From Tragulus kanchil (Eukaryota; Chordata; Mammalia; Artiodactyla; Tragulidae): a stretch of 64,000 bases of DNA. The first letter of the stretch is position 1; every line of letters begins with the position of its first letter. Made by a program: the position numbers and the translations under genes. This document shows positions 1 to 64,000 of this stretch, piece after piece. Below the pieces are notes generated by a model. It was not told where the DNA came from, searched no databases, and was given only the letters and a program-made list of their open reading frames with translations. The stretch is from positions 97,243,608-97,307,607 of the forward strand of contig JAIOJX010000025.1 of the NCBI GenBank assembly GCA_022376925.1. Direction: 5' to 3'.

Positions 1-26
1 ATATATATATACATATACACATACAA

Positions 27-67
<41 letters not shown>

Positions 68-69
68 TA
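1..69. repeat. TA/CA compound microsatellite
   Basis: Alternating TA runs with a few CA interruptions pass into an uninterrupted CA run at about positions 41 to 66. This is a simple-sequence repeat cut by the left edge of the window, so its full length is unknown. No function is implied. Confidence 0.95.
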
Positions 70-295
70 TTACTTTTCATCTTGCTTCACCCACTTAAAA
101 TATAGCATGAATATCTCTTTAGGTCAATAAGAAAAAAATTAACTCATTAATTTTAAAAACTATATAATATTTCAAGCACTGAATTCTCTTCATTAACCAG
201 CATTTGGGCTGTTTTCAGGTTTTCTCTCTTCATTTCTAATTGTTTTGCTAGCACTTTGTCCCACCAGTACTACAGTAAACATCTCATACAGGGTG

Positions 296-461
296 GCTTC
301 CCAAGTGGCTCAGCAGTAAAGAATCCTCCTACAGTGCAGGAGACACAGCAAATGTAGGTTGGATCCCTGAGTCAGAAAAACTCACTCCATTATTCTTGCC
401 TGGAGAATACAGTCCATAGGGTCACAAAGAGTCTGACATGACTGAAGTGACAGAGCATGGA
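296..461 (+). mobile_element. BovA-type SINE (ruminant), plus strand
   Basis: The segment starts with a diverged GGCTTCCCAAGTGGCTCAG head, carries the GGATCCCTGAGTCAG block, then the CTTGCCTGGAGAATACAGTCC and GGGTCACAAAGAGTCTGACA blocks in the order typical of BovA/Bov-tA SINEs. These elements combine a tRNA-related head with BovB-derived sequence and depend on BovB reverse transcriptase. Several substitutions make this an older copy. Confidence 0.9.
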
Positions 462-1025
462 TCTTCATATATATTGTTTCGTATATCTAAGCTTACCTTA
501 TGTAATACTGATAATTGAAAGTGAAAATGTGAAGGCTGTAGGATTTTTGTTTTTAATTGGTATTGCCAGATTGTGCTCCAAAGGGCAGTAGTAACTCACA
601 TTCTTAGCAGGAAATCATGTAGCTATCTGTTTCTCACACCTAGTAATTAGACTAGATTTACTTTACTTATTTTCCTGCAAATAGGGGTAAAATATGGTTT
701 TCCATCCTGTGTTCAGCTTCAAACTATTAGCTAGGCCTTTGATCTGTATGTCTATTGGGCATTTGGATTTCATATTCAGTGAATTGTTCACTCATGTAAG
801 TGCTTTACCTTTTTTTGTAATTTTTTTTTATTGAATAGTTTCAGGTATGTTTGTGATTGCTTACCATATGAGTTACAAATATTTCACTTAATTTGGTTTT
901 GTGTATGGAATTCTTCTTCTGTCCATTTTCCTTTATGACGTCTGGATTTCATATCACTTTGGTGGGTCTAATTCTTTCCCAAAAAAGCTATATGAGAGCT
1001 CCTAAATTTTTCTAATATATTGTTT
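462..1025. other. AT-rich intergenic or intronic DNA, no feature seen
   Basis: This stretch holds no open frame of note, no splice-like exon structure and no repeat that I recognise with confidence. It is AT-rich with short T runs. Confidence 0.6.
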
Positions 1026-1045
1026 TATTTTAAAAATAAACTTAA

Positions 1046-1300
1046 GGGCTTTCCTGGTGGTCCAGTGTGTGGAGAGTCCACCTTGCAGTGCAGGGGGCAT
1101 GGGTTATATCCCTGATCCAGGAAGATCCTGCCTACCGGGAAGCAGCTGGGCTGGTGTGTTCAGTGACAAGCTGGTGCTCTGGAGCGCATGTGCCCAGAGC
1201 CTGTGCTCTACAACGAGAGAGGCCACAGCAATGAGAGACCCACACAGGCCAAAGAATAAAGATGGATGAAAATAAATAAATAAAAAAATAATAAAAGACA
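1046..1300 (+). mobile_element. CHR-variant tRNA-Glu-type SINE, copy in unit 1A
   Basis: The head GGGCTTTCCTGGTGGTCCAG includes a Pol III A-box-like TGGTCCAGTGT, and a degenerate B box follows near 1105. The body runs through GCTCTGGAGCGCATGTGCCC and AGGCCACAGCAATGAGAG to GATGGATGAAAATAAATAAA. The head and the GAGAGGCCACAGCAATGAGA block are shared with CHR SINEs of cetartiodactyls. The middle and the GATGGATGAAAAT tail differ from classic CHR. No clean target-site duplication was found. A 70-codon frame here is inside the SINE and is not a gene. Confidence 0.85.
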
Positions 1301-2180
1301 CCAAAATTTTAAAAAATTAACCATAAACATATGTGCAAAGCTATAAATTATATTATATATGGGTATCTTTATTTATGTGTACTTACATAGCATAATTTCT
1401 AATATTCTTATATTTAGATAAAAGACATGGTCATAGCACCGTTGAACAAAAAGTATGCAAATTTACAGATTGATTTTTTTTTTAACTTAGAAATTTTTCA
1501 TTATTATTCAAAATATTACTAGTGTAACATTTTTGAATTATTTTTTCATTTTGTCATGTTTAGATATAAAGCTTTCATTAATTTATAAAAATGGCATAAG
1601 GTATACCATGATTTTATTATCTGTAAAAATTTTAATAGCACTGGACTACTTGTTATTTAAAGGTTATATGTGACTCATCTATTAAAGAATGTAGGCTATT
1701 AACATTATAAATGGTAAAATTTTTCATTGATCCCACTATATTCTTATATTTTTCCTTTTACTTTTTTTTCCACAATCACAATTTTTTGTATTTTGCTTTT
1801 TTGATTTTACAGAGTTTTGTGGTTTACAGATATGTATAATTCCATATTAGTCATATATATATATTTTAATCTCCTTCTCCGCCATCCCACCCCTCCAGGC
1901 CATCATATAGCCCTCATATACAATCCCTTAGATCTACAGCACGTTAATAACAGTTATCTCTTTTACCTAAGATAGTATAGGGTTCTATGTTGCTCTTTCC
2001 GTATCTCTCACCCATTTTCCCTCTCCCCAATGTCCGTAAGTCTGTTCTCTATGACTGTTTTTCCATTGATGCTCTGGTGTGTTTGTCAGTACAAACTTAC
2101 TAGGTTCCAAAATTATGTGTATGGAGTCCACCTTTGCAAAGGGGAAAAAGGGCCCAATGTTATTTTAAAAATAAACTTAA

Positions 2181-2435
2181 GGGCTTTCCTGGTGGTCCAG
2201 TGTGTGGAGAGTCCACCTTGCAGTGCAGGGGGCATGGGTTATATCCCTGATCCAGGAAGATCCTGCCTACCGGGAAGCAGCTGGGCTGGTGTGTTCAGTG
2301 ACAAGCTGGTGCTCTGGAGCGCATGTGCCCAGAGCCTGTGCTCTACAACGAGAGAGGCCACAGCAATGAGAGACCCACACAGGCCAAAGAATAAAGATGG
2401 ATGAAAATAAATAAATAAAAAAATAATAAAAGACA
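2181..2435 (+). mobile_element. CHR-variant SINE, copy in unit 1B
   Basis: This is the same insertion as the SINE at 1046, repeated because it lies within direct duplication 1. It has the same flanks and no target-site duplication of its own, so it is not an independent insertion. Confidence 0.85.
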
Positions 2436-3090
2436 CCAAAATTTTAAAAAATTAACCATAAACATATGTGCAAAGCTATAAATTATATTATATATGGGTA
2501 TCTTTATTTATGTGTACTTACATAGCATAATTTCTAATATTCTTATATTTAGATAAAAGACATGGTCATAGCACCGTTGAACAAAAAGTATGCAAATTTA
2601 CAGATTGATTTTTTTTTTAACTTAGAAATTTTTCATTATTATTCAAAATATTACTAGTATAACATTTTTGAATTATTTTTTCATTTTGTCATGTTTAGAT
2701 ATAAAGCTTTCATTAATTTATAAAAATGGCATAAGGTATACCATGATTTTATTATCTGTAAAAATTTTAATAGCACTGGACTACTTGTTATTTAAAGGTT
2801 ATATGTGACTCATCTATTAAAGAATGTAGGCTATTAACATTATAAATGGTAAAATTTTTCATTGATCCCACTATATTCTTATATTTTTCCTTTTACTTTT
2901 TTTTCCACAATCACAATTTTTTGTATTTTGCTTTTTTGATTTTACAGAGTTTTGTGGTTTACAGATATGTATAATTCCATATTAGTCATATATATATATA
3001 TATATATATTTTAATCTCCTTCTCCGCCATCCCACCCCTCCAGGCCATCATATAGCCCTCATATACAATCCCTTAGATCTACAGCACGTT

Positions 3091-5392
3091 AATAACAGTT
3101 ATCTCTTTTACCTAAGATAGTATAGGGTTCTATGTTGCTCTTTCCGTATCTCTCACCCATTTTTCCCTCTCCCCAATGTCCGTAAGTCTGTTCTCTATGA
3201 CTGTTTTTCCATTGATGCTCTGCGTGTGTGTTTGTCAGTACAAACTTACTAGGTTCCATATATATGTGTTAGTATACTGTATTTGCCCTCTTTTTGACTT
3301 ATTTCACTTTGTATAATAGGTTCTAAATTCATCCACCTCATTAGGACTGAATCTTCTGCATTTCTTTTTCCAGCTGAGAAGTATTCCTTTGTATATATGT
3401 ACCCGAGCTTCTTTATCCACTCATTTGTTTATGGACATCTAGTTTTCTTCTATGTTCTAGCTATTGTGTAGAGTGCTACAATGAACATTGGGGTACAGGT
3501 GTCTCTTTCTATTTTGATTTCATCAGGGTATAAGCCTAAGAGTGGGATTGCTGGGTTGTATGGTGTTTCTATTCTTAGTCTTTTGAGGAATCTCCATGCT
3601 GCCTTCCATAGCAGTTGTATCATTTACATTACCACCAACAATGCAAGAGTGTTCCCTTTTCTCTGCACCCTCTCCAGCATTATTGTTTGTAGACTTTTTG
3701 ATGATGGCCATTCTGACTGGTGTGAGGTGATATCTCATTGTAGTTTTGATTTGCATTTCTCTAATAACAAGTGACGTTAAGCATCTTTTCATGTATTTTT
3801 TGGCCATCTGTATGTCTTCTTTGGAGACATGTCTGTTTAGGTCTTTTTCTCATTTTTTGATTGGGTTGTTTGTTTTTTTGGTGTTGTCTGAGCTGATTAT
3901 ATATTTTTGGAAATAAATTCTTCGTCGGTTGTTTCATTTGCTATTATTTTCTCCCATTCTGTGGGTTGTCTGCTCACTTTGTAGTTTCTTTTGCTGTGTA
4001 GAAGCTTTTAAGTCTCATTAGGTCCTGCATGTTTATTTTCATTCTTATTTCTTTTATTCTAGAGGGTGGGTCATATCTCACTGAGTGTTTTGCCTATATT
4101 CTCCTCCAAGAGCTTTATGGTTTCTGGTCTTATATTTAGGTCTTTAACACATTTTGAATTGATCTTTGTGTATGGTGTCAGGGAATATTCCAACTTCATT
4201 TTTTTGCATGTAGCTGTCCAATTTTCCCAACACCATTAGATCTCCTAATAACAGTTATCTCTTTTACCTAAGATAGTATAGGGTTCTATGTTGCTCTTTC
4301 CGTATCTCTCACCCATTTTTCCCTCTCCCCAATGTCCGTAAGTCTGTTCTCTATGACTGTTTTTCCATTGATGCTCTGCGTGTGTGTTTGTCAGTACAAA
4401 CTTACTAGGTTCCATATATATGTGTTAGTATACTGTATTTGCCCTCTTTTTGACTTATTTCACTTTGTATAATAGGTTCTAAATTCATCCACCTCATTAG
4501 GACTGAATCTTCTGCATTTCTTTTTACAGCTGAGAAGTATTCCTTTGTATATATGTACCCGAGCTTCTTTATCCACTCATTTGTTTATGGACATCTAGTT
4601 TTCTTCTATGTTCTAGCTATTGTGTAGAGTGCTACAATGAACATTGGGGTACAGGTGTCTCTTTCTATTTTGATTTCATCAGGGTATAAGCCTAAGAGTG
4701 GGATTGCTGGGTTGTATGGTGTTTCTATTCTTAGTCTTTTGAGGAATCTCCATGCTGCCTTCCATAGCAGTTGTATCATTTACATTACCACCAACAATGC
4801 AAGAGTGTTCCCTTTTCTCTGCACCCTCTCCAGCATTATTGTTTGTAGACTTTTTGATGATGGCCATTCTGACTGGTGTGAGGTGATATCTCATTGTAGT
4901 TTTGATTTGCATTTCTCTAATAACAAGTGACGTTAAGCATCTTTTCATGTATTTTTTGGCCATCTGTATGTCTTCTTTGGAGACATGTCTGTTTAGGTCT
5001 TTTTCTCATTTTTTGATTGGGTTGTTTGTTTTTTTGGTGTTGTCTGAGCTGATTATATATTTTTGGAAATAAATTCTTCGTCGGTTGTTTCATTTGCTAT
5101 TATTTTCTCCCATTCTGTGGGTTGTCTGCTCACTTTGTAGTTTCTTTTGCTGTGTAGAAGCTTTTAAGTCTCATTAGGTCCTGCATGTTTATTTTCATTC
5201 TTATTTCTTTTATTCTAGAGGGTGGGTCATATCTCACTGAGTGTTTTGCCTATATTCTCCTCCAAGAGCTTTATGGTTTCTGGTCTTATATTTAGGTCTT
5301 TAACACATTTTGAATTGATCTTTGTGTATGGTGTCAGGGAATATTCCAACTTCATTTTTTTGCATGTAGCTGTCCAATTTTCCCAACACCAT
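3091..5392 (+). repeat. Direct duplication 2 (A 3091-4236, B 4247-5392)
   Basis: The offset is a constant 1156 and the copies are nearly base-identical over about 1.15 kb of L1 sequence. The first 168 bases are also found at 1945-2109, so this stretch is present three times. A 10-bp filler (4237-4246) separates the copies. Confidence 0.94.
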
Positions 5393-5410
5393 TTGTTGAA
5401 TAGGCTTAAA

Positions 5411-5696
5411 GTTATTTTTCTATGTAAAATTTTCAACATTGTTTAAAATAAATTTTAATCATTTTTATTTGCTAGATAATCATTTTTCTTTAGATATTCC
5501 AATTAGGCTCCCTAGGTTTGCATGCAATATTTATATTTAAGTATTTGTAAGCTCCTTTGAATATATGATTATGGCTTCTTTCTTATTCCTTGTAATATGT
5601 GTTTTTATTTTCTCCTTTTTTATCAATAAAATGTTTTTTCATGGAATCATTTTTTTCCTTTTTCCTTTCACCATTTAAGAAAATATATAATTATTT
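5411..5696. other. AT-rich DNA between two L1 fragments
   Basis: No recognised element or gene. The sequence is strongly AT-rich and separates two minus-strand L1 3' ends. Confidence 0.5.
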
Positions 5697-6215
5697 TTAG
5701 TTGATTTTTACAGAGTTGTGTTGTTTATAGCTATACATAAATTCATATCAGTCATAGGTATATGCTTGACCCATCCCACCTGAATCCCCCTCCCAGACCC
5801 TCCTCATCCCACCCCTCCAGGTTAATGCATAGCACCCAGGTATATTCCCTTAGTCTCACAGCATAGTCACATTGGTTGTCTCTTTTACATATGGTAGAGT
5901 AGGTTTTCATGTTACTTTTCCCATACTTCTACTCCTCCCACCCCACAATGACCATAAAGACCTCAATTCTCTATGTCTGTTTCTCCATTCATGCTCTGCA
6001 TATGCATTTATCAGTATCATCTTTCTAGATTCCATATATATGTGTTAGTATACTATATTTGTCCTTCTCTTTTGGGCTTATTCACTTTGTATAATAGGTT
6101 ATAGATTCATCCACCTCATTAGGACTGATTCAAATGCATTTCATTTTATGGCTGAGAAATTTTCCATTGTATATATGTACCATTAGCTTCTTTATCTATT
6201 CATTTGTTTTATCAA
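5697..6215 (-). mobile_element. 5'-truncated L1 LINE, minus strand
   Basis: The left end carries the ruminant L1 3' UTR pattern (TTTTTACAGAGTTGTGTTGT, then a C-rich block near 5770-5820). It continues through CTATGTCTGTTTCTCCATTC and a CATATATATGTGTTAGTATA block to the ORF2 terminus near 6140-6210. It is shorter and more diverged from the L1 at 1.8-5.4 kb, so it is a separate insertion. Confidence 0.82.
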
Positions 6216-6720
6216 CTTTGTAATCCTTTAAAAAATCCCACTGTTGGTTTTTTAACAAAATATTTCTATAATTTATTTTTACTTTCTGTATGTAAAACAT
6301 ATTTTTATAAATATTTTACTTTGATTTTTAAAAATAGTAGACAATACCTAAAGTTGTTCAAATGTTACCAAAATTATTGACAAATATTGTTATCTCTTCT
6401 ACTCTAGATATTTATTCAGATAAACTTTTGTCTATAATCACTTAATCATGATTCTATCTTCTTTTTCTACTTATTGTTGTCTCATTTATTTTTCCAATTA
6501 TATGTGTATAAACAATTTTCATGACTAATGTAAATAATGTACAATTACATCAGTTTGCCAGAATCTAGTCATTTATATCCTCTCCTCTTTTTGGCCTTGC
6601 CTATTTGTGAATTGAAACTGCTCGCAATTATCAGAAATAATACATAGTGTACCAATAAACAATATCATTTAAATCTTTCCTTTTTGTTAGAGTACATTTT
6701 CCTTAGAATACATTCTTTAA
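6216..6720. other. AT-rich unannotated DNA (repeated at about 7341-7848)
   Basis: No coding frame or recognised repeat. The same sequence recurs in unit 3B. Confidence 0.5.
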
Positions 6721-6929
6721 TCTACTGAGGGCAGACTGAATCTTAAAGTGGTCCAGTGATCTTCACATTCTATTATTCACAGCCTTGTATAATTCCCTTC
6801 CTTTAAGTGTGATGATGGCCTGTTATTTACTTCTAAATAGTGGAATATGGCAAAGGTGATAGAATGCATGTGATTATGTGTGCATGATTATATTACATAA
6901 GATTGTAGTGCCCATCTCACTAGACTCTC
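6721..6929 (+). mobile_element. Truncated duplicate of the LTR-like repeat
   Basis: This is the left part of the repeat at 7849-8400, cut where unit 3A ends. Confidence 0.55.
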
Positions 6930-6949
6930 ACAATGTCACTTGTCCTAAG

Positions 6950-7340
6950 GTTAATGCATAGCACCCAGGTATATTCCCTTAGTCTCACAGCATAGTCACA
7001 TTGGTTGTCTCTTTTACATATGGTAGAGTAGGTTTTCATGTTACTTTTCCCATACTTCTACCTCCCACCCCACAATGACCATAAAGACCTCAATTCTCTA
7101 TGTCTGTTTCTCCATTCATGCTCTGCATATGCATTTATCAGTATCATCTTTCTAGATTCCATATATATGTGTTAGTATACTATATTTGTCCTTCTCTTTT
7201 GGGCTTATTCACTTTGTATAATAGGTTATAGATTCATCCACCTCATTAGGACTGATTCAAATGCATTTCATTTTATGGCTGAGAAATTTTCCATTGTATA
7301 TATGTACCATTAGCTTCTTTATCTATTCATTTGTTTTATC
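6950..7340 (-). mobile_element. L1 fragment, minus strand, second copy in unit 3B
   Basis: Duplicate of the 5820-6215 part of the preceding L1. It begins abruptly inside the 3' UTR without a poly-T tract, as expected if the unit boundary and not retrotransposition set its edge. Confidence 0.82.
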
Positions 7341-7848
7341 AACTTTGTAATCCTTTAAAAAATCCCACTGTTGGTTTTTTAACAAAATATTTCTATAATT
7401 TATTTTTACTTTCTGTATGTAAAACATATTTTTATAAATATTTTACTTTGATTTTTAAAAATAGTAGACAATACCTAAAGTTGTTCAAATGTTACCAAAA
7501 TTATTGACAAATATTGTTATCTCTTCTACTCTAGATATTTATTCAGATAAACTTTTGTCTATAATCACTTAATCATGATTCTATCTTCTTTTTCTACTTA
7601 TTGTTGTCTCATTTATTTTTCCAATTATATGTGTATAAACAATTTTCATGACTAATGTAAATAATGTACAATTACATCAGTTTGCCAGAATCTAGTCATT
7701 TATATCCTCTCCTCTTTTTGGCCTTGCCTATTTGTGAATTGAAACTGCTCGCAATTATCAGAAATAATACATAGTGTACCAATAAACAATATCATTTAAA
7801 TCTTTCCTTTTTGTTAGAGTACATTTTCCTTAGAATACATTCTTTAAT

Positions 7849-8400
7849 CTACTGAGGGCAGACTGAATCTTAAAGTGGTCCAGTGATCTTCACATTCTAT
7901 TATTCACAGCCTTGTATAATTCCCTTCCTTTAAGTGTGATGATGGCCTGTTATTTACTTCTAAATAGTGGAATATGGCAAAGGTGATAGAATGCATGTGA
8001 TTATGTGTGCATGATTATATTACATAAGATTGTAGTGCCCATCTCACTAGACTCTCCCATGCTGACTCTGAGGAATATCAGCTATGTTGGGGAACCCAAT
8101 GTGACAAGGAATAGTGGGCGGCCTCTGGGAGGTGGAGGTAACTTCCGGCCAACAGCCAGCAAGAAATTGATGGCCTCAGTATCACAACGGCAAACAACTA
8201 ATAAAACTTAAGTGAGCTTGGAAGTGAATCATTTCCCACCCTAACATTGGATAAAACCCTAGTCCTGATTGACACTTTAATTGCAGTCTTGTGAAACCCT
8301 AAAAAAGAATTCAGCTAATGGATGGCCAGACTTCTAACCCACAGAAACTATGATAAAATAAACATGTGTTTCTATAATCTGCTTAGTTTGTAGAAATAAT
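7849..8400 (+). mobile_element. Ancient LTR-like repeat, plus strand, family unresolved
   Basis: The blocks AATATGGCAAAGGTGATAGA, GATTATATTACATAAGATTG and ATTGCAGTCTTGTGAAACCC, followed by CCCACAGAAACTATGATAAA, follow the order of an old mammalian LTR of the ERVL/MaLR sort as I recall it. It is heavily mutated. A truncated duplicate occupies 6721-6929. A 68-codon frame at 8005-8211 lies inside it and shows no recognisable domain. No viral coding region is present. Confidence 0.55.
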
Positions 8401-9097
8401 GCCATGCAGAAATAGAAATACATTAGTATTATGAGGTCACATAGTGACCTCACTCCAATATAGTAAGACACCTTAAAATTTCTCTCCAGAAAGACTGTAC
8501 GCTTTTAGCACAATCAGTATGATAAAAATATATTTACTTCACTCATAATTTCAGATACAGAGCATTTTCATTTTCTAATTTTTGCTACTATTCATTTACT
8601 TAATTTGTATGTATATTCACACACATATGTGTGTGTATACTTGCATTGTGTATGTATAAACAAATCAAGTGGTGTGGTATATATATGTCTTTATTAATGA
8701 GACTGAAAAATTGTTAAAGTTTTATCTGATATTTGTCTTAGCCTTGGTGTGAATTTTCAGCTCCTATATGTTGCCTATTGGCTACTGAAGTTTGCAGTTC
8801 ATTTAGTATAAATTTTTTTTTTTATCAGTTTTGCTATATTTTGTATTGAAAGTCTTTGTCACAGCAATCAAAAGAATTATTTTACTCTATCCAGACAGTG
8901 TCTAAATCATGCAAGTCATTTTCAATTTCAATAGCCTTTCTATACTCATATATATCTATATATATATATACATATATAGTCCTTATATGATATGTTTATG
9001 GTTGGATCTTTTGCACTGTACAGAGTTATTGGCATATAGTAGTTGTTCAATAAATCATCATTGGCTAAAAATATCCAATCATATTGATTTGAACAGA
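8401..9097. other. Unannotated AT-rich DNA with a short TA microsatellite
   Basis: It includes a TA-rich tract at about 8947-8980 and, near 9015-9065, a weak MIR/L2-like tail ending in a TTCAATAAATCATC motif. No gene is visible. From 8533 it is duplicated in unit 4. Confidence 0.5.
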
Positions 9098-9565
9098 GCT
9101 ATTACTTTGCCTACAAAGATCCATATTGTCAAAGCTATGGTTTTTCCAGTCGTCATGTACGGATATGAAAGCTGAACAATAAAAAAGTCTTAACACTAAA
9201 TAACTGATGCCTTTGAACTCTGGTGCTGGAGAAGACTCTTGAGACAATAAGGAGATAAAACCAGTTAATTCTGAAGGAAATCAACCCTGAATATTCGTTG
9301 GAAAGACTGATGCTGAATCTGAAGCTCTAATACTTTGGCCACCTGATGCAAAGTGCTGACTCATTGGAAAAGACTCTGACCCTGGGAAAGATTGAGGAAA
9401 GGAGGAGAAGGGGACAACAGAGGATGAGACGGGTGGATGGCATCACTGAGTCAATAGACATGAATTCGAGCAAACTGGGAGACACTGAAGGGCAGGGAAA
9501 CCTGGTGTGCTAAATTCTATGGGGTCACAGAGTCAGAAATGATTGAGCTACTGAACAAACAAAGT
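9098..9565 (+). mobile_element. BovB (RTE-type) LINE 3' end, plus strand
   Basis: The sequence encodes a piece of the C-terminal reverse transcriptase region (residues TLPTKIHIVKAMVFPVVMYG in frame from about 9100) followed by a stop where the family has tryptophan. It continues through TACTTTGGCCACCTGATGCA and GACTCATTGGAAAAGACTCT to the 3' terminus GGGGTCACAGAGTCAGAAAT. BovB is the autonomous partner of BovA SINEs and is known for horizontal transfer among vertebrates. The copy is 5'-truncated, has internal stops and is dead. Confidence 0.93.
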
Positions 9566-10172
9566 CAAAGAAGAATATATCTGGAAAGCAAATGAAAAGA
9601 GAATAAATTTACTTCACTCATAATTTCAGATACAGAGCATTTTCATTTTCTAATTTTTGCTACTATTCATTTACTTAATTTGTATGTATATTCACACACA
9701 TATGTGTGTGTATACTTGCATTGTGTATGTATAAACAAATCAAGTGGTGTGGTATATATATGTCTTTATTAATGAGACTGAAAAATTGTTAAAGTTTTAT
9801 CTGATATTTGTCTTAGCCTTGGTGTGAATTTTCAGCTCCTATATGTTGCCTATTGGCTACTGAAGTTTGCAGTTCATTTAGTATAAATTTTTTTTTTTAT
9901 CAGTTTTGCTATATTTTGTATTGAAAGTCTTTGTCACAGCAATCAAAAGAATTATTTTACTCTATCCAGACAGTGTCTAAATCATGCAAGTCATTTTCAA
10001 TTTCAATAGCCTTTCTATACTCATATATATCTATATATATATATACATATATAGTCCTTATATGATATGTTTATGGTTGGATCTTTTGCACTGTACAGAG
10101 TTATTGGCATATAGTAGTTGTTCAATAAATCATCATTGGCTAAAAATATCCAATCATATTGATTTGAACAGA

Positions 10173-10640
10173 GCTATTACTTTGCCTACAAAGATCCATA
10201 TTGTCAAAGCTATGGTTTTTCCAGTCGTCATGTACGGATATGAAAGCTGAACAATAAAAAAGTCTTAACACTAAATAACTGATGCCTTTGAACTCTGGTG
10301 CTGGAGAAGACTCTTGAGACAATAAGGAGATAAAACCAGTTAATTCTGAAGGAAATCAACCCTGAATATTCGTTGGAAAGACTGATGCTGAATCTGAAGC
10401 TCTAATACTTTGGCCACCTGATGCAAAGTGCTGACTCATTGGAAAAGACTCTGACCCTGGGAAAGATTGAGGAAAGGAGGAGAAGGGGACAACAGAGGAT
10501 GAGACGGGTGGATGGCATCACTGAGTCAATAGACATGAATTCGAGCAAACTGGGAGACACTGAAGGGCAGGGAAACCTGGTGTGCTAAATTCTATGGGGT
10601 CACAGAGTCAGAAATGATTGAGCTACTGAACAAACAAAGT
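10173..10640 (+). mobile_element. BovB 3' end, second copy in unit 4B
   Basis: Duplicate of the fragment at 9098-9565 with the same truncation point and flanks, so it was copied with its surroundings and was not inserted separately. Confidence 0.93.
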
Positions 10641-10849
10641 CAAAGAAGAATATATCTGGAAAGCAAATGAAAAAGAGAACTAAGTAGACACTTCTGAGTA
10701 CATGGCCCACTAAAATGATGTTCCTTATGTGAAAATTATCTCACATCATACTTTGTGTATTATTTTTGTAATTGTAGCATCACTTCTTAAATTTTACTCT
10801 TTCCAAAGTGTAGCGAAGTTGACATAACAGATATACTTAGTTGAACTCA

Positions 10850-10945
10850 AAATTTAGAGTTTAAGTGACTTACTACATGTTATCATGGGACAAGAACACA
10901 GATTTCTGACTCTGGTGCTTTTTCCATGATTCATAAGCTATTGAA
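10850..10945 (-). mobile_element. MIR fragment, minus strand
   Basis: The order GTGACTTACTACATGTTATC, ACACAGATTTCTGACTCTGG, TGCTTTTTCCATGATTCATA follows the inverted 5' half of a MIR core-SINE. It is an ancient, diverged relic. A duplicate lies at about 11893-11988. Confidence 0.6.
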
Positions 10946-11880
10946 GACTATTTATTTTAGTATATTTTCCTGTGTAATTTAGGTCTTTTGGATTTCTATT
11001 TTACATTATTATATATGTTCTGTATATTATGTTCTGTCTCTTCTGCAAAATTATCACTTTACTTATGGTGGACACTTGGTTTGATGTCTCTGTTTCAGGT
11101 AAATGGACATTTGTAGATCCACAGCCCATAGTGAGGGTACCATAAGTGAATTCCATCTGTATTTCAGCTGCCCATGCATTCACATTTTTTAACATCTCAA
11201 CTCCCTTGGCCACCTTCAGGCATAGACACTATGCAGCTGAATCTGGTGTTAGGCTATGCTAATGGTGTGGAACATGGAAAGTACACCATTTGTAATCTCC
11301 ATATGACAGAATAGAAATGAATGGATCATGCTTTGATTTGTGTAGTGCCTTTGGCTAGACCATACATGCTATTTTCCAAGTATCTAGATTATAAGGCACA
11401 GGCATAGAAAATTGAGAGTTAGCCATACATCAGTGGGAATGACTATCCTTCTCTACTGGACCAGTTAAAGGAATATATATGTCTATTATATGCCCTCATA
11501 CAGTTATCTTGATGACTTTATGGAAGGTGACATTTCTTATATGATCTTTGGTTAAATATCACATATTTCAATGTCTATTCTTAGTCTCTTTTTAAAAAGT
11601 GAATCCTCATTTTTTGAGACTGTGTCATTGTGAAAGAAATTAAAATATGGCTTTGCCTCCTTCTGGACACTGGAGGTAAATATGTGTTTTTCCAGGGATG
11701 AAGGAAGAAATAAAGTGGAGATAGACATTTGAATAAGGTGAAATAGCATATGTAATGATATAGAGACAGGTTCAGAAAGATTCAAGAGATCAATTATATC
11801 TAGAATGTAGGATGGATATAAAGAGACTGAGATGAAGGAAGGGGAAAACATAGGCAACAATGAAAGCCACATTAAGAAAT
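10946..11880. other. Unannotated AT-rich DNA (repeated at 11989-12930)
   Basis: No domain-bearing frame, exon or repeat was recognised. The reverse-strand frame at 11552-11977 has low-complexity hydrophobic content typical of AT-rich chance frames and no splice context. Confidence 0.5.
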
Positions 11881-12930
11881 TTGAACTCAAAATTAAAAAG
11901 AGTTTAAGTGACTTACTACATGTTATCATGGGACAAGAACACAGATTTCTGACTCTGGTGCTTTTTCCATGATTCATAAGCTATTGAAGACTATTTATTT
12001 TAGTATATTTTCCTGTGTAATTTAGGTCTTTTGGATTTCTATTTTACATTATTATATATGTTCTGTATATTATGTTCTGTCTCTTCTGCAAAATTATCAC
12101 TTTACTTATGGTGGACACTTGGTTTGATGTCTCTGTTTCAGGTAAATGGACATTTGTAGATCCACAGCCCATAGTGAGGGTACCATAAGTGAATTCCATC
12201 TGTATTTCAGCTGCCCATGCATTCACATTTTTTAACATCTCAACTCCCTTGGCCACCTTCAGGCATAGACACTATGCAGCTGAATCTGGTGTTAGGCTAT
12301 GCTAATGGTGTGGAACATGGAAAGTACACCATTTGTAATCTCCATATGACAGAATAGAAATGAATGGATCATGCTTTGATTTGTGTAGTGCCTTTGGCTA
12401 GACCATACATGCTATTTTCCAAGTATCTAGATTATAAGGCACAGGCATAGAAAATTGAGAGTTAGCCATACATCAGTGGGAATGACTATCCTTCTCTACT
12501 GGACCAGTTAAAGGAATATATATGTCTATTATATGCCCTCATACAGTTATCTTGATGACTTTATGGAAGGTGACATTTCTTATATGATCTTTGGTTAAAT
12601 ATCACATATTTCAATGTCTATTCTTAGTCTCTTTTTAAAAAGTGAATCCTCATTTTTTGAGACTGTGTCATTGTGAAAGAAATTAAAATATGGCTTTGCC
12701 TCCTTCTGGACACTGGAGGTAAATATGTGTTTTTCCAGGGATGAAGGAAGAAATAAAGTGGAGATAGACATTTGAATAAGGTGAAATAGCATATGTAATG
12801 ATATAGAGACAGGTTCAGAAAGATTCAAGAGATCAATTATATCTAGAATGTAGGATGGATATAAAGAGACTGAGATGAAGGAAGGGGAAAACATAGGCAA
12901 CAATGAAAGCCACATTAAGAAATTTGAACC

Positions 12931-13505
12931 TTCTTCAAAAGGCAAGGGTGAACCAACAAAAGCCAGAAGAATAATGTACTCCCATGGTGACTTGATATAA
13001 TTGAAATTACAAGCAAAATATTTCTTAATAAATTAGAGAAGCTCTAGGGCAAGGCAGAAATAAGAGAGATACTTTAGCTGTGGATCAAATTTGAATTTGA
13101 ATGCATCAGAAGCCATTCATGCAAAGTTGAGTTTCTACCTTAACTTATACCAGTCTTAGTTTTTAAGACTATAAGTTGAAAACAATATATATTTCAAAAT
13201 ACTTGACGAGATACAAAAGTGAATAATCATATGAAGGAGTACAATAGGCATTTATTCTACATGACTTGGTCTCTGCTTTCCTCTGTACCTTGACCTCTCA
13301 TCATTTCCTCTCACTCAAAATGTTGAGTTTCAGCAACATTTATTATACCTCATTGTATCTTATATCCATGCCTTTGCTTTCCGTTTTCTCTGGAATAGTT
13401 TCTCTGTGGTGTTTCCTTCGCATCCTGAAGTCTCACCACAGGATTTTAACCTACCTTAGAAGGCTTTCCAGCCTTCTGCTCTGATCCTCTGTGTATATCT
13501 TTAAG
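12931..13505. other. Single-copy unannotated DNA
   Basis: This is one of the few stretches outside the duplication units. I see no gene or recognised repeat. A 72-codon frame at 13266-13484 has no domain. Confidence 0.5.
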
Positions 13506-13695
13506 ATGCGCTCAGTTGCTCAATTGTGTCTGACTCTTTGTGACTATAGTCTGCCAAGCTCCTCTGTCCATGAAATTTTCCAGGAAAGAATATGGGAGTG
13601 AGTTGCCACTTCTCCCTGACCCAGGGATGGAACCCAAGTCTCCTGGATATCCTGCATTGGCAGGCAGATTCTTTACCAATGGGAAACCCATCTTT
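13506..13695 (-). mobile_element. BovA-type SINE, minus strand
   Basis: Inverted BovA blocks are clear: GCTCAGTTGCTCAATTGTGT, GTCTGACTCTTTGTGACTAT, GCTCCTCTGTCCATGAAATT and, at the far end, GCAGATTCTTTACCAATGGG. Overlapping short frames on both strands (13501-13851) derive from it. Confidence 0.92.
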
Positions 13696-13864
13696 AAGAT
13701 TCCTTCCATTAAAATTATCTCTTAGTGTCTCTATCTCTTCTGCTCCCACTGGAGTCTGTGGCAGTGTCATATTCATCATTATAGCCCTAACACTTTGTAC
13801 ATATTTATTATAACTGCCAACAAGTGCTGAATTTAGAAGGTAGACAATCATTGAATAAAAACTG

Positions 13865-16199
13865 GCTGTGGCATTTGTTCAGATTATTAAAGAGAAAGGC
13901 TATTTAAATGAGTGAATATTGTTGGAGATGAAGACACATGAATAGAGAACATTTGTGTGCTTCCTTTAAGACTATAGTTAAAGGAGAGGGAAGACTGGAG
14001 TTTGAGTTGTGCTTTTGGAATGCAGGAATAGGTGCTTATGATAACTTGGCCTGAGATGGGGAATCCAGATGGAAGTGCACATGTGTGGGGCTGCGGATGA
14101 GAGACGGTCACAAGACATCTGAGAAAGCACAGGGTTTAGATGGAAATGCATCATCATCAGACTTCACTCGTGTGATCTGCATTCACCTTTCATTCTGCTT
14201 GCAAAGTCCTTCCTCCCATTCTTCATCCTGGTGATTGCTGCCTGTTCTCAAAATTTGACCCCAGGCCTTGTTCCCCAGGGAGCTTTGCTTAACTTATGGA
14301 TCAGATGAAAGTGCTCTCTTGTGTGCACATCTCACTTCTTTCTGGCGTGGGACTTATCACACTGTCTCCGAGGAGATGCTCAACAGTTATTCATTCATTC
14401 TTTAATGAAGACTTATGGAATCAATATGGCTAAGCTTTTTAAAAATAATTTGTCTAGTTCCATAGCACTCAAAATTAGCCCTTATTGTAAAAATGTAAAA
14501 GAAACAATATACCCCACACAACCTGGAGAGCAAACATCTTTATTAAGGCCAGATGGATTTTTCCCTTCAAATTGAGGCCTGCCACAGGAGGACATGAGAG
14601 AAGGTATCATTTTACTTTTAATTCGTATTCCCCATTTTAGAATTATGAGGCACCAATATTCTTCAGATTATGTTAAACTGACTTTGTTTTGCATTCATTG
14701 TTTTAGTATATGTGCTGCTGAGGTGAGCACTGTATTAATTGTTTTAAATGAATGTTCTTGCTTGAGGGTTTCACTGAGCTGGTTGAAAGGAAATTCCAGA
14801 CTCTAAACCAACATAAAACTTCCAACACTGAGGAAGTGGTTGTACTTCTTGTAAAAATTTAGAAAGAACTGTGTAAGGTGGCCCTCACTTTTGGAAGCAA
14901 GCCTTCTGGAAAGAAATTGTCAGAAATTAAACTCTTCAAGAGTCACTCAGTAAAAGATGTTGCCCAGTCTGGTCCTTAGAATTTCACTGTGGTGGTTTTG
15001 AGTTCATCTGTTCTGTAGATGGAAGGTGCATCATTGAAAAAAGCTGTGGCATTTGTTCAGATTATTAAAGAGAAAGGCTATTTAAATGAGTGAATATTGT
15101 TGGAGATGAAGACACATGAATAGAGAACATTTGTGTGCTTCCTTTAAGACTATAGTTAAAGGAGAGGGAAGACTGGAGTTTGAGTTGTGCTTTTGGAATG
15201 CAGGAATAGGTGCTTATGATAACTTGGCCTGAGATGGGGAATCCAGATGGAAGTGCACATGTGTGGGGCTGCGGATGAGAGACGGTCACAAGACATCTGA
15301 GAAAGCACAGGGTTTAGATGGAAATGCATCATCATCAGACTTCACTCGTGTGATCTGCATTCACCTTTCATTCTGCTTGCAAAGTCCTTCCTCCCATTCT
15401 TCATCCTGGTGATTGCTGCCTGTTCTCAAAATTTGACCCCAGGCCTTGTTCCCCAGGGAGCTTTGCTTAACTTATGGATCAGATGAAAGTGCTCTCTTGT
15501 GTGCACATCTCACTTCTTTCTGGCGTGGGACTTATCACACTGTCTCCGAGGAGATGCTCAACAGTTATTCATTCATTCTTTAATGAAGACTTATGGAATC
15601 AATATGGCTAAGCTTTTTAAAAATAATTTGTCTAGTTCCATAGCACTCAAAATTAGCCCTTATTGTAAAAATGTAAAAGAAACAATATACCCCACACAAC
15701 CTGGAGAGCAAACATCTTTATTAAGGCCAGATGGATTTTTTTTTTCCCTTCAAATTGAGGCCTGCCACAGGAGGACATGAGAGAAGGTATCATTTTACTT
15801 TTAATTCGTATTCCCCATTTTAGAATTATGAGGCACCAATATTCTTCAGATTATGTTAAACTGACTTTGTTTTGCATTCATTGTTTTAGTATATGTGCTG
15901 CTGAGGTGAGCACTGTATTAATTGTTTTAAATGAATGTTCTTGCTTGAGGGTTTCACTGAGCTGGTTGAAAGGAAATTCCAGACTCTAAACCAACATAAA
16001 ACTTCCAACACTGAGGAAGTGGTTGTACTTCTTGTAAAAATTTAGAAAGAACTGTGTAAGGTGGCCCTCACTTTTGGAAGCAAGCCTTCTGGAAAGAAAT
16101 TGTCAGAAATTAAACTCTTCAAGAGTCACTCAGTAAAAGATGTTGCCCAGTCTGGTCCTTAGAATTTCACTGTGGTGGTTTTGAGTTCATCTGTTCTGT
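13865..16199 (+). repeat. Direct duplication 6 (A 13865-15016, B 15043-16199)
   Basis: The offset is 1178, rising to 1183 after a T run that is five bases longer in copy B (near 15735). That single change shifts the frame of the short open frame at 14321/15499. A 26-bp filler (15017-15042) separates the copies. The last 450 bases appear a third time in unit 7B. Confidence 0.94.
14150..14400 (+). mobile_element. L2-like ancient LINE remnant
   Basis: The order CCCCAGGGAGCTTTGCTTAA, AAGTGCTCTCTTGTGTGCAC, ACTTATCACACTGTC resembles the 3' part of an L2 LINE. It is very diverged and the limits are approximate. A duplicate lies at about 15328-15578. Confidence 0.45.
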
Positions 16200-18012
16200 T
16201 TCCATAACAGGCACAGGGCTACTGTTCAAATTATTATCTTTAGGAAGATAAAAAGGTTACCTAGGAAAACTGGATACTCATTCAAACCATATACACTTTA
16301 ACATGTGTCTATATAGAGGTCTATATGTACTATATATCTGTAAGAAATACATTAGAGGCATTTGAGACAAAGATATTTTAGAAACATTCACTAAATGAAG
16401 CTGGATAATTGTTCTACAGTGGTCAGATTCCTTTTCCTTTTAGTTTTGTGTATCATAATGAGGATGATTCGGGCATTATCCACCCACAGGTATGTGGTAA
16501 TAGTGAGAATCATGTAAGTCAAATCCAGTAGGTCAAATACATCACCTACTGCAGTGCCTCATCAAAAACAGGTGTTCAACAAGTATTCTTTCCTCCAGTT
16601 TTCTGCTTAACACTCCAATGGTACAATAGTGACTGCTTTGTGAATGTGATAAAGTACGAATATAGCTTTTGGTAAGTATGTTTCACACAGTGGTTTTTCT
16701 TTCATTATAGTATCACTAGAAAATGTGAGAGGATTTAAGTTCTAGCCATCATAGAGATCTATATATCTGCTGACTATTGATCCAGCTTACTGAAAGGCAC
16801 AGAGAGTCTAAATTGTGCTGAGCAAGTGATTCTTTCTCCATTGCTTCTAGGGCTCTAGTACAGTAATTACTTTTCCTTCAAATTGAGGCCTGCCACAGGA
16901 GGACATGAGAGAAGGTATCATTTTACTTTTAATTCGTATTCATTTTAGATTATGAGGCACCAATATTCTTCAGATTATGTTAAACTGACTTTGTTTTGCA
17001 TTCATTGTTTTAGTATATGTGCTGCTGAGGTGAGCACTGTATTAATTGTTTTAAATGAATGTTCTTGCTTGAGGGTTTCACTGAGCTGGTTGAAAGGAAA
17101 TTCCAGACTCTAAACCAACATAAAACTTCCAACACTGAGGAAGTGGTTGTACTTCTTGTAAAAATTTAGAAAGAACTGTGTAAGGTGGCCCTCACTTTTG
17201 GAAGCAAGCCTTCTGGAAAGAAATTGTCAGAAATTAAACTCTTCAAGAGTCACTCAGTAAAAGATGTTGCCCAGTCTGGTCCTTAGAATTTCACTGTGGT
17301 GGTTTTGAGTTCATCTGTTCTGTTTCCATAACAGGCACAGGGCTACTGTTCAAATTATTATCTTTAGGAAGATAAAAAGGTTACCTAGGAAAACTGGATA
17401 CTCATTCAAACCATATACACTTTAACATGTGTCTATATAGAGGTCTATATGTACTATATATCTGTAAGAAATACATTAGAGGCATTTGAGACAAAGATAT
17501 TTTAGAAACATTCACTAAATGAAGCTGGATAATTGTTCTACAGTGGTCAGATTCCTTTTCCTTTTAGTTTTGTGTATCATAATGAGGATGATTCGGGCAT
17601 TATCCACCCACAGGTATGTGGTAATAGTGAGAATCATGTAAGTCAAATCCAGTAGGTCAAATACATCACCTACTGCAGTGCCTCATCAAAAACAGGTGTT
17701 CAACAAGTATTCTTTCCTCCAGTTTTCTGCTTAACACTCCAATGGTACAATAGTGACTGCTTTGTGAATGTGATAAAGTACGAATATAGCTTTTGGTAAG
17801 TATGTTTCACACAGTGGTTTTTCTTTCATTATAGTATCACTAGAAAATGTGAGAGGATTTAAGTTCTAGCCATCATAGAGATCTATATATCTGCTGACTA
17901 TTGATCCAGCTTACTGAAAGGCACAGAGAGTCTAAATTGTGCTGAGCAAGTGATTCTTTCTAAACACAATTGCGTTTCTTTGACTAGGGGCTCTAGTACA
18001 GTAATTACTTTT
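15747..18012 (+). repeat. Direct duplication 7 (A 15747-16874, B 16875-18012)
   Basis: The offset is 1128 at the left and 1138 at the right. Near the left edge B lacks bases from two homopolymer-rich spots (CGTATTCATTTTAGATTATG). Near the right edge A has CCATTGCTTCTAG where B has a longer, different spacer before the shared GGCTCTAGTACAGTAATTAC. Differences therefore hug the join on both sides. A weak MIR-like segment lies near 16440-16600 and 17565-17725. Confidence 0.92.
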
Positions 18013-18694
18013 CTTCAAAAGAAAGTTCTTAGGCCATCACAATAGCAACAGACCTAATAAAGCCAAATAGATCCCCAAAGTTATTGGAGCTGGTCTAGCT
18101 GATAGAAGCTATTTCATTCAGTTGAAAAGGAACATATTTCTGGTCTTTATTTTCTCGTTATAAAATTCAAATAAAGTATTTGGAAGCATTTCTCTACCAA
18201 ATAGTGCATGTGGTGTCTCTTTTAAGCATTTCTAAGTGTGCTTACAAGTAGTTTGATTTTGGAGTAAATTTTCCAATAAACTTTAACTTGTTAAAGTTAT
18301 TGATTAGGGGACTGAAAATATCTGTGACTACCTTATAAACTGAATGAGTTTAACTATAAAAAATATATATGGGAATCTTGCTGCTACATTGCTAGCTGAG
18401 GCAGTGTTGGAAATAATATTCTTAAAATGTCCATAAACCTGAGTAGGACCCTAAGCTCAGAAATTCCAGTTGCTATAAATGCTGATAATTGGTAAATGAA
18501 ACACAAAATTTGAAAGGTCTATCAGGTGTATTGGGGCTAGGACTAGAGTGAAGGCAACTGGGGTGTAACATTTAAGGAGATACTCTCTCTCAGGCTCATA
18601 CAGGTCTCTCACTTGCTTCATCCCAGTCCTGCCCAACTTCTCAAGATATTTTGTGATTCAGGCAAACAATGGCAGAAGGGCATTCCAAGGTAGG

Positions 18695-18980
18695 GGGTGA
18701 AAGTGAAGTCACGTCTGAGTCTTTGGGACCCAGAGATGAGCCATGGAATTCTCCAGGCAAGAATACTGGATTGGGTAGCCATTCCCTCCTCCAGAGGATC
18801 TTCCCAACCCAGGGATCAAACTCAGGTCTCCCACACTGCAAGCCTATTCTTTACTGTCTGAGCCACAAGAGGTGGGTAGCCTGTCCCTTCTCCAGGGGAT
18901 CTTTCTGACGCAGGAATCAAACCAGGGTCACCTGCATTGCAGGCAGATTCTTTACTAGATGAACTGCAAGGGAATCTCTA
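18695..18980 (-). mobile_element. BovA2-type dimeric SINE, minus strand
   Basis: Two successive inverted BovA monomers are visible. One has GAATTCTCCAGGCAAGAATA and CCCAGGGATCAAACTCAGGT. The second has CTTCTCCAGGGGATCTTTCT and TGCATTGCAGGCAGATTCTT. The dimeric arrangement is characteristic of BovA2. Frames at 18641 and 18669 lie in it. Confidence 0.93.
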
Positions 18981-19029
18981 GAGGGTGTAATAGTAAAAAT
19001 TAATACTCTTTTTATGAGTTCACTGTAAA

Positions 19030-19200
19030 TAAAACTATCCCTTAAATATTTTAGTTTTCATTGTCTCATTTGATCTTCTCTGCAATACTATGAGATGGAT
19101 ACAGATATGTTCATTTTAAACACGAGGAAACTGACACACAAAAAAATAATTTATTTGTCCAGGGTCTCACAGTAAGTTTAAGACAGATCTCTGATTAAAA
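19030..19200 (-). mobile_element. MIR, minus strand
   Basis: The segment reads TTGTCTCATTTGATCTTCTC, CAATACTATGAGATGGATAC, CACGAGGAAACTGACACACA, then GGTCTCACAGTAAGTTTAAG, which is the inverted MIR core order. A duplicate occupies about 20213-20385. Confidence 0.8.
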
Positions 19201-19877
19201 CACAGACATATCAGAGAGTTGGGAGTCAAGCCCAGGTTGGAAGACTTACTACACTTTAAATGAAACTCTAAAGCACCTGTCCCATGCAAGCAGGGTCCAG
19301 AGTGACAGTCTAGGACAAGATCAGGACAAGGCTTAACCATGGTAACTGAATCTGTTAAAAAATAAACATGTGAAATGGTGGAACTGGGACTGTACTTGTC
19401 AAATTTCTCTACCAAATAGTGCATGTGGTGTCTCTTTTAAGTTTTATTTAAAATTTTTTATTTTTTTAAAATGTTAAAGTTATTGATTAGGGGACTGAAA
19501 ATATCTGTGACTACCTTATAAACTGAATGAGTTTAACTATAAAAAATATATATGGGAATCTTGCTGCTACATTGCTAGCTGAGGCAGTGTTGGAAATAAT
19601 ATTCTTAAAATGTCCATAAACCTGAGTAGGACCCTAAGCTCAGAAATTCCAGTTGCTATAAATGCTGATAATTGGTAAATGAAACACAAAATTTGAAAGG
19701 TCTATCAGGTGTATTGGGGCTAGGACTAGAGTGAAGGCAACTGGGGTGTAACATTTAAGGAGATACTCTCTCTCAGGCTCATACAGGTCTCTCACTTGCT
19801 TCATCCCAGTCCTGCCCAACTTCTCAAGATATTTTGTGATTCAGGCAAACAATGGCAGAAGGGCATTCCAAGGTAGG

Positions 19878-20163
19878 GGGTGAAAGTGAAGTCACGTCTG
19901 AGTCTTTGGGACCCAGAGATGAGCCATGGAATTCTCCAGGCAAGAATACTGGATTGGGTAGCCATTCCCTCCTCCAGAGGATCTTCCCAACCCAGGGATC
20001 AAACTCAGGTCTCCCACACTGCAAGCCTATTCTTTACTGTCTGAGCCACAAGAGGTGGGTAGCCTGTCCCTTCTCCAGGGGATCTTTCTGACGCAGGAAT
20101 CAAACCAGGGTCACCTGCATTGCAGGCAGATTCTTTACTAGATGAACTGCAAGGGAATCTCTA
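19878..20163 (-). mobile_element. BovA2-type SINE, second copy in unit 8B
   Basis: Duplicate of the element at 18695-18980 with identical flanks. Confidence 0.93.
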
Positions 20164-20595
20164 GAGGGTGTAATAGTAAAAATTAATACTCTTTTTATGA
20201 GTTCACTGTAAATAAAACTATCCCTTAAATATTTTAGTTTTCATTGTCTCATTTGATCTTCTCTGCAATACTATGAGATGGATACAGATATGTTCATTTT
20301 AAACACGAGGAAACTGACACACAAAAAAATAATTTATTTGTCCAGGGTCTCACAGTAAGTTTAAGACAGATCTCTGATTAAAACACAGACATATCAGAGA
20401 GTTGGGAGTCAAGCCCAGGTTGGAAGACTTACTACACTTTAAATGAAACTCTAAAGCACCTGTCCCATGCAAGCAGGGTCCAGAGTGACAGTCTAGGACA
20501 AGATCAGGACAAGGCTTAACCATGGTAACTGAATCTGTAATTAAAAGAAATTGAAAAGCCTATTGTGAAGATGGTGGAACTGGGACTGTACTTGT

Positions 20596-20985
20596 CAGGG
20601 CTGCTGTAACAAAATACCACTGACTGAATGGCTTCACCAACAGTTACTTATTTTCTCACAATTCTAGAGACTGAAAATGCAAGCTTGAAGTGTTGCCACG
20701 CATGATTTCTTCTGAGACCTCTTTCCTTGACTTTTATTCTTTTTTCTTTTTCCTATCTGGGCTTTCCTCTGTTTTCACACATTAGGTGTCTTTTCTTCTT
20801 CTCACAAGGACACCAGTCCTGTTGGATTAGGACACTACCCTTATGATGTCATTTCACCTTAATTACATTCCTAAAGGTCCTTCTCTAGATATAGTGGCAT
20901 TGGTGGTCAGGACTTCAATCTATGAAATTTGGGTGAATACAATACCGTTGTAAGAGGTACTTAGGGGCAATTTACTCCTATTGTC
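20596..20985 (-). mobile_element. MaLR-type solo LTR (MLT1-like), minus strand
   Basis: It begins with GGGCTGCTGTAACAAAATAC, the inverted 3' end of MLT1-type LTRs. It continues through TCTCACAAGGACACCAGTCC and GTTGGATTAGGACACTACCC to a CAGGACTTCAATCTATGAAA block. The length of about 390 bp fits a solo LTR. No internal retroviral genes are present. MaLR elements are non-infectious ancient ERVL relatives. Confidence 0.75.
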
Positions 20986-21636
20986 CAATACTTTCTGTTG
21001 TCAGTCAGGATAGGATGGACTCTGATGTCGTAACAAGCAGTCTTAAAATCTTAGTGAGTTAATGCCATGAATGTTTTTTTCTTGTTCATGTGGTAGGCAC
21101 TATATAGCTTGGAAGGGACTCTGTTCATGTAGCTTCTAAAGGACTCAGTTTGTGAGAACTGTACCTTGACACATGATTTTGACACATGCTTGGATGCTGG
21201 AATAAGAGAACCCGAGGTGACACATCTCACTTCCTTTCACGTTTCAGTGACTGAAACAAACCATAAAACTATGCTCAAATTGAAAGGAGACAGAAAGCAC
21301 AGCCTTAGTAGTCTATGTCTGAAAGAAGTGTAGGGTGTTGGACCAAGAAGCAGGAATTATATCTTGAAAAAATGTCTGCTATTTTCTTGGTGGGGAGAAT
21401 GCTTTAAGGATGTAGACTGTCATTTGTTTGCTTATTTGGTTTGATTTTGGTTTAGAGAGGCAATTTATAGTTTGTATGGCAAGATATTGGGCATTTCTGG
21501 CCACACCCAACAAAAGCCAGTAAGTCCTCCCAAACTCATTATGAGCACAAAAATTACTCTCTATATTTTCACTCTCCCTAAAAGAGGGAGTTGTGGGCTG
21601 GAAAAACCAACTCCTGGGTACGAAGTGCTATAATTT
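20986..21636. other. Single-copy DNA, possible ancient repeat at 20995-21250
   Basis: The words GTAACAAGCAGTCTTAAAAT and ATCTTAGTGAGTTAATGCCA suggest a diverged old repeat that I cannot name. No gene is visible in the rest. Confidence 0.4.
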
Positions 21637-21650
21637 AAGAATGTTCACGG

Positions 21651-21960
21651 GGCTTCCCTGGTGGCCCAGTGGGTAAGGACACTGCCTTGCAGTGCAAGGG
21701 GCGCCGGTTCGAGCCCTGGCCTGGGAAGATCCCACTTGCCGTGGAGCGGCTGGACCAATGTGTCCAATTACCGAGCCGGAGCTCTGGGCCGCATGCGCCC
21801 AGAGCCGGCACTCTGCGACTACAGAGGCCATCGCGATGGGAGGCCCACACGGGCCAAAGAACAAAGATGGATGAAAATGGACAAATGAAATACCAATAGA
21901 AGTGGCCCGCCTCCTCCCCTCCCTCCCCCGCCCCCCCCCTACACACACACACACACAAAG
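21651..21960 (+). mobile_element. Full-length CHR-variant SINE with intact Pol III boxes
   Basis: The element is bounded by a perfect 14-bp target-site duplication AAGAATGTTCACGG at 21637-21650 and 21961-21974. The A box is TGGCCCAGTGG (21662-21672) and the B box is GGTTCGAGCCC (21706-21716), both near consensus. The body is GC- and CpG-rich compared with its surroundings (CCGAGCCGGAGCTCTGGGCC, CCATCGCGATGGGAGGCCCA), which suggests a recent insertion. The tail reads GATGGATGAAAATGGACAAA, then CCAATAGAAGTGGCCCGCC, a pyrimidine and C-rich run, and a CA run in place of poly(A). Overlapping frames on both strands are by-products of this GC-rich SINE. Confidence 0.92.
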
Positions 21961-21974
21961 AAGAATGTTCACGG

Positions 21975-24840
21975 ACACCCAGGCTCGCTTCTCAATCCCA
22001 AACCTTTGTTTGTAAAAACAACCCAAATTCACTTGCTCACAAATAGCATTCATTTTTGAACACACACACACACAAATGACAATGAGGTGAAGATATTAAA
22101 ATATGTCTACCAAGAGTCAGGTACTAAGGTGTAAATGATTTGGTAAATTATATTATGTCAGGGAAAGCAACAGGCAGAAGGAGGAGAATGGAGACCAAAG
22201 GAAACAAAGCACAGATGGGTATAGCCCTGGCAGTTACAGAATTTACAGAGAGAAATTTGCCTAAATCCTGCAATGTTCAGGTTTAAGAAGCAGACCTAAA
22301 TATTAATTGCAACAAATCATAAATACAGCAATATGCAGAAACCATGTGGAAGCATTCAACTGGGTGTGCTGTGGTCTGCATACATAAATAGGGAAACATA
22401 TTGCTGACTATGGCCAACATCAAAACTAGTGAAATGTACAGATTTTAATACTCCATTTCACTGTTGTTTTGCAGCAGTAAAATACTTTTGTAATTATGTA
22501 GCTTCAAGTAATTCTTATGGAAAATTACTTTTTTTTAAACATAATGACCTTTTAAGTTGTGGTAATAAACTTAATTTTAATTTCTAAACTATTTATACCA
22601 CTTACAGTTAGTGCCATATGATTTACAATTGCTATTTTATGGGCTCTTGTTCTCTATTTTGTTGTATAAATATTTCTCCCTTCATGTAATTTTTTAAACA
22701 ACACTGGTATAAATATGTCAATGGAGGAGGCAAAAGTAATCTTTTGTTTCTATATATTATGAAAACATGACAACAGAAATACAGGAAAATTAGGAAAATG
22801 AAGGAAATTGAAATTATTCTGTAATTAACATGTAAAGCACAGTACCTTTTCTATATAAAATGAATGGATAAGAATCATAATAAAAGGGGAGGTTTCACAT
22901 AATAATTATAAAAGATTAACTGCCTAGGAATAGACTTAAGAAATATGTGCAATTCATATAAAGATAAAATTTTTAAAATTTTATTGAGAAGCATAAATGA
23001 AGTTATAAGTAATTGAACATTTTCGTTTTGGAAGACTTATAGTAACATTTAAATTGACACAAAATTTGTCTGAAAACTCGGTACAATATCAATTAAAACA
23101 CAATTAAATTTTATTGAAAATAAACATAGGATAATAGCTATGAAAATAATGAAAAAATAATGAGAATATATTGCACCAGATACTGAAATATCTATGGTGA
23201 TTAAAACAGTTTCCTAAGCATGAATGTATCAATTGAGATTGACTAGGATATTCTGTAGCAGAAATCTTAAAATCTTCATGCATGAATGTATCAGAAAGGG
23301 GGGTATAGCCCTGGCAGTTACAGAATTTACAGAGAGAAATTTGCCTAAATCCTGCAATGTTCAGGTTTAAGAAGCAGACCTAAATATTAATTGCAACAAA
23401 TCATAAATACAGCAATATGCAGAAACCATGTGGAAGCATTCAACTGGGTGTGCTGTGGTCTGCATACATAAATAGGGAAACATATTGCTGACTATGGCCA
23501 ACATCAAAACTAGTGAAATGTACAGATTTTAATACTCCATTTCACTGTTGTTTTGTAGCAGTAAAATACTTTTGCAATTATGTAGCTTCTAGTAATTCTT
23601 ATGGAAAATTACTTTTTCCTAACATAATGACCTTTTAAGTTGTGGTAATAAACTTAATTTTAATTTCTAAACTATTTATACCACTTACAGTTAGTGCCAT
23701 ATGATTTACAATTGCTATTTTATGGGCTCTTGTTCTCTATTTTGTTGTATAAATATTTCTCCCTTCATGTAATTTTTTAAACAACACTGGTATAAATATG
23801 TCAATGGAGGAGGCAAAAGTAATCTTTTGTTTCTATATATTATGAAAACATGACAACAGAAATACAGGAAAATTAGGAAAATGAAGGAAATTGAAATTAT
23901 TCTGTAATTAACATGTAAAGCACAGTACCTTTTCTATATAAAATGAATGGATAAGAATCATAATAAAAGGGGAGGTTTCACATAATAATTATAAAAGATT
24001 AACTGCCTAGGAATAGACTTAAGAAATATGTGCAATTCATATAAAGATAAAATTTTTAAAATTTTATTGAGAAGCATAAATGAAGTTATAAGTAATTGAA
24101 CATTTTCGTTTTGGAAGACTTATAGTAACATTTAAATTGACACAAAATTTGTCTGAAAACTCGGTACAATATCAATTAAAACACAATTAAATTTTATTGA
24201 AAATAAACATAGGATAATAGCTATGAAAATAATGAAAAAATAATGAGAATATATTGCACCAGATACTGAAATATCTATGGTGATTAAAACAGTTTCCTAA
24301 GCATGAATGTATCAATTGAGATTGACTAGGATATTCTGTAGCAGAAATCTTAAAATCTTCATGACCTAAACTAAGGTTTAGTTTTTAGCTTGTTCAACAG
24401 ACCTTTGCAGGTCACCTCAGAGCACTGTTTACAATTCCTGACTCTAGGATTCAAGCAGAAAAAACAGTATCATCTTTAGAATTAGAGCTAGCATGCAGAC
24501 AGATAAAAGAGCACTAAAGTTTTTGAGCTAATAGTAAAATGCTCTATCACTTATCATCTCTGCTTACAGCTCATTGGGCAGAAATGGCCCCACCTAGCTA
24601 CATTGGGCTTGGGAAATGAAATTCAGCCATGTATCTGGAAGGTAGGAAGCTCCAAATATTTGGTGATCAGCATAATGACTAGCACTATTAGAAATAAGCA
24701 GACATATAAAGCAGGCAGAACCGTCTAAGAGTAGAATATAAGAATTAAGTTTCTAGTAAAGTTTAGATTATAATATTGAAATTGTTTGTTTGCATCTGTA
24801 TGTGTCACATGTGTTGTGGGTGTGTGCATTTTTTACTATG
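21975..24840. other. AT-rich unannotated DNA with a small CA repeat
   Basis: It holds a short CA run at 22060-22074 and otherwise no recognised gene or element. Most of it lies in duplication 9. Confidence 0.5.
22217..24363 (+). repeat. Direct duplication 9 (A 22217-23280, B 23301-24363)
   Basis: The offset is 1084, falling to 1083. The left half differs by a few single bases (for example TTTTGCAGCAG against TTTTGTAGCAG, and a T/C change in TTTTTAAACATAATG). The 20-bp filler at 23281-23300 reads like a corrupted echo of GCATGAATGTATCAATTGAG at 23219. Confidence 0.94.
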
Positions 24841-24945
24841 TAGCTAATCATTCATTCAAGAAAGATTTAATCTTGTGCCTACAACATGCTAGATGATATT
24901 GTAGGCCCTAGGGATATGATGAAGAAAAACACAAACAGGAATACC
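24841..24945 (-). mobile_element. L2/MIR-like 3' end, minus strand
   Basis: ATCATTCATTCAAGAAAGAT, TGCCTACAACATGCTAGATG and TAGGCCCTAGGGATATGATG follow the inverted 3' end shared by L2 and MIR-type elements. A duplicate is at 25943-26047. Confidence 0.55.
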
Positions 24946-25039
24946 TCACCTTACTTTGTTATTGGAGATATAGTTCCAAGGGATACATGACTTATGCACT
25001 CATAGATCAGAGTCTATTCATGAAAAAAGTGAGTGTACA

Positions 25040-25361
25040 CTAACAGTGTAAGATGGTTCCCTTTTCTCCACACTCTCTCCAGCATTTATTGTTTGTAGAC
25101 TTTTGATGATGGTCATTCTGACTGGTGTGAGGTGATATCTCATTGTAGCTTTGATTTGCATTTTTCTAATAATGAACAACATTGATCATCTTTTCATGTG
25201 TTTGTTGGCCATCTGTATGTCTTCTTTGGAGAAATGTCTATGTCTTTTTCTCATTTTTTCATTAGGTTGTTAGTATTTTAGTGTTGAGCTGTTTGTGTAT
25301 TCCGGAAATTAATTCTTTGTCGGTTGTTTCATTTGCTATTGTTTTTTTTTTTTCTTCCATT
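25040..25361 (-). mobile_element. L1 ORF2 fragment, minus strand, first copy
   Basis: Contains inverted ORF2 C-terminal blocks such as GGTCATTCTGACTGGTGTGA and GGCCATCTGTATGTCTTCTT. It is cut at the duplication join and continues only in unit 10B. Confidence 0.85.
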
Positions 25362-26141
25362 TTAAAAATAATGAAAAATAATGAGAATATATTGCACCAG
25401 ATACTGAAATATCTATGGTGATTAAAACAGTTTCCTGTAGCAGAATTTTTCTTAAAATCTTCATGACCTAAACTAAGGTTTAGTTTTTAGCTTGTTCAAC
25501 AGACCTTTGCAGGTCACCTCAGAGCACTGTTTACAATTCCTGACTCTAGGATTCAAGCAGAAAAAACAGTATCATCTTTAGAATTAGAGCTAGCATGCAG
25601 ACAGATAAAAGAGCACTAAAGTTTTTGAGCTAATAGTAAAATGCTCTATCACTTATCATCTCTGCTTACAGCTCATTGGGCAGAAATGGCCCCACCTAGC
25701 TACATTGGGCTTGGGAAATGAAATTCAGCCATGTATCTGGAAGGTAGGAAGCTCCAAATATTTGGTGATCAGCATAATGACTAGCACTATTAGAAATAAG
25801 CAGACATATAAAGCAGGCAGAACCGTCTAAGAGTAGAATATAAGAATTAAGTTTCTAGTAAAGTTTAGATTATAATATTGAAATTGTTTGTTTGCATCTG
25901 TATGTGTCACATGTGTTGTGGGTGTGTGCATTTTTTACTATGTAGCTAATCATTCATTCAAGAAAGATTTAATCTTGTGCCTACAACATGCTAGATGATA
26001 TTGTAGGCCCTAGGGATATGATGAAGAAAAACACAAACAGGAATACCTCACCTTACTTTGTTATTGGAGATATAGTTCCAAGGGATACATGACTTATGCA
26101 CTCATAGATCAGAGTCTATTCATGAAAAAAGTGAGTGTACA

Positions 26142-27005
26142 CTAACAGTGTAAGATGGTTCCCTTTTCTCCACACTCTCTCCAGCATTTATTGTTTGTAG
26201 ACTTTTGATGATGGTCATTCTGACTGGTGTGAGGTGATATCTCATTGTAGCTTTGATTTGCATTTTTCTAATAATGAACAACATTGATCATCTTTTCATG
26301 TGTTTGTTGGCCATCTGTATGTCTTCTTTGGAGAAATGTCTATGTCTTTTTCTCATTTTTTCATTAGGTTGTTAGTATTTTAGTGTTGAGCTGTTTGTGT
26401 ATTCCGGAAATTAATTCTTTGTCGGTTGTTTCATTTGCTATTGTTTTCTTCCATTCTGAGGATTGTCTTTTCACATTTTTTATGGTTTCTTTTGCTGTAC
26501 AAAAGCTTTTAAGTTTAGTTACGTCCCACTTATTTATTTTTGTCTTTATTTCCATTACTCTAGAGGGGGGGTTGCAGAAGATCCTTCTTTGATTTATGTC
26601 ATCAAGTGTTCTACCTATGTTGTCCTCTAAGAGTTCTGTGGTTTCTGGTTTTATAGTTAGGTCTTTGATCCATTTTGAGTCTTTGTGTAAGGCATTAGGG
26701 AATGTTCCAACTTCGTTTTTTTACATGTAGCTGTCCAATTTTTCCAGCACCATTTATTGAAGAGACTATTTTTTCTCCATGGTATATGTTTGCCCCCTTT
26801 GCCAAAGATAGGGTACCCATAGGTGTATGGGTTTATCTCTGGGCTCTCTACCTTGTTCCACTGGTCTACATTTCTGTTTTTGATCCAGTACCATACTGTC
26901 TTGATGACTGTTGTTTTGTTGTATCATCTGAAGTTAGGAAGGTTGATCCCTTCAACTCCATTTTTCTTTTTCAGTCTGTTCAAAACAGTGCCATGCATTT
27001 TTCAT
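26142..27005 (-). mobile_element. L1 ORF2 fragment, minus strand, second and longer copy
   Basis: This carries the fragment on through inverted ORF2 sequence (TTTTTCCAGCACCATTTATT, CTCTGGGCTCTCTACCTTGT, CATACTGTCTTGATGACTGT). It begins inside ORF2, with neither L1 3' UTR nor tail, so it is an internal piece. Frames at 26364, 26383, 26702 and 26823 are relics of it. Confidence 0.85.
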
Positions 27006-27144
27006 TGATGTCTTCTGTTTTATCTTCCTGGATACATTTTGTTAAATATCACCTTAGAAATAATAGATTTTATGCTATATAAAATCAAATCTTCCATATA
27101 AATCATGTTCCTTTTAATCTTTTAAATAGACATATTTTAGAGTA

Positions 27145-27385
27145 GTTTTTAAAAATACTTATTTATTTATTTTCAATTTATTATATTGGAGTATCACTGA
27201 TTAACAGTGTTCTGTTAATTTCAGGAGCACATCAAAATTATTCAGTGATACATTTACATATATCTGTTCTTTTTTCAAATTCTTTGCCCATATAGGTTAT
27301 TACAGAGTACTGAGCAGAGTTCCCCTGCCATATGGTAGGTCCCTGTTGGTAATCTGTCTTATGTAGTGAATGGTGGTAGATTCAT
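27145..27385 (-). mobile_element. L1 3' UTR fragment, minus strand
   Basis: GGAGTATCACTGATTAACAG, TCAGTGATACATTTACATAT and TTATTACAGAGTACTGAGCA follow the inverted 3' UTR common in artiodactyl L1s. It abuts an older L1 on the right. Confidence 0.75.
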
Positions 27386-27654
27386 AGCCACATTGAGAAA
27401 AAGGACAGAGTTCCCACCTACTCCCCAATTGCACATGTACAGCACTCACCAGAGTGGTACATTTCTTACAATTGAAGATCCAAAATTGAGACATGATTAT
27501 CATCCAAAGTCTGTGGCTTGCATTCATTTGAATTCATGCATTCTGTGTGTTTTGACAAATGTATAATGACAGGTAACCACCATTATAGTATCCCATAGAA
27601 TAGTTTTGATACCCTAAAAATTCTCCTATTCATCTTTACTTCTGCTTTAGTACC

Positions 27655-27833
27655 GGTTTCCCTGATGGCTCACACAGTATAGAGTCCACCTGTAATATAG
27701 GAGATTTGGGAGAAGGGACTGGCTAACCACTCCAGTGTTCTTGCCTGGAGAATTCCATGGACAGAGGAGCCTGGTTGGCTGCATTCCATTGATTGCACAG
27801 TTGGACACAGCTGAGCGACTTTCACTTTCACTT
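27655..27833 (+). mobile_element. BovA-type SINE, plus strand, nested in old L1
   Basis: It has the head TTTCCCTGATGGCTCACACA, then CCACTCCAGTGTTCTTGCCT, GAGAATTCCATGGACAGAGG and AGCTGAGCGACTTTCACTTT. The L1 sequence resumes at CCCCTGCAACCACC. A short CTTTAG flank on each side may be the target-site duplication. Confidence 0.92.
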
Positions 27834-28620
27834 TAGCCCCTGCAACCACCAAACATTTTATTGTCTCTGTAGTGTTGCTTTCCCTAGATTATCCTACAGT
27901 TGGAGTCATACAGTATGCAGTCTTTTCGTCTCGGCTTCTGTCATTTAGTGATATGGATTTATGTTTCGTTCATGTCTTTTCATGCCTTGATAGCTCATTT
28001 CTTTTAAGTGCTAAATAATATTCCATTGTCTGGACATACAACAGTTCATCCATTAGCTTACTGAAGGATATCTTAATTGTTTCCAAATTCCAGTAATTAG
28101 GAATAAAACTGTGATAAAATTCACTTGCAGAGTTTTATATAGACATATGTTTTCAACTCCCTTGGGTAAAAATACCAAGGATCATGATTGCTGTATAATA
28201 TGGTAAGAGTATGTTTAATTGTATAAGAAACTGCCAGACTCTCCTCTAGAGTAACTGTGCCACTTTGCATTTTCACCAGCAATGTATGAGAGAGTTCCAC
28301 ATCCTCTGGCATTTGGATTGCCAGTTATCTGAATTTGGGCCATTCTACTAGGTTTGCATTGATATTTCATTGTTGTTTTAAGTCTTAATTAATTAATATC
28401 TAGTCTCAAATAATATATGATGTTAAACATACGCTTATTTGCCATATGTGTATCTTCTCTGGTGAAGTCTGTGTTCAGGTCTTTTGCCCATTTATTCGTT
28501 GGGTTGTTCATTTTCTTATTGTTGACTTTAAGAGTTCTTTGTATATTTTGGATAGTAGACTCTTATCAAAAATAAGACATATTTGCAAGCATTTTCTCCC
28601 ATATTGATGTCTTCTCAATC

Positions 28621-28896
28621 CTTTATTTTTATATATTTTTCCCATGTCTCTTTAATTTTTATATTTATTTACATCCATCTTTTATTCTCTAGAATGTGTG
28701 GGCCACCCATTGCAGTGGCCTCTCTCATTGCAGAGCACTGGCTCTGGGCGTGTGGGCTCCAGAGCACTGGCTTGTAATTGAACACAAGGGTCCAGCCACT
28801 ATGTGGCATGTGGGATCTTCCTGGGCCTGGGTTCAAACGGGTGCCCCTTGCACTGCAAGGGGAACTCTCTACCCACTGAATGACCAGGGAAGCCCC
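28621..28896 (-). mobile_element. CHR-variant SINE, minus strand, nested in old L1
   Basis: On the minus strand it reads GGGCTTCCCTGGTCATTCAG, through GGTGCCCCTTGCACTGCAAG on the plus strand, to GCAGAGCACTGGCTCTGGGC. A 10-bp target-site duplication CTTCTCAATC flanks it at 28611-28620 and 28897-28906. The left part, about 28621-28690, is its A-rich tail in inverse. It is more diverged than the copy at 21651. Confidence 0.87.
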
Positions 28897-31043
28897 CTTC
28901 TCAATCTTTTAAAAATCCTTCATGGAACAGAGTTTTCATCTGAATAAAGTTCAATTTATCTCTTTATTCTTTCATGAGGGTTGTCTTTGATATTATAACT
29001 AAAATCATTGCCAGACCTCTGGATTTGTTCCTATGTTTCATCTAGGAGGTTTATATTTTTGTACTTTATACTTAGGTTTGTGGTTCATTTTGAGTTACTT
29101 TTTGTGGGGGTGTAAGGTTTGTGTCTAGATTAATTTGTTTGCCCCTGGATGTCCAATTGTTCCCACACCATTTGTTGAGGGCTATCTTTTCTACAGTACT
29201 TCTTTGCCACTGATTAGTTGACTATATTTGTGTGAGTCTTTGTATAGGCTCTGTACTCTGTTATGTTTGTTTACTTGTCTGTTCTCTCAACAGGACCACA
29301 GTGTCTTGCCTATATAGTTTTACAGTAAGTAGTAAAATCCTGTAGTGTTGGTCCACCAGCATTGTTTTTCTCTTTTAATATTGTGTTGGCTATTCTATAT
29401 CTTTTGTTTTTCATATAAACTTTAGAATAAGTTTATCGATATTCACAGAATAACTTGTTGGCATTTTGATTGAAATTGCATTGAATCTGTGCATCAAGTT
29501 AAAAGAACTGACATTTTCATAATATGGAGTCTTTCTACCCATCCATCTGGAACATCTCTTCATTTATTTAGTTCCTTGCTTCTATTTGTCAGTTTTTGTA
29601 GTTTTCCTCATATATGTATTACATTTTATTTGATTCATACTTAGGTGTTTTATGTTTTGAGATACTAACAGAGATGGCATTGTAATTTAAATTTCAAATT
29701 CCAATTGTGGATTGCTGATATATAGAAAAGTGATTATATTTTGAAGATAAGCCTTATATACTGCCTTTTTGCTAGAATCAGTTTTTAGTCCCAAGAGTCA
29801 TGTTTATTTTTTACTAAATTTGTGTTTTTCCTTCTTGTCTTTCCCAGAGTTACTAAACTGTAGCTATTTTCTTTTCTTAATCTAAACGTTTGGCATTTAA
29901 AATTTTATATTCAGTTTTCTAATTCACTAATTACTGTTTTGTCACTTTAAAATATTTTCCCCACTGAATGACCAGGGAAGCCCCTTCTCAATCTTAAAAA
30001 TCCTTCATGGAACAGAGTTTTCATCTGAATAAAGTTCAATTTATCTCTTTATTCTTTCATGAGGGTTGTCTTTGATATTATAACTAAAATCATTGCCAGA
30101 CCTCTGGATTTGTTCCTATGTTTCATCTAGGAGGTTTATATTTTTGTACTTTATACTTAGGTTTGTGGTTCATTTTGAGTTACTTTTTGTGGGGGTGTAA
30201 GGTTTGTGTCTAGATTAATTTGTTTGCCCCTGGATGTCCAATTGTTCCCACACCATTTGTTGAGGGCTATCTTTTCTACAGTACTTCTTTGCCACTGATT
30301 AGTTGACTATATTTGTGTGAGTCTTTGTATAGGCTCTGTACTCTGTTATGTTTGTTTACTTGTCTGTTCTCTCAACAGGACCACAGTGTCTTGCCTATAT
30401 AGTTTTACAGTAAGTAGTAAAATCCTGTAGTGTTGGTCCACCAGCATTGTTTTTCTCTTTTAATATTGTGTTGGCTATTCTATATCTTTTGTTTTTCATA
30501 TAAACTTTAGAATAAGTTTATCGATATTCACAGAATAACTTGTTGGCATTTTGATTGAAATTGCATTGAATCTGTGCATCAAGTTAAAAGAACTGACATT
30601 TTCATAATATGGAGTCTTTCTACCCATCCATCTGGAACATCTCTTCATTTATTTAGTTCCTTGCTTCTATTTGTCAGTTTTTGTAGTTTTCCTCATATAT
30701 GTATTACATTTTATTTGATTCATACTTAGGTGTTTTATGTTTTGAGATACTAACAGAGATGGCATTGTAATTTAAATTTCAAATTCCAATTGTGGATTGC
30801 TGATATATAGAAAAGTGATTATATTTTGAAGATAAGCCTTATATACTGCCTTTTTGCTAGAATCAGTTTTTAGTCCCAAGAGTCATGTTTATTTTTTACT
30901 AAATTTGTGTTTTTCCTTCTTGTCTTTCCCAGAGTTACTAAACTGTAGCTATTTTCTTTTCTTAATCTAAACGTTTGGCATTTAAAATTTTATATTCAGT
31001 TTTCTAATTCACTAATTACTGTTTTGTCACTTTAAAATATTTT
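28872..31043 (+). repeat. Direct duplication 11 (A 28872-29958, B 29959-31043)
   Basis: The offset is 1088, then 1085 after C and T runs that are shorter in B near its left edge (GCCCCTTCTCAATCTTAAAA). The unit starts inside the CHR-variant SINE and runs through the old L1 ORF2. A SINE stub of about 25 bases at 29961-29985 therefore exists without the rest of the SINE. Confidence 0.95.
29982..30886 (-). mobile_element. Old L1 ORF2, duplicate segment in unit 11B
   Basis: Second copy of 28897-29800. It continues the alignment to the same L1 boundary. Confidence 0.85.
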
Positions 31044-31324
31044 CTTCCATTATTTTTGGCTAATTTTACTTATATTTTGACCTGAACGATCACATACAAT
31101 AGTCTCTTCCTGTTTTGTTAATTATAAAAAATATTTGTGCAATTTGATTTCTCACAGGGCACAACATGGTGTTATCTTATGCCTAGGGTCAAATAAGAGA
31201 TCAACTATGGCTGAAAAACTTAGTTTTGTGACACTGGATACGTAAAATGAGGCATCTTCCACTGAATGCAGCTGTAATGATTAAAAATAATAAATGGAAA
31301 AGATTTAGCAGAATATTAGGTTCA
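30887..31324. other. Unannotated DNA between two L1 fragments
   Basis: No gene or clear repeat. The part left of 31043 repeats 29801-29958. Confidence 0.45.
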
Positions 31325-31640
31325 TAATACATGCACAATGAGACATTACTCAGTCATTAAAAAGGATGCAGTCTTCCTGTTTGGAGAAACATGGGTGAAC
31401 CTAGAGGATATTATGTTAGGTGACATAAGTTAGAGAAAGATAAATACCATAAAATTTCATTTTTCTGTGAAATCTAAAATATAAATAAATAAGTTAATAA
31501 TCAAGCCTAATAGAAATAGACTCATATATACACAAAACAAACAGGCAATTGCCAAAGGGGAGGGAGAAGGAGGAAGGATTATATATTTGATAGATATTTT
31601 TGGATATATGTTTTCTTAGGTTCAAAAATTTAAAACCTCC
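31325..31640 (+). mobile_element. L1 3' end, plus strand
   Basis: GACATTACTCAGTCATTAAA, GGGTGAACCTAGAGGATATT and AAATACCATAAAATTTCATT, then GACTCATATATACACAAAAC and GCAATTGCCAAAGGGGAGGG, match the end of ORF2 and start of the 3' UTR in direct orientation. It is the one clearly plus-strand L1 insertion in the window. Confidence 0.82.
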
Positions 31641-34186
31641 TACTAAAATATAATTATGTTATTTTATTCAAATTAATTGCCTGTAAATCATGAACAGAGG
31701 TAATTTATAGAGATGGAGCTATCTTATAAGGTCTGGATTTCTTTCAGTGTTATCATTCCATTTTGAAGACAAGCTGTTTTCCTATAGCAAATGCCATGAA
31801 ATTTATAAGACATATTTGATGTAATTTCATTGTTGAGTGTGTGGAATACAGCTACATCCATTTTTGTCTGTATTGTCTGTGACTGTTTTCACATTACAGT
31901 GCCAAAGTTGAGTAGGTAAGAGAGATAAATGGCTTGTAAAACCTAAAATATTTAATATTTGTTCCTTCATGGGAATAAAAGAAGTTCCCAAAATGGATAT
32001 CACCTTGGAAACAGTAGCAATTGACACTCTGTATATGATACATCACATTCTTTATCTTGCTAAACTAGGGTAAAATTTTTCAGGAGTAAAATTTGTAGAC
32101 TCAGATGGAACTAAGAATGGTGAAAGGCAGACTAGGACAATTACTTTAAGAATGTATCTATCTAGATAGAACAGTAGATCTAGATATATATCAGCAAGAG
32201 AGCTGTCTATGTTTAGTTCATCTTCTTGAGGATGTAAGGCCTCCCAATATATTTTTAACACAGTGCCTGTTTGCATTAGAAGGTGATTTGCTGGTATTGT
32301 TTGCATAGAGGAGAAAGAAGGGAAAAGATAGCAGACAGAATGCATGGAAATGCATAGAAATGGATTTCAGAACTAATTCAATTTTCACAATAATTTTTAA
32401 TTTTAAACTTTAGTGCCATGAAAACAAATATGATAAATAATCCGTATAAATTGTTTCCTTGAGTTTCTCTAAAAGTGAGGATTTTTCCAAATAGCCACTT
32501 TGGGGATACCATGGTCCCCTAACCACAATGCTGATTTTGATATACGCGTATTGTATCTCCATTTATTTCAAGAGGTTTTGGAATATTTTTTAAAATGGTC
32601 AAGAGAGAATTGATTTGAAATAACTTTAATTTACAAAATAACTACATGAAAGATAGCAATTTTAAGAAACCCTTGGAATATGACATTTAGTTAAACAAAC
32701 AAAAATTAAATAACCACAGAGTCAAGAAGCATGAAACCAAAGGACAATAGATAGCATTATACTTTTTCAAAAAAAGGAAAAAAATACAATTTTGTTATTT
32801 TATTCAAATTAATTGCCTGTAAATCATGAACAGAGGTAATTTATAGAGATGGAGCTATCTTATAAGGTCTGGATTTCTTTCAGTGTTATCATTCCATTTT
32901 GAAGACAAGCTGTTTTCCTATAGCAAATGCCATGAAATTTATAAGACATATTTGATGTAATTTCATTGTTGAGTGTGTGGAATACAGCTACATCCATTTT
33001 TGTCTGTATTGTCTGTGACTGTTTTCACATTACAGTGCCAAAGTTGAGTAGGTAAGAGAGATAAATGGCTTGTAAAACCTAAAATATTTAATATTTGTTC
33101 CTTCATGGGAATAAAAGAAGTTCCCAAAATGGATATCACCTTGGAAACAGTAGCAATTGACACTCTGTATATGATACATCACATTCTTTATCTTGCTAAA
33201 CTAGGGTAAAATTTTTCAGGAGTAAAATTTGTAGACTCAGATGGAACTAAGAATGGTGAAAGGCAGACTAGGACAATTACTTTAAGAATGTATCTATCTA
33301 GATAGAACAGTAGATCTAGATATATATCAGCAAGAGAGCTGTCTATGTTTAGTTCATCTTCTTGAGGATGTAAGGCCTCCCAATATATTTTTAACACAGT
33401 GCCTGTTTGCATTAGAAGGTGATTTGCTGGTATTGTTTGCATAGAGGAGAAAGAAGGGAAAAGATAGCAGACAGAATGCATGGAAATGCATAGAAATGGA
33501 TTTCAGAACTAATTCAATTTTCACAATAATTTTTAATTTTAAACTTTAGTGCCATGAAAACAAATATGATAAATAATCCGTATAAATTGTTTCCTTGAGT
33601 TTCTCTAAAAGTGAGGATTTTTCCAAATAGCCACTTTGGGGATACCATGGTCCCCTAACCACAATGCTGATTTTGAAATACGAGTATTGTATCTCCATTT
33701 ATTTCAAGAGGTTTTGGAATATTTTTTAAAATGGTCAAGAGAGAATTGATTTGAAATAACTTTAATTTACAAAATAACTACATGAAAGATAGCAATTTTA
33801 AGAAACCCTTGGAATATGACATTTAGTTAAACAAACAAAAATTAAATAACCACAGAGTCAAGAAGCATGAAACCAAAGGACAATAGATAGCATTTACTGT
33901 AAAAAGGAAAAAAAATACAATTTTTGTAACATACTTGTTTAAAATATGCAAAATCAGAGCATTTAACTATCTTTGGTTATTTTGGCATACAATCATAGTC
34001 AGTCTTATTACATGCCAACCTTATTGCTGTCTTACAGAATAACTCCTAGATTATTATTGTTGATGAGATAATATCATATTTCAAGATCTGGATCCAGATT
34101 CTTTGAGACAAGTGGCTGAGTTTTTTATATACACAAATTCTCCAGCCGTGAGGTGTAATAAAACACAAGAAGAGCTGATAGTCATC
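31641..34186. other. AT-rich unannotated DNA, mostly within duplication 12
   Basis: No exon, domain or recognised element. The reverse-strand frames of 66 and 97 codons occur twice only because the DNA is duplicated. Confidence 0.5.
31658..33893 (+). repeat. Direct duplication 12 (A 31658-32793, B 32794-33893)
   Basis: The offset is 1136. Inside, only scattered base changes are seen, for example TATACGCGTATTG against AATACGAGTATTG. At A's right edge AGATAGCATT is followed by an A-rich filler that resembles, with errors, the sequence after B's edge. Confidence 0.93.
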
Positions 34187-34581
34187 TAGATGCTGTTTTT
34201 TTTTTTTTTTAATTTTTTCATTTATTTTAAAGATTTTACAGAGTTCTGTTGTTCACCAACATGTATGTTCGCAGATCATTCATATGCATATCCCTGGACC
34301 CTCCCCCAACCCAGTTCCCCCCCTCCCATCCCTCCAGACCATGGCCCCAAGTGGTTGTAGGTACTCCTATTCCCCTAGCACAATGACAATAGCTATCTTT
34401 TCCACACATGACAGTATAGGTTTCCATGTTACTCCCTCTATGCCTCCCTCCCACTGTTCGGTCTCCACAATGTCTTTATGAGAAAGACAAGTATAGTATA
34501 CTAACTCATATATATGGGATCTAGTAACATGGTCATGATAACACACGCAGTGAACTCATGAAAAAACAGAGAATAGATGCT
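34187..34581 (-). mobile_element. Short L1 with 5' inversion (twin priming)
   Basis: A poly-T run at 34196-34210 is the inverted poly(A) tail. The L1 3' UTR follows in minus orientation to about 34480. Then 34484-34573 carries the adjoining upstream L1 sequence in plus orientation (AGTATACTAACTCATATATA, AACACACGCAGTGAACTCAT), matching the reverse complement of the block at 3195-3275. A flanking repeat TAGATGCT lies at 34187-34194 and 34574-34581. This layout is the classic signature of twin-primed L1 insertion. Confidence 0.83.
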
Positions 34582-36506
34582 ATTTTTAATCCCCTTTACT
34601 TGCTTAAGTCATATAGCCTCTTTATGGCCCGGGTTTTCCCTTTTAAGACCAAGATATGTTTATGAGAAAGCATCTCTTCTTTTATGAGTTTACATTCTAC
34701 TGGAAATTTAGTCTCTACATGAATACATAAATAGAGAATTTTTGTAAGTCTAGTTTATGAGCTGAGGAAACAAAAACAGTGACCCTATAGTGTGATAGTT
34801 ATAATAGATGGAAAGCATCCACCTTCAAACTGAGTATTCAAAAAGGGTAAAATCCATTAGTGAAAAGGAGCTTCAAGAAGATGTGAGGAAAACACCTTTC
34901 AGAAACAATGAAGAGAAAGCATGAAGTTCCTGATGCATGAACCAGATCTGCCTGCTGCAGCAATGACCAAAGTTTGCCTAAGCTTGAGCATGGTTGTCAA
35001 GGGCAAGGAACAGTTGTTAGATACAGTGTTGGAAAGATGTATGAGGAAGGCATTGTAAGAATTTGAAGCAGGGAGAAAACTGACTTGATTTTCACTTTAA
35101 AGAATAATTTAACTGCTAGAAGAAAACAGATGTTAGGATGCAAAAAGTGAAAACGCAGTGACCAGTTAGGGGTCTGTTATGAAGAGTCTTTGCCAGGGAT
35201 AAAGATGGCTTGAATGTTGGTGATTTTAATTGGCTTGGAGCAAATGGGTGGGCCCAGGACATGTTTTGGAAAAAAGAACTTGTAAATCTTACTACAGTAT
35301 GGAAATGTAATGCATTACTATTAGAGACTATGAGTTCAAATTCATCTCAAAAATTATTTAAATTCCTTCCCATTTCTTTTTTAATCAGCTCACCACTATT
35401 CACATTGCTATTCAACCAACTTTTATTTTGACCATGGCCCCAAGTGGTTGTAGGTACTCCTATTCCCCTAGCACAATGACAATAGCTATCTTTTCCACAC
35501 ATGACAGTATAGGTTTCCATGTTACTCCCTCTATGCCTCCCTCCCACTGTTCGGTCTCCACAATGTCTTTATGAGAAAGACAAGTATAGTATACTAACTC
35601 ATATATATGGGATCTAGTAACATGGTCATGATAACACACGCAGTGAACTCATGAAAAAACAGAGAATAGATGCTATTTTTAATCCCCTTTACTTGCTTAA
35701 GTCATATAGCCTCTTTATGGCCGGTTTCCTTGTAAGACCAAGATATGTTTATGAGAAAGCATCTCTTCTTTTATGAGCTTACATTCTACTGGAAATTTAG
35801 ACTCTACATGAATACATAAATAGAGCATTTTTGTAAGTCTAGTTTATGAGCTGAGGAAACAAAAACAGTGACCCTATAGTGTGATAGTTATAATAGATGG
35901 AAAGCATCCACCTTCAAACTGAGTATTCAAAAAGGGTAAAATCCATTAGTGAAAAGGAGCTTCAAGAAGATGTGAGGAAAACACCTTTCAGAAACAATGA
36001 AGAGAAAGCATGAAGTTCCTGATGCATGAACCAGATCTGCCTGCTGCAGCAATGACCAAAGTTTGCCTAAGCTTGAGCATGGTTGTCAAGGGCAAGGAAC
36101 AGTTGTTAGATACAGTGTTGGAAAGATGTATGAGGAAGGCATTGTAAGAATTTGAAGCAGGGAGAAAACTGACTTGATTTTCACTTTAAAGAATAATTTA
36201 ACTGCTAGAAGAAAACAGATGTTAGGATGCAAAAAGTGAAAACGCAGTGACCAGTTAGGGGTCTGTTATGAAGAGTCTTTGCCAGGGATAAAGATGGCTT
36301 GAATGTTGGTGATTTTAATTGGCTTGGAGCAAATGGGTGGGCCCAGGACATGTTTTGGAAAAAAGAACTTGTAAATCTTACTACAGTATGGAAATGTAAT
36401 GCATTACTATTAGAGACTATGAGTTCAAATTCATCTCAAAAATTATTTAAATTCCTTCCCATTTCTTTTTTAATCAGCTCACCACTATTCACATTGCTAT
36501 TCAACA
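34337..36506 (+). repeat. Direct duplication 13 (A 34337-35417, B 35430-36506)
   Basis: The offset is 1093, then 1089. About 290 bases into B, GGCCGGTTTCCTTGTAAGAC replaces a longer version in A (34628-34650), and three nearby single-base changes follow. B starts inside the twin-primed L1, so it holds L1 sequence at 35430-35666 without the poly-T end. Confidence 0.94.
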
Positions 36507-36879
36507 ACAATCTTTTTATTTTTTCCTGGTCCTTTTCAATATAAGAAATCTGTTAGAATAAGACCCAGGTGCATAGTTGTTACTTTATAAATATTTGTCA
36601 TATTAATGACTGCATAAATAAAATATGACAGATTTGCTACAAGGCTTTTGGGTCAAGGAGATATTTGAATGAATGAAATATAGATTGAAGGGTTTATTAC
36701 TACAAGATAAAAATCAGTTAACAGTCTCTTCATTTCAGGATTGGAATTTTTACAATGTCACTGACCTTGGGATATATTTTTACATGAAATCTCTTGGCAG
36801 CGTTGTGCCTAGTCTGTTAGCATTAAATAATGTATATAAATGAGCTTTGACAACAACAAAGCATCCTGTCCATAATAGT
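34582..36879. other. Unannotated DNA around duplications 13 and 14
   Basis: No gene recognised. The 73 to 81 codon frames at 35210, 36299 and 37437 are three copies of one chance frame that differ at the end because the joins cut them. They are not a gene family. Confidence 0.55.
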
Positions 36880-38382
36880 AAGAATTGCTGTAATTTATTT
36901 ACTGACACCTATGTGTCAGATCTCATGCTAGCCTTTTGCACATAGCATTACCTTGTTTAATTCTCACAAAAATCATAGAAGAAAGTCATTATCCCTTTAT
37001 TTTAAAATTGAGGGATCTGCTACTCAGAAATTTTGCTTAATAGCTGGATGAAGAATAAAGCTTTGAAATCCTGATCTGATTCATTTCATTGCCACAGTAA
37101 AGGGGAACATTACTATCTTGATTTGAAATTAATATTAACACACAGATGTCAAGTACATCATTGATTTCTTTGGGGAATGTTTTATAAATTGTGCTACATG
37201 TGCTTCTAAAATAATCACAGAATTATAGATTTCAGAGATTTAAATTGTGCTACAGTGTTGGAAAGATGTATGAGGAAGGCATTGTAAGAATTTGAAGCAG
37301 GGAGAAAACTGACTTGATTTTCACTTTAAAGAATAATTTAACTGCTAGAAGAAAACAGATGTTAGGATGCAAAAGTGAAACGCAGTGACCAGTTAGGGGT
37401 CTGTTATGAAGAGTCTTTGCCAGGGATAAAGATGGCTTGAATGTTGGTGATTTTAATTGGCTTGGAGCAAATGGGTGGGCCCAGGACATGTTTTGGAAAA
37501 AAGAACTTGTAAATCTTACTACAGTATGGAAATGTAATGCATTACTATTAGAGACTATGAGTTCAAATTCATCTCAAAAATTATTTAAATTCCTTCCCAT
37601 TTCTTTTTTAATCAGCTCACCACTATTCACATTGCTATTCAACAACAATCTTTTTATTTTTTCCTGGTCCTTTTCAATATAAGAAATCTGTTAGAATAAG
37701 ACCCAGGTGCATAGTTGTTACTTTATAAATATTTGTCATATTAATGACTGCATAAATAAAATATGACAGATTTGCTACAAGGCTTTTGGGTCAAGGAGAT
37801 ATTTGAATGAATGAAATATAGATTGAAGGGTTTATTACTACAAGATAAAAATCAGTTAACAGTCTCTTCATTTCAGGATTGGAATTTTTACAATGTCACT
37901 GACCTTGGGATATATTTTTACATGAAATCTCTTGGCAGCGTTGTGCCTAGTCTGTTAGCATTAAATAATGTATATAAATGAGCTTTGACAACAACAAAGC
38001 ATCCTGTCCATAATAGTAAGAATTGCTGTAATTTATTTACTGACACCTATGTGTCAGATCTCATGCTAGCCTTTTGCACATAGCATTACCTTGTTTAATT
38101 CTCACAAAAATCATAGAAGAAAGTCATTATCCCTTTATTTTAAAATTGAGGGATCTGCTACTCAGAAATTTTGCTTAATAGCTGGATGAAGAATAAAGCT
38201 TTGAAATCCTGATCTGATTCATTTCATTGCCACAGTAAAGGGGAACATTACTATCTTGATTTGAAATTAATATTAACACACAGATGTCAAGTACATCATT
38301 GATTTCTTTGGGGAATGTTTTATAAATTGTGCTACATGTGCTTCTAAAATAATCACAGAATTATAGATTTCAGAGATTTAAA
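36112..38382 (+). repeat. Direct duplication 14 (A 36112-37244, B 37252-38382)
   Basis: The offset is 1140 at first, then 1138 after two homopolymer losses in B (GCAAAAGTGAAACGCAG against GCAAAAAGTGAAAACGCAG). The first 390 bases are also in unit 13, giving three copies. The filler is 37245-37251. Confidence 0.95.
36880..37110 (-). mobile_element. MIR, minus strand
   Basis: TTTACTGACACCTATGTGTC, TTGTTTAATTCTCACAAAAA, AAGTCATTATCCCTTTATTT and AATTGAGGGATCTGCTACTC follow inverted MIR order. A duplicate is at about 38018-38248. Confidence 0.75.
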
Positions 38383-40404
38383 GGTAGGTCTCTATGTGAT
38401 CAGATAGTTCTTATGTGTAATTCCTTGCTTGACTTTCACATGCTCAAGGTCATTGGAAAGCAAAGCTAGGATTCAAATCCAATTTGGTGCTCTTCAGACC
38501 ATAGCATACTGATTCAGAATTTGACATTTGGTTCATCTCTATGTTTATAAGAAGACTAAGATCAAAGACCCAGATAAATCTATGAGAGGGCTTATTTTGC
38601 CATTGGTAAAAAGAATTTGTGGTTTACTTGAAAGAAAAAAGATGACATGATGGCAGTAGCAAATAACATTGGCTTTAAAAAAAGATTATGACTTACAAAG
38701 TGCCTAAAAATAATGAAACAATTGTGCTTATTCTTATCATGAGAGTGCACTGCTCCAGTGTACAGAAATATAGAAATGAAAGCTGTTGGATGTCAAAGGC
38801 AAACTTTGCCAATGTTAGCAGTGTCAGTAGCAGAAACCACTAGAATGCATGACAGGGACACTGGGAAGACTTGGTAAACAAGAGAAAGAAAGATTACTGC
38901 ACTGAACATTTTAGATAGTTCTCACCTGGAGAGCAGATTTTCTTGCCCCTGATCTGTTCAGTTCAAAATGGTACCTAAACTGCAAACACCCAGGCTGCTT
39001 TCTTCACTTTCATTGCTATCCATGACCTCTGAGTCAATAGGAATATCTACAGAGAAAAATAAGCCTTGGGAAGGTGGGTTCATCCTGCCAGGATGTATAA
39101 ATAATTTAAATGCTTACTCTGTACCCATACAGAGCAACAAATTTAGAATGTTTTTCATGCCCACCAGTTTTCTCAGAATTGACCAGTCTGTATTATGTAA
39201 TTATGACAACTCATTTCTGAGAAAATTGTGGCGATGGAATCCATCAACTACATTTTTTTTAATAATGGAGGTTCTTATCCTCTCTACAGAAATTTTCAAG
39301 CTGGATGAAGAATAAAGCTTTGAAATCCTGATCTGATTCATTTCATTGCCACAGTAAAGGGGAACATTACTATCTTGATTTGAAATTAATATTAACACAC
39401 AGATGTCAAGTACATCATTGATTTCTTTGGGGAATGTTTTATAAATTGTGCTACATGTGCTTCTAAAATAATCACAGAATTATAGATTTCAGAGATTTAA
39501 AGGTAGGTCTCTATGTGATCAGATAGTTCTTATGTGTAATTCCTTGCTTGACTTTCACATGCTCAAGGTCATTGGAAAGCAAAGCTAGGATTCAAATCCA
39601 ATTTGGTGCTCTTCAGACCATAGCATACTGATTCAGAATTTGACATTTGGTTCATCTCTATGTTTATAAGAAGACTAAGATCAAAGACCCAGATAAATCT
39701 ATGAGAGGGCTTATTTTGCCATTGGTAAAAAGAATTTGTGGTTTACTTGAAAGAAAAAAGATGACATGATGGCAGTAGCAAATAACATTGGCTTTAAAAA
39801 AAGATTATGACTTACAAAGTGCCTAAAAATAATGAAACAATTGTGCTTATTCTTATCATGAGAGTGCACTGCTCCAGTGTACAGAAATATAGAAATGAAA
39901 GCTGTTGGATGTCAAAGGCAAACTTTGCCAATGTTAGCAGTGTCAGTAGCAGAAACCACTAGAATGCATGACAGGGACACTGGGAAGACTTGGTAAACAA
40001 GAGAAAGAAAGATTACTGCACTGAACATTTTAGATAGTTCTCACCTGGAGAGCAGATTTTCTTGCCCCTGATCTGTTCAGTTCAAAATGGTACCTAAACT
40101 GCAAACACCCAGGCTGCTTTCTTCACTTTCATTGCTATCCATGACCTCTGAGTCAATAGGAATATCTACAGAGAAAAATAAGCCTTGGGAAGGTGGGTTC
40201 ATCCTGCCAGGATGTATAAATAATTTAAATGCTTACTCTGTACCCATACAGAGCAACAAATTTAGAATGTTTTTCATGCCCACCAGTTTTCTCAGAATTG
40301 ACCAGTCTGTATTATGTAATTATGACAACTCATTTCTGAGAAAATTGTGGCGATGGAATCCATCAACTACATTTTTTTTAATAATGGAGGTTCTTATCCT
40401 CTCT
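38181..40404 (+). repeat. Direct duplication 15 (A 38181-39285, B 39300-40404)
   Basis: The offset is a constant 1119 with practically no differences. The first 200 bases also occur in unit 14, so they are present three times (37043, 38181, 39300). Frames of 115 and 117 codons at 38968 and 40087 share a body and differ only after the join at TCTCT. Confidence 0.95.
38425..38520 (-). mobile_element. MIR fragment, minus strand
   Basis: CATGCTCAAGGTCATTGGAA, GCTAGGATTCAAATCCAATT and TGCTCTTCAGACCATAGCAT match the inverted MIR 5' half with a recognisable B-box region. A duplicate is at about 39544-39639. Confidence 0.65.
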
Positions 40405-41224
40405 GAGGTAAGGAAAACCTCAGTTTTGCTGTGGGTTTAAATGAATCCATAGTATCTACTGACATTGCCAGAGATTCTGGATACTAATCATGTTCATAGT
40501 GATAGAAAAAAATCAGGAAAGGAAAAATCAGGCAGGAAAATATGAGAAGTAAGATCACTTAGATATACAGTAATTTATTATGGGCACTGCATTAGGGGTA
40601 AGCTAGAACTCTCAATTGGCATATCCTTTTTCAGTTTTTCCATGCTATTTGAATATGGGTGATTAGAAATGAGTTGTAGTTCCTCGGATGGAACTGGGAT
40701 AGGGTATCATTGACACTGCACAGGTTAATGTTTGAGAGGCTTGAGTTTAAATGAATGTAGAAGTTTACCTGTTTATACTGATTTAACTGCTTTCCCATCA
40801 TATTGGGAGCGAACCACAGACCAATAGATATTTCCTTTGTTCCTCTGACTCATCGGAGTTCAAGATCCTTCAACCTGCTGTGGGTAGAAATATCAAGGTC
40901 TTTTCAAATAAATGAATTTTTATGTAGGGAAAACAAGATCATAGAAACAAGGATTAGAAGAAATTCAGAGACAAAGCAATAGCTTTCAATTGGAGATATA
41001 TCTAAATCATCTCAAGGCACTGCCCCCAGGCTAATTCTTCCCCCATGCCCAATCCATGTCAGAATATACCCTACAATTTTTGTATATAACAACTATTACC
41101 TTGTAGCTGAGTAATTTTTGTGAATATTTGCTTGATTTCAGAACCAGTTCTAGGCTATAAAAACTAGAGGAAACCTTGAGTCTGTATTGTTTTATATTTG
41201 AACCTATTACTTTATAAGACCCTT
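39640..41224. other. Unannotated DNA, duplication 15 tail and duplication 16 head
   Basis: No gene seen. The part 40405-40775 is single-copy. Confidence 0.5.
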
Positions 41225-43116
41225 TACACATAGGAGAATGTAGTAGATATTTGCTGAATGTATGAATGAATGCATATTCTTGTACTTTTCCCTATCAATG
41301 GTACATTCTAAAATTGAGTCTAGATAGATGGAATCATATATTTTTTCATTACTTTTTAAAAATTTACTTTTATTGAAGTATAGTTGATTTACAATGTAAT
41401 GTTAGCTTCTGCTGTAGAGCAAGATGATTCATTTATATATTTTTTTCATAAGTTTTTAGGTACTTCTGCTAAGAATTGCTCATCTCCTTGCCTCTAAGAT
41501 CATGTGTGTATCATTGTTTGCTGAAACATCACAGAGCCAAAGTATATATAGTAAATCACATCATTCATTTCTTCACTTATTGTTTTAAAAAGTATTTATT
41601 GGCACTCACTGTTTTCTAGTGCACTGCCTGGAACTCTTGGCATAAGCTAAATTATCTTGGCCTTTTATTCAAGGACCTCTTTTTTGTCTGGTGGATGAAA
41701 TGCCAACAGAGATCTATCTATAAGTAACACTATAGTCACTAGAGAAGGGCATGGAAACTTCTAGGAACACAAAGGAAAACACCTAGTCCAGCCTTGCAGG
41801 TTGGTCTCTATTAAGACCTCTTCTACCCTTTCTCCCATCTTTCACAATAATTTACAGTAGTACTTGGAATGAGTTATATTCAAACGCACTATTTCCTGGC
41901 CTAATTTATGGGTCTCAGGTACCTGAGCCTTTCCTTCCCATTCCAGATCTCTATACTGTTTAACCCATATTGGGAGCGAACCACAGACCAATGTATTTCC
42001 TTTGTTCCTCTGACTCATCGGAGTTCAAGATCCTTCAACCTGCTGTGGGTAGAAATATCAAGGTCTTTTCAAATAAATGAATTTTTATGTAGGGAAAACA
42101 AGATCATAGAAACAAGGATTAGAAGAAATTCAGAGACAAAGCAATAGCTTTCAATTGGAGATATATCTAAATCATCTCAAGGCACTGCCCCCAGGCTAAT
42201 TCTTCCCCCATGCCCAATCCATGTCAGAATATACCCTACAATTTTTGTATATAACAACTATTACCTTGTAGCTGAGTAATTTTTGTGAATATTTGCTTGA
42301 TTTCAGAACCAGTTCTAGGCTATAAAAACTAGAGGAAACCTTGAGTCTGTATTGTTTTATATTTGAACCTATTACTTTATAAGACCCTTTACACATAGGA
42401 GAATGTAGTAGATATTTGCTGAATGTATGAATGAATGCATATTCTTGTACTTTTCCCTATCAATGGTACATTCTAAAATTGAGTCTAGATAGATGGAATC
42501 ATATATTTTTTCATTACTTTTTAAAAATTTACTTTTATTGAAGTATAGTTGATTTACAATGTAATGTTAGCTTCTGCTGTAGAGCAAGATGATTCATTTA
42601 TATATTTTTTTCATAAGTTTTTAGGTACTTCTGCTAAGAATTGCTCATCTCCTTGCCTCTAAGATCATGTGTGTATCATTGTTTGCTGAAACATCACAGA
42701 GCCAAAGTATATATAGTAAATCACATCATTCATTTCTTCACTTATTGTTTTAAAAAGTATTTATTGGCACTCACTGTTTTCTAGTGCACTGCCTGGAACT
42801 CTTGGCATAAGCTAAATTATCTTGGCCTTTTATTCAAGGACCTCTTTTTTGTCTGGTGGATGAAATGCCAACAGAGATCTATCTATAAGTAACACTATAG
42901 TCACTAGAGAAGGGCATGGAAACTTCTAGGAACACAAAGGAAAACACCTAGTCCAGCCTTGCAGGTTGGTCTCTATTAAGACCTCTTCTACCCTTTCTCC
43001 CATCTTTCACAATAATTTACAGTAGTACTTGGAATGAGTTATATTCAAACGCACTATTTCCTGGCCTAATTTATGGGTCTCAGGTACCTGAGCCTTTCCT
43101 TCCCATTCCAGATCTC
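40776..43116 (+). repeat. Direct duplication 16 (A about 40776-41950, B about 41951-43116)
   Basis: The offset is about 1167 at the left and 1165 afterwards. B's first bases (CTATACTGTTTAACCCATAT) are a gapped version of A's TTTATACTGATTTAACTGCTTTCCCATCATAT. Near them B also reads CCAATGTATTTCC where A has CCAATAGATATTTCC. The rest is essentially identical. Confidence 0.93.
41350..41450 (-). mobile_element. L1 3' UTR fragment, minus strand
   Basis: ATTGAAGTATAGTTGATTTA, CAATGTAATGTTAGCTTCTG and AGCAAGATGATTCATTTATA match the inverted 3' UTR found in many artiodactyl L1s. Just to the left, 41225-41280 ends in GAATGTATGAATGAATGCAT, a likely L2/MIR tail. A duplicate is at about 42515-42615. Confidence 0.7.
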
Positions 43117-43117
43117 A

Positions 43118-43866
43118 AGTATGAACCATGCTAGTATTTTTTTGGCAGGTGTTCTGCTTATTCTTTCCCACACCTAAGAATGATGACCTCTAGACTTCTT
43201 TTAGACCTGAGCTTATTTTGTTGGGGCAGCCTGAGAAGAGACTAAGATGCAAAAAGGGATTGCATTTATTTGTTGTTTTTTTTTTTTTCCCTGTAATAGT
43301 ACAGTAGACATGAATAACCTCAAGAACATATATCTAATAGTAAAGCATAGTAATTTAGGAAGTTATAAATTTTAAGAGTTTGTTTTAAAAATCAAAATAA
43401 CTTTATTGAAATACAATCAGTTGTCATTCACAATAGTCTTGTTCTTTAATTCACTGAATTAGTGAATGCAGAACTATTGTTCCTAGGGGGAAAGAAGAAT
43501 TAGGTTCCTGGGAGGCTCAGGTCACAAAATTTTTGTCAGCCAGTCAATACATAACATTGTTTTCCATATTTTTAAAAGACAACTTGTTTACTATATACTG
43601 TTGATTTTTTAGCATTTAAAATCATGGCCAACAAGACTGTGGTTCATGATGGAACAATTCTTGGCTAATGCATGTTTTCTTTAAGTCATGGGTGGCGTGC
43701 AAGTATCAGGTTTGGAGGCCATATTTGGATCACAAAATCACCAATAAAAAAGCATAAATAAGTCACCAGAGACATGGCAAGAATTCTTATTTACAGTATG
43801 AGAGCCTGAACAAGGAGGCAGAGTATCACTGGGTGATTCAGAGGTTTTGTCTCTGCATGTCTGTCA
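43118..43866. other. Unannotated DNA with a T run at about 43277-43290
   Basis: No gene or clear repeat. The T run and surroundings recur near 44400. Confidence 0.45.
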
Positions 43867-43961
43867 GGGACTTCCCTGGTAGCTGAGTGGTAAAGAATCT
43901 GCCTGCAATGAGGAGATCTGGTTCTATTCCTGGGTCAGGAAGATCTCCTGGAGAAGGAAGT
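43867..43961 (+). mobile_element. BovA-type SINE, left part only, in unit 17A
   Basis: This has the head GGGACTTCCCTGGTAGCTGA and GGTCAGGAAGATCTCCTGGA, then stops at the duplication join. The complete element is seen at 44991 and 46134. Confidence 0.9.
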
Positions 43962-44990
43962 CAAGGACCTCTTTTGTCTGGTGGATGAAATGCCAACAGA
44001 GATCTATCTATAAGTAACACTATAGTCACTAGAGAAGGGCATGGAAACTTCTAGGAACACAAAGGAAAACACCTAGTCCAGCCTTGCAGGTTGGTCTCTA
44101 TTAAGACCTCTTCTACCCTTTCTCCCATCTTTCACAATAATTTACAGTAGTACTTGGAATGAGTTATATTCAAACGCACTATTTCCTGGCCTAATTTATG
44201 GGTCTCAGGTACCTGAGCCTTTCCTTCCCATTCCAGATCTCAAGTATGAACCATGCTAGTATTTTTTTGGCAGGTGTTCTGCTTATTCTTTCCCACACCT
44301 AAGAATGATGACCTCTAGACTTCTTTTAGACCTGAGCTTATTTTGTTGGGGCAGCCTGAGAAGAGACTAAGATGCAAAAAGGTATTGCATTATATTGTTG
44401 TTTTTTTTTTTTTCCCTGTAATAGTACAGTAGACATGAATAACCTCAAGAACATATATCTAATAGTAAAGCATAGTAATTTAGGAAGTTATAAATTTTAA
44501 GAGTTTGTTTTAAAAATCAAAATAACTTTATTGAAATACAATCAGTTGTCATTCACAATAGTCTTGTTCTTTAATTCACTGAATTAGTGAATGCAGAACT
44601 ATTGTTCCTAGGGGAAATAAGAATTAGGTTCCTGGGAGGCTCAGGTCACAAAATTTTTGTCAGCCAGTCAATACATAACATTGTTTTCCATATTTTTAAA
44701 AGACAACTTGTTTACTATATACTGTTGATTTTTTAGCATTTAAAATCATGGCCAACAAGACTGTGGTTCATGATGGAACAATTCTTGGCTAATGCATGTT
44801 TTCTTTAAGTCATGGGTGGCGTGCAAGTATCAGGTTTGGAGGCCATATTTGGATCACAAAATCACCAATAAAAAAGCATAAATAAGTCACCAGAGACATG
44901 GCAAGAATTCTTATTTACAGTATGAGAGCCTGAACAAGGAGGCAGAGTATCACTGGGTGATTCAGAGGTTTTGTCTCTGCATGTCTGTCA

Positions 44991-45196
44991 GGGACTTCCC
45001 TGGTAGCTGAGTGGTAAAGAATCTGCCTGCAATGAGGAGATGCTGGTTCTATTCCTGGGTCAGGAAGATCTCCTGGAGAAGGAAGTGGCAACCCACTCTA
45101 GTAGTCTTGCCTGGGAAATCTCTGGGACAGGGGAGGCTAGCTGACTACCATTCACGAGTCTGTGAAGAGTCAGACACGACTGAGTGACTGAACAAC
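44991..45196 (+). mobile_element. BovA-type SINE, complete, in units 17B and 18A
   Basis: The element runs from GGGACTTCCCTGGTAGCTGA through TCTTGCCTGGGAAATCTCTG to AGACACGACTGAGTGACTGA. All three copies stem from one insertion. Confidence 0.92.
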
Positions 45197-45944
45197 TACA
45201 AAAAACCTGTTTCCTTAGCTAGCATTCTTAATTCACAGGGTTTCACTCAATAAGTGCTTATTTAAAATGTTCAGAACACTGTCTTTCAAGTCTAGAGATG
45301 CCTGAATTCCTTGCTGCTGGGACATACTTGGAAACCAAACTTCCTCATCTTTCTAATCTTTAGAACTTCAAAATCAGAACTCTGAAGAGATAGTGTTCAT
45401 ACAAGGTCCTATACAGCACACACAGTGAGGTCACACAAACTGAAATGTTGGTGTTTAGAACAGAGAAAGGTTTATTTCAGGGCCATGCAGGGAGACAGAT
45501 GGATCATTCCTAAAAGCCCCAACTTCCTTGAAGGGAGGGATTTTCACATCTGTAAAACAATTCAGGAAATGTGCATCAAACACTTGTGCAGGACCCCACA
45601 AGGTCCATTACAATAGAGGTTAGCAATTTTCAGTCATACAGACTTTCATGATTTTAAATTTAAATCTTGTATAAGTCTAACAAATCCTTTGACTAAATAT
45701 TAATATTTATTTGGACCTATTAATATTTAGTTGAAATGAACTATTTGGAAAAATAAAATCTTGTACAAAATATTCCCAATGACCTCACTAATGATTCCTT
45801 CCCAAAGCAAGGCAAGAGCTATTTCAGTATTTCCAGGTGACCAGCAAATAGAGCATCTTTCATTATGAATGGCAAAAGGAACTTAATAATCTCCTCAATT
45901 CCTTACTTGTCCATTATAATTTAATTGTTATGATTACTCTATTT
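45197..45944. other. Unannotated DNA (repeated at about 46340-47090)
   Basis: No gene, promoter or recognised repeat. Confidence 0.5.
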
Positions 45945-46020
45945 TTGTATAAGGGGAGACTAAGTTTAACAGTATTCTGATGATTTTCCTAGATCATATA
46001 GCTAGTAAGCCACAGAGTCT
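45945..46020 (-). mobile_element. MIR fragment, minus strand
   Basis: AGGGGAGACTAAGTTTAACA, TAGATCATATAGCTAGTAAG and CCACAGAGTC are inverted MIR core motifs. A duplicate is at about 47091-47166. Confidence 0.7.
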
Positions 46021-46133
46021 TTGTGTATGCTAAGTCAGAGCTGGCAAGAATTCTTATTTACAGTATGAGAGCCTGAACAAGGAGGCAGAGTATCACTGGG
46101 TGATTCAGAGGTTTTGTCTCTGCATGTCTGTCA

Positions 46134-46339
46134 GGGACTTCCCTGGTAGCTGAGTGGTAAAGAATCTGCCTGCAATGAGGAGATGCTGGTTCTATTCCTG
46201 GGTCAGGAAGATCTCCTGGAGAAGGAAGTGGCAACCCACTCTAGTAGTCTTGCCTGGGAAATCTCTGGGACAGGGGAGGCTAGCTGACTACCATTCACGA
46301 GTCTGTGAAGAGTCAGACACGACTGAGTGACTGAACAAC
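46134..46339 (+). mobile_element. BovA-type SINE, third copy in unit 18B
   Basis: Same insertion as 44991-45196, repeated by duplication 18. Confidence 0.92.
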
Positions 46340-47175
46340 TACAAAAAACCTGTTTCCTTAGCTAGCATTCTTAATTCACAGGGTTTCACTCAATAAGTGC
46401 TTATTTAAAATGTTCAGAACACTGTCTTTCAAGTCTAGAGATGCCTGAATTCCTTGCTGCTGGGACATACTTGGAAACCAAACTTCCTCATCTTTCTAAT
46501 CTTTAGAACTTCAAAATCAGAACTCTGAAGAGATAGTGTTCATACAAGGTCCTATACAGCACACACAGTGAGGTCACACAAACTGAAATGTTGGTGTTTA
46601 GAACAGAGAAAGGTTTATTTCAGGGCCATGCAGGGAGACAGATGGATCATTCCCTAAAAAGCCCCAACTTCCTTGAAGGGAGGGATTTTCACATCTGTAA
46701 AACAATTCAGGAAATGTGCATCAAACACTTGTGCAGGACCCCACAAGGTCCATTACAATAGAGGTTAGCAATTTTCAGTCATACAGACTTTCATGATTTT
46801 AAATTTAAATCTTGTATAAGTCTAACAAATCCTTTGACTAAATATTAATATTTATTTGGACCTATTAATATTTAGTTGAAATGAACTATTTGGAAAAATA
46901 AAATCTTGTACAAAATATTCCCAATGACCTCACTAATGATTCCTTCCCAAAGCAAGGCAAGAGCTATTTCAGTATTTCCAGGTGACCAGCAAATAGAGCA
47001 TCTTTCATTATGAATGGCAAAAGGAACTTAATAATCTCCTCAATTCCTTACTTGTCCATTATAATTTAATTGTTATGATTACTCTATTTTTGTATAAGGG
47101 GAGACTAAGTTTAACAGTATTCTGATGATTTTCCCTAGATCATATAGCTAGTAAGCCACAGAGTCTTTGTGTATG

Positions 47176-47390
47176 CTAAGTCACTTCAGTCTTGTCTGAC
47201 TCTTTTGTGAGCCCTACAGACTGTAGACTACCAGGCTCCTCTGTGCATGGGATTCTCCAGACAAGAATACTGGAGTGAGTAGCTGTTCGCTTCTCCAGGG
47301 GCTCTTCTCAACCCAAGGATCAAACCCATATCTCCTGTATTGGTAAGTGGATTCTTTACCACTGAGACACCAGACAAGCTCCAAAATGAC
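47176..47390 (-). mobile_element. BovA-type SINE, minus strand
   Basis: CTAAGTCACTTCAGTCTTGT, CCAGGCTCCTCTGTGCATGG, GATTCTCCAGACAAGAATAC and ATTCTTTACCACTGAGACAC form the inverted BovA order. The head of this SINE lies at the end of unit 18B. Confidence 0.92.
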
Positions 47391-47394
47391 ATGG

Positions 47395-47930
47395 ATTAAC
47401 TCATTTAAGCACAATCATATGGCTTAGGGATGAATATTATACCTATTTTACTTCCAAAAACTGAGGCATACAGAGTTGTTTTTTTTTTTTCTTTTTAATT
47501 TTATTTTATTTATTTTGGGCGGAGGTCGGGTTGGGGAAAGAGGGGAGCGGGCAGGCCACTTCTATTGGTCTTTCATTTCTCTATTTTCATCCGTCTTTGT
47601 ACTTTGGCTCCTGTGGGCCTCCCATCACAGTGGCGTCTGTTGTTGCTGAGCGCCGGCTCTGGGCGCATGTGCTCCAGAGCTACGGCTCGGTGATTGGACA
47701 CATCAGTCCAGCAACTCCGCAGCACGTGGGATCTTTCCAGGCCAGGGATCGAACTGGCACCCCTTGCACTGCAAGGCGGTGTCCTTACCCACTGGACCAC
47801 CAGGGGAAGCCCTAGAGTTTAAAGGATTTGTTTGTCCACATGTTCTTGCAGCAACATGTGGGAGAAAAAGATTTGAACCCAGTCAAGTTGGCTCCATGAT
47901 TTAATTTATCTTTATGCTATATAGGCTGTG
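47395..47930 (-). mobile_element. MIR, minus strand, split by a SINE
   Basis: The left arm (47395-47477) has AACTCATTTAAGCACAATCA and CAAAAACTGAGGCATACAGA. The right arm (47814-47930) has AGAGTTTAAAGGATTTGTTT and GATTTGAACCCAGTCAAGTT. Together they form one MIR interrupted by the element at 47478-47813. Confidence 0.75.
47478..47813 (-). mobile_element. CHR-variant SINE, minus strand, nested in MIR
   Basis: On the plus strand it ends at ACCACCAGGGGAAGCCC, the inverse of the SINE head. It includes the inverted B box GATCGAACTGG, GGCTCTGGGCGCATGTGCTC, TTTTCATCCGTCTTTGTACT and CCACTTCTATTGGTCTTTCA. The last two show the same tail as the copy at 21651. A T-rich run at 47478-47515 is its A-rich 3' end. 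AGAGTT at 47472-47477 and 47814-47819 is a short candidate target-site duplication. Confidence 0.88.
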
Positions 47931-49039
47931 CTGGTTTACAGTTTGGCATATTAGGCCATAATAAGCCATCAGAAACCGATGTCTCTTATTCTACTTATTT
48001 ACTGTCTTAGATTTCAAGCAATAAATATGCCACTGTACATCAACTTACTCCAAATGAGTATAATACTGCCTTTAAGAGTATAACAAATAGCAAGTAAAAT
48101 CTTCAAATCAGCACTGATGAATTAGGAATCAGTAAAATGCTTTAAGTCCTGAAGGTGTAGGTATTCATACTTCTGTTTATTCAGTGTTTTTTTTTTTTTT
48201 TTCAGAGTAGCACTTTGTGCATAATGTGCAAAAGTTATAATAATTACTATTTATCTGTATTGAGGAAATCCATACTTTATTATCTAGCATTCTTCTACTC
48301 CTTGGTTCATGTATTGCAAATAAGTTCTGATGCAAGTTAATTTATTTGGCGAACCCGATTGCAAGTTATTTAGAGGGTCCTATGGAGCCATTTATTACAA
48401 ATGGAGCCACCATGGCTAACAAGGATGGCCTGACAACCGTTCCATAGTGAGTCTCCTAGGAGTGACAGCTTGAGCTATAGCATATGTGCTTGGAGGGCTT
48501 TCGAGGGACAGCAGACTGCATTTTTGGTCTTATTGTTTCAGAATGCCAAGGCATTATGGGGACATGACTATTAACAATAGAGCCTGCCATTGTTTTGCTG
48601 TTATTTTTTCTCAAAGCTTTCTGAGTGACAGTCCCTGGGGAGAGTGAATTATCATCCTTAACTTGTAACTTAACTGCTCCTTTTGTCATTCTGCATAATT
48701 GCTGTCACCCAGGTAAAACTAAATGGTTTTTCTTCCTGGTAAATTCTCCCACACTCAGTTTGGAGCCCTTCAGGCAAGACAGGCAGTGGGGAACCTGCGC
48801 AAATAATGTGGTGATCTAAAATCACTCCTAGAAAAGGAGAGCCTTTGAAAAGCGTCGTCTTAGGAAACAAATGTCAAACACAAACTTAAATAACTAAGGT
48901 TGCCATTTGTTTAGCAATTACAAAAATAGGTATTAAAATAGCACATGCCATATATTATGAAGATTATAACTTGTTAATTCACTAAAAGTGCCTAGCCCAG
49001 TGTGTGGCGTAATCAGTTAGTGTTAGCCTTTATTGCTTT
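47931..49039. other. Single-copy unannotated DNA with a T run at 48187-48202
   Basis: No exon or recognised repeat. Reverse-strand frames at 48456 and 48670 and the plus frame at 48625 have no domain. The segment 48360-48850 is less AT-rich than its surroundings. Confidence 0.45.
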
Positions 49040-49150
49040 GTGCCATTATGTGTTTAATCATTACAACTATCACTCAAGGTAGTTATTATTCATCCCATTT
49101 TACAGATGAGAAAACTGAACTTTATTAGAGCTGCATTTTAGATGTATGTG
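49040..49150 (-). mobile_element. MIR fragment, minus strand
   Basis: GTGTTTAATCATTACAACTA, CACTCAAGGTAGTTATTATT and CATTTTACAGATGAGAAAAC are the inverted MIR core. Confidence 0.8.
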
Positions 49151-49499
49151 GGCTAAATTCTGAAATCAGATTTTATTATCTTTCCAAATACTCTATGATT
49201 CACCCATTTACATCAAGGGATAAATGGAGATAGTTGGCCAACCAAAGGAAATGAACAATCTTTGGAGCTGATCATAGACTCTTAAGCTTGCCAGTTACTC
49301 CCATTAAATGATTGAATTTTTCCACTTTTCCATAAACCTCTATTTTATAAAACTACTGTAATTATTTAAATACAATAAAATATTTTGAAAAACAACTGCT
49401 TGGATACTTTGTTTTCATGAAGACCTTGAGGCTGATAATATATACTGAAAATAATATTTACCACAATAGTAATAGTAGTCACAGTAATAGCAATAACAA

Positions 49500-49700
49500 T
49501 AATAATAGGCTTAGAAATAGTTACCCTTTCTTGAGCACTTACTAGTTCTAAGAACTTACCATCAATTGTCTCATTTCATCATCATTAAATACGATTTATC
49601 GCTGATTTGTATGCTACAAAACTGAAGCTCAGAGAGAGACAGTAATAGATGGAAAGTCTGAGACAAGGTTGAATCCAGGCAGTCAGACTCCTAAAGACTC
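49500..49700 (-). mobile_element. MIR, minus strand
   Basis: TTCTTGAGCACTTACTAGTT, CAATTGTCTCATTTCATCAT, CTACAAAACTGAAGCTCAGA and AGGTTGAATCCAGGCAGTCA run through nearly the whole inverted MIR. A duplicate is at 50536-50736. Confidence 0.85.
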
Positions 49701-50254
49701 CTCCTCTTTACACAGGAGGTACATGATGCACTGAGACTCAAACCTAGCACTCTCATATAGGCTCCCACCCTTTCCTTCTCATTCAAATCCAGGATAAAAA
49801 TGGCTGCCTTCTGAATCCACCTTCCACTGTACCTACTTTTGATTAGATTTGCAGGACAAAGTCATTGCATATTAGAAAGTGAGGTGTTCTTAAGCCTTAT
49901 GATGATGCAAACTGGCAGTGCCCAAACAAGCACACCAGATTAAGTACAACATAAAGGTAAATTCACAGATTGTGGAGGTGATTATCAGTCAGGTCTGAAA
50001 GAGCAGAGGAAGTGGCACAGGAGACGTGAGTCAGAATGGAGACTAGAGGCTAGGGACTGAAGGAAGTCTCTTTGGAGCCAGATAAGCATTTCTAGCAAAA
50101 GGACACATTGAAAAAGACATTCATATCACTATTGTTTTCATTGTATACAGACTATAGAAAGGAAAAGTCTTTGCTGGCAAGTGAAAGACATAGGTTAAAA
50201 AGAGAGGCTGAACAACAATGACCTACGTAAAAGTATGTCTAGTTTTTGCTCAGA

Positions 50255-50400
50255 CAGACCTGTGCTTAAAGACTGCATACATTTTTTAGAAAGTTGTTTC
50301 AACTGAGCCTCCACTTAATCATCTTTAAAAAAGGGATACAATTCCTAGCACAAAGTACCATGATCATCTATCTTAATTCCAAGGTTAAAGTAATATTTAT
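50255..50400 (+). mobile_element. MIR-like fragment, plus strand (three copies)
   Basis: TTTCAACTGAGCCTCCACTT, AATCATCTTTAAAAAAGGGA and TACAATTCCTAGCACAAAGT resemble direct MIR core sequence. Further copies lie at about 51291-51436 and 52385-52530 through duplications 19 and 20. Confidence 0.55.
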
Positions 50401-51241
50401 TCAATGACAAAATGATCTGTTTTGAAAACAACTGCTTGGATACTTTGTTTTCATGAAGACCTTGAGGCTGATAATATATACTGAAAATAATATTTACCAC
50501 AATAGTAATAGTAGTCACAGTAATAGCAATAACAATAATAATAGGCTTAGAAATAGTTACCCTTTCTTGAGCACTTACTAGTTCTAAGAACTTACCATCA
50601 ATTGTCTCATTTCATCATCATTAAATACGATTTATCGCTGATTTGTATGCTACAAAACTGAAGCTCAGAGAGAGACAGTAATAGATGGAAAGTCTGAGAC
50701 AAGGTTGAATCCAGGCAGTCAGACTCCTAAAGACTCCTCCTCTTTACACAGGAGGTACATGATGCACTGAGACTCAAACCTAGCACTCTCATATAGGCTC
50801 CCACCCTTTCCTTCTCATTCAAATCCAGGATAAAAATGGCTGCCTTCTGAATCCACCTTCCACTGTACCTACTTTTGATTAGATTTGCAGGACAAAGTCA
50901 TTGCATATTAGAAAGTGAGGTGTTCTTAAGCCTTATGATGATGCAAACTGGCAGTGCCCAAACAAGCACACCAGATTAAGTACAACATAAAGGTAAATTC
51001 ACAGATTGTGGAGGTGATTATCAGTCAGGTCTGAAAGAGCAGAGGAAGTGGCACAGGAGACGTGAGTCAGAATGGAGACTAGAGGCTAGGGACTGAAGGA
51101 AGTCTCTTTGGAGCCAGATAAGCATTTCTAGCAAAAGGACACATTGAAAAAGACATTCATATCACTATTGTTTTCATTGTATACAGACTATAGAAAGGAA
51201 AAGTCTTTGCTGGCAAGTGAAAGACATAGGTTAAAAAGAGA

Positions 51242-53437
51242 GGCTGAACAACAATGACCTACGTAAAAGTATGTCTAGTTTTTGCTCAGACAGACCTGTG
51301 CTTAAAGACTGCATACATTTTTTAGAAAGTTGTTTCAACTGAGCCTCCACTTAATCATCTTTAAAAAAGGGATACAATTCCTAGCACAAAGTACCATGAT
51401 CATCTATCTTAATTCCAAGGTTAAAGTAATATTTATTCAATGACAAAATGATCTGTTTTGAAAATTTGTATCCATATTAATTTTATTCGTGTTGCCCCAT
51501 AATTGCCTTAATATTTTTCTACAGTCACTGACAATTGTAAATATACTCCACATTATGCTCTATGTCTCTTTCCTTTTCTTTTCTTCATGATCACTCTGAT
51601 CCCCCTTCCAAAATAGTGTGTCTCTTCTCTTTATGCTGCATGACTTTTCTAAGGTACTCAAAAACAAGAGATTTCAGTTTTCACAGCATACATAATGTAT
51701 TTGTATTAAAACAAAAAAACAGAATGATTTCAACTCCTGACCATGCTTACTGAGAGAAACCAAGTATTGTGGTTTGTCCATTTCTTGATGAAATTCCTTA
51801 TAAGGCGTCTTAAAATGTACAGTCTTGGATCTGTGTTGATGGAAAAATATTTAAAAATAGTGTGATGACCAGCCTATGCCCCAGAAATACACTGAGTTCC
51901 AAATTCCAGCTACATTCTTTGAGGGGTTAAAGCTGTCTTGAGGAGTGTCCCTGAGAAGAAACCACCCCAGTCATCAGTTGGTGGAGATACTGCCCCTTTC
52001 CCCGTGCGCTGGACCTTAGTTGCCAGGGTCAGATACTCCGCAGCTGTCCTGGCAGTCACTGGGAGGAGTTGATGATATTTAACTTAGGACACCAGCCAAG
52101 AATTATTTATCTGTCAAAACTTGTCAAATATAAGTCAGTGTTACGTTGCCTGCTGAGCCCCAGACTGTCTGTCTGCCTGTCTGATTTCCACAAGGGAGAT
52201 TGGGAGATAATTTCTTTAAAGGCAGGAAAGGGCAGCCTCATTGCAAAAGGGAGAAAAGAGAAATGAGCCATTCTTATTTAACTTTTTATATTCCACTAAA
52301 ACAAATAAGCATCCTTTGACTTTTAAAAGCATTTTTAAAAGGCTGAACAACAATGACCTCGAAAAGTTGTCTAGTTTTGCTCAGACAGACCTGTGCTTAA
52401 AGACTGCATACATTTTTTAGAAAGTTGTTTCAACTGAGCCTCCACTTAATCATCTTTAAAAAAGGGATACAATTCCTAGCACAAAGTACCATGATCATCT
52501 ATCTTAATTCCAAGGTTAAAGTAATATTTATTCAATGACAAAATGATCTGTTTTGAAAATTTGTATCCATATTAATTTTATTCGTGTTGCCCCATAATTG
52601 CCTTAATATTTTTCTACAGTCACTGACAATTGTAAATATACTCCACATTATGCTCTATGTCTCTTTCCTTTTCTTTTCTTCATGATCACTCTGATCCCCC
52701 TTCCAAAATAGTGTGTCTCTTCTCTTTATGCTGCATGACTTTTCTAAGGTACTCAAAAACAAGAGATTTCAGTTTTCACAGCATACATAATGTATTTGTA
52801 TTAAAACAAAAAAACAGAATGATTTCAACTCCTGACCATGCTTACTGAGAGAAACCAAGTATTGTGGTTTGTCCATTTCTTGATGAAATTCCTTATAAGG
52901 CGTCTTAAAATGTACAGTCTTGGATCTGTGTTGATGGAAAAATATTTAAAAATAGTGTGATGACCAGCCTATGCCCCAGAAATACACTGAGTTCCAAATT
53001 CCAGCTACATTCTTTGAGGGGTTAAAGCTGTCTTGAGGAGTGTCCCTGAGAAGAAACCACCCCAGTCATCAGTTGGTGGAGATACTGCCCCTTTCCCCGT
53101 GCGCTGGACCTTAGTTGCCAGGGTCAGATACTCCGCAGCTGTCCTGGCAGTCACTGGGAGGAGTTGATGATATTTAACTTAGGACACCAGCCAAGAATTA
53201 TTTATCTGTCAAAACTTGTCAAATATAAGTCAGTGTTACGTTGCCTGCTGAGCCCCAGACTGTCTGTCTGCCTGTCTGATTTCCACAAGGGAGATTGGGA
53301 GATAATTTCTTTAAAGGCAGGAAAGGGCAGCCTCATTGCAAAAGGGAGAAAAGAGAAATGAGCCATTCTTATTTAACTTTTTTATATTCCACTAAAAACA
53401 AATAAGCATCCTTTGACTTTTTAAAAGCATTTTTAAA
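51242..53437 (+). repeat. Direct duplication 20 (A 51242-52340, B 52341-53437)
   Basis: The offset is 1099 at the left edge, then 1095. B's first bases have three small deletions (CCTCGAAAAGTTGTCTAGTT against CCTACGTAAAAGTATGTCTAG). A's last 80 bases have shortened T and A runs (AACTTTTTATATT against AACTTTTTTATATT, CTAAAACAAA against CTAAAAACAAA). Errors sit on both sides of the join. Confidence 0.95.
51464..52190. other. Unannotated, moderately GC-rich non-repetitive DNA (repeated at 52559-53285)
   Basis: No exon recognised. The part 51900-52200 has mixed base composition and no repeat signature. It could be conserved non-coding DNA, which cannot be judged without alignment. Confidence 0.4.
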
Positions 53438-53439
53438 AA

Positions 53440-53555
53440 ATTTTTCACTATGCCACGCAGCATCTGGCATCTTTTTTCTCTGACCAGGGACCAAACTCAC
53501 ACCCCCTGCATTAGAAGCAAGGCATCTTAGCCACTGGACTGCCAGGGAAGTCCAT
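53440..53555 (-). mobile_element. Classic CHR-type SINE, minus strand
   Basis: The plus strand reads GCCACGCAGCATCTGGCATC, TCTGACCAGGGACCAAACTC, ACCCCCTGCATTAGAAGCAA and ends ACTGGACTGCCAGGGAAGTC. That is the inverse of the short tRNA-Glu CHR SINE of cetaceans, hippos and ruminants. It is older and shorter than the CHR-variant elements in this window. Confidence 0.9.
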
Positions 53556-53969
53556 CCTTTGATTCTTGAATGGGTTGTCTCCAGCAACACTAACTCGTTA
53601 GTCAGGAAAAGCAATACCTTCTTTCCCCTGGATCCCCCAAACAACCTTTGGATTTCAAAAGTTGGCTTTGAAGCACCTGGTTTTCCAGGAGTTTGAAATG
53701 TGTCAAATGATTCAAACTTGCCTGGACAGTCCTTTCAAGTGTGAGACTAGTGACCTCCTCCAGGTCACCTTCCAAGCTCTTTTTCATGCTTGGATCCCCT
53801 GAGGTGCAGCCCAGATGGGATCAGTTGCTCCTCTCCCAACCCCTTAGTTAAAAGGGCACATTTGGTTTGCAGAAGATACCAGAAGAACGCTTGTTTTGAG
53901 TTCACTTCTGTTAACATTTCCTTTGAGAACAAGTTTGTTTCAGGGAAAGAGGAGAAAAGAAAGGAAACC

Positions 53970-54032
53970 TGTTGTGTGTGTGTGGTGGGGGTATGCCTAT
54001 AGCCTTGCTGATGAAAAAAAAAAAAAAAAAAA
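53970..54032. repeat. Short GT run and 19-base poly(A)
   Basis: A GT run near 53971-53984 is followed after about 30 bases by A19 at 54014-54032. No SINE body was recognised immediately upstream. The pair recurs at about 55062-55124. Confidence 0.85.
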
Positions 54033-54377
54033 CAGCAGATATTTGGAAGCATACACTGTTTTATTTTTCAACCAAACCACCATGCTGAGGATTTGACTGC
54101 TGGGAGAAAAGAGGGTACATTTGTCAGCCTTTTCACTTTGATGCATGCTTCTGCAGTTAATGAATAAAATATCTGAGGGGATATGAATTGCCCTGATGTC
54201 CAGTGGCTTTAGGGCTAAGGTTCACTTTATGGTGATGCAAGTCTGCCCTGTGGCTCAGAATAGCTTCATACTGAGTGAAGATATTTAAGGCCCATTACCC
54301 TATAGAAAAGCAGCTGAAGAATTAATTTGACTTCTAGAGAATAAACACACAGGTGTGGGGAGAAAAATTAGTCAAAT
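54033..54377. other. Unannotated DNA (repeated at 55125-55467)
   Basis: No gene or recognised repeat. Confidence 0.5.
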
Positions 54378-54531
54378 CAAGGGAGATTGGGATATAATTT
54401 CTTTAAAGGCAGGAAAGGGCAGCCTCATTGCAAAAGGGAGAAAAGAGAAATGAGCCATTCTTATTTAACTTTTTTATATTCCACTAAAAACAAATAAGCA
54501 TCCTTTGACTTTTTAAAAGCATTTTTAAAAA

Positions 54532-54647
54532 ATTTTTCACTATGCCACGCAGCATCTGGCATCTTTTTTCTCTGACCAGGGACCAAACTCACACCCCCTG
54601 CATTAGAAGCAAGGCATCTTAGCCACTGGACTGCCAGGGAAGTCCAT
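54532..54647 (-). mobile_element. Classic CHR-type SINE, second copy in unit 21B
   Basis: Duplicate of 53440-53555 with the same flanks. Confidence 0.9.
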
Positions 54648-55467
54648 CCTTTGATTCTTGAATGGGTTGTCTCCAGCAACACTAACTCGTTAGTCAGGAA
54701 AAGCAATACCTTCTTTCCCCTGGATCCCCCAAACAACCTTTGGATTTCAAAAGTTGGCTTTGAAGCACCTGGTTTTCCAGGAGTTTGAAATGTGTCAAAT
54801 GATTCAAACTTGCCTGGACAGTCCTTTCAAGTGTGAGACTAGTGACCTCCTCCAGGTCACCTTCCAAGCTCTTTTTCATGCTTGGATCCCCTGAGGTGCA
54901 GCCCAGATGGGATCAGTTGCTCCTCTCCCAACCCCTTAGTTAAAAGGGCACATTTGGTTTGCAGAAGATACCAGAAGAACGCTTGTTTTGAGTTCACTTC
55001 TGTTAACATTTCCTTTGAGAACAAGTTTGTTTCAGGGAAAGAGGAGAAAAGAAAGGAAACCTGTTGTGTGTGTGTGGTGGGGGTATGCCTATAGCCTTGC
55101 TGATGAAAAAAAAAAAAAAAAAAACAGCAGATATTTGGAAGCATACACTGTTTTATTTTTCAACCAAACCACCATGCTGAGGATTTGACTGCTGGGAGAA
55201 AAGAGGGTACATTTGTCAGCCTTTTCACTTTGATGCATGCTTCTGCAGTTAATGAATAAAATATCTGAGGGGATATGAATTGCCCTGATGTCCAGTGGCT
55301 TTAGGGCTAAGGTTCACTTTATGGTGATGCAAGTCTGCCCTGTGGCTCAGAATAGCTTCATACTGAGTGAAGATATTTAAGGCCCATTACCCTATAGAAA
55401 AGCAGCTGAAGAATTAATTTGACTTCTAGAGAATAAACACACAGGTGTGGGGAGAAAAAAATTAGTC

Positions 55468-56646
55468 AATGTCAATAATAATTTTTTGGAGAAATTCTGT
55501 TTCTGTCCTCCTTTATTATTTCAGTGCAAATTTCGAGGCATAGTAGGCACTTGATAAATGACTTGAAACTATGTACATTGCTATGTTTATATTACGCATA
55601 TCATGTAAACTTTTGTATTCTACCCTTGACCTAAGAAATGGACCGGTAATGAGTCCATGTGGTATTTAAAAAAACAAAACCTGTTAGAGAAGATGCCAGC
55701 TTAACTTAGATGTTCAACGCCTGTTTGCTGGATAAATTTAAAATTCACCACTGAAAACTATTGTCAGTAAAGTAATTGTATGCTGCCTGACCTCAGACAT
55801 CAGCAGAACATGCATCAAACATATATTTTTGGTAAACACTTGCAATTCCTTTTAGAGAAAATGATTCCCAGGGCAATCTATTTCTGGATTTGTCTAGAAC
55901 AGTTGTTGAAGTCATAATTAAAATGTTTTTCTTGATTTGGAGCAGGAGAGGAATTGGGCCTTTGGTTGTCCAGCTGTGAGAAATGGCTCTTTATGGAGAA
56001 GGAGGTGACATTCTTTCCATCCATAATTCAGTGGCTTAATCCTTAGCAACAGACCTAATCATTGCTTCAGGTTTTCTAGCTGAGTTAAACTAACAGCGTG
56101 AGATGAAGACTGTCAAGGAAATATCTCGTTGTTCACATATTGATTAAATCCTATACATCATCACCCCATTTTTAAGGTCAAAATAAATAGAAGTTAGGAA
56201 ACTCTCCCAGCATCCTCAGATGACTAAATGTTTAATTATTGAGAGAGCAAATATCCTGTCTGCTGCAAAATATGCAGCCTGAGTACCTGTTTTAACAGTT
56301 CATCTCACCTTGAAAGATAGCCTACCTTAGGTTGCATTCCTCTTAGAAAAGAGTTCCCGGGAATATTTCTCAACTCTTGAATAACATTCGTTGATTTCCT
56401 TTTATCAGACCACAATACCTATGCATGTAATATTTTCCTCCTTATGTTAGCTGAGGGTCAAATTTCTTGCTTTGCTATAGATTTCATAAGGGCTTGGGAG
56501 TTTTCATACGATTTATTCCCTTCTACTTGGTGAAAGCTTTATATATACAACATTTAAACATGATATGTTTTTTTCTATTTTAACAGTCTTATTTGTGTGT
56601 GTCTTTTTAAACCATACAACACTTCTCTTGGTATGTGACCTACAAG
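55468..56646. other. Low-repeat DNA, possible conserved non-coding segment
   Basis: Apart from a possible L2/MIR tail near 55525-55570, no repeat is evident in 55600-56480. The segment 55930-56150 has a mixed composition. No coding frame with a domain was seen. Confidence 0.4.
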
Positions 56647-57776
56647 CTGTCCTCCTTTATTATTTCAGTGAAATTAGCTATGGCACTTGATAAATGACTT
56701 GAAACTATGTACATTGCTATTTTAATACATGTAAACTTTTGTATTCTACCCTTGACCTAAGAAATGGACCGGTAATGAGTCCATGTGGTATTTAAAAAAA
56801 CAAAACCTGTTAGAGAAGATGCCAGCTTAACTTAGATGTTCAACGCCTGTTTGCTGGATAAATTTAAAATTCACCACTGAAAACTATTGTCAGTAAAGTA
56901 ATTGTATGCTGCCTGACCTCAGACATCAGCAGAACATGCATCAAACATATATTTTTGGTAAACACTTGCAATTCCTTTTAGAGAAAATGATTCCCAGGGC
57001 AATCTATTTCTGGATTTGTCTAGAACAGTTGTTGAAGTCATAATTAAAATGTTTTTCTTGATTTGGAGCAGGAGAGGAATTGGGCCTTTGGTTGTCCAGC
57101 TGTGAGAAATGGCTCTTTATGGAGAAGGAGGTGACATTCTTTCCATCCATAATTCAGTGGCTTAATCCTTAGCAACAGACCTAATCATTGCTTCAGGTTT
57201 TCTAGCTGAGTTAAACTAACAGCGTGAGATGAAGACTGTCAAGGAAATATCTCGTTGTTCACATATTGATTAAATCCTATACATCATCACCCCATTTTTA
57301 AGGTCAAAATAAATAGAAGTTAGGAAACTCTCCCAGCATCCTCAGATGACTAAATGTTTAATTATTGAGAGAGCAAATATCCTGTCTGCTGCAAAATATG
57401 CAGCCTGAGTACCTGTTTTAACAGTTCATCTCACCTTGAAAGATAGCCTACCTTAGGTTGCATTCCTCTTAGAAAAGAGTTCCCGGGAATATTTCTCAAC
57501 TCTTGAATAACATTCGTTGATTTCCTTTTATCAGACCACAATACCTATGCATGTAATATTTTCCTCCTTATGTTAGCTGAGGGTCAAATTTCTTGCTTTG
57601 CTATAGATTTCATAAGGGCTTGGGAGTTTTCATACGATTTATTCCCTTCTACTTGGTGAAAGCTTTATATATACAACATTTAAACATGATATGTTTTTTT
57701 CTATTTTAACAGTCTTATTTGTGTGTGTACGTGTATTGTAAACCATACAACACTTCTCTTGGTATGTGACCTACAA
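55503..57776 (+). repeat. Direct duplication 22 (A 55503-56646, B 56647-57776)
   Basis: The offset falls from 1144 to 1136 to 1126 within the first 110 bases of B through successive small deletions (GTGAAATTAGCTATGGCAC; CTATTTTAATACATG). A's last 60 bases also lack sequence (GTGTGTCTTTTTAAACC against GTGTGTGTACGTGTATTGTAAACC). The middle 900 bases look identical. This join shows best that errors flank the junction. Confidence 0.95.
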
Positions 57777-57874
57777 GTCACACATTTTAAATTATAAATT
57801 TAACCACAAGCTATACTAAAATATACTATTTAGTATATACTATACTAGCTGAGTCGACTTTGGCAAGTTTTAAA

Positions 57875-57968
57875 ACTCTTTTATGCTTTTATTTTCTTAT
57901 CTTAAAATGGGGATTATAACATTTATCTTATAGTGCTGTGATGAGGACCAGATGAATTAATAAAGTCA
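57875..57968 (+). mobile_element. MIR fragment, plus strand
   Basis: TTTATTTTCTTATCTTAAAA, TGGGGATTATAACATTTATC and GCTGTGATGAGGACCAGATG follow the direct MIR core. A duplicate is at 59011-59104. Confidence 0.8.
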
Positions 57969-58270
57969 AGTATGAATTGTAAAGTACTACCTTTACCGTT
58001 GACTCTAAGCTCCTTGATATCATACAGAGTAATTTAACAAGTTTAAATTCCCAGGATTTCAGGCCACACATGGCATTCATTGTCAAGGCTTTTGGTCATG
58101 GGATCTTTCAGGCCTGGGTTAGCTTTGCATTTTTCTCAAACATCTATATACCTTTATCTTACAATGTCTTCTTGCTTGAAGCCAGCCCAAATAATAGTGA
58201 GTCCTTGGTCTTGTTGCTACTCTGCTACACTGGACATACTGGCACCTGGGCCTTATTGACCTATGGGAAT

Positions 58271-58420
58271 AGATAATTCTTTGATATGAGTGCCTGTTCT
58301 GTTTATTGTAGGACATTTTCAGTATCTCTAATCTCTGCCCACAAGATGCCAGTAGCATACTTCAGTTGTGGCAACCAAAAATGTCTCCAGGCATTGTCAA
58401 ACCTCCCCTGGTTGTGTAAC
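58271..58420 (-). mobile_element. MER20 (hAT-Charlie type non-autonomous DNA transposon)
   Basis: ATAATTCTTTGATATGAGTG, TTATTGTAGGACATTTTCAG, GCCCACAAGATGCCAGTAGC, TTGTGGCAACCAAAAATGTC and CCAGGCATTGTCAAACCTCC follow the MER20 consensus order in reverse. MER20 is an ancient eutherian DNA transposon. Some copies serve as regulatory elements in endometrial stromal cells. Nothing in this sequence alone shows that this copy is active. Confidence 0.8.
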
Positions 58421-58764
58421 AGGGAGTCAGTTACAGTCTTTCTGCTAGATCTGTTTCTTTGCTACTTTTGTTATTATAATCACACATAATGGCTTTCCCC
58501 TGAGAATCCTGCCGCTCTGCCTGATTGTTAAGATAAACTGCCTTTGTTCAAAACCCTGGAAGGAAGGAAGACATTAACACAGGTCCCACTGCCAGAGGCT
58601 TCTCATTCTAGGAGCTACTTGTAAGAGTAAATGAACTTTTTATTTCGTTTCCTCACTTCTCCCATTTAAGATCCATGAAAGAAACTGGCATCCAGATGCC
58701 AGCAATATGGTTGCTGTGAGATATTACTCTGCCATCTTCTGGATCAGGCCACTTTCTGAATAAA
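58421..58764. other. Unannotated DNA (repeated at 59557-59902 and 60687-61032)
   Basis: No gene or recognised repeat. It exists in three copies through duplications 23 and 24. Confidence 0.5.
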
Positions 58765-59406
58765 GTTTTCATACGATTTATTCCCTTCGACTTGGTGAAA
58801 GCTTTATATGTACAACATTTAAACATGATATGTTTTTTTCTATTTTAACAGTCTTATTTGTTTTACGTGTATTGTAAACCATACAACACTTCTCTTGGTA
58901 TGTGACCTACAAGTCACACATTTTAAATTATAAATTTAACCACAAGCTATACTAAAATATACTATTTAGTATATACTATACTAGCTGAGTCGACTTTGGC
59001 AAGTTTTAAAACTCTTTTATGCTTTTATTTTCTTATCTTAAAATGGGGATTATAACATTTATCTTATAGTGCTGTGATGAGGACCAGATGAATTAATAAA
59101 GTCAAGTATGAATTGTAAAGTACTACCTTTACCGTTGACTCTAAGCTCCTTGATATCATACAGAGTAATTTAACAAGTTTAAATTCCCAGGATTTCAGGC
59201 CACACATGGCATTCATTGTCAAGGCTTTTGGTCATGGGATCTTTCAGGCCTGGGTTAGCTTTGCATTTTTCTCAAACATCTATATACCTTTATCTTACAA
59301 TGTCTTCTTGCTTGAAGCCAGCCCAAATAATAGTGAGTCCTTGGTCTTGTTGCTACTCTGCTACACTGGACATACTGGCACCTGGGCCTTATTGACCTAT
59401 GGGAAT

Positions 59407-59556
59407 AGATAATTCTTTGATATGAGTGCCTGTTCTGTTTATTGTAGGACATTTTCAGTATCTCTAATCTCTGCCCACAAGATGCCAGTAGCATACTTCA
59501 GTTGTGGCAACCAAAAATGTCTCCAGGCATTGTCAAACCTCCCCTGGTTGTGTAAC
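59407..59556 (-). mobile_element. MER20, second copy in unit 23B
   Basis: Duplicate of 58271-58420. A third, partial copy begins at 60648 and holds only the CTCCAGGCATTGTCAAACCT end. Confidence 0.8.
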
Positions 59557-61748
59557 AGGGAGTCAGTTACAGTCTTTCTGCTAGATCTGTTTCTTTGCTA
59601 CTTTTGTTATTATAATCACACATAATGGCTTTCCCCTGAGAATCCTGCCGCTCTGCCTGATTGTTAAGATAAACTGCCTTTGTTCAAAACCCTGGAAGGA
59701 AGGAAGACATTAACACAGGTCCCACTGCCAGAGGCTTCTCATTCTAGGAGCTACTTGTAAGAGTAAATGAACTTTTTATTTCGTTTCCTCACTTCTCCCC
59801 ATTTAAGATCCATGAAAGAAACTGGCATCCAGATGCCAGCAATATGGTTGCTGTGAGATATTACTCTGCCATCTTCTGGATCAGGCCACTTTCTGAATAA
59901 AGTCTTATTCTTTGCTTCAATATCCTTCAGATTCACTGTCTTCTCTTGACGCAAGCAGAGCTATCTTGGATGTGGTCTACTTGCTCAAAGGCTATAAGGT
60001 CTTAAATTCCAGCATTAATAGATGAGTCCTTTTACGTGCTATCTTCTTTTAAAAGCTAAAAACACTGGGAAGGAAGTGCTAATTAAATGAATCCATACCG
60101 AGGTATTAATAGGCCAACACAGTGAAGAAAATCTGTCGACACAGGGTTAAAAGACTTACTGACTTACCTTGTTGCTTTGAACAAGTCATTTAACCTCTCT
60201 CATCTTGAGTTGCTTCATCTTGAAAATGAGAATGATGAAACTGACACAGATCCTGTTTTGAGTATTAAATAACCCAAAGCAAATTTTTAACAAATGTAAA
60301 GGCCAATATTGCTGTTTTTTTTTCTTAATTTTTGTGCCATTCTTTTAACTAAACCCCTAGGACATAAAACCACTGAATGGCTAAGATGGAGATATTTAAA
60401 ATAAATTTCATGGACCTCACTTTTAGCCACAGTAATCTATGCATTTAAAAAAAAATAAATAATGAGCTTATAGGATTTCTGGACTATCTGAGAGAAAATT
60501 GAAGGCCAACTGACCAATAATAGAACTGCAAAAAGATTTATCTACCTTTAGATATTATACTTCCTATGAATTATCCATAACCCTTCTAGACTTCTGGCTG
60601 TTCCCTTTGTATCTGCAATAATAGAACTGCAAAGTCATATTAGTTTGAGTCTCCAGGCATTGTCAAACCTCCCCTGGTTGTGTAACAGGGAGTCAGTTAC
60701 AGTCTTTCTGCTAGATCTGTTTCTTTGCTACTTTTGTTATTATAATCACACATAATGGCTTTCCCCTGAGAATCCTGCCGCTCTGCCTGATTGTTAAGAT
60801 AAACTGCCTTTGTTCAAAACCCTGGAAGGAAGGAAGACATTAACACAGGTCCCACTGCCAGAGGCTTCTCATTCTAGGAGCTACTTGTAAGAGTAAATGA
60901 ACTTTTTATTTCGTTTCCTCACTTCTCCCCATTTAAGATCCATGAAAGAAACTGGCATCCAGATGCCAGCAATATGGTTGCTGTGAGATATTACTCTGCC
61001 ATCTTCTGGATCAGGCCACTTTCTGAATAAAGTCTTATTCTTTGCTTCAATATCCTTCAGATTCACTGTCTTCTCTTGACGCAAGCAGAGCTATCTTGGA
61101 TGTGGTCTACTTGCTCAAAGGCTATAAGGTCTTAAATTCCAGCATTAATAGATGAGTCCTTTTACGTGCTATCTTCTTTTAAAAGCTAAAAACACTGGGA
61201 AGGAAGTGCTAATTAAATGAATCCATACCGAGGTATTAATAGGCCAACACAGTGAAGAAAATCTGTCGACACAGGGTTAAAAGACTTACTGACTTACCTT
61301 GTTGCTTTGAACAAGTCATTTAACCTCTCTCATCTTGAGTTGCTTCATCTTGAAAATGAGAATGATGAAACTGACACAGATCCTGTTTTGAGTATTAAAT
61401 AACCCAAAGCAAATTTTTAACAAATGTAAAGGCCAATATTGCTGTTTTTTTTTCTTAATTTTTGTGCCATTCTTTTAACTAAACCCCTAGGACATAAAAC
61501 CACTGAATGGCTAAGATGGAGATATTTAAAATAAATTTCATGGACCTCACTTTTAGCCACAGTAATCTATGCATTTAAAAAAAAATAAATAATGAGCTTA
61601 TAGGATTTCTGGACTATCTGAGAGAAAATTGAAGGCCAACTGACCAATAATAGAACTGCAAAAAGATTTATCTACCTTTAGATATTATACTTCCTATGAA
61701 TTATCCATAACCCTTCTAGACTTCTGGCTGTTCCCTTTGTATCTGCAA
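59520..61748 (+). repeat. Direct duplication 24 (A 59520-60618, B 60650-61748)
   Basis: The offset is a constant 1130. The 30-base filler at 60619-60649 includes AATAGAACTGCAAA, an echo of the word at 60519, and does not match the sequence after B's edge. Confidence 0.94.
60150..60300 (+). mobile_element. MIR, plus strand
   Basis: TTGAACAAGTCATTTAACCT, TTGCTTCATCTTGAAAATGA and GAATGATGAAACTGACACAG follow the direct MIR core. A duplicate is at 61280-61430. Confidence 0.82.
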
Positions 61749-62001
61749 AATAAGAGTCATTATTCAGCTTCTGATTGAACTTCTAAAGTCCAAAATGAAA
61801 GTTATATTGCTGTATTAACTCAGCAAGGGAAGTCCTACTGAAAACCATCCATTACCTGTATAAAGCTAATGTTGTTATCAACCAGCCTAAAAGAAGAGAC
61901 TGTACCCTATACTTTTGGAAATGAATATATGAGTGTCTGAATAGCTGCCAATTTGAATCTTAACCATAGAGAAAAAACGCTTCTTGTCTTCTGGGCTGGT
62001 C
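61431..62001. other. Unannotated DNA, single-copy right of 61749
   Basis: No gene or recognised repeat. A short A run lies near 61577. Confidence 0.5.
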
Positions 62002-62214
62002 ACCTGAACAGTGTGCTTATCAAGTATCTGGGAAATTCCTACCTGCTCTCCATTTCTAACATCACACTCAGAGACAACATAATCCCTGCAGTTTGGTAAA
62101 ATGTCAATATTACCTTGTATAGTGGATAGACCAAATTAATGTTAGACTAAGAACAGTGAAGTTTTAATCATTTATCTCTATCTAGATTCATAGTCACCTG
62201 CTCTTACTAGCCAC

Positions 62215-62375
62215 TCTTCTCTGCCAGATACCTTTACAAATTTTGTCTAATTTAGTATTCCCAACAAAGCAGTGAGAGAGAAAAGTATTTTTATCTTCTG
62301 AATGTTGCTGATGAAGTTACTGAAACTGCAGGAGTTGAATGTGTGAGGGTCAGGTATGGAACTGAGATTCAACTT
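62215..62375 (-). mobile_element. MIR, minus strand
   Basis: GCCAGATACCTTTACAAATT, TAGTATTCCCAACAAAGCAG, TGATGAAGTTACTGAAACTG and GGAACTGAGATTCAACTTTG follow the inverted MIR. A duplicate is at about 63311-63471. Confidence 0.8.
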
Positions 62376-62587
62376 TGATGTTTTTGCTATAAGTAAGCAC
62401 TTTGTCTCTACCTCACAAACCAGGGAATAAATAAATGATTGTCTTGATCAAGTCCTGATAAGCTCAGTACAATAGCAGGATTGTATCTAAGCTAGAATTA
62501 AAACCTCAATCATCAGAACTCCCATGCTACCTTGTTTAAACCTCTTAGTACTTGAATTATCTTTGTTATATTAAAACCATTTGTGAG

Positions 62588-62862
62588 GGCTTCCCTGTGG
62601 TCCAGTGGGTAAAGAGTCCACCTTGCAGTGCAAGGGGTACCAATTCGATCCCTGGCCTGGGAAGATCCCACGTACTGCAGAGCAGCTGGACCGGTGTGTC
62701 CCATTATGATCCAATGCTCTGGAGTGCATGCACCCAGAACTGGTGCTCTGAAGCAAGAGAGTCTACTGCAATGGGAGGCCCACACTGGCCAAAGAATAAA
62801 GATGGATGAAAATGAATGAAAAAAAATAATAAAAGAGGTCAAAAATTTTTTAAAAAAGAAAA
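62588..62862 (+). mobile_element. CHR-variant SINE, plus strand, with target-site duplication
   Basis: The element starts at GGCTTCCCTGTGGTCCAGTG. It has the A box TGGTCCAGTGG, the B-box-like region ATTCGATCCCTGG, then AGCTGGACCGGTGTGTCCCA and ATGGGAGGCCCACACTGGCC, ending in AAAGATGGATGAAAATGAAT and an A-rich tail. A perfect 10-bp target-site duplication CATTTGTGAG lies at 62578-62587 and 62863-62872. Five short frames on both strands fall inside it and are not genes. Confidence 0.9.
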
Positions 62863-63683
62863 CATTTGTGAGAATCAACTTTGCTAGAATGAATGCTGTG
62901 GTATTTCCTAGAATTCAAGTTTTTCCACCATATTGATTGATTAATTTATTCATTAATACCTCCACGTTAGCACAGAAAAGATAGAAAAAATTTATTCAAA
63001 ATTAATGAACCTTGCTTGACTATTTTACTCTCCAAATCCCTGGAGATATAAATTATCCTTTCATAGCTCTTCACTCACATATGTTTTATTTTGCATTTTA
63101 CCTGAACAGTGTGCTTATCGTATCTGGGAAATTCCTACCTGCTCTCCATTTCTAACATCACACTCAGAGACAACATAATCCCTGCAGTTTGGTAAAATGT
63201 CAATATTACCTTGTATAGTGGATAGACCAAATTAATGTTAGACTAAGAACAGTGAAGTTTTAATCATTTATCTCTATCTAGATTCATAGTCACCTGCTCT
63301 TACTAGCCACTCTTCTCTGCCAGATACCTTTACAAATTTTGTCTAATTTAGTATTCCCAACAAAGCAGTGAGAGAGAAAAGTATTTTTATCTTCTGAATG
63401 TTGCTGATGAAGTTACTGAAACTGCAGGAGTTGAATGTGTGAGGGTCAGGTATGGAACTGAGATTCAACTTTGATGTTTTTGCTATAAGTAAGCACTTTG
63501 TCTCTACCTCACAAACCAGGGAATAAATAAATGATTGTCTTGATCAAGTCCTGATAAGCTCAGTACAATAGCAGGATTGTATCTAAGCTAGAATTAAAAC
63601 CTCAATCATCAGAACTCCCATGCTACCTTGTTTAAACCTCTTAGTACTTGAATTATCTTTGTTATATTAAAACCATTTGTGAG

Positions 63684-63957
63684 GGCTTCCCTGTGGTCCA
63701 GTGGGTAAGAGTCCACCTTGCAGTGCAAGGGGTACCAATTCGATCCCTGGCCTGGGAAGATCCCACGTACTGCAGAGCAGCTGGACCGGTGTGTCCCATT
63801 ATGATCCAATGCTCTGGAGTGCATGCACCCAGAACTGGTGCTCTGAAGCAAGAGAGTCTACTGCAATGGGAGGCCCACACTGGCCAAAGAATAAAGATGG
63901 ATGAAAATGAATGAAAAAAAATAATAAAAGAGGTCAAAAATTTTTTAAAAAAGAAAA
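63684..63957 (+). mobile_element. CHR-variant SINE, second copy in unit 25B
   Basis: Duplicate of 62588-62862, with the same target-site duplication at 63674-63683 and 63958-63967 and one A missing (GTGGGTAAGAGTCC). That one-base change rearranges the chance frames between copies. Confidence 0.9.
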
Positions 63958-64000
63958 CATTTGTGAGAATCAACTTTGCTAGAATGAATGCTGTGGTATT

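What the first reader, a model, noticed from the sequence alone, without database searches (positions are those of the whole stretch)
1026..64000. Twenty-five serial head-to-tail duplications with a near-constant unit of about 1.1 kb
Direct reading shows 25 adjacent direct repeats with offsets from 1036 to about 1215, most between 1080 and 1180. Unit content is unrelated from one to the next (L1, BovB, MIR, plain DNA), so no sequence feature explains the common length. This is unlike satellites, tandem genes or segmental duplications. The likeliest cause is an assembler whose graph nodes are about 1 kb (wtdbg2, for example, uses 1,024-bp segments as vertices), with the consensus step concatenating overlapping edges. 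Collapsing them shortens the window from 64 kb to about 36 kb.
Basis: partly seen in the sequence, partly recalled or inferred. Interest (0 to 1): 0.9.

Follow-up and report, generated by a model that had tools for sequence, protein, structure and literature searches.

The report
False 1.1-kb duplications from genome assembly
The 25 back-to-back repeats are really in the sequence file but almost certainly not in the animal: the assembly program wrote overlapping pieces one after another without merging them, and the same error turned up in every other part of this genome that was sampled.

Summary
In detail: 25 head-to-tail direct repeats (24 complete, 1 cut by the window end), offsets 1037-1215, mean 1121; removing one copy of each leaves 35,964 bp. 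They are an assembly artefact. Differences between copies pile up within about 140 bp of the junction-facing ends and are rare elsewhere. Where neighbouring units overlap, three copies exist. All 37 private differences there lie in copy 1's right end or copy 3's left end, none in the middle copy; five overlaps elsewhere gave 11 and 0. Two consensus pieces with poor ends, joined without trimming, should look like that. The error is widespread. The window lies in a 3.167-Gb, 32-contig assembly, and 14 of 14 sampled 10-kb stretches hold such units (33 units, 26% excess). Exon matches of conserved genes are doubled or tripled at 1060-1199 bp in 6 of 16 cases, close to the 36% predicted from the excess. 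If the sample is representative, about 0.8 Gb is false. The wtdbg/wtdbg2 attribution fits but is unproven: a predicted 256-bp quantisation was not significant. As biology this is not a feature.

The parts
1025..3269 (.). unit 1: copy A 1025-2120, copy B 2160-3269, offset 1135
   Evidence: self-BLAST 98.4%; details
3090..5393 (.). unit 2: copy A 3090-4237, copy B 4246-5393, offset 1156; overlaps unit 1 (three copies)
   Evidence: 99.9%
5819..8059 (.). unit 3: copy A 5819-6932, copy B 6948-8059, offset 1129
   Evidence: 99.7%
8527..10679 (.). unit 4: copy A 8527-9603, copy B 9602-10679, offset 1075
   Evidence: 99.8%
10841..12929 (.). unit 5: copy A 10841-11886, copy B 11881-12929, offset 1040
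   Evidence: 99.6%
13847..16199 (.). unit 6: copy A 13847-15016, copy B 15030-16199, offset 1183
   Evidence: 99.1%
15743..18019 (.). unit 7: copy A 15743-16882, copy B 16871-18019, offset 1128; overlaps unit 6 by 457 bp
   Evidence: 98.1%; three copies
18188..20597 (.). unit 8: copy A 18188-19401, copy B 19403-20597, offset 1215; 15 indels, all within about 95 bp of an end
   Evidence: 95.7%
22217..24363 (.). unit 9: copy A 22217-23280, copy B 23301-24363, offset 1084
   Evidence: 99.4%
24226..26450 (.). unit 10: copy A 24226-25348, copy B 25365-26450, offset 1139; overlaps unit 9
   Evidence: 96.4%, 39-bp gap 71 bp from the left end of copy B
28872..31044 (.). unit 11: copy A 28872-29959, copy B 29960-31044, offset 1088
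   Evidence: 99.7%
31645..33924 (.). unit 12: copy A 31645-32793, copy B 32781-33924, offset 1136
   Evidence: 99.0%
34337..36522 (.). unit 13: copy A 34337-35429, copy B 35430-36522, offset 1093
   Evidence: 98.8%
36111..38382 (.). unit 14: copy A 36111-37244, copy B 37251-38382, offset 1140; overlaps unit 13 by 412 bp
   Evidence: 99.8%
38180..40404 (.). unit 15: copy A 38180-39285, copy B 39299-40404, offset 1119; overlaps unit 14
   Evidence: 100%
40799..43116 (.). unit 16: copy A 40799-41951, copy B 41966-43116, offset 1167
   Evidence: 99.7%; junction leftover matches the sequence before copy A
42834..45086 (.). unit 17: copy A 42834-43961, copy B 43961-45086, offset 1127; overlaps unit 16
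   Evidence: 99.2%
44899..47183 (.). unit 18: copy A 44899-46037, copy B 46042-47183, offset 1143; overlaps unit 17
   Evidence: 99.7%
49383..51464 (.). unit 19: copy A 49383-50428, copy B 50420-51464, offset 1037
   Evidence: 99.9%
51241..53438 (.). unit 20: copy A 51241-52340, copy B 52340-53438, offset 1099; overlaps unit 19
   Evidence: 99.4%
53286..55469 (.). unit 21: copy A 53286-54375, copy B 54378-55469, offset 1092; overlaps unit 20
   Evidence: 99.7%
55503..57777 (.). unit 22: copy A 55503-56646, copy B 56647-57777, offset 1144
   Evidence: 97.4%
57625..59906 (.). unit 23: copy A 57625-58769, copy B 58764-59906, offset 1139; overlaps unit 22
   Evidence: 99.3%
59519..61752 (.). unit 24: copy A 59519-60623, copy B 60649-61752, offset 1130; overlaps unit 23 by 388 bp
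   Evidence: 99.9%
62002..64000 (.). unit 25, cut by the window end: copy A from 62002 (matched to 62905), copy B 63100-64000, offset 1098
   Evidence: 99.7% over 904 bp

Best explanation
The repeats are false. A long-read assembler built each contig from consensus pieces (here 1.8-4.6 kb from junction to junction) that share about 1.1 kb with the next piece. At many joins the two overlapping ends were written one after the other instead of being merged. Each failed join leaves the shared 1.1 kb twice, with the poor-quality tail of the first piece and the poor-quality head of the second meeting at the junction. Later polishing made the two copies nearly identical except close to the junction. 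Shown here: the repeats, their near-constant offset, the junction-centred errors, the three-copy pattern, the recurrence on 14 contigs and the multiplied exon matches. Inferred: that the pieces are edge consensuses of wtdbg/wtdbg2 between about 1,024-bp nodes (node length recalled; about 0.65 likely), and that the clean middles come from polishing. The confidence below is for unmerged overlapping pieces, whatever the program.
For: (1) 25 direct repeats of near-constant offset and no inverted ones. (2) In the window, 69 of 80 indels lie in the 130-bp end zones (6,370 columns; the right zone of the cut unit 25 does not exist) and 11 in the middle (21,420 columns), odds ratio 21. Of those 69, 63 are deletions on the copy end that faces the internal junction (p = 4e-13 by event; by unit 19 for, 3 against, 3 ties, p = 0.0009). 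No difference lies 140-240 bp from a unit end. (3) Three-copy overlaps: 37 private differences over 11 overlaps (2,779 bp; one overlap has none), all within 110 bp of copy 1's right end (18) or 128 bp of copy 3's left end (19), none in the middle copy (one doubtful case looked at). Five overlaps elsewhere: 11 and 0, the 11 coming from two of the five. (4) 14 of 14 sampled 10-kb stretches on 14 contigs hold units (33, offsets 1056-1261, mean 1116); no other direct repeat and no inverted one at 300 bp, 93% within a stretch. (5) Of 64 matches to window 1-2000 outside the window (a capped list, 40 of 9,770 candidates scored), 24 same-strand pairs lie within 5 kb of each other; 16 of the 24, at 14 places, are 1067-1192 bp apart. 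(6) Exon matches of two conserved domains occur twice or three times in tandem, 1060-1199 bp apart, in 6 of 16 cases, against 36% expected from the 26% excess. (7) The 24 complete units have no repeat flanking both ends beyond the random level.
Against: No reads, depth or layout file could be seen. In the sampled stretches (20 complete units) differences again cluster at the ends (22 indels in 5,200 columns against 8 in 17,042), but deletion polarity alone is weaker, 15 to 7, p = 0.13. Piece lengths show no significant 256-bp quantisation, which counts mildly against the wtdbg2 reading. Of 11 junction leftovers of 4-39 bp, each tested against two expected sources, only 4 beat the 95% random level; about 1 of the 22 tests would do so by chance. 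Eight of the 24 pairs lie at other distances (129-580, 1643, 1772); all involve weak matches (73-76% identity), so they look like ordinary neighbouring or internally repeated elements (inference). It is not explained why ends that are now 95-100% alike failed to merge.
Confidence: 0.97

Rival explanations
1. The duplications are real: a mechanism in this animal (replication slippage, template switching or an insertion process) made recent tandem copies of about 1.1 kb across the genome.
For: The repeats are in the sequence and are near identical.
Against: Differences crowd next to the junction and none of 48 private differences is in the middle copy of three. Unit ends share no repeat. 6 of 16 exon matches of conserved genes would be multiplied. 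About a quarter of the sampled sequence would consist of such copies.
Confidence: 0.01
2. Within the artefact reading: another program than wtdbg (a different overlap-based assembler, chunked polishing or gap filling) wrote the overlapping pieces end to end. This is a share of the 0.97 above, not outside it.
For: The sequence alone shows overlapping pieces without merging. 256-bp quantisation was not significant, and overlaps between neighbouring units reach 457 bp.
Against: A near-constant overlap of about 1.1 kb with pieces of only 1.8-4.6 kb fits a node-and-edge layout. Gap filling or polishing in long chunks would not be expected to recur every 2-3 kb (inference).
Confidence: 0.3
3. Haplotype (heterotype) false duplication: the two copies are the two parental alleles placed in tandem.
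For: Heterotype duplication exceeded homotype in two of the three previous assemblies tabulated by Ko et al. 2022 and is named there as the main source (passages of PMC9516828).
Against: Allelic differences would be spread over the unit. The middles differ by 11 indels and 15 mismatches in 21,420 columns. Allele blocks have no reason to be about 1.1 kb.
Confidence: 0.01
4. Library artefact (whole-genome amplification or template-switch chimaeras in reads) carried into the assembly.
For: Amplification chimaeras can give repeats of neighbouring DNA (recalled).
Against: These are mainly inverted and variable in length (recalled); here no inverted copies were found and the offset is nearly constant. 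Consensus over many reads would remove random chimaeras (inference).
Confidence: 0.01

Closest known systems
Homotype false duplication (Vertebrate Genomes Project; Ko et al. 2022, PMC9516828, abstract and passages seen)
   Same: A false extra copy of the same locus in an assembly, not due to two haplotypes; put down there to read errors.
   Different: [quoted passage not shown] Here there is a unit of about 1.1 kb, no run of N at the window's junctions, and 26% of the sampled sequence.
wtdbg/wtdbg2 edge consensus (Ruan and Li 2020; paper not held; [quoted passage not shown]
   Different: A normal run merges the shared node (recalled). Failure of the merge in a large share of joins is not described in what I saw of the papers found.

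Membership tests
Homotype false duplication | extra copies in the assembly that are the same locus, without haplotype-specific differences | tested here: met
   middles differ at 26 places in 21,420 columns; differences crowd at the junction-facing ends; haplotype k-mers themselves could not be tested
Homotype false duplication | lowered read depth over the copies, or no heterozygous k-mers | not testable with these tools
   no reads available
Homotype false duplication | gap or unsupported join between the copies | tested here: inconclusive
   window has no N; junction leftovers of up to 39 bp at complete units; read support not testable
wtdbg/wtdbg2 unmerged edges | duplicated unit near one node length (about 1,024 bp, recalled) | tested here: met
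   58 offsets of 1037-1261, means 1121 (window) and 1116 (sample)
wtdbg/wtdbg2 unmerged edges | piece lengths in steps of 256-bp bins (recalled) | tested here: inconclusive
   24 pieces; best in the prior range at 256 but P = 0.07; over all periods 200-360 the best is 210, P = 0.11
wtdbg/wtdbg2 unmerged edges | assembly record names the program, or its layout file has these boundaries | not testable with these tools
   the assembly is unnamed here
Real tandem duplication | differences between copies independent of position and copy | tested here: not met
Real tandem duplication | reads across both copies | not testable with these tools
   no reads available

The most novel reading that the evidence does not exclude
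A systematic failure of one widely used long-read assembly pipeline writes every unmerged node twice. It has inflated this chromosome-scale mammalian assembly by about a third over its true size, may pass usual quality checks because the copies are short and tandem, and may sit unnoticed in other public assemblies made in the same way.
Probability: 0.35. Interest if true: 0.4.

Novelty: not a real feature. Interest (0 to 1): 0.22.

Why it matters
Biologically there is nothing here. Practically, about 26% of the sampled sequence (95% interval 21-31% over 14 stretches), or about 0.83 of 3.17 Gb if the sample is representative, is probably false. Exon counts, tandem-duplication and copy-number calls, repeat content, genome size and short-read mapping from this assembly would then be wrong (inference). 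A screen that looks only for long self-matches would miss it: one study of wtdbg2 assemblies screened for pairs longer than 100 kb at over 98% similarity (PMC13251582, passages). Direct repeats 1.04-1.26 kb apart with errors at the internal junction are a simple test for other assemblies.

Tried and rejected
Flanking repeats as a cause of unequal crossing-over: the 100 bp outside the two ends of the 24 complete units are no more alike than random pairs. 256-bp quantisation of piece lengths: not significant. Junction leftovers as tail or head sequence: of 11 tested (those of 4-100 bp), 4 beat the 95% random level against the sequence before copy A or after copy B, 7 did not. Whether the window is unusually rich: 25 units in 64 kb against 33 in 140 kb, P = 0.065, so not shown. 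RNA families: none at the gathering score in the window. Pfam on 8 of the 11 open frames of 120 aa or more: none at E 0.001. Plasmid records: no match for one unit, window 49383-51464. Papers: ten searches (two of them without any hit) listed no paper that I recognised as describing this 1.1-kb artefact; most hits were seen only as listings, nine papers as passages. The giraffe paper was looked at because the assembly has at least 15 large contigs; nothing in the passages ties the window to it, and the organism is left open. Recount: a first count of repeat pairs from the list (51 of the 64 outside rows, 16 pairs, 14 near 1.1 kb) had dropped 13 rows, mostly weak; one search takes all 64 rows (24 pairs, 16 near 1.1 kb) and is the one used.

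Full report
What is there. Self-comparison of the 64-kb window gives 25 head-to-tail direct repeats, 24 complete and one cut by the window end. Offsets run from 1037 to 1215, mean 1121. Identity is 95.7-100%. 80% of the bases lie in repeated 31-mers, and 25,385 of 25,390 consecutive identical 31-mers are 1000-1240 bp apart; ten mononucleotide shuffles have no repeated 31-mer; BLAST found no inverted repeat of 200 bp or more at 95% or more. In collapsed coordinates, units either overlap their neighbour (11 cases, 139-457 bp) or lie up to 2.4 kb from it (13 cases). The eleven overlaps are three-copy stretches.

Real or false. Differences between copies A and B are not spread evenly. In 130-bp end zones there are 69 indels in 6,370 columns, in the middle 11 in 21,420 (odds ratio 21). 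At the left end the missing bases are in copy B (35 of 37), at the right end in copy A (28 of 32). Together 63 of 69 fall on the end that faces the internal junction (p = 4e-13 by event; by unit 19 for, 3 against, 3 ties). Mismatches crowd there too (24 in the end zones, 15 in the middle). Counted by distance from the nearest unit end, differences fall off to 140 bp, then none occur for 100 bp, then a low scatter follows.

Three-copy test. Where two units overlap, the same stretch exists three times: as the tail of one piece, inside the next, and as the head of the third. In 11 overlaps (2,779 bp) there are 37 private differences: 18 in the first copy, all within 110 bp of its right end; 19 in the third copy, all within 128 bp of its left end; none in the middle copy. 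25 are deletions, 11 mismatches and 1 insertion. One overlap in which both outer copies differ near a short repeat was inspected, and the two differences are distinct. Five overlaps from other contigs gave 4, 7 and 0; the 11 differences come from two of the five, and two of the five overlaps are under 100 bp, so there only the absence from the middle copy is informative, not the position (a sixth overlap, of 21 bp, was not used). If each copy were equally prone, 0 of 48 in the middle has probability 3.5e-9, though neighbouring differences are not independent. A real duplication has no reason to mutate in this way; unmerged consensus pieces with weak ends do.

Widespread in the assembly. The window lies on contig 8 of a 3,167,203,957-bp assembly of 32 contigs. 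I asked for 20 stretches of 10 kb at positions chosen by hand; 10 were returned, the others lay beyond the ends of short contigs. All 14, on 14 contigs, hold units of the same kind: 33 in 140 kb, 1 to 4 each, offsets 1056-1261, mean 1116 (units cut by a stretch end included). No other direct and no inverted repeat of 300 bp at 93% was found within a stretch. The excess is 26.3% (bootstrap over stretches 21-31%), which would leave 2.33 Gb (2.18-2.49). The sample is from large contigs only. In the 20 complete units of the first ten stretches, indels again cluster at the ends (22 in 5,200 columns against 8 in 17,042), while the polarity of deletions is 15 to 7, not significant alone; three units cut by an end of a stretch were left out there.

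Interspersed repeats and exons. Of 24 same-strand pairs within 5 kb, 16 (at 14 places) are 1067-1192 bp apart; 8 are at 129-580, 1643 and 1772, all involving weak matches of 73-76% identity (an earlier count on 51 of the rows is). Pfam PF00136 (DNA polymerase family B) gave 16 matches, which I group into 11 distinct exon matches in three places; 4 of the 11 occur more than once in tandem, one of them three times. PF00521 (type II topoisomerase) gave 9 matches; leaving aside one long intronless frame on contig 4 (2 matches, not repeated), there are 5 exon matches, of which 2 are doubled. Offsets are 1060-1199. That is 6 of 16; the expected share of unique bases that are duplicated is 0.263/0.737, or 36%. 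That these domains mark essential genes, single-copy or nearly so, in mammals is general knowledge, not tested here. Two further family searches (PF00562, PF04998) did not complete.

Mechanism. The 24 pieces between junctions are 1.8-4.6 kb long, median 2.3 kb, and neighbouring pieces share about 1.1 kb. This is the geometry of a graph assembler that writes a consensus for each edge, two neighbouring edges sharing one node. The unit is never below 1037, as expected if a shared node plus ragged ends is duplicated. A held paper describes wtdbg2 as generating contig layout and edge sequences before consensus (PMC8434745, passage); the wtdbg2 paper itself is not held. A test for 256-bp steps in piece length was not significant. 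I therefore hold the artefact as nearly certain and the program as likely. The limit of errors at about 140 bp suggests short-read polishing that could not act across the junction (inference).

Place among known things. False duplications are known; those not due to haplotypes are called homotype duplications (Ko et al. 2022, PMC9516828, abstract and passages). In the six assemblies tabulated there, homotype duplication is at most 2.7% of the assembly. The present case differs in its near-fixed unit, lack of gaps at the window's junctions and extent. In ten paper searches I found no description of it, mostly judging from listings. As a biological feature it is not real.

Noticed in passing
G000:C4:146618980-146620356 (minus strand): An open frame of 1,259 aa that holds two matches to the type II topoisomerase domain without an intron between them, not doubled; it could be a retrocopy or something else.
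   Followed up: no
window 13501-13878 (-), 53369-53734 (-), 62513-62914 (-): Open frames that read like translated ruminant-type SINEs (recognised from memory); of these three and five other long frames none has a Pfam match.
   Followed up: partly
window, unit middles more than 240 bp from a unit end: A low scatter of mismatches and indels between copies that resembles heterozygous sites or polishing choices; there is none at 140-240 bp from the unit ends.
   Followed up: no
window 20598-22216, 26451-28871, 47184-49382: Longer stretches without any duplication, where joins may have been merged correctly.
   Followed up: no
window 24226-26450: A 39-bp block is absent from copy B of unit 10, 71 bp from its junction end; the other two copies of that stretch have it.
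   Followed up: partly
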